Positions 1 to 41,071 of a stretch of 41,071 nucleotides of DNA are shown piece by piece; position 1 is the first letter of the stretch; the number at the start of each line of letters is the position of its first letter. The DNA lies in assembly GCF_030538285.1 (NCBI RefSeq), contig NZ_JAUNUG010000024.1, forward strand, positions 1 through 41,071, given 5' to 3'. Under the pieces are notes generated by a model that did no database searches, was not told where the DNA came from, and was given only the letters and a program-made list of their open reading frames with translations. The position numbers and the translations under genes are program-made. Source of the DNA: Corynebacterium sp. (lineage in GTDB: Bacteria; Actinomycetota; Actinomycetes; Mycobacteriales; Mycobacteriaceae).

Positions 1-330
1 GAGGAGGCCGCGCGTGTCGACGGCGCCTCCCGCGGCCAGGCCTTCCGCCTCGTCCTGCTACCGCTGGCGGCCCCGGCGCTGTTCACCACAGCGATCCTGG
101 CGTTCATCGCCACATGGAATGAGTTCATGCTCGCCCGCCAGCTGTCGACGACCTCCACCGAACCCGTCACCGTGGCCATCGCGCGTTTCTCCGGGCCGAG
201 CGCCTTCGAATACCCCTACGCCTCGATCATGGCGGCCGGCGCGCTGGTGACCATCCCGCTCATCATCATGGTGCTCATCTTCCAGCGGCGGATCGTCTCC
301 GGCCTCACCGCTGGTGGTGTGAAGGCCTAA
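1..330 (+). CDS. Carbohydrate ABC transporter permease, MalG type (3' end only)
   Basis: This is the C-terminal part of an inner-membrane permease of the binding-protein-dependent sugar ABC family, open at the window edge. Reading frame 1 from the first base gives EEAARVDGASRGQAFRLVLLP, which is the EAA loop that docks on the ATPase, with its conserved G and the LP at its end. Two membrane segments follow, the first containing TWNEF, typical of MalG-like permeases, and the protein ends about 110 residues in with a short basic tail. The sugar cannot be told from this fragment. The next gene starts 2 bp after the stop, so the two are probably co-transcribed. Confidence 0.9.
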   Translation, partial: EEAARVDGASRGQAFRLVLLPLAAPALFTTAILAFIATWNEFMLARQLSTTSTEPVTVAIARFSGPSAFEYPYASIMAAGALVTIPLIIMVLIFQRRIVSGLTAGGVKA

Positions 331-331
331 G

Positions 332-577
332 GTGGTCGAGGATCCCGGGCGGGGACGGCGCAGGACACTCCAGTACGACACACTGCTCGGGTTCCTCGGC
401 TTCTTCGCCTTTCTGGCCCTGGTGCAGGCGGTGCTCAATCTCTTCGCCCCGGAACCGGCCATATGGCCGGGCCCCTTGGCGGCCCTACTCGTGGGACTGA
501 CCTGGTGGCTGTGGCGCCGGGCCCGGCGGTTTAAGGAACCCACAACTGGCGCAGCGCCGCCCAGTGGGAATCACTGA
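332..577 (+). CDS. Small two-helix membrane protein
   Basis: An 81-residue protein of unknown function. It starts with GTG one base after the permease stop, with an AAGG-type ribosome site inside the permease end. Two hydrophobic helices are visible, about residues 17-39 and 44-61, with basic residues before the first (RGRRR) and after the second (RRARRFK), which suggests both ends face the cytoplasm. Its last 47 bp overlap the end of the convergent exported-protein gene. Its position makes it a candidate accessory or trailing gene of the sugar ABC operon, but no family was recognised. Confidence 0.6.
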   Translation: MVEDPGRGRRRTLQYDTLLGFLGFFAFLALVQAVLNLFAPEPAIWPGPLAALLVGLTWWLWRRARRFKEPTTGAAPPSGNH

Positions 578-1688
578 GCAGGCTGGCCGGAGTCACCGAC
601 ACCGCTGGTGCGCCCCCCTGTTGGGCTGCCACCAGACTGTCGACCAGTTCGCTGCTGCGCAGCACGGCATCATCATCGGCCCACAGTCCCGTGGACATGA
701 CGAAGCGACCGGGATGGCGCTCCTGCAAGTGTGCCGCCACCTCCCCGCCGAAAGCCACCGCCCCGTCGGCGCCACCCAGACCGGGGTAATTCCACACCAC
801 AATGCGGTCGACTACCGTGAGCAGCAGGTCATAGTCATGCCCGGACAAAGCCCGGTCGGAGGCGGGATCACCCTGCGGGGCCCGCACATCCATGTCCACC
901 TTCACCGCATAAGGGTCCACCGCGGCGACGATGCGCTCGGCGACGCGGGCGAGAGCCTCCGAACGCCACGTGGCTATCACTGGCGCTTGAGCATCGATCT
1001 CGCCGTCTTTGTCCCGCGGCCAATCCACCTCCCCGGTGTGGGCCAGGAAGTGGCGGAGGTCGGTGTCCCCGAAGGTGGCGTCGTCGAACATCAGCTCTGT
1101 CAGCGCGATGCGGTCGGGCCCGTAGGTGGCGGCGATGAATTGGGCGAGCTCCACGAGACGGTCTCCGACCGCTCCACCGTCGAGTGCGGCCACGGAGGCA
1201 AAAGTCGTGGAACGATCCCCTGTCGGGCTGACCCCGGCCAGCTCCGGCGTGTCGGCCAGCATGCGGGGTGCGAGGGCGTCGATGGTGAGGGTGATCTCCC
1301 AGGCAGTGGGGATGGTTGCCAGGGCTACTGCCAGGTAATCGATGCCGTTTTCACGTACGTCCGCAGCCTCGGCGTCGGGGTGCGCCGGCCAGGGTGCTGC
1401 CACCCAGTCGGGCCGGCCCACCGCGAGGGACACGGCGTTGGCTCCCGAACTGTCCAATGCTCCCGGCTCCCAGACGGGGACTATCGATTCCATGCCGTAG
1501 TTGACCGCGCGTTGGCTGCCATCCGACGGGGTGGGCACCGACGTGGGCGGCACGCGGGGGGTGTTATCTGTTGTGGGGATGAGTTCCTCCCTCAATCCGT
1601 TGATGGCCATTGCCCCGCCACCCAGGATGACTACCCCGGCCCCGGCGAGGCGGAGCAGGGTGCGGCGGGACGGTTCGGTGGTGGTCAT
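531..1688 (-). CDS. Tat-exported, glycosidase-like protein of the glycan operon
   Basis: A 385-residue exported protein. The start was set at the ATG at 1688 because it overlaps the upstream glycosyltransferase stop as ATGA and because the N-terminus is then a twin-arginine signal (SRRTLL followed by a hydrophobic stretch). The mature part has alternating beta/alpha character, with pieces such as LTELMFDD, TWRSEALARV, KVDMDVRAP and IVVWNYPG. These resemble TIM-barrel glycosidase-like proteins, for example the C-terminal hydrolase domain of PgaB. That resemblance is by eye and weak. As the last gene of the operon it may trim or bind the polymer outside the membrane. A longer in-frame ORF extends to 1841 but that part lies within the glycosyltransferase gene. 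Confidence 0.7.
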   Translation of the reverse strand: MTTTEPSRRTLLRLAGAGVVILGGGAMAINGLREELIPTTDNTPRVPPTSVPTPSDGSQRAVNYGMESIVPVWEPGALDSSGANAVSLAVGRPDWVAAPWPAHPDAEAADVRENGIDYLAVALATIPTAWEITLTIDALAPRMLADTPELAGVSPTGDRSTTFASVAALDGGAVGDRLVELAQFIAATYGPDRIALTELMFDDATFGDTDLRHFLAHTGEVDWPRDKDGEIDAQAPVIATWRSEALARVAERIVAAVDPYAVKVDMDVRAPQGDPASDRALSGHDYDLLLTVVDRIVVWNYPGLGGADGAVAFGGEVAAHLQERHPGRFVMSTGLWADDDAVLRSSELVDSLVAAQQGGAPAVSVTPASLLSDSHWAALRQLWVP

Positions 1689-2905
1689 GAGGCTTCCTTC
1701 CCAGGTGCAGAGATACTGATGACGCCGGTGCGGGTGAGTTTGCCCCAGGCCCTCTCGGCGCCACTGATTTCCAGATACATCGCGCGGACGACGGTAAATC
1801 CGACGAACACCGCATACAGCGGCCAGGCTGGCAGGGTCCACAAGTGCCGCAGGTCCGCCCAGGCACCGTTGAGGGCAATGGAGTAGAGCAGCACACCCAC
1901 GGCCACGCCCACGCCGAGATAACCCAGCCAGGCCACACCGTCCGCGGGACGCCAGGCAGGCAGGAAAGGCAAGGCGATGAGCACGCCGGTCTGGATGAAA
2001 GGCACGGCGATCATGGTGAGGGTGTTGAACAGGAGAAACAGCCCGAACATGCCGAAGCGGGGGTTGGCGATCATGTCACGGTGCAGCCAGGTGGTCTGGA
2101 TGAGCCCGCGCGCCCACCGCACCCGTTGGCGCCACAGACCCTTGAGAGTGGAGGGGGATTCCGCGTAGACGATGGCGCGGGGGACGAAGCCGACATCGAA
2201 GCCGGCGCGGTGCATTCTCCAGGTCAGCTCCAGATCCTCGCCGAGGGAATCGGTACGGAAGGGGCCGGTGACGTCGAGGGCGGAGCGTCGAAAAGCACCG
2301 ACGTTGCCGGACACCACGGGCATGCAGTGCAACAGGGCCAGGGCCCGGCGGATGAACCCGGTCCCCACGTGACTGATCAGCGCCAACAAACAGGTCAACG
2401 GGTTATCAAGGTTGACGGGACGATCATCACCGCCCACCGCACCGACCTTCTCATGGTGGAAACCACCGAGCAGATCCCGCATGGTGCGGGGGCCGAAAAT
2501 CCCGTCGGAGTCAACGCAGAGGATGAACTCGCCGCGCGCGGCTGCCAACCCCAGGTTCAGTGCCGAGCCCTTGCCACCGTTGGGTTTGTCGATGTGCAGG
2601 ATCCGGGGATCGCTGGCGGCCAGGCGGGCCATGAGGGGGCCAGTGTTATCGGTGGACCCGTCGTTAACCAGGATGACCTCAAAGTTGGGGTAATCGGAAG
2701 CCAGAATCGAGGCCACGCAGTTCTCCAGCACGGTCTCCTCGTTGTAGCCGGGGACGATGACGCTGAGCAGCGGTGTGCGGGCCAGCACATCCGCAGGCCG
2801 GCGGAAGCGTTCGCGCAGTTCGAAAATGAGGGAGGCCGGCACAAACAGCAGTTTCACCGCCCCCAGCCCGAGGACCAGGAGCAGCAGAAGGGCCAGGGTA
2901 CTCAC
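1685..2905 (-). CDS. Processive family 2 glycosyltransferase (PgaC/cellulose-synthase-like)
   Basis: A 406-residue membrane glycosyltransferase. After an N-terminal membrane helix (about residues 3-27) comes a GT-A domain with all the residues expected for a processive GT2 enzyme: D82 in VNDGSTD, the DxD-type motif D132-S-D134, the catalytic ED at 223-224 in GEDLELTWR, and the QRVRW motif at 260-264. Three to four membrane helices follow from about residue 285. Known relatives with this set polymerise GlcNAc or other hexoses and pass the chain through the membrane. It starts with GTG overlapping the ATP-grasp stop by 4 bp and its own stop overlaps the next gene by 4 bp, so it is translationally coupled. 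The sugar used is not readable from sequence. Confidence 0.9.
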   Translation of the reverse strand: MSTLALLLLLVLGLGAVKLLFVPASLIFELRERFRRPADVLARTPLLSVIVPGYNEETVLENCVASILASDYPNFEVILVNDGSTDNTGPLMARLAASDPRILHIDKPNGGKGSALNLGLAAARGEFILCVDSDGIFGPRTMRDLLGGFHHEKVGAVGGDDRPVNLDNPLTCLLALISHVGTGFIRRALALLHCMPVVSGNVGAFRRSALDVTGPFRTDSLGEDLELTWRMHRAGFDVGFVPRAIVYAESPSTLKGLWRQRVRWARGLIQTTWLHRDMIANPRFGMFGLFLLFNTLTMIAVPFIQTGVLIALPFLPAWRPADGVAWLGYLGVGVAVGVLLYSIALNGAWADLRHLWTLPAWPLYAVFVGFTVVRAMYLEISGAERAWGKLTRTGVISISAPGKEAS

Positions 2906-3762
2906 GGTACCTCCCAGTGTTCTTCCACGTGGGTGAGCACGCTGCTCAGCAGCTCGGGCGCCAAGTAGCTGTTCGCCCCGAAACGGGCGTTGACCTCCAA
3001 GACCACGGGCCGGCCGTCGGCAAGCCGGCGCACATCAACGTCGACGGGACCGCGCAGGCGCAGTGCACGGGCGGCGTCGATGGCCAGGTGGGCGACGTCG
3101 GGGGCGTCGACTCGCTCGACCTGCACGGCCCGGTAGTCGCTGTCGCTGCGCTTGGCGGCCACGACTGCCCATGGCTCCGCGCCCATGAAGACCATCGGGG
3201 CGTATTCCTTTCCGGGCGCGAATTCCTGCACGATCATGTGCTTATCGACGTCCCACTGCTCCCCCACCGCGTCAAGGTGCAGCTCGCGGACCCCGCGGCT
3301 TCCCCTGCCATTGCGGGGTTTGATGATGACGTGGTCCCCGACGGCAGCCCGCAGCGTGTCCACGGAGGCGTGGTTTTCGGGGCGGCTGAAACGGGGCACG
3401 GACACACCCGCCTGGTCGAGGACGAGCATGGTGAGGTACTTGTCGGCCGCGTCGCGGACCGCCGATTCCTTCCCCACCAGCACGCGGGCCGGAAAGAGTC
3501 GGGAACGGGCGGCGGCGATGAGCGGCAATTCCTCCTGCACGGTGGGGATGAGCAGGTCAATGTCGTGGCGGCGGATGAGATCGCTGAGCTGCTCGATCAT
3601 CAACGGATCATCCGCCCGGGCGACGATCTCACTGTGGCTGAGCGCGGGGTGGTTGACCGGAGAGATATCCACCCCGATGACCTGATGTCTGTCCAGTTCC
3701 AGGAGTTGGGAGAGCAGGGCTTGGCCAGCGGGCCCGCCGGCACCGGTGAGCAGGATATTCAT
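2902..3762 (-). CDS. ATP-grasp ligase-like protein of the glycan operon
   Basis: A 286-residue cytoplasmic protein with an N-terminal Rossmann-like half (MNILLTGAGGPAGQALL, then VIGVD) and an ATP-grasp half. The latter includes VIIKPRNGRGSRGV (nucleotide-binding loop), MIVQEFAPGKEY and, near the end, the metal-binding VLEVNARFG segment. This architecture is that of CarB-like or PylC-like ATP-grasp enzymes, which activate a carboxylate as acyl phosphate and join it to an amine or thiol. Lying between a deacetylase that would expose an amine and a polymerase, a role in attaching a carboxylate group to the freed amine is an attractive inference, unproven. It overlaps both neighbours by 4 bp. Confidence 0.82.
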   Translation of the reverse strand: MNILLTGAGGPAGQALLSQLLELDRHQVIGVDISPVNHPALSHSEIVARADDPLMIEQLSDLIRRHDIDLLIPTVQEELPLIAAARSRLFPARVLVGKESAVRDAADKYLTMLVLDQAGVSVPRFSRPENHASVDTLRAAVGDHVIIKPRNGRGSRGVRELHLDAVGEQWDVDKHMIVQEFAPGKEYAPMVFMGAEPWAVVAAKRSDSDYRAVQVERVDAPDVAHLAIDAARALRLRGPVDVDVRRLADGRPVVLEVNARFGANSYLAPELLSSVLTHVEEHWEVP

Positions 3763-4688
3763 GCTGCACCGCCCAGCGAGCGGTCCAGGAGGCGGACGAC
3801 CTCAAAACCCTCCGCGTGATCGACTTTGGCCTGGGACCCCCGAAACACAGCCATCCCCTTGAGCTTGTGGCCCTGCATATAGGGCTTTCCCGTCTGATCA
3901 CGATGGGTGGCCACGGCGAACACCTTGGCATCCAGGTAGTCACTGATGTCAACGAAGAAGGAGGGGTTGAAGGCTCGGGTCGCCGAGGGGGATTCGTAGC
4001 ACAGGATCGAGGGATGCCGACGGGCCGCACGAAGGGTGGCCTCGTGTACGGCCTGGTGATCCTGGTGCTGGTCATTCGGTGAGTGGGTGAGGATGAGGTC
4101 GGGGCGCAGGGCTTCAATGCGTTCCTCGATCGCAGCGACCAGCTCGACGCTTTCCTCGGCGAGACGGGTGTCGGTGAACGTGTGCTGGGTGAGGGAGGCG
4201 ACGTTCATGAACAACGCCCCGCGGCGGGCTTCCTCGGGGCGCAATTCGCTGTCACCGCCCCGACAACCGTCGGTGAGAACGAGGACGTGCACAGCCGCGC
4301 CCTCATCGGCGAGCTTGACCAGCGTGCCTGAGCAGGCCAACTCCAGGTCATCGGGGTGCGCACCGATGGCGAGCACGGTCTGCGGGCGGCCCAGCGAGCC
4401 CGGGGGCAGGATGCGCTGCCGCAGCAGGAGCAGCCCCACGAAAAGCACCACCGCCAGCTTGCCTACCTCAGCTGCGAAAACGAGGAGGTGATGGTGGTGG
4501 TAGATGATCTCCAGGATCTCCATGATGATGACGGCGATCCCCAGCCCGATCATGAGGAGTCTGAGCCGGTTACCACCCCGGAAACGTCTACTGAACAGCT
4601 GTCGGCCTGGTGGGGTGAACGCGAAGATGACGGCGCCGAGGGCGACGAGGGCGGTAAGTACCTGCACCACGACGATGTGTACGACCAT
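3759..4688 (-). CDS. Membrane-anchored PIG-L family N-deacetylase
   Basis: A 309-residue protein with three N-terminal membrane helices (about residues 4-24, 44-62, 76-90) followed by a PIG-L/LmbE zinc deacetylase domain. The family signatures are complete: AHPDDLE at 110-116 and the HxPxDxHxDHxxxH block at 202-215. Known members remove acetyl from GlcNAc residues (PIG-L, MshB, BshB). The basic loop GRQLFSRRFRGGNR between helices 1 and 2 and the RQR after helix 3 put the catalytic domain on the cytoplasmic side, consistent with action on a lipid-linked or nascent glycan. First gene of its operon, with a GGAG ribosome site about 10 nt before the ATG. The fused membrane part is not usual for the family. 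Confidence 0.9.
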   Translation of the reverse strand: MVVHIVVVQVLTALVALGAVIFAFTPPGRQLFSRRFRGGNRLRLLMIGLGIAVIIMEILEIIYHHHHLLVFAAEVGKLAVVLFVGLLLLRQRILPPGSLGRPQTVLAIGAHPDDLELACSGTLVKLADEGAAVHVLVLTDGCRGGDSELRPEEARRGALFMNVASLTQHTFTDTRLAEESVELVAAIEERIEALRPDLILTHSPNDQHQDHQAVHEATLRAARRHPSILCYESPSATRAFNPSFFVDISDYLDAKVFAVATHRDQTGKPYMQGHKLKGMAVFRGSQAKVDHAEGFEVVRLLDRSLGGAA

Positions 4689-4709
4689 GTAACCTGCTCC
4701 ATTTCTGCG

Positions 4710-4740
4710 ATTATGTACAGCAATGGAGATTAAGAATCTC
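4710..4740 (-). promoter_or_regulatory. Candidate promoter and operator of the glycan operon
   Basis: Read on the minus strand, CATAAT (4710-4715) is a near-consensus -10 box about 20 bp before the PIG-L start. Ten bases upstream of it lies a perfect dyad, GAGATT-AAG-AATCTC (4726-4740), covering the place expected for the -35 region. This arrangement is typical of a repressor operator. The regulator is unknown. Confidence 0.4.
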
Positions 4741-4742
4741 TT

Positions 4743-4829
4743 ATGAAGGCTTCATGAAACCCAGATGAGAGGTTCTTCATGATTGGATACCCATGCTTTC
4801 CGTTATGTCTAGACAGGTGAGACCCCTGT
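4743..4829. promoter_or_regulatory. Cluster of dyads and direct repeats in the divergent promoter region
   Basis: Between the glycan operon and the surface protein gene are ATGAAG-g-CTTCAT (4743-4755), a second copy of CTTCATGA at 4775-4782 (first copy 4750-4757, 25 bp apart), the perfect palindrome TGTCTAGACA (4806-4815) and ACAGG-N7-CCTGT (4813-4829). Such density suggests several regulator sites. No specific regulator was recognised. Confidence 0.35.
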
Positions 4830-4928
4830 GCTTAATGGGGAGAGTGTTATCTGCGTGTCTAGGTGGACAACCACCCACCACCGCTTAAGGTCGACAGCAG
4901 AAATCAATTAAAGACACAGGTAGGTTCC

Positions 4929-7910
4929 ATGATTCACAGAATTGCTTCGCGACGCCGCGCCGTCGCCAGCATCGTCGCCGCCCTCGGCGTCACCGCCGCC
5001 ACCGTACTGCCTGCAGCGCCCGCGCTGGCGGCCACCCGCGCCTATGAATTCATCGGCTACTGGATCGACCCGCCGGAGTCCGCGGTCTCCGGCCTCGATG
5101 TCGTGGGCACCGAGTGGAAGTTCGACATCAACGACGACACCCCCGCTCCCACCAACAACCCGGTGAGCAACAACATCGTCACCATCACCCTGGAAAACGG
5201 TCTGTTCACGGCCCTGCCCACCACCTGCCTGACAGAATCGCCTGATGCGTGGGGAAACGACGTCGATAAGCTCTCTAGCGTCTCGGATGATGGCCGAACC
5301 CTCGAGTGCAACCTCGGCACCCGCAACGAGGGCACCGCCGAGCGTCTGTTCGCCGGTGTCCTCGCCGACGGCCCCGCCGGGTCCCAAGTCGCCGCCACCG
5401 GCACCTTCCGCGATCACACCGTCGAACTGCCGCCGATCCCGATCCTCAACACTTTCGCCATGGACGCCAAGTTCGACGGTGGCGGACCACAGTCCTACAC
5501 GGGCGGCCCGGATCCGGACTCCACCACGCACAACCAGTACATGAATTTCCCGTTCTCCATCAACCACGCCAAACACACCTCCGCTGGCCCGGACGCAGTC
5601 ACCTACGAACTCACCATCCGACACCTCGGACAGGCCATCAACCCCGAAGTGGAACTACGCGAACCGGCGTGCGTACCCAACGAGCGCATGCAATCCGGCT
5701 TCCCCTACTCCGCCCCCGGTTTCGCAGAAGAGCAGACCACCCGTTTCCCGGACTGCCAGATCACCAAGACCGGGCCGGCCACTTTCCAACTCACACTGTC
5801 CAACCTCGACTACACCGCCGGCCCTCCCCTGGACTCCAACGAGCAGCCCCTACCGGTGGACATGAATGCCATCGCCGCAGGTGTCATCCAACTCGAAGTC
5901 CCCTTCCGCTCGCCGGGTGGGCGCGTCATCCTGGAGGCATCTGCCCCCACCTACGTTTCCGTTGAAGGCCAGGAATCGCAGGACAACCCCGACAACAACT
6001 CCAACCGTGTGCCCGTGACCCGCGGCGGCTGGACCGGCGGCTGGGTTGTGGCCAGTCAACATCCCGACGCCTACCCCGGATCCCCCTGGACGGACACCTC
6101 GCGTGCCCCGGCTGGGGCCACCGTCATGTCCGTCGGCGGCACACGCATTCCCTACCTGTGGAACCAGCGAAACGATAACTGGGTGTGCAAGATCATCGAC
6201 ACCGACCACGCTTCCTTCGCAGCCGCTCGCGTCGTGCTCGACTTCGACGCCCAGCCCAGCCTCTACTACGACGAGTCCTACGACGGTGAGCTCTGGTACT
6301 ACACCGGAGAATTCGTCAACCTTGACGGCGTGCCCGTCGACCCGAACGAGTTCGCCTGCGGTGACATCACCGACCCGAACGATCCCGCCGCCGGAAATCC
6401 GGAAGGCTGGAGCACCACCCCACCAGCAGACCTTTCGCAGGTCAAGGCCGTGAAGCTGCACATCCCGAAGTCACTGGCAGAGCAGTCCACCGCCTCCGAT
6501 GGCCGCGCCTACCTGGTCATCGACCAGACCATCCATCCCGACACCCCCGTGGGCACCGACATCTGGACGTGGACCCACACGTTGGAAGAAGGCCGAAGCG
6601 ACTGGTCCTGGGAGAGGCCGAACGCTGTCCGCACTTACGACCGTTCCCTCGATCCCGCGCACGTCAAGCCCTTCGGCAGCGTCACCGAGGGGTTGCAGTA
6701 CCCCTTCGCAGGGCCCGGCCGCGACGTCCTCCGTGTTGTTGGTTCCTCCCCACTAGTGGACAAGGAGGTTGAACTCAAAGAGTACGGCCCCGGTCAGGAG
6801 GTGACCTACACCGTCACTTTCGGCCTCGAATCCAACCTGGCAAACCCGAGCCCCGACCAGGTGATCATCACCGACACCCTGCCCCAGGGGATGACCTACA
6901 TCCCAGGCTCCGCCCCTTCGGAACCCACCATCGGCGACTCCCCCGAGGGGCAGGTGCTCACCTGGACCTTCGAAGGTGTAGTCCCCAATGCCGAGCAAGA
7001 CTCCTTCACCTTCCGCGCGCAGCTTCCACGCGACGCCACCCCGGGCAGCGTGCAGGTCAACGACGTGACCGCCGAAAGCCAGACCATCGTCCACGAAGAC
7101 TCCGCACAGTTCCTGGTGCCCAACTCCGGGTTCACCACCCTGCTCAAGGACGCCGAGGAGCGCGTCATCGACGGCACGACCGCCTCCTGGTCCATCGTCC
7201 TCTCATCCCGCGACCCGAACATCTCCCCCACCACCGACCTCATCGACATCCTCCCCTTCAACGGCGATGAGCGCGGCACCTCCTTCCACGGTGACCTCCA
7301 ACTTACCGAGGTCATCGCCCCCGAAGACGCCACCGTGTACTACACCACCGCCGATCCCGCGACTCTCAACGAAGACCCCGGCCACGAATCCAACGGCGGC
7401 TACTCAACCCCGTCCGACATCTGGTCCACCGCCTTCACCCCGGAAGCCACCGCCTTCCGCGTCATCACAGGCCCCATTGCATACGGCGAGTCCCTGGAGA
7501 CAGTAGTCACCGTCGAGCTTATCGACGCCCGCGACAACGACCGCTACGTCAACACCGCCGTCGCCCGCGCCGACAGCACAGAGATGCGCATGCGCACCTC
7601 CGACCACGTCGTACTTAACCCCACCGACACTCCCCCGCCCGGGGACCCGGACGATCCGGGCACACCGGTTGTGCCGGGGACGCCGGGTGAACCGGGGACA
7701 CCGGGCACGCCGGGTGAACCGGGCACGCCGGGCGTCCCGGGCCAGCCCGCTGAACCGGGAGCTCCCGGCCGGCCAACCCCGGATTCTCCGACCGAGGAGC
7801 GCGGCCTGGCCCGCACCGGACCGAACGACCTCGCTCCCGTGGTGTTCACGGCACTGCTCTTCCTGGCCGCCGGAGCTGCTCTGACTGCCGGCCTCCGCCG
7901 CAGGAACTAG
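4929..7910 (+). CDS. LPXTG-type wall-anchored surface protein with DUF11 domain and collagen-like stalk
   Basis: A 993-residue surface protein. The ATG at 4929 was chosen because it gives a clean Sec signal peptide (MIHRIASRRR, hydrophobic core, cleavage after ALA at residue 34). The frame is open back to a GTG at 4863. The large middle part is rich in T, P, D and N, as in isopeptide-type adhesins. About residues 608-715 match the DUF11/conserved-repeat pattern (YGPGQEVTYTV, ITDTLPQGMTY). Residues 911-949 are 13 near-perfect G-X-Y triplets forming a collagen-like stalk. The C-terminus has LARTG (960-964), a hydrophobic helix and RRRN, a sortase sorting signal with A in place of the usual P. 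No sortase gene is in the window. Likely an adhesin or pilus-like wall protein; ligand unknown. Confidence 0.88.
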   Translation: MIHRIASRRRAVASIVAALGVTAATVLPAAPALAATRAYEFIGYWIDPPESAVSGLDVVGTEWKFDINDDTPAPTNNPVSNNIVTITLENGLFTALPTTCLTESPDAWGNDVDKLSSVSDDGRTLECNLGTRNEGTAERLFAGVLADGPAGSQVAATGTFRDHTVELPPIPILNTFAMDAKFDGGGPQSYTGGPDPDSTTHNQYMNFPFSINHAKHTSAGPDAVTYELTIRHLGQAINPEVELREPACVPNERMQSGFPYSAPGFAEEQTTRFPDCQITKTGPATFQLTLSNLDYTAGPPLDSNEQPLPVDMNAIAAGVIQLEVPFRSPGGRVILEASAPTYVSVEGQESQDNPDNNSNRVPVTRGGWTGGWVVASQHPDAYPGSPWTDTSRAPAGATVMSVGGTRIPYLWNQRNDNWVCKIIDTDHASFAAARVVLDFDAQPSLYYDESYDGELWYYTGEFVNLDGVPVDPNEFACGDITDPNDPAAGNPEGWSTTPPADLSQVKAVKLHIPKSLAEQSTASDGRAYLVIDQTIHPDTPVGTDIWTWTHTLEEGRSDWSWERPNAVRTYDRSLDPAHVKPFGSVTEGLQYPFAGPGRDVLRVVGSSPLVDKEVELKEYGPGQEVTYTVTFGLESNLANPSPDQVIITDTLPQGMTYIPGSAPSEPTIGDSPEGQVLTWTFEGVVPNAEQDSFTFRAQLPRDATPGSVQVNDVTAESQTIVHEDSAQFLVPNSGFTTLLKDAEERVIDGTTASWSIVLSSRDPNISPTTDLIDILPFNGDERGTSFHGDLQLTEVIAPEDATVYYTTADPATLNEDPGHESNGGYSTPSDIWSTAFTPEATAFRVITGPIAYGESLETVVTVELIDARDNDRYVNTAVARADSTEMRMRTSDHVVLNPTDTPPPGDPDDPGTPVVPGTPGEPGTPGTPGEPGTPGVPGQPAEPGAPGRPTPDSPTEERGLARTGPNDLAPVVFTALLFLAAGAALTAGLRRRN
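7659..7775 (+). repeat. Collagen-like GXY repeat tract inside the surface protein
   Basis: Tandem 9-bp-based units built from CCGGG, encoding triplets GTP, GEP, GVP, GQP, GAP and GRP, with VVP and AEP as the only interruptions of glycine. Such tracts form stalks in wall proteins and change length easily by slippage. Confidence 0.85.
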
Positions 7911-7924
7911 CTGGCTGCCATCCC

Positions 7925-7960
7925 GACCCCCGCCCCATCCGTGAGGCGGGGGTCATTGTC
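7925..7960 (+). terminator. Rho-independent terminator after the surface protein gene
   Basis: A perfect 10-bp stem, GACCCCCGCC (7925-7934) pairing with GGCGGGGGTC (7945-7954), 10-nt loop, followed by ATTGTCTT. It starts 14 bp after the stop codon. The T tract is poor, as is common in GC-rich actinobacteria. Confidence 0.75.
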
Positions 7961-7971
7961 TTGGCTACGGT

Positions 7972-8052
7972 TCTGCGCAACGTCAGACACCCCACCGCCG
8001 TTAGGCCCAGTCCCCCGCGCCTAAGTTCCCCGGCCGTCTGGCGTTTGGCAGA
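7972..8052. repeat. 81-bp inverted-repeat element, copy A
   Basis: An 81-bp unit bounded by imperfect 17-bp terminal inverted repeats (left TCTGCGCAACGTCAGAC; right arm reads TCTGCCAAACGCCAGAC on the other strand). Inside is a small second dyad, TTAGGC and GCCTAA. It has no coding capacity. A second copy of the same length lies 115 bp downstream. The form is that of a REP- or MITE-like palindromic element. Confidence 0.7.
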
Positions 8053-8086
8053 AAGCAGCCCCGGTCCCAGCCCGCCCCCGCGACCG

Positions 8087-8167
8087 TCTGCGCAACGTCA
8101 GACACCCCACCGCCGTTAGCCCCAGCTCCCCGCACCTAAGCTCCCCGGCCGTCTGACGTTGGGCAGA
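8087..8167. repeat. 81-bp inverted-repeat element, copy B
   Basis: Second copy in direct orientation, same 81-bp length. Its termini match at 16 of 17 positions (TCTGCGCAACGTCAGAC against TCTGCCCAACGTCAGAC), better preserved than in copy A, while its inner dyad is reduced to TTAG and CTAA. The 34 bp between the copies (8053-8086) are not repeated. The rest of this gene-free stretch (8168-8277) holds only the approach to the next gene, in which I see no clear site. Confidence 0.7.
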
Positions 8168-8277
8168 AAAGGGGCCCCGCTACTACGTGGGGAACGCTCC
8201 CCAAGCAGTGGTTTCGCTCCATGCAGTCCCTTTATCGCGAGACTTGTCAGCCACTTCTCCTACAAAGGATCCATCTC

Positions 8278-8703
8278 ATGAAGCTCCGCAAGTCCGTTCT
8301 CATTGCCGCCACCGCCACCCTCATTGCCACAGGCTCCGCGGTCCCCGCTGCCAACGCCATCACGATGACCACCGATAGCCAGAACTGCACCTTCGTTCAC
8401 GATCCCGCCGATCTGAACACCAGCGCCTCCATCAGCCTCCGGTGGGTCAATGAGACTGTCTCCCGCGCCAAGGCGCAGCAGCGGCTCAACAACATTCAGA
8501 GCGTGGACCGGGCGCTGGAGGCCGAACTAGGTCGCCTGAGCCCCAGCAACACGCAGCGTCGGGGGAAAATCCTGCGCCATCTGAGCTACTCGAAGAACCA
8601 CGTGCAGCCTGCGTCGCGGGCCTGCATCGAGGGCCGCGGTTACCAGTCAGGTGGTGATCCCGCGGCCGTGCTCCTCGGCCTGTCGTCGATGTCCTCGTTC
8701 TAG
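8278..8703 (+). CDS. Small secreted protein of unknown function
   Basis: A 141-residue exported protein. The ATG at 8278 is preferred over the upstream in-frame ATG at 8221 because AAAGGA lies 9 nt before it and because the N-terminus becomes a typical Sec signal (MKLRKS, hydrophobic core, AANA at the expected cleavage site near residue 26). The mature part is about 115 residues, helical and charged, with only two cysteines (in QNCTF and RACIEG) that could form one disulfide. No known domain was recognised. It converges with the next gene, 4 bp apart. Secretion is well supported; function is not. Confidence 0.75.
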   Translation: MKLRKSVLIAATATLIATGSAVPAANAITMTTDSQNCTFVHDPADLNTSASISLRWVNETVSRAKAQQRLNNIQSVDRALEAELGRLSPSNTQRRGKILRHLSYSKNHVQPASRACIEGRGYQSGGDPAAVLLGLSSMSSF

Positions 8704-8707
8704 GACA

Positions 8708-10351
8708 TCAGTCAGCGGAGGACAGGCTGGAACCGTCCTCGCTGAGGCAGGCCTCGCCGATGATGCCCAGAGCCAACGCGCCAGCGGCGAGCAGGCCGAT
8801 GCGCTCGAGGGCACCGTCGGCGGTAAAGCGCTCAATCTGGGCGGCCAGCTGTGGATCGAACACGCCGGCCTGGCGCTGCAGCTGACTGTTCGCATCCTGC
8901 AGGGAATCACGCAGGGTGTCCACCATGGGGGTCAGGCCCGGGACGTTGACCTGTGTGGCCAGGCCCAGTGGAAACAGGATGGCGAAGGGGAGGCCGACTG
9001 CGGCGATCGTCGATACACAACGATCACTGGAGGAACCAGTGGAACCTTCACCGGGAACCACAGGAGGCACCTCAGGTATCTGTTCGCCGATCACGGTGAC
9101 CGTGACCGTGAGATCCTCGGCAGTCTGGTCTTCCTGTGCAGGGCTGAAGTAGGTGACCGTGACGGGCACGGTGAGTGAATCCCCGACCGCGGCGGTCTCC
9201 GGGGGAGTCACCGACACGGTTCCCGTAGCCGGGTCGACGGTGTAGACCCAACCGTCGGCGGTGGGATCAGTGATCTCTCCCAGCGTGAACGTGGTTTCGG
9301 GCGACAGGTTCGGGTTACCCGTCTGTGCGACATCGACCTTCGTGCCGGCCGTCGTCGTGGCGTCGAGATACCCCGCCCCCTGTGTGTCCTGCAGCAGGAC
9401 GTACGCCGGCGACCGCAAGTTCACCGGATTCCGGTAGAGATCCCACTCCACGGTCTCTCCCGGGCGCGGATTCGCCCACGAATTCAGCCACAGGGCGCTG
9501 GTCGCCCGTAACAACCATCCGGGCACACTGACGTGGGCCTGCCCCTGATCGTCGAGGTAGGCCTCGACCTTCTCCACCGGACCGGTTTCACCCGGTCGGC
9601 GGTGCTGTTCCCACAGCTGCTCCCATTGGGCATCCGTGACCAACTCTCCGAGTCCCGGGATAGTTACGCGCAGTTCGATGCGCTCATAGTCGGTGGGGGC
9701 ACCGTTGAGGAACTGCAAAGTCAGCGGGTGGCCCTGCGAATCCGCGGGAACCACGACAGGGATGCCGGTCGAGGCCGCTTGAAGGAGCTGGCAGTCGTCG
9801 TCCATCTCCGGCCGTGGGCGGATGTTGGCCGTGGTCGTCAGGGTGGGGTTGGAGGGCTGGGAGATCTTCCAGCCCAGCACTGTCGTCGCTTCCCGATCCT
9901 GATTGTTCAGTGCCGAGGCGTCGACCGAGTACGTACCGTCACCGTTGCCCACCAGTGGGCTGGTGTGGGTGACCTCGACTTTCTTCGGATGCACCCCGGG
10001 TACGAGGTCATCGTCCTGGTGGGGGATGACTGTCCCCACGGGGAGTGTCTCCACGGTTGCGTCCGTGGAGCCGGGATCGATGACCGTCACCGCGTCCTCG
10101 AGCCAGTACTCGCGGTTCGTGTGCCACACCCATGGGAAGTAGGAACCAGTCTCCTGGGCAGCCCAGGCCGGCTTGACCACGGTGTACAGCCGCGGCGGAT
10201 AGTAGTAGCCGCCGACGTTGGGGTTGTTACGCGACGTGATGGTGCAGCCGGGGCCGATCTCGGGGTCGGCGGAGGCCAGCTGCGGGACGGTGAGCGTGGC
10301 GGCCGCTACCGCCAGTGATACGGGAAGTGCCAGGAGGCGGGGCAATCGCAT
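8708..10351 (-). CDS. Exported Rib/YPDG-type surface protein with C-terminal membrane segment
   Basis: A 547-residue exported protein. It has a Sec signal (MRLPRLLALP, core, cleavage after ASA), a long beta-rich region unlike families I know, then one Rib/YPDG-like repeat near residues 350-430 (WVYTVDPATGTVSVTPP, VPVTVTYFSP, LTVTVTV). It ends in a region with two hydrophobic stretches flanked by cysteines, similar to the tail found on several corynebacterial Rib-domain proteins. No LPXTG signal is present, so envelope attachment would be through the tail. Start: the ATG at 10351 has GAGG 6-8 nt upstream; an in-frame ATG at 10363 has no ribosome site. Confidence 0.75.
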   Translation of the reverse strand: MRLPRLLALPVSLAVAAATLTVPQLASADPEIGPGCTITSRNNPNVGGYYYPPRLYTVVKPAWAAQETGSYFPWVWHTNREYWLEDAVTVIDPGSTDATVETLPVGTVIPHQDDDLVPGVHPKKVEVTHTSPLVGNGDGTYSVDASALNNQDREATTVLGWKISQPSNPTLTTTANIRPRPEMDDDCQLLQAASTGIPVVVPADSQGHPLTLQFLNGAPTDYERIELRVTIPGLGELVTDAQWEQLWEQHRRPGETGPVEKVEAYLDDQGQAHVSVPGWLLRATSALWLNSWANPRPGETVEWDLYRNPVNLRSPAYVLLQDTQGAGYLDATTTAGTKVDVAQTGNPNLSPETTFTLGEITDPTADGWVYTVDPATGTVSVTPPETAAVGDSLTVPVTVTYFSPAQEDQTAEDLTVTVTVIGEQIPEVPPVVPGEGSTGSSSDRCVSTIAAVGLPFAILFPLGLATQVNVPGLTPMVDTLRDSLQDANSQLQRQAGVFDPQLAAQIERFTADGALERIGLLAAGALALGIIGEACLSEDGSSLSSAD

Positions 10352-10445
10352 CGGAGACCTCATTGCCGGACCGGGTGGGAAGGATAGGGATAATCATACG
10401 CCGAAATCAACACGGCAACCTTAAAGGTGATGAAGCGCAACCTTT

Positions 10446-10910
10446 TTAGGGGGTAACCCGAGGCCGAGAACCAACCACCCGCCGCCACAGGATCCGCAGC
10501 GCGGAATGCGGTAACGCCAGTGCCTCCCGCAGCCCCGCCACCAGCAGGTCCCGGCGCTGCGTCGGGGCACCCACCACGCGCACGGGGATCCCCAAGTGCC
10601 AGGCCCACAGCCGGGTGCGCCACACATGGAAGTCAGAGGTCACGACTGTCCAGCGAGCAACATCGGGAAACAGCGCGGCTGCGTTTTCCAGGTTTTCGTT
10701 GGTGGACCGTGCCCGGGGTTCTTTCACGATCCGCGCTTCGGACACCCCGTGTTCGACCAGCCAGCGCGCCATGGAGGCAGCCTCCCCGTCGCCGGAAACG
10801 ACGACGGGTCCGGGGGCGGCGTCGATAAGCGGGCGGGCGGCACGCAGCCGGTCAACGAGAATCCGGCTGGGGTAGCCGTGCAGCGTCCGCGCGCCGAGGA
10901 TGAGGATCAC
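10446..10910 (-). CDS. DUF218 / YdcF-SanA-like protein
   Basis: About 154 residues of the DUF218 fold, seen in YdcF, SanA and ElyC. Family signatures are ILILGA at the start, VVVSGDGEA, the ARSTNENLENAAAL block and TVVTSDFHVWRTRLWA. DUF218 proteins in other bacteria are linked to envelope or peptidoglycan integrity but the reaction is unsettled. The start is placed at GTG 10910, which overlaps the dehydrogenase stop as GTGA. The frame is open back to 10964, so a longer form cannot be excluded. It has no N-terminal membrane helix, unlike ElyC. It is the last gene in the purK-purE-dehydrogenase direction and is probably coupled to the dehydrogenase. Confidence 0.75.
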   Translation of the reverse strand: MILILGARTLHGYPSRILVDRLRAARPLIDAAPGPVVVSGDGEAASMARWLVEHGVSEARIVKEPRARSTNENLENAAALFPDVARWTVVTSDFHVWRTRLWAWHLGIPVRVVGAPTQRRDLLVAGLREALALPHSALRILWRRVVGSRPRVTP

Positions 10911-12289
10911 ATCGGCCCGCTGACCCTGAAGAGGTGTTCGTTGGCGAATTCGTTGACGCCCCACTCGCCGAGCTCACGGCCGTATCCGGAGCGTCCGATA
11001 CCGCCGAAGGGTTCGCCCGGCGCGCCGCCCCCGGGCTCATTGATCCAGGTCATGCCGGCCTCCATGCGGGAGGCGACGGCGCGGGCCTGCTCCAAATCAG
11101 AGCCGAAGACATAAGAGCCGAGGCCGTAGTCGGTGTCGTTGGCGATGGCCACGGCATCATCGACATCAGAAGCGCGGTAGAGCAGGGCGACGGGGCCGAA
11201 GACCTCGTTGCGGCCGATATCGGCGCGCGGGTTGATGTCGGTGAGCAGCGTCGGTTCCATGTACGCACCGTCGCGGTCGAGGGCACGGCCGCCGACGACG
11301 ATCTTCGCGTCGCCATTGGCTTCCGCTTCCTTGATGCGTTCCACGATCTCGTCGCGCGCGCTTATCGACGACAGCGGCCCGACCTTCACGTCCTCCTCAT
11401 TCCATTCGCCGACCTTAAGGCCACCGATCTTGCCCGTGAGGTACTCAAGTGCCCGGTCGTAGAAATCATCGAGGACGATGAGACGCTTCGGCGCGGTGCA
11501 CGACTGTCCGGCATTCGACATGCGGGCCCCCACATAGAGACGCAGGACCTGGTCTAGGTTGTGATCGTCGAGGACCACATAAGGATCATTTCCGCCGAGT
11601 TCAAGTAGCGACTTCTTCAGGTACTCACCAGCGGTCTTGGCGACAGCCCCGCCGGCATCCTCCGAGCCCGTCAGCGACACCGCCGCCACGCGCTTATCCG
11701 CGACGAACGCGTCCATCTGCGAGCCGGAAGCGTAAATGTTCTGGAACACACCCTCCGGCAATCCGGCTTCCTCCAGGATGTCCTGACAGGCCTGCGAGGA
11801 CAGCGGGCACAGCGAGGCGTGCTTGAGCACCAGGGAGTTACCTACCAGCAAGTTCGGTGCCGCCCAGCGGGCTACCTGGTAGTAAGGGTAGTTCCACGGC
11901 ATGATGCCCAGCACCACACCCAGCGGATCCTTCCGCACGAAGGTGCGCAGGTTGCCCTCAGCGGGCAGCTCCTTATCGGCGAGCAGCTCGTGCGCGTGAT
12001 CGGCATACCACCGGTAGATCGCCTCCACGGAGCCCAGCTCGCCGATAGCCTGGCGGCGCAACTTGCCCATCTCCCGGCCGATGATCTCGGCCAGGTCCTC
12101 TTTCCGCTCGGCGTAGATGTCGGCCGTACGGCGCAGGATGGCGGCACGTTCCTCGATGTCTGTCGCACGCCACTCGCGCTGCGCGGCGGTGGCACGGTCG
12201 AGGATGGGGTCGCGGTCCGAGTCGTCGATACGCTCGAAAGATTCCTCGGACCGGCCGGTGCTGGGGTTCTCCAGGGCAAAAGTAGTCAT
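10907..12289 (-). CDS. gabD: NAD(P)-dependent succinate-semialdehyde dehydrogenase-like aldehyde dehydrogenase
   Basis: A 460-residue cytoplasmic aldehyde dehydrogenase. Catalytic residues are visible: general base E230 in LELGGNDP and nucleophile C264 in NAGQSCTAPKR. Also visible are the MPWNYPYYQVARWAAPNL signature, the LTGSEDAG cofactor loop and EVFGPV near the end. The sequence follows the GabD1 type of actinobacteria, which oxidises succinate semialdehyde to succinate, but substrate within this family is hard to assign by eye. The ATG at 12289 gives the usual N-terminus (MTTFALENPSTG). A run of G immediately before it is its only ribosome site and forms one arm of a hairpin. Confidence 0.85.
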   Translation of the reverse strand: MTTFALENPSTGRSEESFERIDDSDRDPILDRATAAQREWRATDIEERAAILRRTADIYAERKEDLAEIIGREMGKLRRQAIGELGSVEAIYRWYADHAHELLADKELPAEGNLRTFVRKDPLGVVLGIMPWNYPYYQVARWAAPNLLVGNSLVLKHASLCPLSSQACQDILEEAGLPEGVFQNIYASGSQMDAFVADKRVAAVSLTGSEDAGGAVAKTAGEYLKKSLLELGGNDPYVVLDDHNLDQVLRLYVGARMSNAGQSCTAPKRLIVLDDFYDRALEYLTGKIGGLKVGEWNEEDVKVGPLSSISARDEIVERIKEAEANGDAKIVVGGRALDRDGAYMEPTLLTDINPRADIGRNEVFGPVALLYRASDVDDAVAIANDTDYGLGSYVFGSDLEQARAVASRMEAGMTWINEPGGGAPGEPFGGIGRSGYGRELGEWGVNEFANEHLFRVSGPM

Positions 12290-12290
12290 A

Positions 12291-12319
12291 CCCCCCTGCA
12301 TACCTGTAGTGCAGGGGGC
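12291..12319. promoter_or_regulatory. Hairpin between purE and the aldehyde dehydrogenase gene
   Basis: CCCCCTGCA (12292-12300) and TGCAGGGGG (12310-12318) form a perfect 9-bp stem with a 9-nt loop. On the minus strand the G-rich arm lies directly before the dehydrogenase ATG and contains its likely ribosome site. The hairpin could end purK-purE transcripts, hide the ribosome site, or be a DNA operator. Confidence 0.6.
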
Positions 12320-12330
12320 ATGGCAACGAC

Positions 12331-12831
12331 CTAACCCTCGAGCAGGCTCTTACGCAGGCGCTCGTCCTTGGCCTCCACCTCGGCGGCCATCTTCTGCTGG
12401 TAGGCAGCCATCTTCTCGGTCAGCTGCGGGTCACCGGCGCCGAGGATGCGTACGGCGAGCAGGCCGGCGTTCTTCGCGCCACCGATGGACACGGTCGCCA
12501 CCGGCACGCCGGCGGGCATCTGCACGATCGACAGCAGGGAGTCGAGGCCATCGAGATCAGCCAGCGCGCGCGGTACGCCGATGACCGGCAGCGGGGTGGC
12601 CGCGGCAACCATGCCCGGCAGGTGGGCGGCACCGCCGGCGCAGGCGATGATCGCCTTCAACCCGCGCTCGTGGGCGGACTTGGCGTAGCTGAGCATCCGC
12701 TCCGGGGTGCGATGCGCGGACATGACGCCCACCTCGAAGGGCACGCCGAACTCGGCGAGCGCCTCAGCGGCGGGGGCGATGGTGGGCCAGTCCGAATCCG
12801 AGCCCATGATGATGCCGACGAGTGGGTTCAT
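12331..12831 (-). CDS. purE: N5-carboxyaminoimidazole ribonucleotide mutase
   Basis: A 166-residue class I PurE, which converts N5-CAIR to CAIR in purine synthesis. The family motifs are complete: GSDSDWPT at residues 10-17, SAHRTPERM around 39-47, and the GGAAHLPGM and [16 protein letters not shown] segments of the active site and core. Length is usual. AAGGAG stands 6 nt before the ATG. It follows purK with a 9-bp gap in the same operon and supplies the enzyme acting just after PurK. A charged tail of about 20 residues follows the core. Confidence 0.97.
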
Positions 12832-12840
12832 GTTTTCTCC

Positions 12841-14058
12841 TTAAGCGAGGTAGCCGTCTGCCCAGCGGGCATGGACGAGGTAATCAGCGGCGAGGCGAGC
12901 TTCTCGACGAACGCGCTCCAGCTCCTCACCCGCCAGGTTCACGTGCCCGATCTTCCGGCCCGCCCGGTACGTCTTGCCGTACATGTGGATCTTGGCCTCG
13001 GGGAAGCGGGCGTGAACGTCGCGCATGCGCTCGGCCATGGGCTTGTCCGGGTCAGTATCGCCACCGAGAACGTTCGCCATGACGGTGACGGGGGCGGTCT
13101 GGCGCACGGAACCGAGCGGCCAGTCGAGGACGGCGCGCAGGTGTTGCTCGAACTGACTGGTCACGCAGCCGTCCTGGGTCCAGTGGCCGGTGTTGTGCGG
13201 GCGCATCGCCAGCTCATTGACTGCGATGGTGGGCTGGCCGTTCTCGTCGTGGTACTCGAAGAGTTCCACGGCCAGGGCACCGGTGACGTCGAGTTCCTCG
13301 GCGATGGTCACCGCCAGCTGCTGGGCGCGCTCCGCCAGCTCCGGGGACAGGTCCGGGGCGGGGGCGACGGCCTCGGTACAGATGCCGTTGGTCTGGACGG
13401 ATTCGACGACCGGCCACGGCACCACTTCGCCGGAGGGGCGGCGGGCGACCATGGCTGAGAGTTCGCGGACGAGCGCCACCTTCTTCTCGGCCATGAGCGG
13501 GGTGCCGGCGTCGAGAAGCTCTTGTACAAGTCCTTCTAATTCGGACGACGCAGGAAACCACACACCGTGCCCGTCATAACCGCCGCGCCGGGCCTTGAGG
13601 CACACCGCGCCGTCGACGGCGTCGGAGAACTCGCGGGCGTCCTCGACCGACTCGATGGCGGCAAACGGCGGGACCGGGGCGCCGATTTCGCGCAGCTTCT
13701 TACGCATGACCAGCTTGTCCTGGGCGTTGACCAGGGCGTCGGGGCCGGGCTGGACGTTGACGCCCTCGCTGATCAGCTGGTGCAGGTGATCGGTGGGCAC
13801 GTGCTCGTGGTCGAAGGTCACCGCGCTGGCGCCCTGCACGGCAAGGCGGAGATCATCAAGCTTGGTGTAGTCACCGAGGACGACGTCAGCCGCGACCTGC
13901 GCCGCGGAAGAATCGGGGGCGCCAGCCAGCAGGCGGATCGACTGGCCAAGCTCGATGGCCTCCGTCTGCATCATGCGGGCCAGCTGGCCGTCACCGATGA
14001 CAGCGACGACCGGCATGCCGGGGACGTGGGCGTTCGGGTTACCTGCGGGATCAGTCAC
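12841..14058 (-). CDS. purK: N5-carboxyaminoimidazole ribonucleotide synthase
   Basis: A PurK of the ATP-grasp superfamily, about 405 residues, which uses ATP and bicarbonate to carboxylate AIR. Visible signatures: VIGDGQLARMM (N-terminal loop), VTFDHEHVP, VCLKARRGGYDGHGVW (nucleotide-binding strand and loop), GALAVELFE and ELAMRPHNTGHWT near the metal site. Start: a GTG at 14058 lies 7 nt after the -10-like TATAGT, which suggests a leaderless mRNA. The frame is open to another GTG at 14067, inside that box, and an internal ATG lies just before the conserved core. purE follows 9 bp later. Confidence 0.95.
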   Translation of the reverse strand: MTDPAGNPNAHVPGMPVVAVIGDGQLARMMQTEAIELGQSIRLLAGAPDSSAAQVAADVVLGDYTKLDDLRLAVQGASAVTFDHEHVPTDHLHQLISEGVNVQPGPDALVNAQDKLVMRKKLREIGAPVPPFAAIESVEDAREFSDAVDGAVCLKARRGGYDGHGVWFPASSELEGLVQELLDAGTPLMAEKKVALVRELSAMVARRPSGEVVPWPVVESVQTNGICTEAVAPAPDLSPELAERAQQLAVTIAEELDVTGALAVELFEYHDENGQPTIAVNELAMRPHNTGHWTQDGCVTSQFEQHLRAVLDWPLGSVRQTAPVTVMANVLGGDTDPDKPMAERMRDVHARFPEAKIHMYGKTYRAGRKIGHVNLAGEELERVRREARLAADYLVHARWADGYLA

Positions 14059-14065
14059 GGCCTTC

Positions 14066-14071
14066 ACTATA
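14066..14071 (-). promoter_or_regulatory. -10 box of purK, leaderless type
   Basis: TATAGT on the minus strand, ending 7 nt before GTG 14058. A TTCAGA element sits about 18 bp upstream as a weak -35. The spacing predicts transcription starting at or within a base of the start codon. Confidence 0.5.
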
Positions 14072-14101
14072 GTCAGCGGGCCCGGAATCTCTGAAGCACC
14101 A

Positions 14102-14569
14102 CTACCAGTGCGGCACCGGCTCCAGGGACTCCTCGATCATGGCGGTGACCTTCTTGGCGCGCGGCACGTCAGGGAAGTACAGGGGCCGCTGGTAACCGAT
14201 GAGCGACAGGTAGATGCCTCCCCGGCGCCGCTGCACGGAACGGATGTCCCGGAAGGGAATGGAGTCAGTGCGCGCCCCAAAGGCCCCGGCACGCACCACC
14301 AGCCGCTGATCAGTGACCACGAAGCGCCGGCGGCGGGACTTCAGCAGCGGCCACACGAAACGCCACAGCGCCAGCAGCGCCCACACCAGGACGACGCCGT
14401 TGCGCACCTGCGGATCGACCACTGACCCGGGCTGGTCGAGCCAGCCGATGAGCATCCACGACAGCCCGGTGACCAGGATGAGTTCCAGGACAGGGAAGGT
14501 CAGCGTGCGCAGCGGCGACGTGAGGTCGGCGCGCACCACTTCTCCTTTAACCGGTCGGAACAGTCCCAT
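14102..14569 (-). CDS. Bacterial PH-domain (DUF304-like) membrane protein
   Basis: A 155-residue membrane protein. Two hydrophobic helices (about residues 24-44 and 58-76) are followed by a basic stretch, KSRRRRF, and a small beta-rich domain of the bacterial PH type. Its pattern includes VVTDQRLVVRAGAFG and SIPFRDIRSVQRRRGG, which is the turn and strand signature of these domains. Members are common beside birA and purK in corynebacteria and mycobacteria; the function is not known. The ATG at 14569 is preceded by TAGGAT 8 nt away, which could serve as a -10 box of a leaderless mRNA or supply AGGA as a ribosome site. Confidence 0.8.
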   Translation of the reverse strand: MGLFRPVKGEVVRADLTSPLRTLTFPVLELILVTGLSWMLIGWLDQPGSVVDPQVRNGVVLVWALLALWRFVWPLLKSRRRRFVVTDQRLVVRAGAFGARTDSIPFRDIRSVQRRRGGIYLSLIGYQRPLYFPDVPRAKKVTAMIEESLEPVPHW

Positions 14570-14577
14570 GGGTGGGG

Positions 14578-14583
14578 ATCCTA
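14578..14583 (-). promoter_or_regulatory. -10 box (or ribosome site) of the PH-domain gene
   Basis: TAGGAT on the minus strand, 8 nt before the ATG at 14569 and just downstream of the birA stop. It fits TANNNT, but the AGGA in it could also act as a ribosome site, so its role is ambiguous. Confidence 0.35.
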
Positions 14584-14594
14584 CCCCCGGCCCC

Positions 14595-15365
14595 TTAATA
14601 AGAGGTATCCGTGCGCCGCAGGTGCGTGACGTCTCCGGCGGCGATGAGTCGCCGCTCCCCTTCGGTGGTGAGCAGGTCGAGGCGGCCGTCAGGGGCGATG
14701 TCGGTGACGGTGCCGAAGACGTCTCCGCTGGCGGTGACCACCCGCACGGACTTGCCGATGGTGATGCATTCGGCCCGGTAGTCGTCCATGAGGCTGCGAT
14801 CGCCGCGGGCCCACTGCTGCAGGCGCTTATGCAGGGCGCTGAGAACAGCCACCGTCATGTCCTCGGCCGCGACCTCCACACCTTCCAGGGCCAGCGAGGT
14901 GGCGTGCTGAACCGGCAGTTGTTCCCGGCTCAGTGACACGTTGACGCCCAAGCCGACAACCACCCGGGGGTCTTCCGGGAAGCCGGTGGCCTCGGCGAGG
15001 ATCCCGCACAGCTTCTGCCCATTCCACAGGACGTCGTTGGGCCATTTCAGTTCCGGACCGGGTGCGCCGCCTGCCACCTGGCGCGCGGCGTCGAGTACTG
15101 CCAGGCCAGCGGCGAGCGGAATGGCACCCAGGCGATCGAGCTCAGCGGCAGTAGGCCGGAGCAGCACCGACATGATGGATTGGGTCCCCGCCGGGGAGGC
15201 CCAGGGCCGGCCCAGGCGGCCACGCCCGGCGGATTGCTCTCCGGCGACAAGGGCGGTGAAGGCGGGGGCGGTGGCGTCGGAAAGCAGGTCGGCGTTGGTG
15301 GAACCGGTGGTATCGGTCCAGCGGACGTCCGTGTACTGCGGGAGGCGGGAGGCGAGGGTTTTCAC
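14595..15365 (-). CDS. birA: Biotin--[acetyl-CoA-carboxylase] ligase
   Basis: A 256-residue biotin protein ligase which attaches biotin to the carboxylase carrier protein. Visible motifs: TTGSTNADL, AGEQSAGRGRLGRPW (biotinyl-AMP loop), LKWPNDV with GQKLCGILAEA (biotin binding), and VVGLGVNV. There is no N-terminal helix-turn-helix, so it is the non-regulatory type. The GTG at 15365 was chosen because it begins the conserved region and lies 7 nt after TAGGGT. The frame is open to 15536 but the extra residues are unlike BirA. It is divergent from dtsR1, whose biotin-dependent complex needs this enzyme. Confidence 0.95.
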   Translation of the reverse strand: MKTLASRLPQYTDVRWTDTTGSTNADLLSDATAPAFTALVAGEQSAGRGRLGRPWASPAGTQSIMSVLLRPTAAELDRLGAIPLAAGLAVLDAARQVAGGAPGPELKWPNDVLWNGQKLCGILAEATGFPEDPRVVVGLGVNVSLSREQLPVQHATSLALEGVEVAAEDMTVAVLSALHKRLQQWARGDRSLMDDYRAECITIGKSVRVVTASGDVFGTVTDIAPDGRLDLLTTEGERRLIAAGDVTHLRRTDTSY

Positions 15366-15372
15366 GTCGCCC

Positions 15373-15378
15373 ACCCTA
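15373..15378 (-). promoter_or_regulatory. -10 box of birA, leaderless type
   Basis: TAGGGT on the minus strand, 7 nt before GTG 15365. The same arrangement as purK, dtsR1 and dtsR2 supports this start. The AGGG inside it could alternatively act as a ribosome site. Confidence 0.4.
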
Positions 15379-15471
15379 TCCGGAGTCTCACCCGCCACAT
15401 CCGACACGCCGAAGTTTTGCCTAAAAAACCAACCACAACCTGCACAAACCCCCAAAGTGACCGGCATCACA

Positions 15472-15512
15472 CCACTTTCGTTGTGGAAACTAGCAGCAAA
15501 GGGGTCTACACT
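15472..15512 (+). promoter_or_regulatory. dtsR1 promoter with -10 box and short dyad
   Basis: TACACT (15507-15512) lies 8 nt before the dtsR1 ATG and no ribosome site is present, so the mRNA should be leaderless. The dyad CCAC-N7-GTGG (15472-15486) overlies the -35 area and could be a regulator site. dtsR1 is controlled by FasR in C. glutamicum, but I cannot confirm that motif here. Confidence 0.5.
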
Positions 15513-15520
15513 CCCAAAAC

Positions 15521-17152
15521 ATGACCATTTCCTCACCTTTGACGGACCTGTCCGAGCTGACCGACGTCACCACCACCGCCGGCAAGATCGCCGACCTGAA
15601 GCGTCGCCGTGCCGAGGCCACCTACCCCATGGGTGAGAAGGCCGTCGAGCGCGTGCACTCCCAGGAGCGCCTCACCGCGCGTGAGCGCCTCGATTACCTC
15701 CTCGACGAGGGGTCCTTCGTCGAGACCGACATGCTGGCCAAGCACCGCACCACGGACTTCGGCATGGGCAAGAAGCGCCCGACCACCGACGGCATTGTCA
15801 CCGGTTGGGGCACCATCGACGGCCGCGAGGTCTGCATCTTCTCCCAGGACGGCACCGTCTTCGGTGGCGCCCTCGGCGAGGTCTACGGCGAGAAGATGAT
15901 CAAGATCATGGATCTGGCCGTCACTACCGGCCGCCCGCTCATCGGCCTCTATGAGGGCGCCGGCGCGCGTATCCAGGACGGCGCGGTCTCCCTCGACCAG
16001 ATCGCCCGCACCTTCTACCAGAACATCCACGCCTCCGGCGTCGTCCCGCAGATCTCCGTGATCATGGGCGCCTCCGCCGGCGGCAACGCCTACTCCCCCG
16101 CCCTCACCGACTTCGTCGTCATGGTGGACAAGACCTCCAAGATGTTCGTCACCGGCCCCGACGTGATCAAGACCGTCACCGGTGAGGAGATCACCCAGGA
16201 GGAGCTGGGCGGCGCCTCCACCCACATGTCCACCGCCGGCAACTCGCACTTCACCGCGAAGACCGACGAAGAGGCCCTCGACTGGGTCCACGACCTCGTC
16301 GGTTTCCTCCCGTCGAACAATCGCACCGTCGCGCCGTACGAGGAGTTCACCGCCGACGAGGGCGCCGTGGGCGACAACATCACCGCCGACGACCTCAAGC
16401 TCGACGGCATGATCCCGGACTCCCCCACCCAGCCCTACGACGTCCGCGAGGTCATCGAGTGCCTCACCGACGACGGTGAGTACCTGGAGATCCAGGCCGA
16501 GCGCGCCGAGAACGTCGTCATCGCCTTCGGCCGCATTGAGGGCCAGTCCGTCGGCTTCGTCGCCAACCAGCCGTCCGTCTACGCCGGCTGCCTCGACATC
16601 GACTCCTCCGAGAAGGCCGCCCGCTTCATCCGCACCTGCGATGCCTTCAACATTCCCATCGTCTTGCTTGTCGACGTCCCGGGCTTCCTGCCCGGCGCCG
16701 GCCAGGAGTACGGCGGCATCCTGCGCCGCGGTGCGAAGCTGCTGTATGCCTACGGCGAGGCCACCGTCCCGAAGATCACCGTCACCATGCGTAAGGCCTA
16801 CGGCGGCGCGTACTGCGTCATGGGTTCCAAGGGCCTGGGCGCCGACGTCAACTTGGCGTGGCCGACCGCCCAGATCGCCGTCATGGGTGCCGCCGGTGCC
16901 GTGGGCTTCATCTACCGCAAGGAGCTCAAGGAAGCCGAGGCCAAGGGCCTCGACGTGGTCGAGCTGTTCAAGTCCTTCGAGCGCGAGTATGAGGACCACA
17001 TGCTCAACCCGTACAAGGCCGCCGAGCGCGGGCTTATCGACGCCGTCATCCTCCCCTCGGAGACCCGCGGCATGATCGCCCGTAACCTGCGCCTGTACAA
17101 GGACAAGAACGTCTCCCGCCCGGCCCGCAAGCACGGCAACATCCCGCTCTAA
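15521..17152 (+). CDS. dtsR1: Acetyl-CoA carboxylase carboxyltransferase beta subunit DtsR1/AccD1
   Basis: A 543-residue carboxyltransferase, the same length as DtsR1 of C. glutamicum and collinear with it throughout as I recall that sequence (MTISSPL start, [10 protein letters not shown]-like opening, [10 protein letters not shown]-type middle, [10 protein letters not shown] end). It transfers CO2 from carboxybiotin on AccBC to acetyl-CoA, giving malonyl-CoA for fatty acid and mycolate synthesis. Oxyanion-hole glycines are visible in [10 protein letters not shown] and in [10 protein letters not shown] of the N-terminal half, and [12 protein letters not shown] in the C-terminal half. The ATG follows a TACACT box by 8 nt. 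A strong terminator separates it from dtsR2. Confidence 0.97.
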
Positions 17153-17166
17153 GCCAGGCCCAGTGT

Positions 17167-17203
17167 GCCCCGCCCGCGGCTCGTCTTCGCGGGCGGGGCT
17201 TCG
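17167..17203 (+). terminator. Terminator between dtsR1 and dtsR2
   Basis: A perfect 12-bp GC stem, GCCCCGCCCGCG (17167-17178) with CGCGGGCGGGGC (17188-17199), 9-nt loop, followed by TTCG. It lacks a long T run but the stem is very stable, so dtsR2 is probably transcribed from its own promoter. Confidence 0.75.
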
Positions 17204-17208
17204 CCGTC

Positions 17209-17214
17209 TAGACT
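17209..17214 (+). promoter_or_regulatory. -10 box of dtsR2
   Basis: TAGACT, 8 nt before the ATG at 17223. The 8 nt include AAAGGA, so either leaderless or very short-leader translation is possible. Confidence 0.5.
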
Positions 17215-17222
17215 AAAGGACC

Positions 17223-18761
17223 ATGACTTCCACCTCCCCTGATCTCACGACCACCGCCGGAAGGCTCGCCGACCTGCGCGCCCGCCTGGCGGAGGCCGAG
17301 GCCCCGGTGGGGACCGACGCCGTCGAGGCCACCCACGCCTCCGGCCGCGCCACCGCCCGCGAGCGTGTTCTGGCGCTTCTCGACGCCGCGTCTTTCGTCG
17401 AGACCGATGCCCTCGCCCGTCATCGCTCCACGCAGTTCGGCATGGAGGCGCAGCGCCCGCTCACTGATGGTGTGGTCACCGGTTACGGCACTATCAATGG
17501 CCGCAAGGTGTGCGTGTTCTCGCAGGACTCCACCGTTTTCGACGGCGCCCTGGGCGAGGTCTATGGCGAGAAGATCGTCAAGATCTACGACCTGGCGATC
17601 AAGACCGGTGTGCCGATCATCGGCATCCACGAGGGCGCCGGGGCGCGCGTCGCAGAGGGTATCGTCACCCTGTCGATGTACTCGAAGATCCTGGCGCGCA
17701 CCACTACTGCCTCCGGGCTCATCCCGCAGATCTCCGTCGTCGCCGGCCACACCGCGGGCCTGCACGGCCTGGCGCCGGTGTTCGCCGACGTGATCATCAT
17801 GGTGGAGGATGCCGCCCTGCACCTGGCCGCGGCAGACGTCGTGGAGAAGGTCACCGGCCAGGCCGCCAGCCCGGAGTCCCTGGGGTCGGCGTCGATCCAC
17901 GCCACTACCTCGGGTACTGCCCACCTGGCAGCCTCCACCGACCTGGAGGCTCTCACGCTGGTCAAGGATGTCGTCGGGCATCTGCCGGCGAACAACCGCG
18001 CTGAGGCCCCGCGCCTGGAGACGGAGACCTCCCTCGAGCTCAGCGACTCAGACCGTGAGCTGGATTCTTTCATCCCGGATGCTGACGCCCACGTCTACGA
18101 TGTCCGCGACGTGGTGCGACGGGTCGTCGATAATGGCGAATTCCTGGAGCTGCAGGCGCACTACGCGGCCAACATCGTCACCGCATTCGCCCGCGTCGAG
18201 GGCCGGGCCGTGGGCATCGTGGCCAACCAACCTTCCGAGCTGGCGGGTTGCCTCGATGCCGCCGCCGCGGAGAAGGCCGCGCGTTTCATCCGCACTTGCG
18301 ACGCCTTCAACCTGCCGATCATCGAGTTCGTCGACTCCCCCGGTTTCCTCCCCTCCCAGGATGAGGAGCACGCTGGTGTGCTGCGCCGGGGTGCCAAGTT
18401 GGCTTACGCTTATGCGGAGGCGGGTGTCGGCAAGATCACGGTGATCGTGCGCAAAGCCATCGGCCCGTCCTATGTCCTCATGGGTTCGAAGGACCTGGGC
18501 GCTGACCTCGTGTTCGCGTGGCCCACCGCCGAGATCGCCGTCACCGAGGCCCCCGCCGCGGTAGCTGCACTCGACGGGAAGATCGACGAGCAGGCTTATA
18601 CCAATAATTACATCAACCCCTACCTCGCCGCCGAGCGCAGCCTGGTGGACGCGGTCATTGAGCCCTCGACCACCCGTCCGCAGCTCATCGAGGGTCTGCG
18701 CCTGCTGGACCGCAAGGTGATCCAGACCCCGCCGAAAAAGCACGGCAACATTCCCCTGTAG
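17223..18761 (+). CDS. dtsR2: Acyl-CoA carboxylase carboxyltransferase subunit DtsR2
   Basis: A 512-residue paralogue of DtsR1, with the same start region (TTAGRLADLRARL), EGAGARVAEG, the middle LAGCLDAAAAEKAARF block and the PKKHGNIPL end. Known role in corynebacteria: beta subunit of the acyl-CoA carboxylase that makes the carboxylated acyl chain used in mycolic acid condensation. It differs from DtsR1 at the substrate loops (VAGHTAGLHG in place of [10 protein letters not shown], and IGPSYVLMGSKD in place of [12 protein letters not shown]), in line with a different acyl-CoA. Its own promoter follows a terminator. accE starts 13 bp downstream. Confidence 0.94.
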   Translation: MTSTSPDLTTTAGRLADLRARLAEAEAPVGTDAVEATHASGRATARERVLALLDAASFVETDALARHRSTQFGMEAQRPLTDGVVTGYGTINGRKVCVFSQDSTVFDGALGEVYGEKIVKIYDLAIKTGVPIIGIHEGAGARVAEGIVTLSMYSKILARTTTASGLIPQISVVAGHTAGLHGLAPVFADVIIMVEDAALHLAAADVVEKVTGQAASPESLGSASIHATTSGTAHLAASTDLEALTLVKDVVGHLPANNRAEAPRLETETSLELSDSDRELDSFIPDADAHVYDVRDVVRRVVDNGEFLELQAHYAANIVTAFARVEGRAVGIVANQPSELAGCLDAAAAEKAARFIRTCDAFNLPIIEFVDSPGFLPSQDEEHAGVLRRGAKLAYAYAEAGVGKITVIVRKAIGPSYVLMGSKDLGADLVFAWPTAEIAVTEAPAAVAALDGKIDEQAYTNNYINPYLAAERSLVDAVIEPSTTRPQLIEGLRLLDRKVIQTPPKKHGNIPL

Positions 18762-18774
18762 AAGGAGCCGACAA

Positions 18775-18993
18775 GTGACTACCACCCTCAAAGACAAGCC
18801 GCTGTTCCGTGTGATCAAGGGCAATCCGGATGCCACTGAGCTCGCCGCCCTCACCGCTGTTCTCACCGCCCTGGCCAAGAAGCGCCCGGAGGAGGAATCC
18901 GGCGAGCGCAACATGTGGGGCCGCCCCGAGGATCGCCTGCAGCGCACCACCCTGTACAACCCGAACGCATTCCGCAACGTCACCTACTACTGA
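18775..18993 (+). CDS. accE: Acyl-CoA carboxylase epsilon subunit
   Basis: A 72-residue protein of the actinobacterial AccE family, small subunits that stabilise or activate acyl-CoA carboxylase complexes. Features: LFRVIKGNPDATELAALTAVLTAL, the opening strand and helix typical of the family, then a charged linker and the end motif MWGRPEDRLQ-TTLYNPNAFRN. It begins with GTG, with AGAAGGAG 6 nt upstream. Placed directly after dtsR2, and its TGA overlaps the maf ATG (TGATG), so the three are co-transcribed. Confidence 0.93.
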   Translation: MTTTLKDKPLFRVIKGNPDATELAALTAVLTALAKKRPEEESGERNMWGRPEDRLQRTTLYNPNAFRNVTYY

Positions 18994-19577
18994 TGCGGAT
19001 CGTTTTAGCGTCGGCCTCGCCGTCGCGGCGGATGATCCTGCGCAACGCGGGCGTCGACCCCGTCATCCAGCCGGCGGACGTCGATGAGGACGCCCTGCTG
19101 GCCGCCACCGACGGCTCACCGCAGCAGGCGGTGGCCACGTTGGCGCGCGCTAAAGCGCACGCTGTCGCCAATCAGTTCCACGACGATGTGGTTATCGGCG
19201 GCGATTCCATGCTGCTTCTCGACGGCCACCTCCAGGGCAAACCCCACACCCCCGAAGAAACCGTGCGCCGCTGGCATGCACAGGCTGGGAAAGTGGCCGA
19301 GCTGTTGACCGGCCACGCGATCTGCTACCGGGGGCAGGAGTTCGTGGAGACCTCGTCCACCACCGTGCATTTCGCCGCCGCCTCCGAGGCTGATATTGCG
19401 GCCTACGCCGCCTCTGGTGAGCCGTGGCAGTGCGCGGGGGCTTTCACGCTGGAGGCCTTGGGCGGCTGGTTCATCGACCGGATCGAGGGGGATCCTTCGT
19501 CGGTGATCGGGCTGAGCCTGCCAGTGGTACGCCGTGCCCTGTATTCCTTCGGGCTCAACGCCAGCGACTTCTGGTGA
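18993..19577 (+). CDS. maf: Maf-family nucleoside triphosphate pyrophosphatase
   Basis: A 194-residue Maf protein, which hydrolyses non-canonical or canonical nucleoside triphosphates to monophosphates as a house-cleaning enzyme. Signatures: [11 protein letters not shown] near the start (phosphate-binding loop), [24 protein letters not shown], and the end portion [27 protein letters not shown]. The ATG at 18993 overlaps the accE stop and starts directly before the family core; the frame is open further upstream within accE but that part is out of family. Short intergenic convergence with the next gene, 14 bp, no hairpin seen. Confidence 0.92.
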   Translation: [194 protein letters not shown]

Positions 19578-19591
19578 TCGGGCGATTCTCG

Positions 19592-21667
19592 TTAGAAGAA
19601 CTCCTCGATCTCGGCCCACAGGTGCGGCGCCAGCGACAGCGCGTAGGGAACCGAGAGGTGGTTGCCGTCGCGGTAGACCCAGATGTTGCCGATGACCGGC
19701 GGGCACAGGTCATCCACGCAGAACCAGTCTCGGGTGTCGATAGCCTTCGCCTGCGGCAGGCCCGCCAGGTAGCCGGCGGCCGGGTCCTGCGCCTGGTAGT
19801 ATTCTTCGGCGTCGATACCGCAGATCACCGGGTCATCCAGGTCGACCATGCACACGGGCACTGACAGCTCGGCACCGTCCTCGAAGGTAGACCAAGGGTT
19901 GTCGCGCAGGCCCGCGAAGGGGATGCCGCGGTCGTCGAGGAAACGCCAGAACGGCGGGTAGGAGGCCGGCACGTCCTCGAAGCGGCCGCCGATCTCCACA
20001 GCCGGGCGGGTGGTGGTGGACACCACGAGTAGCGGATCCACCTCCTCTAAACGCTGCAAGACACCCTGGTTGAAACGGGCGCAGTCTTCCTCGAAGATGC
20101 CGTCCCGGTCGGAGACGAATGTCGGGCAGGACTGCCGCACCAGCGGCACGATCCGAAAGCCGTGCTCCTTGCCCAGCGCATCGAGGGGAATGACCCACTG
20201 TTCAGCGTGCGAGCCGCCGACCAGGTAGACGTCACGCTCCGCCGTCAGGTCACCGAAAAGGCACTTCTCGCCGCGTTCATCGACGGGCAGCACATCCGGG
20301 TCATCGCCGAAGCGCGAGATGCATTCCTCCGTCCAGATCGGGGAGAGCATCGACTGGACGAGCCCGGCATCCGGCTGCGGTGCGCGATCAGGGACATCAG
20401 CGCCCTGCAGGGCGCGGGCCCCGGGGTAGTACTGGGCGTCGAGAAGCAGTCCACCGGCATTGTGCAGACGCACCTGCCATACGCCCTGGTAGGTCAGGAG
20501 GGCGACCAGGATGGCGGCGAGCACACCGCCGCCGACCGCACGTGCCCGGGCGGGCAGGGAGGTGCGCAGTTCGGCGAGGGCAGCGGCGACGCGGCGTTCC
20601 CCACGCAGCGGGCGTTTCGCGTGCTGTCGCAGCGGCTTCTCGACGAAGCGGTGCGTCATATCCGCCAACACCAGCGAGACCGCGATGACGGCCACACCCA
20701 AGCCCAGGGACACCTCCCCGACCTCCAGGACGACCAAGGCGAAGATCAGCAGTGGCCAGTGCCACAGGTAGAGGGGGTAGGCGATGTCGCCGAGCCAGCG
20801 CATGGTGCGGTGTGCGAGCATGCCTGCCACCGGCCCCACTCCCCCACCGAGGATGACCAGGACCGCGCCGCCGATCGGGTACAGCGCGGCGGCACCGGGG
20901 AAATACCAGGCGCCGTCGAAAAGGAAACCGGTGGACAACACCATGGCCAGGCCGATGACGGTGAATGCCTGGCGGAGCCGCGGGGGCGTCGATAAGCGGT
21001 GTCCGTGCAACGCCAACAGCGACCCCAAAGTCAGCTGCCACATGCGCGACCACGTGGAGTAGTAATTCAGCGGCTGGTTCTCCCACCACATCCAACAGGC
21101 ATAAGCGAAGGACGCCAGCGTCACCGCAATGAGGAAAGGCGTGACCCAGCGCGAGCGGCCGGTCCAGATGACCAGCATCGCCACCGCAATCGCCAGCACG
21201 TAGAACTGCCCCTGCACCGCCATCGACCACAGGTGCTGCAGAGGACTGACGGTTCCGGATGCGACGTTGTAATCCGCCGCCTGGCTGGCCAATTCCCAGT
21301 TCTGGTAGTAAAGCAGGCTGGCTGTGAACTGTTCGACCAGCTCGGCCCTGCGCAGCTGGCGGACCCACACAAACGCCACCACAGCCGTTGTGCCCAGCAC
21401 GAGCAACAGCGCCGGGTACAGGCGTCGCAGAGTGCGCCAGAAAGGCCACCAGGGGTTGCGGGAAGCATTGTCACGCCGCGCGTAGCGCAACTGGGAACCG
21501 AGGAAAAAGTAGCCGCTGAGCAGCAGGAAAACATCGACGCCGCCGGAGACCTTGCCCACGAACACGTGGAAGACCACCACGAAGGCAATGGCGATGCCGC
21601 GGAGCCCATCGAGGTCATAGCGGTACGACACGGAACGGACCGGAGCGGCCGTAGTTTTCGTCTGCAT
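19592..21667 (-). CDS. AT3-SGNH membrane O-acyltransferase (OafA-like)
   Basis: A 691-residue membrane enzyme with two parts. The first about 350 residues form an acyltransferase-3 domain with some ten helices; its signatures are YDLDGLRG, H34 in VVVFH, GGVDVFLLLSGYFF, and LGDIAYPLYLWHWPL. The C-terminal part is an exported SGNH domain with its block I at GGSHAEQW (about 482) and the catalytic D-x-x-H at DGNHLS (about 665). Known fusions O-acetylate surface glycans or glycolipids. GAGG stands 5 nt before the ATG at 21667. The substrate is unknown; its nearness to the carboxylase genes may be chance. Confidence 0.9.
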   Translation of the reverse strand: MQTKTTAAPVRSVSYRYDLDGLRGIAIAFVVVFHVFVGKVSGGVDVFLLLSGYFFLGSQLRYARRDNASRNPWWPFWRTLRRLYPALLLVLGTTAVVAFVWVRQLRRAELVEQFTASLLYYQNWELASQAADYNVASGTVSPLQHLWSMAVQGQFYVLAIAVAMLVIWTGRSRWVTPFLIAVTLASFAYACWMWWENQPLNYYSTWSRMWQLTLGSLLALHGHRLSTPPRLRQAFTVIGLAMVLSTGFLFDGAWYFPGAAALYPIGGAVLVILGGGVGPVAGMLAHRTMRWLGDIAYPLYLWHWPLLIFALVVLEVGEVSLGLGVAVIAVSLVLADMTHRFVEKPLRQHAKRPLRGERRVAAALAELRTSLPARARAVGGGVLAAILVALLTYQGVWQVRLHNAGGLLLDAQYYPGARALQGADVPDRAPQPDAGLVQSMLSPIWTEECISRFGDDPDVLPVDERGEKCLFGDLTAERDVYLVGGSHAEQWVIPLDALGKEHGFRIVPLVRQSCPTFVSDRDGIFEEDCARFNQGVLQRLEEVDPLLVVSTTTRPAVEIGGRFEDVPASYPPFWRFLDDRGIPFAGLRDNPWSTFEDGAELSVPVCMVDLDDPVICGIDAEEYYQAQDPAAGYLAGLPQAKAIDTRDWFCVDDLCPPVIGNIWVYRDGNHLSVPYALSLAPHLWAEIEEFF

Positions 21668-21736
21668 GTCACCTCTTCCCTGCTGAAAGTACCCAGCCAG
21701 GGTAACAAGGCCGCGCCGTAGTGCTGAAAACGTCAC

Positions 21737-21742
21737 TAGGCT
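21737..21742 (+). promoter_or_regulatory. -10 box of the DUF3151 gene
   Basis: TAGGCT ending 8 nt before the ATG at 21751. The 8 nt also contain GGAGGG, very close to the ATG. Leaderless or short-leader transcription is likely. Confidence 0.4.
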
Positions 21743-21750
21743 CGGAGGGC

Positions 21751-22170
21751 ATGAAGATCAACGACATGATGGCCCCGCCACCCGTCCACCTCCCCGCCGA
21801 CCCGGCCGCCGACGCGGATCCCGCTGCCGCCGACACCGCCTTCGCCCACCCCGACAGCCCCCTCGTGTGGGCTACCCGTGCAGAGATGCTGCTCGCTGCG
21901 GGCTCGCTTGATGATGTCGCCAAGCTCACCGCCTACGCCCACGCCCGCACGGCCTACCACCGCTCACTGGACCGACTGCGCGCCAACGGCTGGAAGGGAT
22001 GGGGCCCGGTCCCGTTCTCCCACGAACCGAATCAGGCGGTGCTCCGCGCCATCGCGGCACTGGCCCGCGCCGCCCGGCTCATCGGTGAGGACGGCGAATA
22101 CGACCGCTGCCGACAGATGCTTTCCGACGCCGACCCGGAGTCCGTCTCGCGGTTGATCGACTCTGTGTAA
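21751..22170 (+). CDS. DUF3151 family protein
   Basis: A 139-residue soluble protein of the DUF3151 family, conserved in actinobacteria, function unknown. The family core is clear: AHPDSPLVWATRAEM, AYAHARTAYHRSLDRLRANGWKG-GPVPFSHEPN, and ALARAARLIGEDGEYDRC. The helices suggest a TPR-like alpha fold. The ATG at 21751 starts at the conserved N-terminus (KINDMMAPPPVHLP); a GTG upstream at 21721 is not needed. Its stop abuts the stop of the converging DUF4282 gene with no base between them. Confidence 0.9.
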   Translation: MKINDMMAPPPVHLPADPAADADPAAADTAFAHPDSPLVWATRAEMLLAAGSLDDVAKLTAYAHARTAYHRSLDRLRANGWKGWGPVPFSHEPNQAVLRAIAALARAARLIGEDGEYDRCRQMLSDADPESVSRLIDSV

Positions 22171-22620
22171 TTAACGCGCGGTGTTTTCCACGATGTGGGT
22201 GGAGTTCTGCGCGGTGCGAATAATCGACACCGCCAGCTCCAGCCCCAGGCGCACACCGATGAGAGAAAACAGCGCCATGATCGAGCCCAGGATGAGGGCG
22301 CCCAGGAACGCGAAGAAGCTCTCTAGATTCACCGAGATCGTCACCGCCATGATCAGCACCCACAGAACGTGCAGCGCAATCGCCAGGATGTAGATGTACT
22401 TGGCGAACTTCACCGTGATGAACTGCGAGAAGCTCAGATCCATTAGCGCCTTGAAAAAGCTCTCCGAGCTGGCACCGACGCCCGGCTGCTGCGGGGCATG
22501 CTGCGGTGCCTGCTGAAAGGGCGGGTACTGCTGGAACTGCTGCTGGTTAGCCTGGTTACCGGCTTCCGGCTGGCCGGGCTGGCCGGACTGGGAATACTGG
22601 GCGAAGGGATCGTTGGTCAT
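22171..22620 (-). CDS. DUF4282 family membrane protein
   Basis: A 149-residue membrane protein. The first 50 residues are a low-complexity Q, P and G-rich cytoplasmic tail, then FFKALMDLSFSQFITVKFAKYIYILA begins the DUF4282 core with two helices (about residues 73-95 and 103-128) and a short C-terminal helix. The function of the family is unknown. The ATG at 22620 has GGAG about 10 nt upstream. It ends directly against the DUF3151 stop. The 137 bp behind its start (22621-22757) hold only a weak ATTAG-N7-CTAAT dyad. Confidence 0.85.
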   Translation of the reverse strand: MTNDPFAQYSQSGQPGQPEAGNQANQQQFQQYPPFQQAPQHAPQQPGVGASSESFFKALMDLSFSQFITVKFAKYIYILAIALHVLWVLIMAVTISVNLESFFAFLGALILGSIMALFSLIGVRLGLELAVSIIRTAQNSTHIVENTAR

Positions 22621-22757
22621 CGAGGAACTCCATTCGGAACTAGAGCAGAAAATGTGCAGCTATGTTGCGCACCCGAATTATTAGAGCACAGCTAATTGCC
22701 AGGAGCAGGGGAACTGGGAATTCGGGGGTGGGTGGTTGGACACCTGCTTTTCGATGC

Positions 22758-23879
22758 TTATTCGCGAGAGTATCTCCAAGCGGGACTGAAAAGTTGCAGT
22801 GCCAGAACACCGATGAGCCCTGCCGCTGGCAACCAGAATGACCACGTCATCGCGCCAAGGTAGACCGGCAACATCACGACAGGTGTGAACGAAGAACCAT
22901 AGAAGCGGAAGGCCTGGACAGTGGAGATCAACGAGTTTCCACCCGGCGCGCGCAACACCGCGATATTGATGCTTGTCTGGATTCCCTGGGCAGACACGAC
23001 CGCGAGCGCCCAGCACGAAGCAACCAGCCAGGGGGCGGGTACCACCGGCAGCAACGCCACGGCGAAAGCGCCTGTCAGGCAACTGATCGTCAGGACTCGT
23101 TTGCCCCCATATCGGTCAGCGAGCCCACCAACCGTGCGTGCAAAGATAAACGCTGCGAGCCCGCCGCACATCACAACCAATCCGGTGCCTGCTTCATCGA
23201 TGCCGAAACGGTCTCCGATGCTGAGCGCGGTGAGGATGCCGATACCGATGATGGAAAAGCCGATCATCAGGCAGGTGACCATGTGAATGGCAGCGGGCCA
23301 CCACATGATCTTTTGCTGCCTATTCTCGTTGCTGGCAGGCGGTGCAATATCTGGAACTCCGATGAGGAGAATCCACAGACCGGCTGCGATGACGATCAGG
23401 TACACCAGTTGCCAGTCGACCCGGGCAGCCAATCCTGAGATCAGCGGGGCTGTGAATAGTCCTAACGCCTGCATCGCCGCGTAAGTACCGAGCGAGGATC
23501 CGAGCCGCTCCGGAGGACTGAGATGATGCAGCATGACCTGGAAAACAGGGAGCGTGAACGCGTTAGCCAGCCCCAAGAGGAGGAATCCCATGAGGAACTG
23601 CGGCCAGGTATCCGCGAGCAAACAACCCGCCGCCCCGAGGAGTGTCACCGCGTACGCGGTGAGAATTACCCTCCGGGGCCGAAACTTACGGACGAACCGG
23701 GTGGAAACCAGCATCACGGTCGCGAACGGGAACAAGTAGACAGACATGGTGAATGCAGCCTGTTCGAGCGAGATATCGAAGGTGGATGCCACATTAGGGA
23801 GAATGACTGCGATGGACTGTCCCGCGAACGGCCCGACGAAGCCGCCGAGAAAGACCGTCGACAACTGAAGCTTTCTCAT
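22758..23879 (-). CDS. MFS transporter of the catabolic block
   Basis: A 373-residue major facilitator with about 11-12 helices. The motif-A type loop appears between helices 2 and 3 as STRFVRKFRPRRV and again in the second half as GGLADRYGGKRV, the clearest family mark. The short length and the acid-free first helix (MRKLQLSTVFLGGFVG) are like drug or metabolite exporters of the DHA1 kind. The ATG at 23879 follows a GGAGG by 13 nt, which is long. It follows the glutaryl-CoA dehydrogenase gene on the same strand after a 126-bp gap that carries a large RNA hairpin. Direction and substrate of transport are unknown. Confidence 0.85.
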   Translation of the reverse strand: MRKLQLSTVFLGGFVGPFAGQSIAVILPNVASTFDISLEQAAFTMSVYLFPFATVMLVSTRFVRKFRPRRVILTAYAVTLLGAAGCLLADTWPQFLMGFLLLGLANAFTLPVFQVMLHHLSPPERLGSSLGTYAAMQALGLFTAPLISGLAARVDWQLVYLIVIAAGLWILLIGVPDIAPPASNENRQQKIMWWPAAIHMVTCLMIGFSIIGIGILTALSIGDRFGIDEAGTGLVVMCGGLAAFIFARTVGGLADRYGGKRVLTISCLTGAFAVALLPVVPAPWLVASCWALAVVSAQGIQTSINIAVLRAPGGNSLISTVQAFRFYGSSFTPVVMLPVYLGAMTWSFWLPAAGLIGVLALQLFSPAWRYSRE

Positions 23880-23916
23880 AATGGTCTTGGTTCCTCCCTC
23901 CCCAGGGACCTCAACT

Positions 23917-23962
23917 GCGAGAACCAGGCCGCGGGCTCTGCACCCGCCGACCTGGTCCTCAC
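23917..23962 (-). promoter_or_regulatory. Long RNA hairpin before the MFS gene
   Basis: The arms 23917-23936 and 23942-23962 fold in the minus-strand RNA into about 20 pairs with one bulged G and a 5-nt loop. Four of the pairs are G-U, possible only in the minus-strand transcript. It stands 37 nt before the MFS ATG and 43 nt after the dehydrogenase stop, with no U run behind it, so it could be an attenuator, a processing site or a weak terminator. Confidence 0.6.
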
Positions 23963-24005
23963 ACATCGGTCCATTGACACTTGTCCCCGTAACTCCCGCT
24001 GCGGT

Positions 24006-25220
24006 TTAACGGAAAGCCGCTTCACCGGTCAGCTTCTGGCCGAGGATGAGAGTGTGCACCTCGTCAGTGCCCTCATAGGTACGGACAGATTCGAGGTTGT
24101 TGGCATGGCGCAACGGCGAGTAGTCGACGGTAATACCGTTACCACCGAGAATGGTGCGGGCTTCGCGGCAAATCTCAATCGCGGCGCGACAATTCGCGAG
24201 CTTGCCCAGTGAGATCTGGTGCAGCTCCAGTCGGCCTTCGTCCTTCGCGCGTCCCAGCTCCAGGGAAAGCAGCTGCCCCTTATTGAGTTCCACGGTCATG
24301 TCGGCCAGCTTCTTCTGCGTCAGCTGATAGGCGCTGAGTGGCTTACCGAACTGCATACGCTGCGCGGAGTAGTCAATGGCTGCCTCGATCGAGTCACGGG
24401 CTGCCCCCATCGCACCCCAGGCGATGCCGTAGCGAGCCTCATTCAGGCACATGAACGGCCCCTTGAGGCCGGGATTCTTGGGCAGCAGCGCATCCTCGTC
24501 GAGCTGCAGGTCGCGGATACGGATGTCGCACTGGAGGGAGGCACGCATCGACAGCTTGCCGGTGATCGCCTCCGCCTCAAACCCGGGGGTGTCGGTCGGG
24601 ACGATAAAGCCGCGGACGGTGTGGCCCTGGCCTTTCCCACTGTCATCGATGCCAGCGGCACGCGCAGACTCCGCAGAGACTTTGGCCCAGATAATGGCCA
24701 CACCCGCGACCGTAGCCAGACCGATCCAGCGCTTCTCGCCGTTGAGAATCCAGCTGCCGTCCTTCCAGGTGGCCTCGGTAATCATCGTGCTCGGGTCCGA
24801 GCCGGCGGTGGGCTCGGTCAGTCCGAAACAGCCGATGATCTCACCGGACGCCATCTTGGGCAGCCAGTGTCCCTTCTGTTCCTCGGATCCGTGCTTGTGG
24901 ATGGCGGACATCGCCAAAGAGCCCTGGACAGAGACAACCGTACGCAGACCTGAGTCACCTGCCTCGAGCTCCTGCATGGCGATTCCATACTCGACGGAGC
25001 TGTGGCCGCCACAGCCGTAGCCATCGAGGTGCATGCCGAACAGTCCGAGCTCCGCCATCTCCGGCAGCAACTCCAGAGGAAGGACGGCCTCGTCGTACCA
25101 CTTCCCAATGTTTGGACGGACGCGACGGTCGACGAAGTCCGCGACCCTATCGCGGACGGCAATTTCAGTCTCACTGAGCCGGCCTTCGATGTTCATCAGA
25201 TCGGTGACGTGCTTGGGCAT
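24006..25220 (-). CDS. gcdH: Glutaryl-CoA dehydrogenase
   Basis: A 404-residue FAD-dependent acyl-CoA dehydrogenase closest to glutaryl-CoA dehydrogenase (glutaryl-CoA to crotonyl-CoA plus CO2). It has FGLTEPTAGSDPS, ARYGIAWGAMGAA, QRMQFGKPLSAYQLTQKKLADM, ILGGNGI and the catalytic base E383 in TYEGTDEVHTLILG. R93 (SGLRTVVSVQ) matches the arginine that holds the free carboxylate of glutaryl-CoA in the human enzyme, the best sign for the substrate. AAAGGAG lies 7 nt before the ATG. Divergent from the TAXI-TRAP operon; the other two family members in the window lack this arginine. Confidence 0.88.
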   Translation of the reverse strand: MPKHVTDLMNIEGRLSETEIAVRDRVADFVDRRVRPNIGKWYDEAVLPLELLPEMAELGLFGMHLDGYGCGGHSSVEYGIAMQELEAGDSGLRTVVSVQGSLAMSAIHKHGSEEQKGHWLPKMASGEIIGCFGLTEPTAGSDPSTMITEATWKDGSWILNGEKRWIGLATVAGVAIIWAKVSAESARAAGIDDSGKGQGHTVRGFIVPTDTPGFEAEAITGKLSMRASLQCDIRIRDLQLDEDALLPKNPGLKGPFMCLNEARYGIAWGAMGAARDSIEAAIDYSAQRMQFGKPLSAYQLTQKKLADMTVELNKGQLLSLELGRAKDEGRLELHQISLGKLANCRAAIEICREARTILGGNGITVDYSPLRHANNLESVRTYEGTDEVHTLILGQKLTGEAAFR

Positions 25221-25244
25221 GCCATCTCCTTTGGGGTTGTTGTG

Positions 25245-25262
25245 AGCGAGGGCCCCCTCGCT
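25245..25262. promoter_or_regulatory. Inverted repeat in the gcdH leader
   Basis: AGCGAGGG-CC-CCCTCGCT, a perfect 8-bp inverted repeat 25 nt upstream of the gcdH ATG, flanked by TGTGAG and CTCACA further out. It could be a repressor operator or, with only 2 nt between arms, less likely an RNA hairpin. Confidence 0.45.
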
Positions 25263-25536
25263 GGGTGATGCCCCTCACATAACCGTGTATCGGCTTCGTC
25301 TTCAACGATTCCCCGCCTCGAAAGCTTTTTATGCGCGTTTGATAACAAATCCGAGACCCCGCACACATCAATACTTCATCCCGCCAACCCCCCATAAGAC
25401 GCCAGGAACCCATGCAGGAAAGTTCGTGGTCCACGTAAATCATTGCGACCCCACCCCCGACCCACCACCCCTCTACCCCCTCCAGTCCCGAACTAGCTGT
25501 ATATACGACCGCTTTCATCCGCGTAACGACAGGGAT

Positions 25537-25562
25537 TATTGCGCAATAGGAAATAATTGACG
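25537..25562 (+). promoter_or_regulatory. Palindrome and -35-like element before the TAXI-TRAP operon
   Basis: TATTGCGCAATA (25537-25548) is a perfect 12-bp palindrome; with the T before it, it also fits the LysR pattern T-N11-A. TTGACG, five of six bases of a -35 consensus, begins 9 bp later at 25557. No good -10 box at 17-18 bp was found. Confidence 0.4.
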
Positions 25563-25650
25563 CAGACTATGGCCTACGCCACTTTTATGTCCCAGAATTG
25601 CCCGCATCACCTCAACGCACAAAATCCATCACAGAACGCAAGGAGACGAC

Positions 25651-26814
25651 ATGGCCCTCAATCTGAACCGGCGCCAGTTCCTCAAGGGTCTGGCCTTCGC
25701 GGGTGCGGCTGCAACGCTTGGCGCATGCGCCAAGCCGGTCGAAACCACGGTCGCGGGCATGCCTGGTCGCATGGTGTGGACCACGTACCCGGTTGGTACA
25801 GGCACCTACAACGACATCGCGGCAGTCGCCTCGATGATCACAACTCGCTCCGGCGCACAGGTTCGCCTGATGACAGGAGACACCGGCATTGGCCGCATCG
25901 CTCCACTGATCTCCGGCGTCGCTGATTACGCACGCGTCGGCGACGAATCCCTGTACTCGTTCGAGGGAGACTACGAATACACATCTGAGGTCTGGGGCCC
26001 TCAGCCCGTACGCCAGCTGTGGACTCCGCCGGGAAGCTACGGAATGGCGGTACTCAAGAACTCCGGGATCGACACCGTTCACGATCTGCGCGGCAAACGC
26101 CTTCCGTATCTGTTGGGTATGGAGCCGACCAACCGCAAGATCGACGCCATCGTCCAGCTCGGTGACATGACCCTAGATGATGTGACCCTCGTGCCCATCG
26201 CCTTCTCTGAGCAGACAGAAGCTCTGAAGACTGGCCACCTTGATGGTATCTACACCAACTCTGTCGGCGCCGGTGTCGAGGAGCTCAACACCCGCTATCC
26301 GATCCACTGGCTTGATTTCGGAGGTCAGACTGAGGCACAGAAAGAAGTCTGGGCAGATCTCATCCCGCTCGGCAGAGTCGGCTCGACCTCTGAGGCCGTC
26401 GGAATGGGGCCAGATGATTCCGCCGAGCTCATGCAATTCTCTCTCGCCATGCTCACCCGCGCGGATGTCCCGGAAGAGGAAGTCTACTCGGTCGTCAAAC
26501 TCATGCACGATCACCACGGCGACTTCAAGAACTCCACCCCGGATGCCAAGTTTTTCGCTATCGACCAGATCATTCTCGATCCCTTGGTTGTCCCTTTCCA
26601 CCCAGGAGTTGTTCGACTCCTCGAGGAGAGCAACCTCTGGACTCCCGATCTTGATCGCCGTCAAAAAGCACTTCTTGAGCGCGAAATCCTCATGCAGGAG
26701 GAATGGCCCAACTTCTGGGACCGCCATAAGAGTTCGGAGGATCCTTCCACCGAGTGGCGTACCTGGAAACAAGAGAACCTTCCCGCACTTCCCCCAATTA
26801 ACGACACCGTCTGA
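25651..26814 (+). CDS. TAXI-family TRAP solute-binding lipoprotein
   Basis: A 387-residue extracytoplasmic receptor of a TRAP transporter, TAXI subfamily. The N-terminus carries both a twin-arginine signal (NRRQFLKG, R7-R8) and a lipobox, LGAC, with C26 as lipidated cysteine. That fits a Tat-exported lipoprotein, suitable for a Gram-positive cell. TAXI marks: TYPVGTGTYNDIAAVASMI, LMTGDTGIGRIAPLISGVADYARVGD, and LGDMTLDDVTLVPI with the following HLDGIYTN. AAGGAG is 6 nt before the ATG. The permease gene follows after 14 bp. In this cluster the ligand is probably a dicarboxylate such as glutarate, by context only. Confidence 0.88.
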   Translation: MALNLNRRQFLKGLAFAGAAATLGACAKPVETTVAGMPGRMVWTTYPVGTGTYNDIAAVASMITTRSGAQVRLMTGDTGIGRIAPLISGVADYARVGDESLYSFEGDYEYTSEVWGPQPVRQLWTPPGSYGMAVLKNSGIDTVHDLRGKRLPYLLGMEPTNRKIDAIVQLGDMTLDDVTLVPIAFSEQTEALKTGHLDGIYTNSVGAGVEELNTRYPIHWLDFGGQTEAQKEVWADLIPLGRVGSTSEAVGMGPDDSAELMQFSLAMLTRADVPEEEVYSVVKLMHDHHGDFKNSTPDAKFFAIDQIILDPLVVPFHPGVVRLLEESNLWTPDLDRRQKALLEREILMQEEWPNFWDRHKSSEDPSTEWRTWKQENLPALPPINDTV

Positions 26815-26828
26815 GAAAGGAGCTGAAC

Positions 26829-28862
26829 ATGTCCACCACCATCACCGCCAATGGCAATCACACGGCCCCGGAAATGCCAGCCGCAGCACCTCCCACCATC
26901 CTTGAACACAACCCGCGGCTCAGCCCGTTCTGGAAAGCTTTCATCGCCATCCTGGCTGCCGTCGGCATCGGCGGCACCATCAACCAGGTCTTCTACCTCA
27001 ACGCCTTTGGACTGGCGATCCAGACGAACGCATTCCTGTACTTGATGGCGGCGTGTTTCGTGCCGATCGTTTTCATCACCACACCAATTTCTAAAAAGGC
27101 GATCTCCAATCGTGGCGGTGTCCCTCTCTACGACGTGGCACTCGCGCTGCTCTTTATCGGTGTCTCCGTCTGGTTTGCCTCCCGCGCCGAGGACATCACA
27201 CTGTTCGGTTGGTCAATGGTTGCTCCGACCTACGCCACGGTGATGAGCTACGTCTACTGGGCGCTTGTCCTGGAGGCGCTGCGCCGCGCCGCCGGCATTA
27301 TCGTCGCCGGTCTCGCATTCCTCGTTTCTATCTATCCCCTGTTTGCCGGTGAGATCCCCATCGGGGTCCTGCAGGGAATCAGCTACGACATGAACACTCT
27401 GGCCCAGCAGCACGCGATGGGTTCTGAGTCGATTCTCGGCTTGCCCCTGCAGACAGCCGGCACCATTCTCGTTGGATTCCTGGCATTCGGTGTCGTGCTC
27501 CAGCACACCGGTGGCGCCGCCTTCTTCAACGATCTCGCCATGTCGATTTTCGGCCGCTACCGCGGTGGCACAGCCAAGGTCTCGGTCGCCAGCTCCGCAT
27601 CCATGGGCATGATGTCCGGTTCCGCTGTCTCCAATGTACTGACTACGGGCCCCATGACCATTCCGGCCATGATCAAGAATGGATTCTCGGCGCGAACCGC
27701 CGGTGCCGTCGAAGCAACTGCTTCCTCCGGTGGTTCCATTACCCCTCCGATCATGGGCGCCGCAGCTTTCCTGATGGTGTCCTTCGCCGGCGTTCCGTAC
27801 ACGCAGATCATCATCGCGGCGACCATCCCTGCATTCCTCTACTTCTTCGGCATTTTCATGCAGATCGATGGTTATGCCGCTCTGAAGGGACTTGCCGGAA
27901 CCCCGCGCTCCGAACTGCCCCGTTTTCTCAGAACCCTGATCAGCGGTTGGCCATACATTTTCGCCTTCGCACTCCTCACGGTTCTTCTCCTCACGACGCC
28001 ATCGGAAGCCCAGGTTCCTTTCTGGGTTGTCCTTGCCCTACTGATCATCGGAATCATCACCCCGAAGCACAAGTTCGGTATCCGCGAGATTTACGACGTT
28101 CTGGTCGACCTGGGAATCTCCCTCGGCAAACTCTTCGCCACCATTGCTGGAGTTGGCCTGATCCTGGGCGGCCTGACCGCCACTGGTGTCGCCCTTTCAA
28201 TCTCCCGAGACCTCATCGCTGCAGTCGGCGAGAATGTCATTCTCATCCTCATCACCGGTGCGATTGCCTGTTTCGTCCTGGGTATGGGCCTGACAATCTC
28301 CGCAGCCTACGTCTTCCTGGCCATCGTCATGGTCCCCGCGCTCATTGCCCTGGACGTCAATGTTTTCGCGGCGCACCTGTTCATCATCTACTGGGCCTCC
28401 GTTTCCTATATCACTCCTCCCGTCGGGCTAGCTGCTTTCGCTGCGGCTGGAATTTCCAAAGACTCACCCATGGGCACCTCGGTCGAAGCCATGCGATTGG
28501 GAGCGGTCAAATACATCGTTCCCTTCGGTTTCGCCCTCAACCCGGCACTAGTTGCTCAATCATCACTCCCTGAGGTTCTGCTGGCTGGTGGCCTCTCGGT
28601 CATCGCAGTCTTTGCACTAGCGGCCTCCTTCTCCGGCTGGATTCAGTTTGTCGAGGTGAAGGCAGGAATTATCTCACGAGTGCTCCTGGCCGTGGGCGGG
28701 TTCATGGTTTTCCTGCCGCAGTACTCCATCACATTCACCGGTATCGGCATCGTCGTCGCGGTCATGGCCTTTGAGAGGCTCCGCAACTCGCGTAAAACTC
28801 ATCACCCCTCTCGGGAAGAGTCCACCACTGATGCTCCTGACACAGCCGCACAGCACGTCTAA
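26829..28862 (+). CDS. Fused TRAP transporter permease, TAXI-associated type
   Basis: A 677-residue membrane protein with about 16-18 helices, in which the small 4TM (DctQ) and large 12TM (DctM) parts are fused, as usual for TAXI systems. The transport core has VASSASMGMMSGSAVSNVLTTG and TASSGGSITPPIMGAAAFLM, and its mirrored second half has GMGLTISAAYVFLAIVMVPAL and YWASVSYITPPVGLAAFAAA. Sodium- or proton-driven uptake is the known mechanism. AAGGAG is 6 nt before the ATG. Next gene, 24 bp on, begins the beta-oxidation set, so import and degradation are co-transcribed. Confidence 0.93.
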   Translation: MSTTITANGNHTAPEMPAAAPPTILEHNPRLSPFWKAFIAILAAVGIGGTINQVFYLNAFGLAIQTNAFLYLMAACFVPIVFITTPISKKAISNRGGVPLYDVALALLFIGVSVWFASRAEDITLFGWSMVAPTYATVMSYVYWALVLEALRRAAGIIVAGLAFLVSIYPLFAGEIPIGVLQGISYDMNTLAQQHAMGSESILGLPLQTAGTILVGFLAFGVVLQHTGGAAFFNDLAMSIFGRYRGGTAKVSVASSASMGMMSGSAVSNVLTTGPMTIPAMIKNGFSARTAGAVEATASSGGSITPPIMGAAAFLMVSFAGVPYTQIIIAATIPAFLYFFGIFMQIDGYAALKGLAGTPRSELPRFLRTLISGWPYIFAFALLTVLLLTTPSEAQVPFWVVLALLIIGIITPKHKFGIREIYDVLVDLGISLGKLFATIAGVGLILGGLTATGVALSISRDLIAAVGENVILILITGAIACFVLGMGLTISAAYVFLAIVMVPALIALDVNVFAAHLFIIYWASVSYITPPVGLAAFAAAGISKDSPMGTSVEAMRLGAVKYIVPFGFALNPALVAQSSLPEVLLAGGLSVIAVFALAASFSGWIQFVEVKAGIISRVLLAVGGFMVFLPQYSITFTGIGIVVAVMAFERLRNSRKTHHPSREESTTDAPDTAAQHV

Positions 28863-28886
28863 GCACTTCAAAGAAAGGACACACCC

Positions 28887-29675
28887 ATGTCGAACGATCT
28901 GATCCTCCGAAATGACACCGATGGCGTCGCTGAACTGACCATCAACCGCCCCGAAGCCATGAATGCCATGAGCCGGCCCGTCATCGACCGTCTCAATGAG
29001 CACCTGGACGATATTGACGCTGACTCTTCCGTTGACGTTGTCATCATCACCGGTGCAGGCGACAAAGCCTTCGTGGCCGGGGCTGATATCAAGGAACTGT
29101 CTCAGCGTGGCCCCCTGGATGGGCTCGAAGCCTACATGCAGCGGACTTACGACCGTCTCCAGTCTTTTTCCCGGCCACTCATCGCGGCCGTCAACGGATA
29201 CGCTTTCGGCGGGGGCAACGAACTGGCGTTGGCTTGCGACATTCGCGTCGGTTCGACCAACGCTCAGTTCGCACTTCCCGAGTCGGGCCTGGGCATCCTT
29301 CCGTCCGCCGGTGCCACTCAGCGCCTTCCCGGAATCGTCGGCCGCGGATTGGCCGCAGACATGATTATCACTGGGCGAAGAATTGACGCTGCAGAAGCTC
29401 GCAACTGCGGTCTGATCACTTACCTGGTTGACCCTGAAGAGCTTTTGACGGAAGCCCACAAAGTAGCTCAACGAATCCGTCGCAAAGGTCCTTTGGCAGT
29501 TTCCCTGATCCGTCAGCTTCTGGTGCGTGGCAGCCGAGTCGATCACGAAACCGGAATCCTGTTGGAACGTCTGGCCCAGTCCGTGTTGTTTGCCTCCGAG
29601 GAAAAACGGGAAGGCACTGCTGCGTTCATTGAAAAACGTCATCCGGATTTTCACTCCGCCCGACACGACCGCTAA
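28887..29675 (+). CDS. Enoyl-CoA hydratase
   Basis: A 262-residue crotonase-fold enzyme. Both acids of true hydratases are present: the first in GGGNELALACD (about residues 108-118) and the second in LPESGLGILPSAGATQRLP. The oxyanion loop is seen in AFVAGADIKEL. It would add water to crotonyl-CoA, the product of glutaryl-CoA dehydrogenase, or to other short 2-enoyl-CoAs. AAAGGA stands 9 nt before the ATG. Length is standard. It lies between the transporter and the 3-hydroxyacyl-CoA dehydrogenase gene in the same operon. Confidence 0.92.
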   Translation: MSNDLILRNDTDGVAELTINRPEAMNAMSRPVIDRLNEHLDDIDADSSVDVVIITGAGDKAFVAGADIKELSQRGPLDGLEAYMQRTYDRLQSFSRPLIAAVNGYAFGGGNELALACDIRVGSTNAQFALPESGLGILPSAGATQRLPGIVGRGLAADMIITGRRIDAAEARNCGLITYLVDPEELLTEAHKVAQRIRRKGPLAVSLIRQLLVRGSRVDHETGILLERLAQSVLFASEEKREGTAAFIEKRHPDFHSARHDR

Positions 29676-29711
29676 TTAAGCACCCATCCCCTTTAGTTTC
29701 GAAAGGTACTC

Positions 29712-30584
29712 ATGTCCTCCCTCTCCTCCATCAACCACATCACCGTCATCGGTTCCGGCACCATGGGATCCCAGATCGGGATGGTCGCAGCTCTGGCCGG
29801 TTTTTCCACCACGATCGTTGACATCGCCGACGACGCCCTCGACCGGGCGGAAGGCCAGCTGAAATCTCGCATGGATCGGGATGTGCAGAAGGGCCGGCGT
29901 TCCCAAGCCGATGTTGAAGCCGCATTCGAGCGTCTTAGCTTCTCTACCGACCGTGATGCAGTGGTGGCCGGCACGGATTTTATCATCGAAGCCGCAATCG
30001 AGGATCTGACTATCAAGCGGGAACTCTTCGCAGCCCTTGATGAAAAGGCCCCCGCCCATGCCATCCTGGCCACCAATTCCTCCAACATCGTCTCCTCCAA
30101 GATCGCCGACGCTACCTCCCGTCCGGAGAAAGTTTGCAATATGCATTTCTTCAACCCGGTGTTGGTCATGAAGGCCGTCGAGGTGGTCAGCCACCCCGGA
30201 ACCTCGGAAGAAACGATCGAGACCACAGCTGCACTCGCCGAGGCAATGGGTAAAAACGTGGTTCGACTGCACAAGGAAATCCCGGGATTCGTCGCCAACC
30301 GCCTGCTGGCTGCCATTCGAAAGGAAGCACTCCAGCTCTACAGCGACGGTGTCGCATCCTTCGAGGACATCGATGTCGCCGCCAAGACCGCTCTCGGCCA
30401 CCCCATGGGCCCCTTCGAACTCATGGACCTGGTCGGTATCGATGTTGCCTACCTCATCCGCATGGCCGAATACGAACAGACCGGAGATCCGGAATCTCTG
30501 CCAAACCCTGAGCTGAAGAAGCTCTACGACGAGGGCCGGTACGGACGCAAGACCGGTCGTGGTTGGTACGACTACAGCGATTAA
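29712..30584 (+). CDS. 3-hydroxybutyryl-CoA dehydrogenase
   Basis: A 290-residue single-function 3-hydroxyacyl-CoA dehydrogenase of the Hbd/PaaH type. The NAD-binding loop GSGTMGSQIG starts at residue 15, the catalytic histidine is in CNMHFFNPV (about 145), and the C-terminal domain has IPGFVANRLL, EDIDVAAKTALGHPMGPFELMDLVGIDV and KTGRGWYDY. It would oxidise 3-hydroxybutyryl-CoA to acetoacetyl-CoA. GAAAGG lies 7 nt before the ATG. Confidence 0.93.
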   Translation: MSSLSSINHITVIGSGTMGSQIGMVAALAGFSTTIVDIADDALDRAEGQLKSRMDRDVQKGRRSQADVEAAFERLSFSTDRDAVVAGTDFIIEAAIEDLTIKRELFAALDEKAPAHAILATNSSNIVSSKIADATSRPEKVCNMHFFNPVLVMKAVEVVSHPGTSEETIETTAALAEAMGKNVVRLHKEIPGFVANRLLAAIRKEALQLYSDGVASFEDIDVAAKTALGHPMGPFELMDLVGIDVAYLIRMAEYEQTGDPESLPNPELKKLYDEGRYGRKTGRGWYDYSD

Positions 30585-30641
30585 GCCCTCCCCACACCCC
30601 ACCGTCACACAACTTTCATTCCCGATTCCACGGAGACAACC

Positions 30642-31862
30642 ATGAGCACTTCCCCGCAGCTTTCCGACGTCACCGAGCATCCCGACTACCTGCTTCTCGA
30701 CGCTGATTTCAGCGACGAGCAGCGCGCCCTCCGGGACAAAGTGCGTGCATTCGGCCAAGAGCATGTCCTGCCGATCATCAACAACTATTGGGAGCGCGCC
30801 GAGTTCCCCTACGAAATCCTCGATGCACTGGCTGATCTCGGCTTGGCCGGCGGAATGATCCAGGGTTATGGCTGTCCTGGTCTCGGGCGTCTGGAAAACG
30901 GGCTCCTGACCCGTGAACTGGGTCGAATTGACGGTTCTGTGGCTACCTTCTTCGGTGTCCATTCCGGGCTCGGGATGGGCTCCATCAATATCCTAGGATC
31001 GGAGGAGCAGAAACAGCGCTGGCTACCGGATATGGCCAAAATGAAAAAGACGGGCGCTTTCGCGCTCAGCGAACCCACGCATGGGTCCGACTCAGTATCA
31101 CTGGAGACCTCCGCCCGACGCGAAGGAGAATCCTGGATCCTCAACGGGCATAAGCGGTGGATCGGAAATGGTCATGCCGGTGACGTCATTGTCGTGTACG
31201 CGCGTGACGAAGCTGACGGCCACGTCAAGGCTTTCGTCGTCGAAAAGCAGGAAGACGGAGACTACCCGGATGGGTACCGTCCCCAGCCCATTACCGGAAA
31301 GGTCGGTAAGCGCGCGATCCTCCAGGCAGACATCGTCATCGAGAACCTGCGCATTCCGGAGGAGAACCGTCTTGCCAACTGTGACTCCTTCAAGGATGTG
31401 AATCGGGTGCTGGCAGCTACCCGTGGCGGCGTGTCGTGGGAGTCCACCGGTCACGCCATGGCGGGGTTCGAACTGGCCGCCCGATACGCGCTCGGACGCG
31501 AACAGTTCGGTGCTTCCATCGCTAGCTACCAGCTTGTCCAGTCAAAGCTGGCGAACATGCTCGCAGATGTCGTTGAGAATCAGTTGCTGTGTGTGCGAAT
31601 GGCTGAGCTCCAGGAAAGAGGCGAATTCAGCACTCCCATGGCCTCACTCACGAAGATGGTCACGGCACGCAACGGTTTGTCCGTGTGCAGGGAGGCCCGC
31701 GACATGATGGGTGGGAACGGACTACTCCTCGATAATCACGTTGCTCGCCACATGACCGACATGGAGGTGTCCTACACCTACGAAGGCACCGACTCCATGC
31801 AGGCCTTGATCGTCGGCCGGGACATCACCGGCATTTCCGCTTTCACTCGTTCCCGCAAATAG
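30642..31862 (+). CDS. Acyl-CoA dehydrogenase of the catabolic operon
   Basis: A 406-residue acyl-CoA dehydrogenase of the same broad family as glutaryl-CoA dehydrogenase, with FALSEPTHGSDSVS, YALGREQFGASIASYQLVQSKLANML, DMMGGNGLLL and the base in TYEGTDSMQALIVG. The place of the carboxylate-binding arginine is taken by GSVATFFGVH, so it is probably not a glutaryl-CoA enzyme. It is roughly 70% identical by eye to the acyl-CoA dehydrogenase at 37287-38489, and likely acts on a short or branched acyl-CoA. A GGAGA ribosome site stands 6 nt before the ATG. Confidence 0.88.
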   Translation: MSTSPQLSDVTEHPDYLLLDADFSDEQRALRDKVRAFGQEHVLPIINNYWERAEFPYEILDALADLGLAGGMIQGYGCPGLGRLENGLLTRELGRIDGSVATFFGVHSGLGMGSINILGSEEQKQRWLPDMAKMKKTGAFALSEPTHGSDSVSLETSARREGESWILNGHKRWIGNGHAGDVIVVYARDEADGHVKAFVVEKQEDGDYPDGYRPQPITGKVGKRAILQADIVIENLRIPEENRLANCDSFKDVNRVLAATRGGVSWESTGHAMAGFELAARYALGREQFGASIASYQLVQSKLANMLADVVENQLLCVRMAELQERGEFSTPMASLTKMVTARNGLSVCREARDMMGGNGLLLDNHVARHMTDMEVSYTYEGTDSMQALIVGRDITGISAFTRSRK

Positions 31863-31893
31863 ACACAACCTACAATCGCAGAAAGGCTTATCG

Positions 31894-33087
31894 ATGTCTG
31901 AAGCATTCATCGTCTCCGCACTCCGCACCCCGGTCGGACGCTACGGCGGATCACTCTCCTCGGTTCGTGCCGATGATCTTATCGCCCACACAATTCAGGC
32001 TGTTGTCGAAGATTCCGGTATTGACCCGTCAGTCGTCGACGATGTCATTATCGGCAACGCTATTGGGGCAGGAGAGGACAGCCGCAACGTCGCTCGTCTA
32101 GCTTGGCTGCGCGCGGGCTACCCGGACACGATCCCTGGTGTGACCGTCAACCGCCTGTGCGCCTCCGGAATGACCTCTATCGCAATGGCTACCGCGCTCG
32201 TCACTTCCGGCCAGGCCGACATCATCGTCGCCGGTGGAGTTGAATCTATGTCCCGTGCCCCGTGGGTCATCCCCAAGCCCGAAACTGCTTTCGCCAAGCC
32301 GGCGGCCATTCACGACACCGCCATTGGTCCTCGATTCGTCAATCCTGCTTTCCCCGAGACAGTCAACTACTCGATGTTGGAAACAGCTGAGGAAGTAGCC
32401 GAGGTCAAAGACGTGTCCAGGGAGGACGCGGATGCCTTCGCAGTGGAATCCCAGGCACGCGCCCACGCTGCCATCGAGGCCGGTCATTTCACCTCTGAAA
32501 TCACCCCAGTCGAGGTGAAGGGAAGGAAGGGGGCGGTGACGGTTGTCGATTCGGACGAAGGGCCGCGTGCCGGCGTCACGACCGAGCAACTGGCCAAGCT
32601 GCGCCCAGTAGTCCAGGGCGGATCGGTGGTCACTGCAGGAAATTCTTCCTCACTCAATGACGGCGCTTCGGCCGTTGTCGTCGCCAGTGAAAAGGCCGTC
32701 GAAAAGTACGGTCTGCAAGCGCGGGCCCGTGTCGCCGGCGCAGCTGTGGTCGGACTCGCCCCCGAAATCATGGGCATGGGCCCTGTCCCTGCGACCCGCA
32801 AGCTCCTCGAGCGAACCGGTTGGACCCTCGATGAGGTCGATGCGATCGAGTTGAACGAGGCTTTCGCTACGCAATCCCTGGCTTGCATGCGCGAACTCGA
32901 CCTCGATCCAGAGAAGGTCAACGCTTGGGGCGGTGCGATCGCCCTCGGACACCCCCTAGGTTCCAGTGGCGCACGAATCACCATCACTCTGCTCAACCGT
33001 CTTGAGAAGTCGGGTGGAAAGCGTGGCATTGCGACCATGTGCGTCGGATACGGTCAGGGAATGGCCCTGGCAATCGAAACCGTCTAG
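31894..33087 (+). CDS. Acetyl-CoA C-acyltransferase (thiolase)
   Basis: A 397-residue thiolase. The acyl-carrying cysteine is C89 in TVNRLCASGM, the NEAFATQ motif is present, and the two last catalytic residues stand in GGAIALGHPLGSSGAR and in MCVGYGQG. The NRLCASGM form is nearer to PcaF-like 3-oxoadipyl-CoA thiolases than to PhaA types, so the substrate could be acetoacetyl-CoA or a 3-oxoacyl dicarboxylate CoA. GAAAGG lies 9 nt before the ATG. Ends 15 bp before the CoA-transferase. Confidence 0.92.
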   Translation: MSEAFIVSALRTPVGRYGGSLSSVRADDLIAHTIQAVVEDSGIDPSVVDDVIIGNAIGAGEDSRNVARLAWLRAGYPDTIPGVTVNRLCASGMTSIAMATALVTSGQADIIVAGGVESMSRAPWVIPKPETAFAKPAAIHDTAIGPRFVNPAFPETVNYSMLETAEEVAEVKDVSREDADAFAVESQARAHAAIEAGHFTSEITPVEVKGRKGAVTVVDSDEGPRAGVTTEQLAKLRPVVQGGSVVTAGNSSSLNDGASAVVVASEKAVEKYGLQARARVAGAAVVGLAPEIMGMGPVPATRKLLERTGWTLDEVDAIELNEAFATQSLACMRELDLDPEKVNAWGGAIALGHPLGSSGARITITLLNRLEKSGGKRGIATMCVGYGQGMALAIETV

Positions 33088-33102
33088 AAAGGCCCGGAGA
33101 AG

Positions 33103-34569
33103 ATGGTCAACAAAATTGTCGGCTCAGCTATGGAAGCGATCGCTGGTCTCAAAGATGGAATGGTCATCGCCGTCGGTGGTTTCGGACCTGCGGGTGTCCC
33201 CTATGCATTGATCGACGCCGTCGTGGACATCGGAGTCACTGATCTCAGTGTGTACTCGAACAACCCGGGTGGAACCACCAATGACGGGCAACACTTTGGC
33301 CTGGCCAAACTGGTCGACAGCCATCGCATTCGACGTTTCGCCGGTTCCCACATCGGCTATAACAAGAGCTTCGAGGCACAATATCTGTCCGGTGAGATCG
33401 AATTGGAACTCATCCCCCAGGGCAGCCTCTCTGAGAGAATGCGTGCGGGAGGAGCAGGAATTCCCGCCTTTTATACCCCCACCGGCGCAGGTTCTTTGGT
33501 GGCACACGGTGGCATGCCGATCAAGTACGACGAAAACAAGAACGTCATCTCGGTATCGGAGCCCAAAGAAACCCGCACCTTCACCCGCAATGGCGAGAGC
33601 AGGGAATACGTCCTAGAAGAGTCAATCGTCACGGATTTCTCTCTCATCCACGCCTACAAGGCTGATGCGGAAGGCAACCTGGTGTTCCGGACGTCAGCAC
33701 GAAACTTCAATCCTGACGCCGCGATGTGCGGGGCGATCACAGTTGTGGAAGCTGAGCACATCGTCCCAGTTGGAACCCTGGACCCCGATGAGATTCATGT
33801 ACCCGGGATCTACGTCGACAAAGTTTTCCCGCTAACCCATGAGCAGCGGATCTTCAAACCCTTCGGTACCCTTCCTCCGTCCCCAGAGGAGAAGAAGGAA
33901 GAACCCGAGCCCGTTCACTCGCACAACATTGCTGGTTGGAGCCGTGATGAAATGGCCGCAAGAGCGGCCCTGGAGCTTAACGACGGTGAATATGTCAACC
34001 TCGGAATCGGGCTGCCGACCCGAGTGGCTGACCTCGTGCCGGAGGGGACAACCGTGACATTGCAGAGTGAAAACGGCATCCTGAAGATGGGCCCGGCACC
34101 CACTTATTACGAACTCGATCCTGATGTCATTAACGCAGGAAAAGAGTCAGTCACTATTCTCCGGGGCGGGTCCACGTTTGGATCTTCCGATAGCTTCGCC
34201 ATGATCCGGGGTGGCCATATCGACAAAGCCATCCTGGGGTCCCTGCAAGTCAGCGCTGACGGCGACATCGCCAACTGGGGTATTCCCGGTCGTAAAATGC
34301 GCGGAATGGGCGGCGCCATGGATCTCGTGGAGGGAGCCAAAAAGGTCATCGTTCTCATGGAACACCTCGACCCGGAGGGCAAGCCCCGTATTCTCAGTTC
34401 CTGCACGTACCCTCTGACGGGCCGGCAGGTGGTCAGCCGGATTATCACCAACCTTGGCGTTTTTGACGTCACTGATGACGGGCTGGTGCTTATCGAGATC
34501 GCCCCCGGTGTCACCGAGGACGAGATCAGGGAAGGGACCGAGGCTCAGTTCCGCACTGCGCTGAAGTGA
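33103..34569 (+). CDS. 3-oxoacid CoA-transferase, fused A and B subunits
   Basis: A 488-residue family I CoA-transferase in which the alpha half ([23 protein letters not shown], then the SHIGYNK and [24 protein letters not shown] blocks) and the beta half ([24 protein letters not shown]) are joined by a linker rich in P, E and K near residues 264-280. The catalytic glutamate is E323 in QSENGIL. The fused form is like animal SCOT (acetoacetate and succinyl-CoA). Here it could exchange CoA between acetoacetyl-CoA and succinate, renewing the succinyl-CoA used by the other CoA-transferase. Ends 2 bp from the converging LysR gene. Confidence 0.9.
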
Positions 34570-34571
34570 AA

Positions 34572-35462
34572 CTACTCCGAGAACACATTCCGGGCTGCAT
34601 CTATTGCTAGCTGCAGTGCCGGATTTGTGTTTGTTCGGTGCCAGATCATTTGAACATCGAGGTGGTCCTCTGAATCCGCCAGCTCAAGGAAGACCACGTT
34701 ATCGGGCCGCACATTATCCCGGATGGAATCAAGAGTCAGAGCAACACCCATCTCCGCACCAACCAACACAACCAAGGTCCACGAATCGGGTGCCTGCTGT
34801 GCGACACGGGGCACAAAGCCAGCGAACATGGCCAGCGAATTAAGGCGATTCTGCAGAGCCGCGCCAAAACCACCGGGGAGGGTCACCCACCGCTCTTCAG
34901 CCAACTCCTTCATCGACACCGAAGTTCGGTTGGCCAATGGATGAGACTGTGACACGGCGATCATGGCCTTCTCGTGCCCGACGACTAGCGAATTGACCTC
35001 TGCCGGGAGAAAGTCCCATCTCCCGATCGCCAAATCCAAAGACCCGTCGAGGACCTTTTCCAAACCGACGTGAGAGAACTGCGATGACAACAGTTCCAGG
35101 CGGATCCCCGGGCTTCTCCGCCGAATTTGCCGTGCAATTTCGCCTACTGAGCGGTGTACCGACGCACCAGCGAATCCAAGGCGGATCTGTCCCCTTTCCC
35201 CACTGACAGTTTCCTCCACGATGCGTTGAGCTTCCTCTGAGGCGCTCACCAATTGGCGCGCAGGTTCCAGTAACGCCCTGCCTGCCGCGGTCAGGTCGAC
35301 GTGTCGCGTACTGCGTTCGAAAAGCTCAGCGCCCATTTGCCTTTCAAGCTGTTTAATCATGCGGCTCAACGGCGGCTGTGCGATGCGGAGCCTCTCCGCC
35401 GCCCTACCGAAATGCAGCTCTTCCGCAAGAATGAGAAAAGCGCGTGCCTGACCAACCTCCAT
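34572..35462 (-). CDS. LysR-family transcriptional regulator
   Basis: A 296-residue LysR regulator. The N-terminal winged helix is plain (FLILAEELHFGRAAERLRIAQPPLSRMIKQLE, about residues 9-40, then LFERSTRHVDLTAAG), followed by the periplasmic-binding-like effector domain with IRLGFAGASVH and a second lobe to the C-terminus. The type is that of BenM/CatM-like or GcdR-like activators. It is divergent from the CaiB-type CoA-transferase gene with 143 bp between, the usual place of a LysR target, and it likely controls the whole block in response to the substrate or its CoA ester. GGAGAG lies 4 nt before the ATG. Confidence 0.93.
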   Translation of the reverse strand: MEVGQARAFLILAEELHFGRAAERLRIAQPPLSRMIKQLERQMGAELFERSTRHVDLTAAGRALLEPARQLVSASEEAQRIVEETVSGERGQIRLGFAGASVHRSVGEIARQIRRRSPGIRLELLSSQFSHVGLEKVLDGSLDLAIGRWDFLPAEVNSLVVGHEKAMIAVSQSHPLANRTSVSMKELAEERWVTLPGGFGAALQNRLNSLAMFAGFVPRVAQQAPDSWTLVVLVGAEMGVALTLDSIRDNVRPDNVVFLELADSEDHLDVQMIWHRTNTNPALQLAIDAARNVFSE

Positions 35463-35513
35463 GTGCTCTCCTTTCCTGTCCTGAGCTGCGGAAACACTAT
35501 TACTCCAGAGTCA

Positions 35514-35532
35514 TTAATCGACCCCTCATTAA
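35514..35532. promoter_or_regulatory. Candidate LysR site between the regulator and CoA-transferase genes
   Basis: TTAAT-N9-ATTAA, a 19-bp AT-rich dyad in an otherwise GC-rich sequence, with CATTAA repeated on the same strand. It stands 52 bp upstream of the regulator start and 74 bp before the CoA-transferase start. It departs from strict T-N11-A. TTGGAC at 35536 may be the -35 of the CoA-transferase promoter. Confidence 0.4.
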
Positions 35533-35605
35533 GTATTGGACGGTTAGAAATCTACATGCTTCTATGAGGGAAGTCACTATTTTCACCAGAAGAGAGGTTG
35601 CTTCC

Positions 35606-36820
35606 ATGACGCTTGAGCACCCCCGCTCGGACCGCGCCTGCGGACCACTCGATGGGCTCGTGGTCGCAGATTTTTCTCGGGTTCTGGCCGGCCCGTACTG
35701 CACGATGCTCCTCGCCGATCTGGGTGCGACAGTGATCAAGGTGGAGTCACCACAAGGCGATGACACCCGCTCGTGGGTTCCTCCGGCGCGGAATGGGGTG
35801 GGGACCTACTTCCTCTCAGTCAATCGCAATAAGGATTCGATCACACTCGATCTGACAGACCCCTCAGATCTCGAGCTCGCTTACGCCATCATCGATCGCG
35901 CCGACGTTTTCGTTGAAAACTTCAAACCGGGTGGACTCGCCCGTTTTGGCCTGGACGCGGAATCAGTAGCACTACGCTGGCCGCAGCTGATCCACGCCTC
36001 TATCACAGGCTTCGGCACCGGTCCCGGCGCGAGCATGCCCGGTTATGATCTGCTAGTTCAGGCCATGTCCGGCATGATGCATACGACCGGACACCCTGAT
36101 GGGCCTCCGCAGCGTTCCGGTGTCGCCATTTTCGACGTTGTGACTGGTCTCCACACCACAATCGCGATCCTGGCAGCCCTCCAAGAACGAAACTGTTCTG
36201 GACTCGGCCAGCATGTTGCTCTCGATCTTTTCTCGTCGGCGCTCTCTGGCCTAGTCAACCAAACGACTGGCTACGCCGCCTGCGGGAACGAACCTATGAG
36301 GTTGGGTAATGACCACCCCAGCCTCTACCCCTACGGCCCTTTCGCCGCTGCAGACGGTGACATCGTCATCTGCTGCGGCAACGACGCACAGTTTTCACGT
36401 CTGGTTGAGTGCCTCGGAGTGCCAGCCGCGGCCAATGACCCTCGTTTCACGACGATGGAGGTACGGAATGCACACCGCGGCGTTCTCCGACCAATTCTAG
36501 AAAAGGCTCTACAGGCGGACACCGCTGATGGTTGGTTTCAGCGCCTGCAGGAAGCTGCTGTCCCCTGCGCTCCCATCCTCAGTGTGGGGGAAGGCATCCG
36601 CTATGCAGAAAGGCTTGGGCTCACCCCGGTCGTTGAGGCCGGGGAAGGCGAGTCAGCGGTGCCTTTAATTAAGAACCCCATGGCGTTCAGCCGCAGCGAA
36701 ATTGAGTACCCAAAAGCACCACCCGCACTCGGCGCTGACCGTAACTCGATCATCGCATGGCTGCAGTCCACGCCTGCCCTGCATGACCTCGCCCGCCCTC
36801 TAGCCCACTCGAAAGGATAG
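35606..36820 (+). CDS. CaiB/BaiF family CoA-transferase, succinyl-CoA:glutarate-like
   Basis: A 404-residue family III CoA-transferase. Its sequence runs close to human SUGCT as I recall it: LVVADFSRVLAGPYCTMLLADLGATVIKVE, then DDTRSWVPP, YFLSVNRNKDSI, DVFVENFKPGGLARFGL, and the catalytic aspartate D148 in PGYDLLVQAMSGMMH. SUGCT and bacterial GcdG move CoA from succinyl-CoA to glutarate. Start at ATG 35606 with AGAGAGG 8 nt upstream; the frame is open to 35444 but the extra part is in the promoter. Next to a LysR gene as gcdG is to gcdR in pseudomonads. CaiB-like carnitine or other dicarboxylate activity remains possible. Confidence 0.85.
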   Translation: MTLEHPRSDRACGPLDGLVVADFSRVLAGPYCTMLLADLGATVIKVESPQGDDTRSWVPPARNGVGTYFLSVNRNKDSITLDLTDPSDLELAYAIIDRADVFVENFKPGGLARFGLDAESVALRWPQLIHASITGFGTGPGASMPGYDLLVQAMSGMMHTTGHPDGPPQRSGVAIFDVVTGLHTTIAILAALQERNCSGLGQHVALDLFSSALSGLVNQTTGYAACGNEPMRLGNDHPSLYPYGPFAAADGDIVICCGNDAQFSRLVECLGVPAAANDPRFTTMEVRNAHRGVLRPILEKALQADTADGWFQRLQEAAVPCAPILSVGEGIRYAERLGLTPVVEAGEGESAVPLIKNPMAFSRSEIEYPKAPPALGADRNSIIAWLQSTPALHDLARPLAHSKG

Positions 36821-36826
36821 ATCCGC

Positions 36827-37249
36827 GTGTCTACAGCTCCCCTCAACTGCTTCACCACGAATCTGGATGTCCGGTGGTCCGATCAGGACGTCAACGGGCA
36901 CGTCAATAACGCCAACGCCGTCACTTTGCTGGAGGAAGCGCGTGTCCGGGCCAGCATGCACTGGTCTGGTAGCGCTCCAGGCAAGAACAATCCGCGTGTG
37001 GTGCGCGCTATCAACGTCGTTTTCGATGCCGAGCTAGCTCACGCTCAACCATTGTCCGCAAATATCTGGGTCTCCCGGATCGGCGGCACGTCCTTCACTA
37101 TTCAGCACGAGCTCATCCAGAACGACACGGTGTGTGTCACTGCAGAAGCAGTGATCGTCGTCCTGGACCGCGACACTCGAAAACCCGCGGCCATTCCAGA
37201 CCTGCTGCGCACCCAGCTTTCCGACTACTACGCGCCAGCCTCCGTCTGA
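36827..37249 (+). CDS. Hotdog-fold acyl-CoA thioesterase
   Basis: A 140-residue thioesterase of the 4HBT/YbgC type. The active-site pattern is visible near the start: VRWSDQDVNGHVNNANAVTLLEEAR, in which the aspartate of SDQD and the GHVNN turn form the pocket, and the helix follows. It begins with GTG, GAAAGGA 9 nt upstream, 6 bp after the CoA-transferase stop, so it is co-transcribed. It may release CoA from stalled or wrong acyl-CoAs and protect the free CoA pool. Substrate not readable. Confidence 0.85.
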   Translation: MSTAPLNCFTTNLDVRWSDQDVNGHVNNANAVTLLEEARVRASMHWSGSAPGKNNPRVVRAINVVFDAELAHAQPLSANIWVSRIGGTSFTIQHELIQNDTVCVTAEAVIVVLDRDTRKPAAIPDLLRTQLSDYYAPASV

Positions 37250-37286
37250 TCTCCAACCCCACCCCATAGATAAGGAATCCCCCATC

Positions 37287-38489
37287 ATGTCCACTCTCAT
37301 TGACCTCCCCGACTTCCTGCTCCTGGACTCCGACCTCACCGATGAGGACCGCGCGCTGCGTGACAAGGTGCGCGAGTTCGGCAAGAAGCATGTCCTGCCG
37401 ATCATCAACGAATACTGGGAGCGCGCCGAGTTCCCTGCTGAGATCCTTCAGCCGCTGGCGGAGCTGGGTATTATCGGCACCTTCATCGAGGGGTATGGCT
37501 GCCCGGGGCTTTCGCGTCATCAGGCGGGCCTGGTGGCTCGTGAGATGAGTCGTATCGATGGTTCGATCAATACTTTCCTGGGTGTCCACTCAAACCTGTG
37601 CATGGGCTCGATCTACATGCTCGGTTCGGAGGAGCAGCGGCAGCGGTGGTTGCCGGATATGGCACAGCTGAAGAAGACGGGAGCTTTCGCTCTCACTGAG
37701 CCGAATCACGGGTCGGATTCTGTGTCGTTGGAGACCTCGGCCCGCCGCGATGGTGATCATTGGGTTCTTAATGGCCATAAGCGCTGGATCGGTAATGGGC
37801 ACGCCGGTGATGTCATCGTGGTCTACGCCCGCGATGAGGAAGACGGCCAGGTGAAGGCGTTTGTCGTCGAGAAGCAGGAAGACGGTGAGTACCCGGAGGG
37901 TTACCGTCCGGAGGTGATCACCGGTAAGACGGGTAAGCGCGCGATCCTGCAGGGTGACATTGTCATCGAGAACTTGCAGGTACCGGCGGAAAATCGTCTG
38001 GAGAATTGCGAGTCTTTCGAGGGGGTTAACCGCGTTCTCAAGGCGACGCGTGGCGGTGCTTCCTGGGAGGCGGTGGGCCACGGTATGGCCGCGTTCGAGC
38101 TGGCTGCGCAGTACGCCCTGGAGCGCGAGCAGTTCGGCGCCCCGATCGCCAGTTACCAGCTGGTGCAGGAGAAGTTGGCGACGATGCTCTCCGATGTCAC
38201 CCAGATGCAGCTGCTGTGCACGCGGATGGCGCAGCTGCAGGAACGTGATGAGTTCACCGGCCCGATGGCGGGCATGGTGAAAATGGTCACCTCCCGCAAG
38301 GCGCTGGCGGCGTGCCGGGAGGCCCGCGACATGATGGGTGGCAATGGTCTGCTGCTGGAGTATCACGTTGCCCGCCACATGACGGACATGGAGGTTGTGT
38401 CAACGTACGAGGGCACCGACTCGATGCAGGCGCTTATCATCGGCCGCGAGATCACCGGCATTTCCGCATTCACCCGGAAGAGGAAGTAG
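37287..38489 (+). CDS. Acyl-CoA dehydrogenase paired with the FadN-like gene
   Basis: A 400-residue acyl-CoA dehydrogenase, close paralogue of the protein at 30642-31862; the middle and C-terminal parts are nearly the same (GHKRWIGNGHAGDVIVVYARDE, DMMGGNGLLL, TYEGTDSMQALI). It too lacks the glutaryl-binding arginine (GSINTFLGVHSN). Codon use is GC-rich and G-ending (many GTG, CTG), unlike the gene set just upstream, so this looks like the resident copy. AAGGAA stands 8 nt before the ATG. It precedes the HCDH-ECH fusion by 9 bp, making a compact beta-oxidation pair. Confidence 0.88.
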   Translation: MSTLIDLPDFLLLDSDLTDEDRALRDKVREFGKKHVLPIINEYWERAEFPAEILQPLAELGIIGTFIEGYGCPGLSRHQAGLVAREMSRIDGSINTFLGVHSNLCMGSIYMLGSEEQRQRWLPDMAQLKKTGAFALTEPNHGSDSVSLETSARRDGDHWVLNGHKRWIGNGHAGDVIVVYARDEEDGQVKAFVVEKQEDGEYPEGYRPEVITGKTGKRAILQGDIVIENLQVPAENRLENCESFEGVNRVLKATRGGASWEAVGHGMAAFELAAQYALEREQFGAPIASYQLVQEKLATMLSDVTQMQLLCTRMAQLQERDEFTGPMAGMVKMVTSRKALAACREARDMMGGNGLLLEYHVARHMTDMEVVSTYEGTDSMQALIIGREITGISAFTRKRK

Positions 38490-38498
38490 GCAGGACGC

Positions 38499-40703
38499 AT
38501 GATTACCCACATCTCCCGGGCTGCGGTCATCGGGGCCGGCTCGATGGGTTCTGGAATTGCCGCGCTCCTGGCCAACGCGGGCATTGAGGTCCTTCTGCTG
38601 GACCGCCCGTCCCCGGAGGGTGAGGATAACAGCGCCCTGGCGCGTCGTGGTATCGATCTACAGGTGGAACGCAAGGGGTTCCTGCGGCCGGAGTTCTCCG
38701 CGCGGGTCACCCCCGGAAACATCGACGATGATGCTGCCCGGCTGGGTGAGGTCGACTGGATTGTTGAGGCAGTGTTTGAGGATCTGCAGGTCAAGCACGA
38801 CACATTCGCGCTGATCAACGCCCACCGCTCCCCCACCACCCTCGTCTCCTCCAACACCTCCACCATTCCGCTCGCGGATCTGGTCGCGCCCTTTGATACC
38901 GATTTCCAGCGGCATTTCGCGATCATCCATTTCTTCAATCCGCCGCGCGTGATGCGTCTGGTGGAGGTGGTGGCAGGCCCGCACACGTCGGCCACCACTA
39001 TCGATGCCCTCACCCAGGCCGTGGAGCAGCAGCTGGGCAAGGTGGCACTGCGGTGCCGGGATACGCCGGGTTTCATTGCCAACCGGGTGGGCAATCTGTG
39101 GATGGCTGCCGGCGCACGCCTGGCCCTGGATCGGGGCATTGTCCCGGAGTTGGCGGACGCGGTGTTTGGTCGACCTTTCGGGGTGCCGCGCACCGGGATC
39201 TTCGGGCTCTTCGACTACATCGGCCTGCAGCTGGTCCCCGGGATCTGGGGCTCGTTGACGGCCGAGCTGCCCACATCCGATGCCTACCACCGCTTTCGTA
39301 TCGACGATCATCCCGTCTTCACCGGCCTGCTTGAGCGTGGATGGACGGGTCGTACCGCGGAATCCGGTTTCTACCGGGGCCGGGAGGAGGTACTCGCCGA
39401 AGAGTTCAGCTACCACCCGAAGCGGTTGCCGGACGATGCGGCACTCGCTGCCGAAACGGCCCGTGAGGTGATCACCACTGACAGCCCGGCGGGGCGTTTC
39501 GCCCGTGACACGTTCCTGGAGACCCTGCGATATTGCCTGGATATCGCCCCGGAAATCGCTGATACCGTGGCGGATATCGATACCGCCATGGAGCTGGGTT
39601 ACGGCTGGAAACGCGGCCCCTTCGCCCTGGCGGACTCCATCGGATTGGAGCTGCTGGTTTCGCTTATCGACGCCACCCCACCGCTCCTTCACGCCGCCCT
39701 GCAAGCCGGCGGGTTTTATCCGGCGCCGGGTCGCACTCTGACCACCACCGGGGAGGTCATCGATACCCCGGCCCGCGCGGGCGTGGTCACGGCCGCCCAG
39801 CTGCACGGGGCGGGCACGGGCATCCTCGGCAATGATGCTGGTGTGGTCTCGCTTCTCGACGACCGCGTGGCTCTTCTTTCCCTGTCCACCCCGATGAACT
39901 CGATCACCGCCGATGCCCTCGAGCTTCTCCAGGCGGTCGCGGAGCAGGGCCCGGAGTTAGGGATCGGCTCGTTAGTCATCGGCAACGACGAACACCGCGC
40001 ATTCTCCGCTGGCGCGGACCTACCCACCATGGCGCAACTGGCCGCCAGCGGGGATGAGCAGCGTGCCTATATGGAGTTCTCCGAGGGGCGCACCACATTG
40101 GAGGCACTGGCGCAGGCCCCGTTCCCGGTGGTCGCAGCCCTGCGGGGTGTGGCGCTGGGTGGTGGGGCGGAATTGCTGCTGCATTGTGACGCGGCGCTCG
40201 CCCATGCGGAAGCGAAGGTCGGTTTCCCGGAACGCCACGTCGGTCTCATCCCCGCCTGGGGCGGTTGCGTGCGTGCCCTGTCTCGCCTGCCGGACCCGGG
40301 CGCCGCCTTCCGCCTCATCATGGACGCCTCCCCCATCCCGGTGCTCGAGGCCCAGGCCTGTGGGCTCCTGCGGGACACCGACCAGATCATCCTCAGCCCT
40401 GACCACGTCCTCGCCCAGGCCGTGGAACTGGCCCGCCAGTTGCAGGACTCCTACACTCCGGCGCCGGATCCCCGCCCCCAGGCCACCGCCCCGGAGGAGT
40501 TACTCGCACTGTGGGATGAGTCCGCGGGCACCGCGGTCGACGCACGGATCGCCCGGGCCTTGGCTGGGGTGTTGTCGAACGCGACGTCGATAAGCGAAAC
40601 CGGCGAGAAGGAAAGCCGGGCCGCCGCCGGGCTCATCGTCCAGCCGGAGATGGCCGCGCGGGCTGAGCACATGGCTCGCACGCGCCGCCCACTGCACAAC
40701 TAG
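38499..40703 (+). CDS. FadN-like fusion of 3-hydroxyacyl-CoA dehydrogenase and enoyl-CoA hydratase
   Basis: A 734-residue bifunctional beta-oxidation enzyme. The dehydrogenase comes first (GAGSMGSGIAALLANAGI at residues 12-29, catalytic histidine in IIHFFNPPRVMRLVE, second domain to about 420). The hydratase follows, from about residue 455 (LSTPMNSITADALELL, GGGAELLLHCD near 554, FPERHVGLIPAWGG). This order is the reverse of FadB/FadJ and matches FadN of Bacillus. Both hydratase glutamates are kept. The ATG at 38499 is 9 bp after the acyl-CoA dehydrogenase stop with GGACG upstream. Acts on the product of that enzyme. Confidence 0.9.
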   Translation: MITHISRAAVIGAGSMGSGIAALLANAGIEVLLLDRPSPEGEDNSALARRGIDLQVERKGFLRPEFSARVTPGNIDDDAARLGEVDWIVEAVFEDLQVKHDTFALINAHRSPTTLVSSNTSTIPLADLVAPFDTDFQRHFAIIHFFNPPRVMRLVEVVAGPHTSATTIDALTQAVEQQLGKVALRCRDTPGFIANRVGNLWMAAGARLALDRGIVPELADAVFGRPFGVPRTGIFGLFDYIGLQLVPGIWGSLTAELPTSDAYHRFRIDDHPVFTGLLERGWTGRTAESGFYRGREEVLAEEFSYHPKRLPDDAALAAETAREVITTDSPAGRFARDTFLETLRYCLDIAPEIADTVADIDTAMELGYGWKRGPFALADSIGLELLVSLIDATPPLLHAALQAGGFYPAPGRTLTTTGEVIDTPARAGVVTAAQLHGAGTGILGNDAGVVSLLDDRVALLSLSTPMNSITADALELLQAVAEQGPELGIGSLVIGNDEHRAFSAGADLPTMAQLAASGDEQRAYMEFSEGRTTLEALAQAPFPVVAALRGVALGGGAELLLHCDAALAHAEAKVGFPERHVGLIPAWGGCVRALSRLPDPGAAFRLIMDASPIPVLEAQACGLLRDTDQIILSPDHVLAQAVELARQLQDSYTPAPDPRPQATAPEELLALWDESAGTAVDARIARALAGVLSNATSISETGEKESRAAAGLIVQPEMAARAEHMARTRRPLHN

Positions 40704-40708
40704 CAACA

Positions 40709-40736
40709 GCGCCGACCCCTACAACAGGGGTCGGCG
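40709..40736. terminator. Bidirectional terminator after the FadN-like gene
   Basis: A perfect 12-bp stem, GCGCCGACCCCT (40709-40720) with AGGGGTCGGCGC (40726-40737 by symmetry), loop ACAAC. It lies between two converging genes, 5 bp after one stop and about 20 bp from the other, and so can serve both strands. Confidence 0.75.
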
Positions 40737-40757
40737 CCGTCGGAAGCGGATGAGCGT

Positions 40758-41071
40758 TTAGGCGTTGTGCTTGGCCTCGACGCGGCCGATGGCCTCCTTG
40801 GCCACCAGCTCCTGGATGCCCATGTCCAGCTCGGAGGTGAAGCCGACGCAGGAGCAATTGATCTCGCCGAGGACGTAGGTGTCGTTGCCGTCCTCGTCGT
40901 TATCCAGCATGAAGTCTGCGGTCCAGATCAGCGGAATGTTGTCGCCGCCGAGGTTCTCGGCGATGACGGGGCGGGCCGCGGCGAACATGTCGACGAGGTC
41001 CTGCCACTTTTCCGGAGAGTCGTAGGTGTACTTCGCGCCGGAGAACAGGGTGGCGGAGAAGTTGTCGCCGC
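40758..41071 (-). CDS. ATP-grasp-like (Cj0069-type) protein, 3' end only
   Basis: The last 103 residues of a protein cut by the window edge (the frame is open to base 41069). The end has IPLIWTADFMLDN, then YVLGEINCSCVGFTSELDMGIQ, a pattern like the metal-binding end of ATP-grasp proteins in which the acidic residue and asparagine of GEINCSCVG take part. I recall this ending from the Cj0069 family of unknown function found in corynebacteria and Campylobacter, but cannot check it. Convergent with the FadN-like gene across a terminator. Confidence 0.65.
   Translation of the reverse strand, partial: GDNFSATLFSGAKYTYDSPEKWQDLVDMFAAARPVIAENLGGDNIPLIWTADFMLDNDEDGNDTYVLGEINCSCVGFTSELDMGIQELVAKEAIGRVEAKHNA

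Follow-up and report, generated by a model that had tools for sequence, protein, structure and literature searches.

The window, a stretch of 41,071 nucleotides from Corynebacterium sp. (contig NZ_JAUNUG010000024.1), carries a gene island that appears to be rare in Corynebacterium and to encode both the import and the full breakdown of glutarate, adipate and pimelate-type diacids. Judging from gene content, active-site residues, synteny and co-occurrence, which also underlie the substrates, CoA donor, reaction directions and regulation proposed below, the island probably serves the uptake and β-oxidation of saturated α,ω-dicarboxylates of about C5-C7, possibly longer. A reading confined to glutarate is too narrow. 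Moreover, its importer belongs to the little-studied TAXI type, which suggests a new ligand class for the TAXI family.

Extent and composition of the island

A sequence-only reading had described positions 22758-37249 as a block for glutarate uptake and degradation. Profile searches recovered the MFS transporter, GCDH-like dehydrogenase, TAXI protein, fused TRAP permease, enoyl-CoA hydratase, 3-hydroxyacyl-CoA dehydrogenase, thiolase, LysR regulator, type III CoA-transferase and 4HBT thioesterase within this interval. The listed genes are thus real, but the contents and bounds were incomplete, as the island extends to 40703. Not part of that description were the acyl-CoA dehydrogenases ACAD2 (30642-31862) inside the block and ACAD3 (37287-38489) outside it, and a fused class I CoA-transferase (33103-34569). 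Minus-strand ORFs lying within plus-strand genes, such as 29676-30962, were treated as antisense frames. The G+C content is 62-68% at 1-22 kb, drops to 58-61% at 22-38 kb and is again 65% at 38-40 kb. The gene order of the island recurs in other Corynebacterium as well as in Kocuria, Nesterenkonia, Micrococcus and Arthrobacter, which argues that the island is more than a chance assembly.

The TAXI-TRAP importer

The TAXI solute-binding protein (25651-26814, plus strand), which has a 74% relative in locus 1 of genome G451, scores 234.6 bits against TIGR02122, with a cut-off of 84.35. Two Tat signal models, PF10518 (TAT_signal; 23.5 bits) and TIGR01409 (23.1 bits), are both barely above cut-off, and a cysteine read from the sequence follows the Tat stretch. 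The adjacent TRAP permease (26829-28862, plus strand) is a single fused protein, with 588.7 bits against TIGR02123 (cut-off 320.65) and 351.6 bits against DctM, so the predicted pairing of a Tat-lipoprotein TAXI receptor with a fused permease is borne out. The GCDH and TAXI genes diverge from an intergenic region (25221-25650) with three short inverted repeats, presumably a shared control region; the same divergence is found in G451 locus 2 and in G463. Downstream of GCDH lies an MFS transporter gene (22758-23966, minus strand; PF07690, 121.3 bits) that is probably co-transcribed with it. MFS relatives in TAXI loci are 55-58% identical in G451, G463 and G544, 56% in G611, and 41% in G379 and G594.

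The window TAXI protein is remote from the solved TAXI structures, with a best score of 38.8 bits for a single sequence and 66.4 bits for a profile. In the weak alignment obtained, its invariant Tyr53 is aligned with a Tyr of TtGluBP, and Gln78 of TtGluBP falls in an insert, two residues past the invariant Arg95 of the window protein. In the available text of the VcGluP study (PMC11574862), Tyr45 and Gln93 are the ligand residues of VcGluP, and Gln78 of TtGluBP is the equivalent of the key Gln93. Glutamate, glutamine, pyroglutamate, 2-oxoglutarate and 2-hydroxyglutarate are the TAXI ligands named in the available text of that paper and of PMC12344293. From genomic context, we infer that the ligand of the window TAXI protein is a diacid.

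Three acyl-CoA dehydrogenases and the β-oxidation set

The GCDH (24006-25220, minus strand) scores 447.9 bits against the mycobacterial GCDH 3sf6 and 333.7 bits against human GCDH. Arg94, Glu87 and the Tyr-Glu pair (human numbering) are all kept in the alignment, and these residues indicate the decarboxylating type. In the tree it falls inside the GCDH clade, where Arg and Glu are kept in 36/36 rows, confirming the claimed glutaryl-CoA dehydrogenase with its substrate arginine.

ACAD2 and ACAD3, both on the plus strand and sharing 75% identity, are ACX4-like, with 318.9 and 322.1 bits, respectively, against ACX4 (PDB 2ix5); ACAD2 has an 83% relative in G451 locus 1. Arg94 and Glu87 are absent from both in the alignment, being replaced by Ala and Gly in ACAD2 and by Asn and Ser in ACAD3. 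They belong to a clade separate from that of GCDH, in which the Arg94 position is Asn (33/35 rows), Ala or Cys, the ACAD2 pair having Ala or Cys compared to Asn in ACAD3. Tree rows exclude TAXI pieces shorter than 180 residues, CaiB shorter than 200 and dehydrogenases shorter than 250, hence L057 has no dehydrogenase row. We propose ACAD2 as a dicarboxylyl-CoA dehydrogenase and ACAD3 as an adipyl/pimeloyl-CoA dehydrogenase; both are superfluous for glutarate use. ACX4 is a short-chain acyl-CoA oxidase, and the likeness to it therefore makes monocarboxylyl substrates possible.

The remaining β-oxidation genes all lie on the plus strand. They comprise a short-chain/PaaF-like enoyl-CoA hydratase (28887-29675; PF00378, 217 bits), whose best NCBIfam models, PRK05809 (254.7 bits) and PaaF (246.9 bits), both fall short of cut-off, a 3-hydroxyacyl-CoA dehydrogenase (29712-30584; PF02737, 207.5 bits; PF00725, 109.2 bits) and a 3-oxoadipyl-CoA (PcaF)-like thiolase (31894-33087; TIGR02430, 524.1 bits, under the cut-off of 597). 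All three are below equivalog cut-offs. In addition, a FadB-like fused 3-hydroxyacyl-CoA dehydrogenase/enoyl-CoA hydratase (38499-40703; PF02737, 156.6 bits; PF00378, 81.6 bits) reaches 292.4 bits against the Staph FadB model, under its cut-off. The route from glutarate to acetyl-CoA that had been read from the sequence is encoded, but the presence of ACAD2/3 at TAXI loci points to a wider substrate range.

CoA activation and regulation

The type III (CaiB) CoA-transferase (35606-36820, plus strand; PF02515, 377.2 bits) lies in a long ORF with a start at 35444; homology begins at residue 59-67 of this ORF, and the start is likely at 35606. It had been called SUGCT/GcdG-like. A type III CoA-transferase is indeed present; human SUGCT, however, is only its fourth-best solved relative, with 235.6 bits compared to 288.7 bits for 4ed9, so a GcdG identity could not be assigned by sequence. 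Carnitine-type or aromatic use of the gene is rejected: carnitine, benzoate and ring-cleavage families were never the named best match for any block gene in the profile searches, and the carnitine CoA-transferase is a remote relative of at most 65.7 bits. In the tree, the window CaiB clusters mainly with ACAD3-paired CaiB, within a wider clade that includes some GCDH-paired CaiB. The 4HBT thioesterase gene (36827-37249, plus strand; PF13279, 65.9 bits) follows.

The fused class I CoA-transferase (plus strand), which is PcaIJ/SCOT-like, exceeds the cut-offs of both TIGR02428 (318.3 bits) and TIGR02429 (211.5 bits). It is a candidate adipate/glutarate CoA-transferase and a possible second activating enzyme. 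The excerpted report on Ralstonia CL21 (PMC12543098) implicates a CoA-transferase of PcaIJ type in the use of adipate and glutarate; mutants in GCDH fail there on pimelate and azelate.

The LysR gene (34572-35462, minus strand; PF00126, PF03466) is divergent from the type III CoA-transferase gene, and this divergent pair recurs together with ACAD3. The idea that it is placed like the pseudomonad gcdR did not hold: its neighbour is the CoA-transferase gene and some 9.4 kb separate it from GCDH, whereas gcdR adjoins gcdH in the available text of PMC6667623. The gcdR comparison is loose. We claim no LysR operator, because palindromic T-N11-A sites occur in just 3 of 28 LysR/CaiB intergenic stretches, several of them very short, and in none from the window.

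Co-occurrence across genomes

A single-sequence TAXI query of the genome contigs gave no match, whereas an alignment query gave 24 loci. Before counting, the duplicates L053 (G268) and L064 (G249) were dropped, as was L067 (Pararhodobacter, 23% identity), which was without a TAXI match on re-search; the Rhodococcus locus (G249/L064) was excluded from both locus tallies, and G249 and G420 are one genome. Among 242 Corynebacterium genomes, in tests that ignore phylogeny, ACAD2/3 occurs in 9/12 with TAXI compared to 8/230 without (odds ratio 83, p = 7e-10), and GCDH in 10/12 compared to 49/230 (odds ratio 18, p = 1.7e-5). ACAD2/3 lies within 6 of the 13 Corynebacterium TAXI loci, and TAXI loci bearing ACAD2/3 also have a type III CoA-transferase. 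Counter to the dicarboxylate reading, the ACAD3 slot is filled by a different short-chain-type dehydrogenase in G544 and G559, and in G514 and G551 neither GCDH nor ACAD2/3 was found within the stretch examined at the TAXI locus.

Related modules in cyclohexanone and cyclohexanecarboxylate clusters

In G375 and G444, an ACAD3-class gene (67 and 71% identical) lies 3-5 kb from a cyclohexanone monooxygenase gene, which at E ≤ 1e-150 is confined to these two among the 242 genus genomes. Both clusters also hold a CaiB (54 and 59%) and a LysR (43 and 45%) related to those of the window, in addition to a hydrolase, a Zn alcohol dehydrogenase and a semialdehyde dehydrogenase, which with the monooxygenase form a cyclohexanone-to-adipate set. 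Their hydratase and 3-hydroxyacyl-CoA dehydrogenase are just 31-32% identical to those of the window, with no hydratase match seen in G444. Among 171 sampled genomes of the genus, three carry a second type of Baeyer-Villiger monooxygenase, and in all three ACAD3 lies within about 4-6 kb of it by coordinates. The cyclohexanecarboxylate clusters (G318, G395) contain a ligase (495.1 bits), AliB-, BadH- and BadI-like genes and a GCDH fused to the ligase; a 59-61% ACAD3 relative is the sole dehydrogenase left for the pimeloyl-CoA step in the stretch examined. The occurrence of ACAD3 modules in adipate- and pimeloyl-CoA-forming clusters suggests that the substrates are probably C5-C7 or longer dicarboxylates. 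A genus-wide scan found no TAXI in G375, G444, G318 or G395, so the TAXI substrate follows only through the shared modules.

Proposed pathway and alternatives

In the proposed pathway, the diacid would be captured by the lipid-anchored TAXI protein and brought in through the fused TRAP permease. The type III CaiB-type and/or the fused PcaIJ-type CoA-transferase would then form the mono-CoA ester, with succinyl-CoA as the probable donor. ACAD3 or ACAD2 would oxidise adipyl-CoA, pimeloyl-CoA and longer esters, and each turn would be finished by the hydratase, the 3-hydroxyacyl-CoA dehydrogenase and the PcaF-like thiolase. Even chains would yield succinyl-CoA and acetyl-CoA; odd chains and glutarate would yield glutaryl-CoA, which GCDH would decarboxylate to crotonyl-CoA for the last turn. 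LysR is the probable diacid sensor driving the type III CoA-transferase operon.

It is unlikely that the system is specific for glutarate, with CaiB activating it, GCDH oxidising it and the remaining dehydrogenases serving unrelated acids. Such a system would fit the intact GCDH residues and the physical linkage of GCDH to TAXI in 8/13 Corynebacterium TAXI loci (one a truncated remnant). It would also fit G379 and G594, where TAXI-TRAP stands with CaiB, SCOT, GCDH and MFS and ACAD2/3 lies elsewhere in both genomes, and the LysR/CaiB pair adjoining GCDH in G460 and Nesterenkonia L098. It leaves the PcaF-like thiolase and two additional dehydrogenases unexplained, however, and ACAD3 is commoner than GCDH (20 compared to 9) in the 21 TAXI loci of Kocuria, Nesterenkonia, Micrococcus, Arthrobacter and Agilicoccus. 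Moreover, four Kocuria, one Nesterenkonia and one Arthrobacter encode a GCDH away from the TAXI locus, paired there with a separate CaiB paralogue that shares 47-49% identity with the window CaiB. Still less probable is import of another ligand, such as glutamate, 2-oxoglutarate, a monocarboxylate or a cyclic or aromatic acid, with the catabolic genes incidental or acting on that ligand. The strong co-occurrence of TAXI with diacid modules, the remoteness from solved TAXI proteins and the displaced Gln78 in the weak alignment argue against it, despite the ligands reported for the family and the ACX4-like nature of ACAD2/3.

Compatible with dicarboxylate β-oxidation is a refinement, possible though rather doubtful, in which two modules stand side by side, one for adipate (TAXI through SCOT, including ACAD2) and one for odd chains (GCDH, CaiB, ACAD3, FadB), and differ in chain-length range. 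The block looks like a mosaic: the genes of 25651-34569 correspond one by one to a single locus of a relative, and the frame around them matches a second locus. G451 keeps the two modules in loci that are separated by about 430 kb and that both have a TAXI-TRAP, and the ACAD2 pair differs from ACAD3 at the Arg94 position. However, the window retains one TAXI-TRAP only, suggesting an overlapping substrate range, and ACAD3 itself is found in the adipate (chn) clusters, so an even/odd split need not track ACAD2/ACAD3. We tentatively propose, as a conjecture somewhat short of probable, that Corynebacterium, Kocuria, Nesterenkonia, Micrococcus and Arthrobacter share a separate TAXI subfamily, that this subfamily is the first with C5-C7 or longer dicarboxylates as ligands, and that the invariant Arg95 binds the acid where glutamate TAXI proteins use a Gln. 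On this view, the window would have arisen as a mosaic when a module tuned to adipate, with its own TAXI-TRAP and an ACAD2 having Ala for the Asn94 of ACAD3, was inserted into an odd-chain GCDH/ACAD3 module and took its importer slot. If so, the mosaic would let one organism use both chain parities.

Known TAXI ligands are few, and a conserved TAXI group tied to dicarboxylate β-oxidation offers a short, testable ligand list; importers of adipate and pimelate would be useful in strains upcycling plastic monomers. The ACAD3 class, anchored by the chn and cyclohexanecarboxylate clusters, may form a family of adipyl/pimeloyl-CoA dehydrogenases separable from GCDH through the residue at the Arg94 position.

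Comparison with known systems

The ACAD3 class is common to the window and the Corynebacterium clusters of G375, G444, G318 and G395, and those of the chn type have related LysR and CaiB genes as well, but TAXI-TRAP is present in the window and missing from those loci. The gcoT gene encodes a CoA-transferase of the type III class. The window shares GCDH, a putative glutarate-type CoA-transferase and LysR with gcdR-gcdH-gcoT of P. putida KT2440, as given in the available text of PMC6667623, but differs in that its LysR adjoins the CoA-transferase rather than GCDH. It adds TAXI-TRAP, two acyl-CoA dehydrogenases, a class I CoA-transferase and a complete β-oxidation set.

The dca adipate cluster of Acinetobacter baylyi comprises a class I CoA-transferase, an acyl-CoA dehydrogenase, a hydratase, a 3-hydroxyacyl-CoA dehydrogenase, a PcaF-like thiolase and an MFS transporter. 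By gene content alone, it resembles 28887-34569, which unites CoA-transferase, acyl-CoA dehydrogenase, hydratase, 3-hydroxyacyl-CoA dehydrogenase and a 3-oxoadipyl-CoA-type thiolase (below the PcaF cut-off); an MFS gene is common to both clusters as well. Compared to dca, the window has TAXI-TRAP, GCDH and a type III CoA-transferase, and belongs to a different phylum.

VcGluP and TtGluBP belong to the same TAXI family by sequence, and TAXI-TRAP permeases are fused, according to the available text of PMC11574862, where VcGluP gives no shift with adipate; the window TAXI is remote from both, with the key Gln unmatched in the weak alignment. The azeTSL system of Phycobacter, for azelate, is described as a C4-TRAP whose small and large permeases are separate, in contrast to the TAXI and fused permease of the window. 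It is likewise a TRAP importer, proposed in the available sections of PMC10945470 for an odd-chain diacid going via pimeloyl-CoA and glutaryl-CoA.

Gene organization of the island

The window holds a conserved catabolic island together with its importer. On the reverse strand lie genes for an MFS protein (22758-23966) and a glutaryl-CoA dehydrogenase-like protein (GCDH, 24006-25220), followed on the forward strand by those for a TAXI solute-binding protein (25651-26814), a fused TRAP permease (26829-28862), a hydratase (28887-29675), a 3-hydroxyacyl-CoA dehydrogenase (29712-30584), the acyl-CoA dehydrogenase ACAD2 (30642-31862), a PcaF-like thiolase (31894-33087) and a fused class I CoA-transferase (33103-34569). 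Past a reverse-strand LysR gene (34572-35462), the forward strand carries a type III CoA-transferase (CaiB; long open frame 35444-36820, likely start 35606), a 4HBT thioesterase (36827-37249), the acyl-CoA dehydrogenase ACAD3 (37287-38489) and a FadB-like gene (38499-40703), the last two lying outside the stretch 22758..37249 named by the sequence-only reading. GCDH, ACAD2 and ACAD3 are the only acyl-CoA dehydrogenases found in this genome with the GCDH query (E ≤ 1e-10), and CaiB is its only type III CoA-transferase (CaiB query, E ≤ 1e-55). A succinate-semialdehyde-dehydrogenase-like gene near purK (10907-12301, reverse strand; 440.7 bits, below the cut-off) is unlinked to the island.

Comparison with the two TAXI loci of another Corynebacterium genome, G451, suggests a mosaic. 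Its locus 1 shares the gene order of window 25651-34569, from TAXI and TRAP through hydratase, 3-hydroxyacyl-CoA dehydrogenase, ACAD2 and thiolase to the class I CoA-transferase, with 74-85% identity (77-81% for the transferase, found in two pieces over two fetched stretches). Its locus 2, a like of which is carried by G463, consists of MFS-GCDH, TAXI-TRAP, LysR and CaiB-thioesterase-ACAD3-FadB. Its identity to the flanks of the window is 55-85%, yet its TAXI reaches only 47%. In the TAXI tree, the window groups with G451 locus 1 (support 99), and then with G268 (98). From these matches and the tree, the likely structure of the window is a locus 1 unit set within a locus 2 frame, where it would have replaced the frame's own TAXI-TRAP. 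The closest LysR is from a Nesterenkonia (67%, compared to 62% for G451). The G+C content at 22-38 kb is 58-61%, lower than in the part left of it (62-68%) and than at 38-40 kb (65%), which suggests that 22000-38000 is acquired DNA; ARAGORN found no tRNA genes in the window.

Two classes of acyl-CoA dehydrogenase

The sequence-only reading had proposed a glutaryl-CoA dehydrogenase with its substrate arginine, and this holds: the protein scores 447.9 bits to 3sf6 and 333.7 bits to human GCDH, falls among GCDHs in the tree, and keeps Arg94, Glu87 and the Tyr-Glu pair, which we take to be functional GCDH residues. ACAD2 and ACAD3, sharing 75% identity, both have plant ACX4 as the top solved match, and the Arg94 position is Ala in ACAD2 and Asn in ACAD3. 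In an alignment of 78 rows, the GCDH clade has Arg and Glu in 36/36 rows, whereas the ACAD2/3 clade has at the Arg94 position Asn in 33 of 35, Ala in one (window ACAD2) and Cys in one (a G451 relative of ACAD2). With Arg94 replaced, we infer that ACAD2 and ACAD3 could not bind glutaryl-CoA in the GCDH manner and would need a different substrate.

Distribution of the TAXI loci and partner genes

Among 242 Corynebacterium genomes, TAXI was found in 12, GCDH in 59 (E ≤ 1e-110) and ACAD2/3 in 17 (E ≤ 1e-125). TAXI coincides with ACAD2/3 in nine genomes (odds ratio 83, p 7e-10) and with GCDH in ten (odds ratio 18, p 1.7e-5), statistics that ignore relatedness. Counting the tandem pair of G514 as one, there are 13 Corynebacterium TAXI loci, with GCDH in the fetched stretch of 8 (in G347 a truncated remnant only, L012:13945-14331, a sign of decay) and ACAD2/3 in 6; neither occurs within the stretches fetched from G514 and G551. 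Decay is also seen in G611, where the TAXI match lies in three pieces in different frames (L141:9356-10484). The ACAD3 slot of G544 and G559 is filled by a different, acryloyl-CoA-reductase-like short-chain dehydrogenase (L143:2623-3780, L144:7882-9051; about 315 bits against a cut-off of 640).

Of 21 loci from Kocuria, Nesterenkonia, Micrococcus, Arthrobacter and Agilicoccus, some ending at contig edges, 20 have ACAD3 (in pieces in L057), 20 have CaiB and nine have GCDH. The GCDH query matched in all 26 genome handles searched (E ≤ 1e-60; G249 and G420, one genome, are counted separately), the match in G347 being ACAD3. GCDH lies outside the TAXI locus in four Kocuria, a Nesterenkonia and an Arthrobacter, accompanied by a CaiB paralogue that shares 47-49% identity with window CaiB. 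In Nesterenkonia GX14115, an AMP-forming acyl-CoA ligase gene diverges from TAXI (L044:8180-9736), with similar genes upstream of TAXI in L047 and L048; it is possibly another activating enzyme.

ACAD3 relatives in cyclic-substrate clusters

In G375, a LysR/CaiB-ACAD3 module shares a cluster with the gene set that converts cyclohexanone to adipate: cyclohexanone monooxygenase (929.2 bits to 6er9), Abhydrolase_3 hydrolase, Zn alcohol dehydrogenase and semialdehyde dehydrogenase; the arrangement in G444 matches (L038:7499-19696 and L209:5761-17174 in the two genomes). This monooxygenase occurs in only these two of the 242 genomes (E ≤ 1e-150), both carrying ACAD3 at a distance of 3-5 kb. GCDH was not found in G375 in the genus scan (E ≤ 1e-110), as an even-chain path would predict; the single GCDH of G444 lies in a separate cyclohexanecarboxylate cluster. 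The chnE-like gene of G375 is 45% identical to window 10907-12301 and 62% to a semialdehyde-dehydrogenase-like gene of the G611 TAXI locus (L141:4598-5986), which is flanked there by ACAD3 and a CaiB gene.

A second, PtlE-like type of Baeyer-Villiger monooxygenase (471-508 bits in three genomes, below the cut-off of 1100) was found in three genomes, G494, G594 and G438, out of a genus sample of 171; judged by coordinates, ACAD3 lies within about 4-6 kb of it in each. G379 and G514 also have it in their ACAD3 loci. The stretches in which it repeatedly neighbours the CaiB-ACAD3 module include L212:3493-4965, L036, L146 and L211, and it perhaps acts on larger cyclic ketones.

The cyclohexanecarboxylate path leads to pimeloyl-CoA and then glutaryl-CoA. 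In G318, G395 and G444, a ligase fused to, or followed by, a GCDH domain lies beside AliB-, BadH- and BadI-like genes, a hydratase, a 3-hydroxyacyl-CoA dehydrogenase and a 59-61% identical ACAD3 relative. All G395 matches are below their cut-offs: cyclohexanecarboxylate-CoA ligase (top NCBIfam match, 495.1 bits against 792.3), cyclohexanecarboxyl-CoA dehydrogenase for the AliB-like gene (top NCBIfam match, 479.1 against 575.35), TIGR03206 as best for the BadH-like gene (299.9 against 431.2), and, for the BadI-like gene, MenB models (357.5 and 334.6 bits) slightly above BadI (330.0). By elimination within the fetched stretch, the ACAD3 relative is assigned as the pimeloyl-CoA dehydrogenase. The ligase-GCDH fusion is natural in L039:4687-7617 and L040:4306-7242 (976 and 978 aa); in L210:11871-14786 the two parts are adjacent matches, the GCDH open frame being 984 aa. 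The TAXI genomes G451 and G463 likewise have a GCDH match in a frame of ~995 aa.

Substrate activation and uptake

In the CoA-TRANSFERASES comparison, a quick tree with long reference branches, window CaiB adjoins those of G451 locus 2, G463, G611, G544 and G559, and then the Kocuria TAXI loci. GCDH-paired CaiB of the four Kocuria, a Nesterenkonia and an Arthrobacter make up a group of their own (support 93), but the GCDH-paired CaiB of G379, G594, G465, G460 and another Nesterenkonia are on the window's side; because of the latter, CaiB pairing does not decide the substrate. The fused class I CoA-transferase is a second candidate activating enzyme.

The TAXI group of the window is only remotely related to solved TAXI proteins. 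PMC11574862 reports that the glutamate-binding VcGluP needs Tyr45 and Gln93 (Gln78 in TtGluBP), that its site has no Arg or Lys, and that adipate gave no thermal shift. Tyr53 and Arg95 occur in 23/23 aligned rows of the window's group, and a weak profile alignment places TtGluBP Gln78 in an insert two residues past Arg95, a placement that may serve as a lead to the ligand.

Altogether, the gene content is best read as serving C5-C7 (or longer) dicarboxylates, glutarate among them. Of the complete glutarate uptake and degradation block proposed earlier, the genes and importer are real, but ACAD2 and ACAD3 had been left out and the substrate class would be wider. In the literature searched, mainly open-access, no title or abstract opening described a TAXI system that handles glutarate, adipate or pimelate. 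A PcaIJ-type transferase is implicated in adipate and glutarate activation in Ralstonia CL21, odd-chain diacids go via glutaryl-CoA and GCDH in β-proteobacteria (PMC12543098), and the same route is proposed in Phycobacter, where the putative azelate transporter is a TRAP system (PMC10945470).
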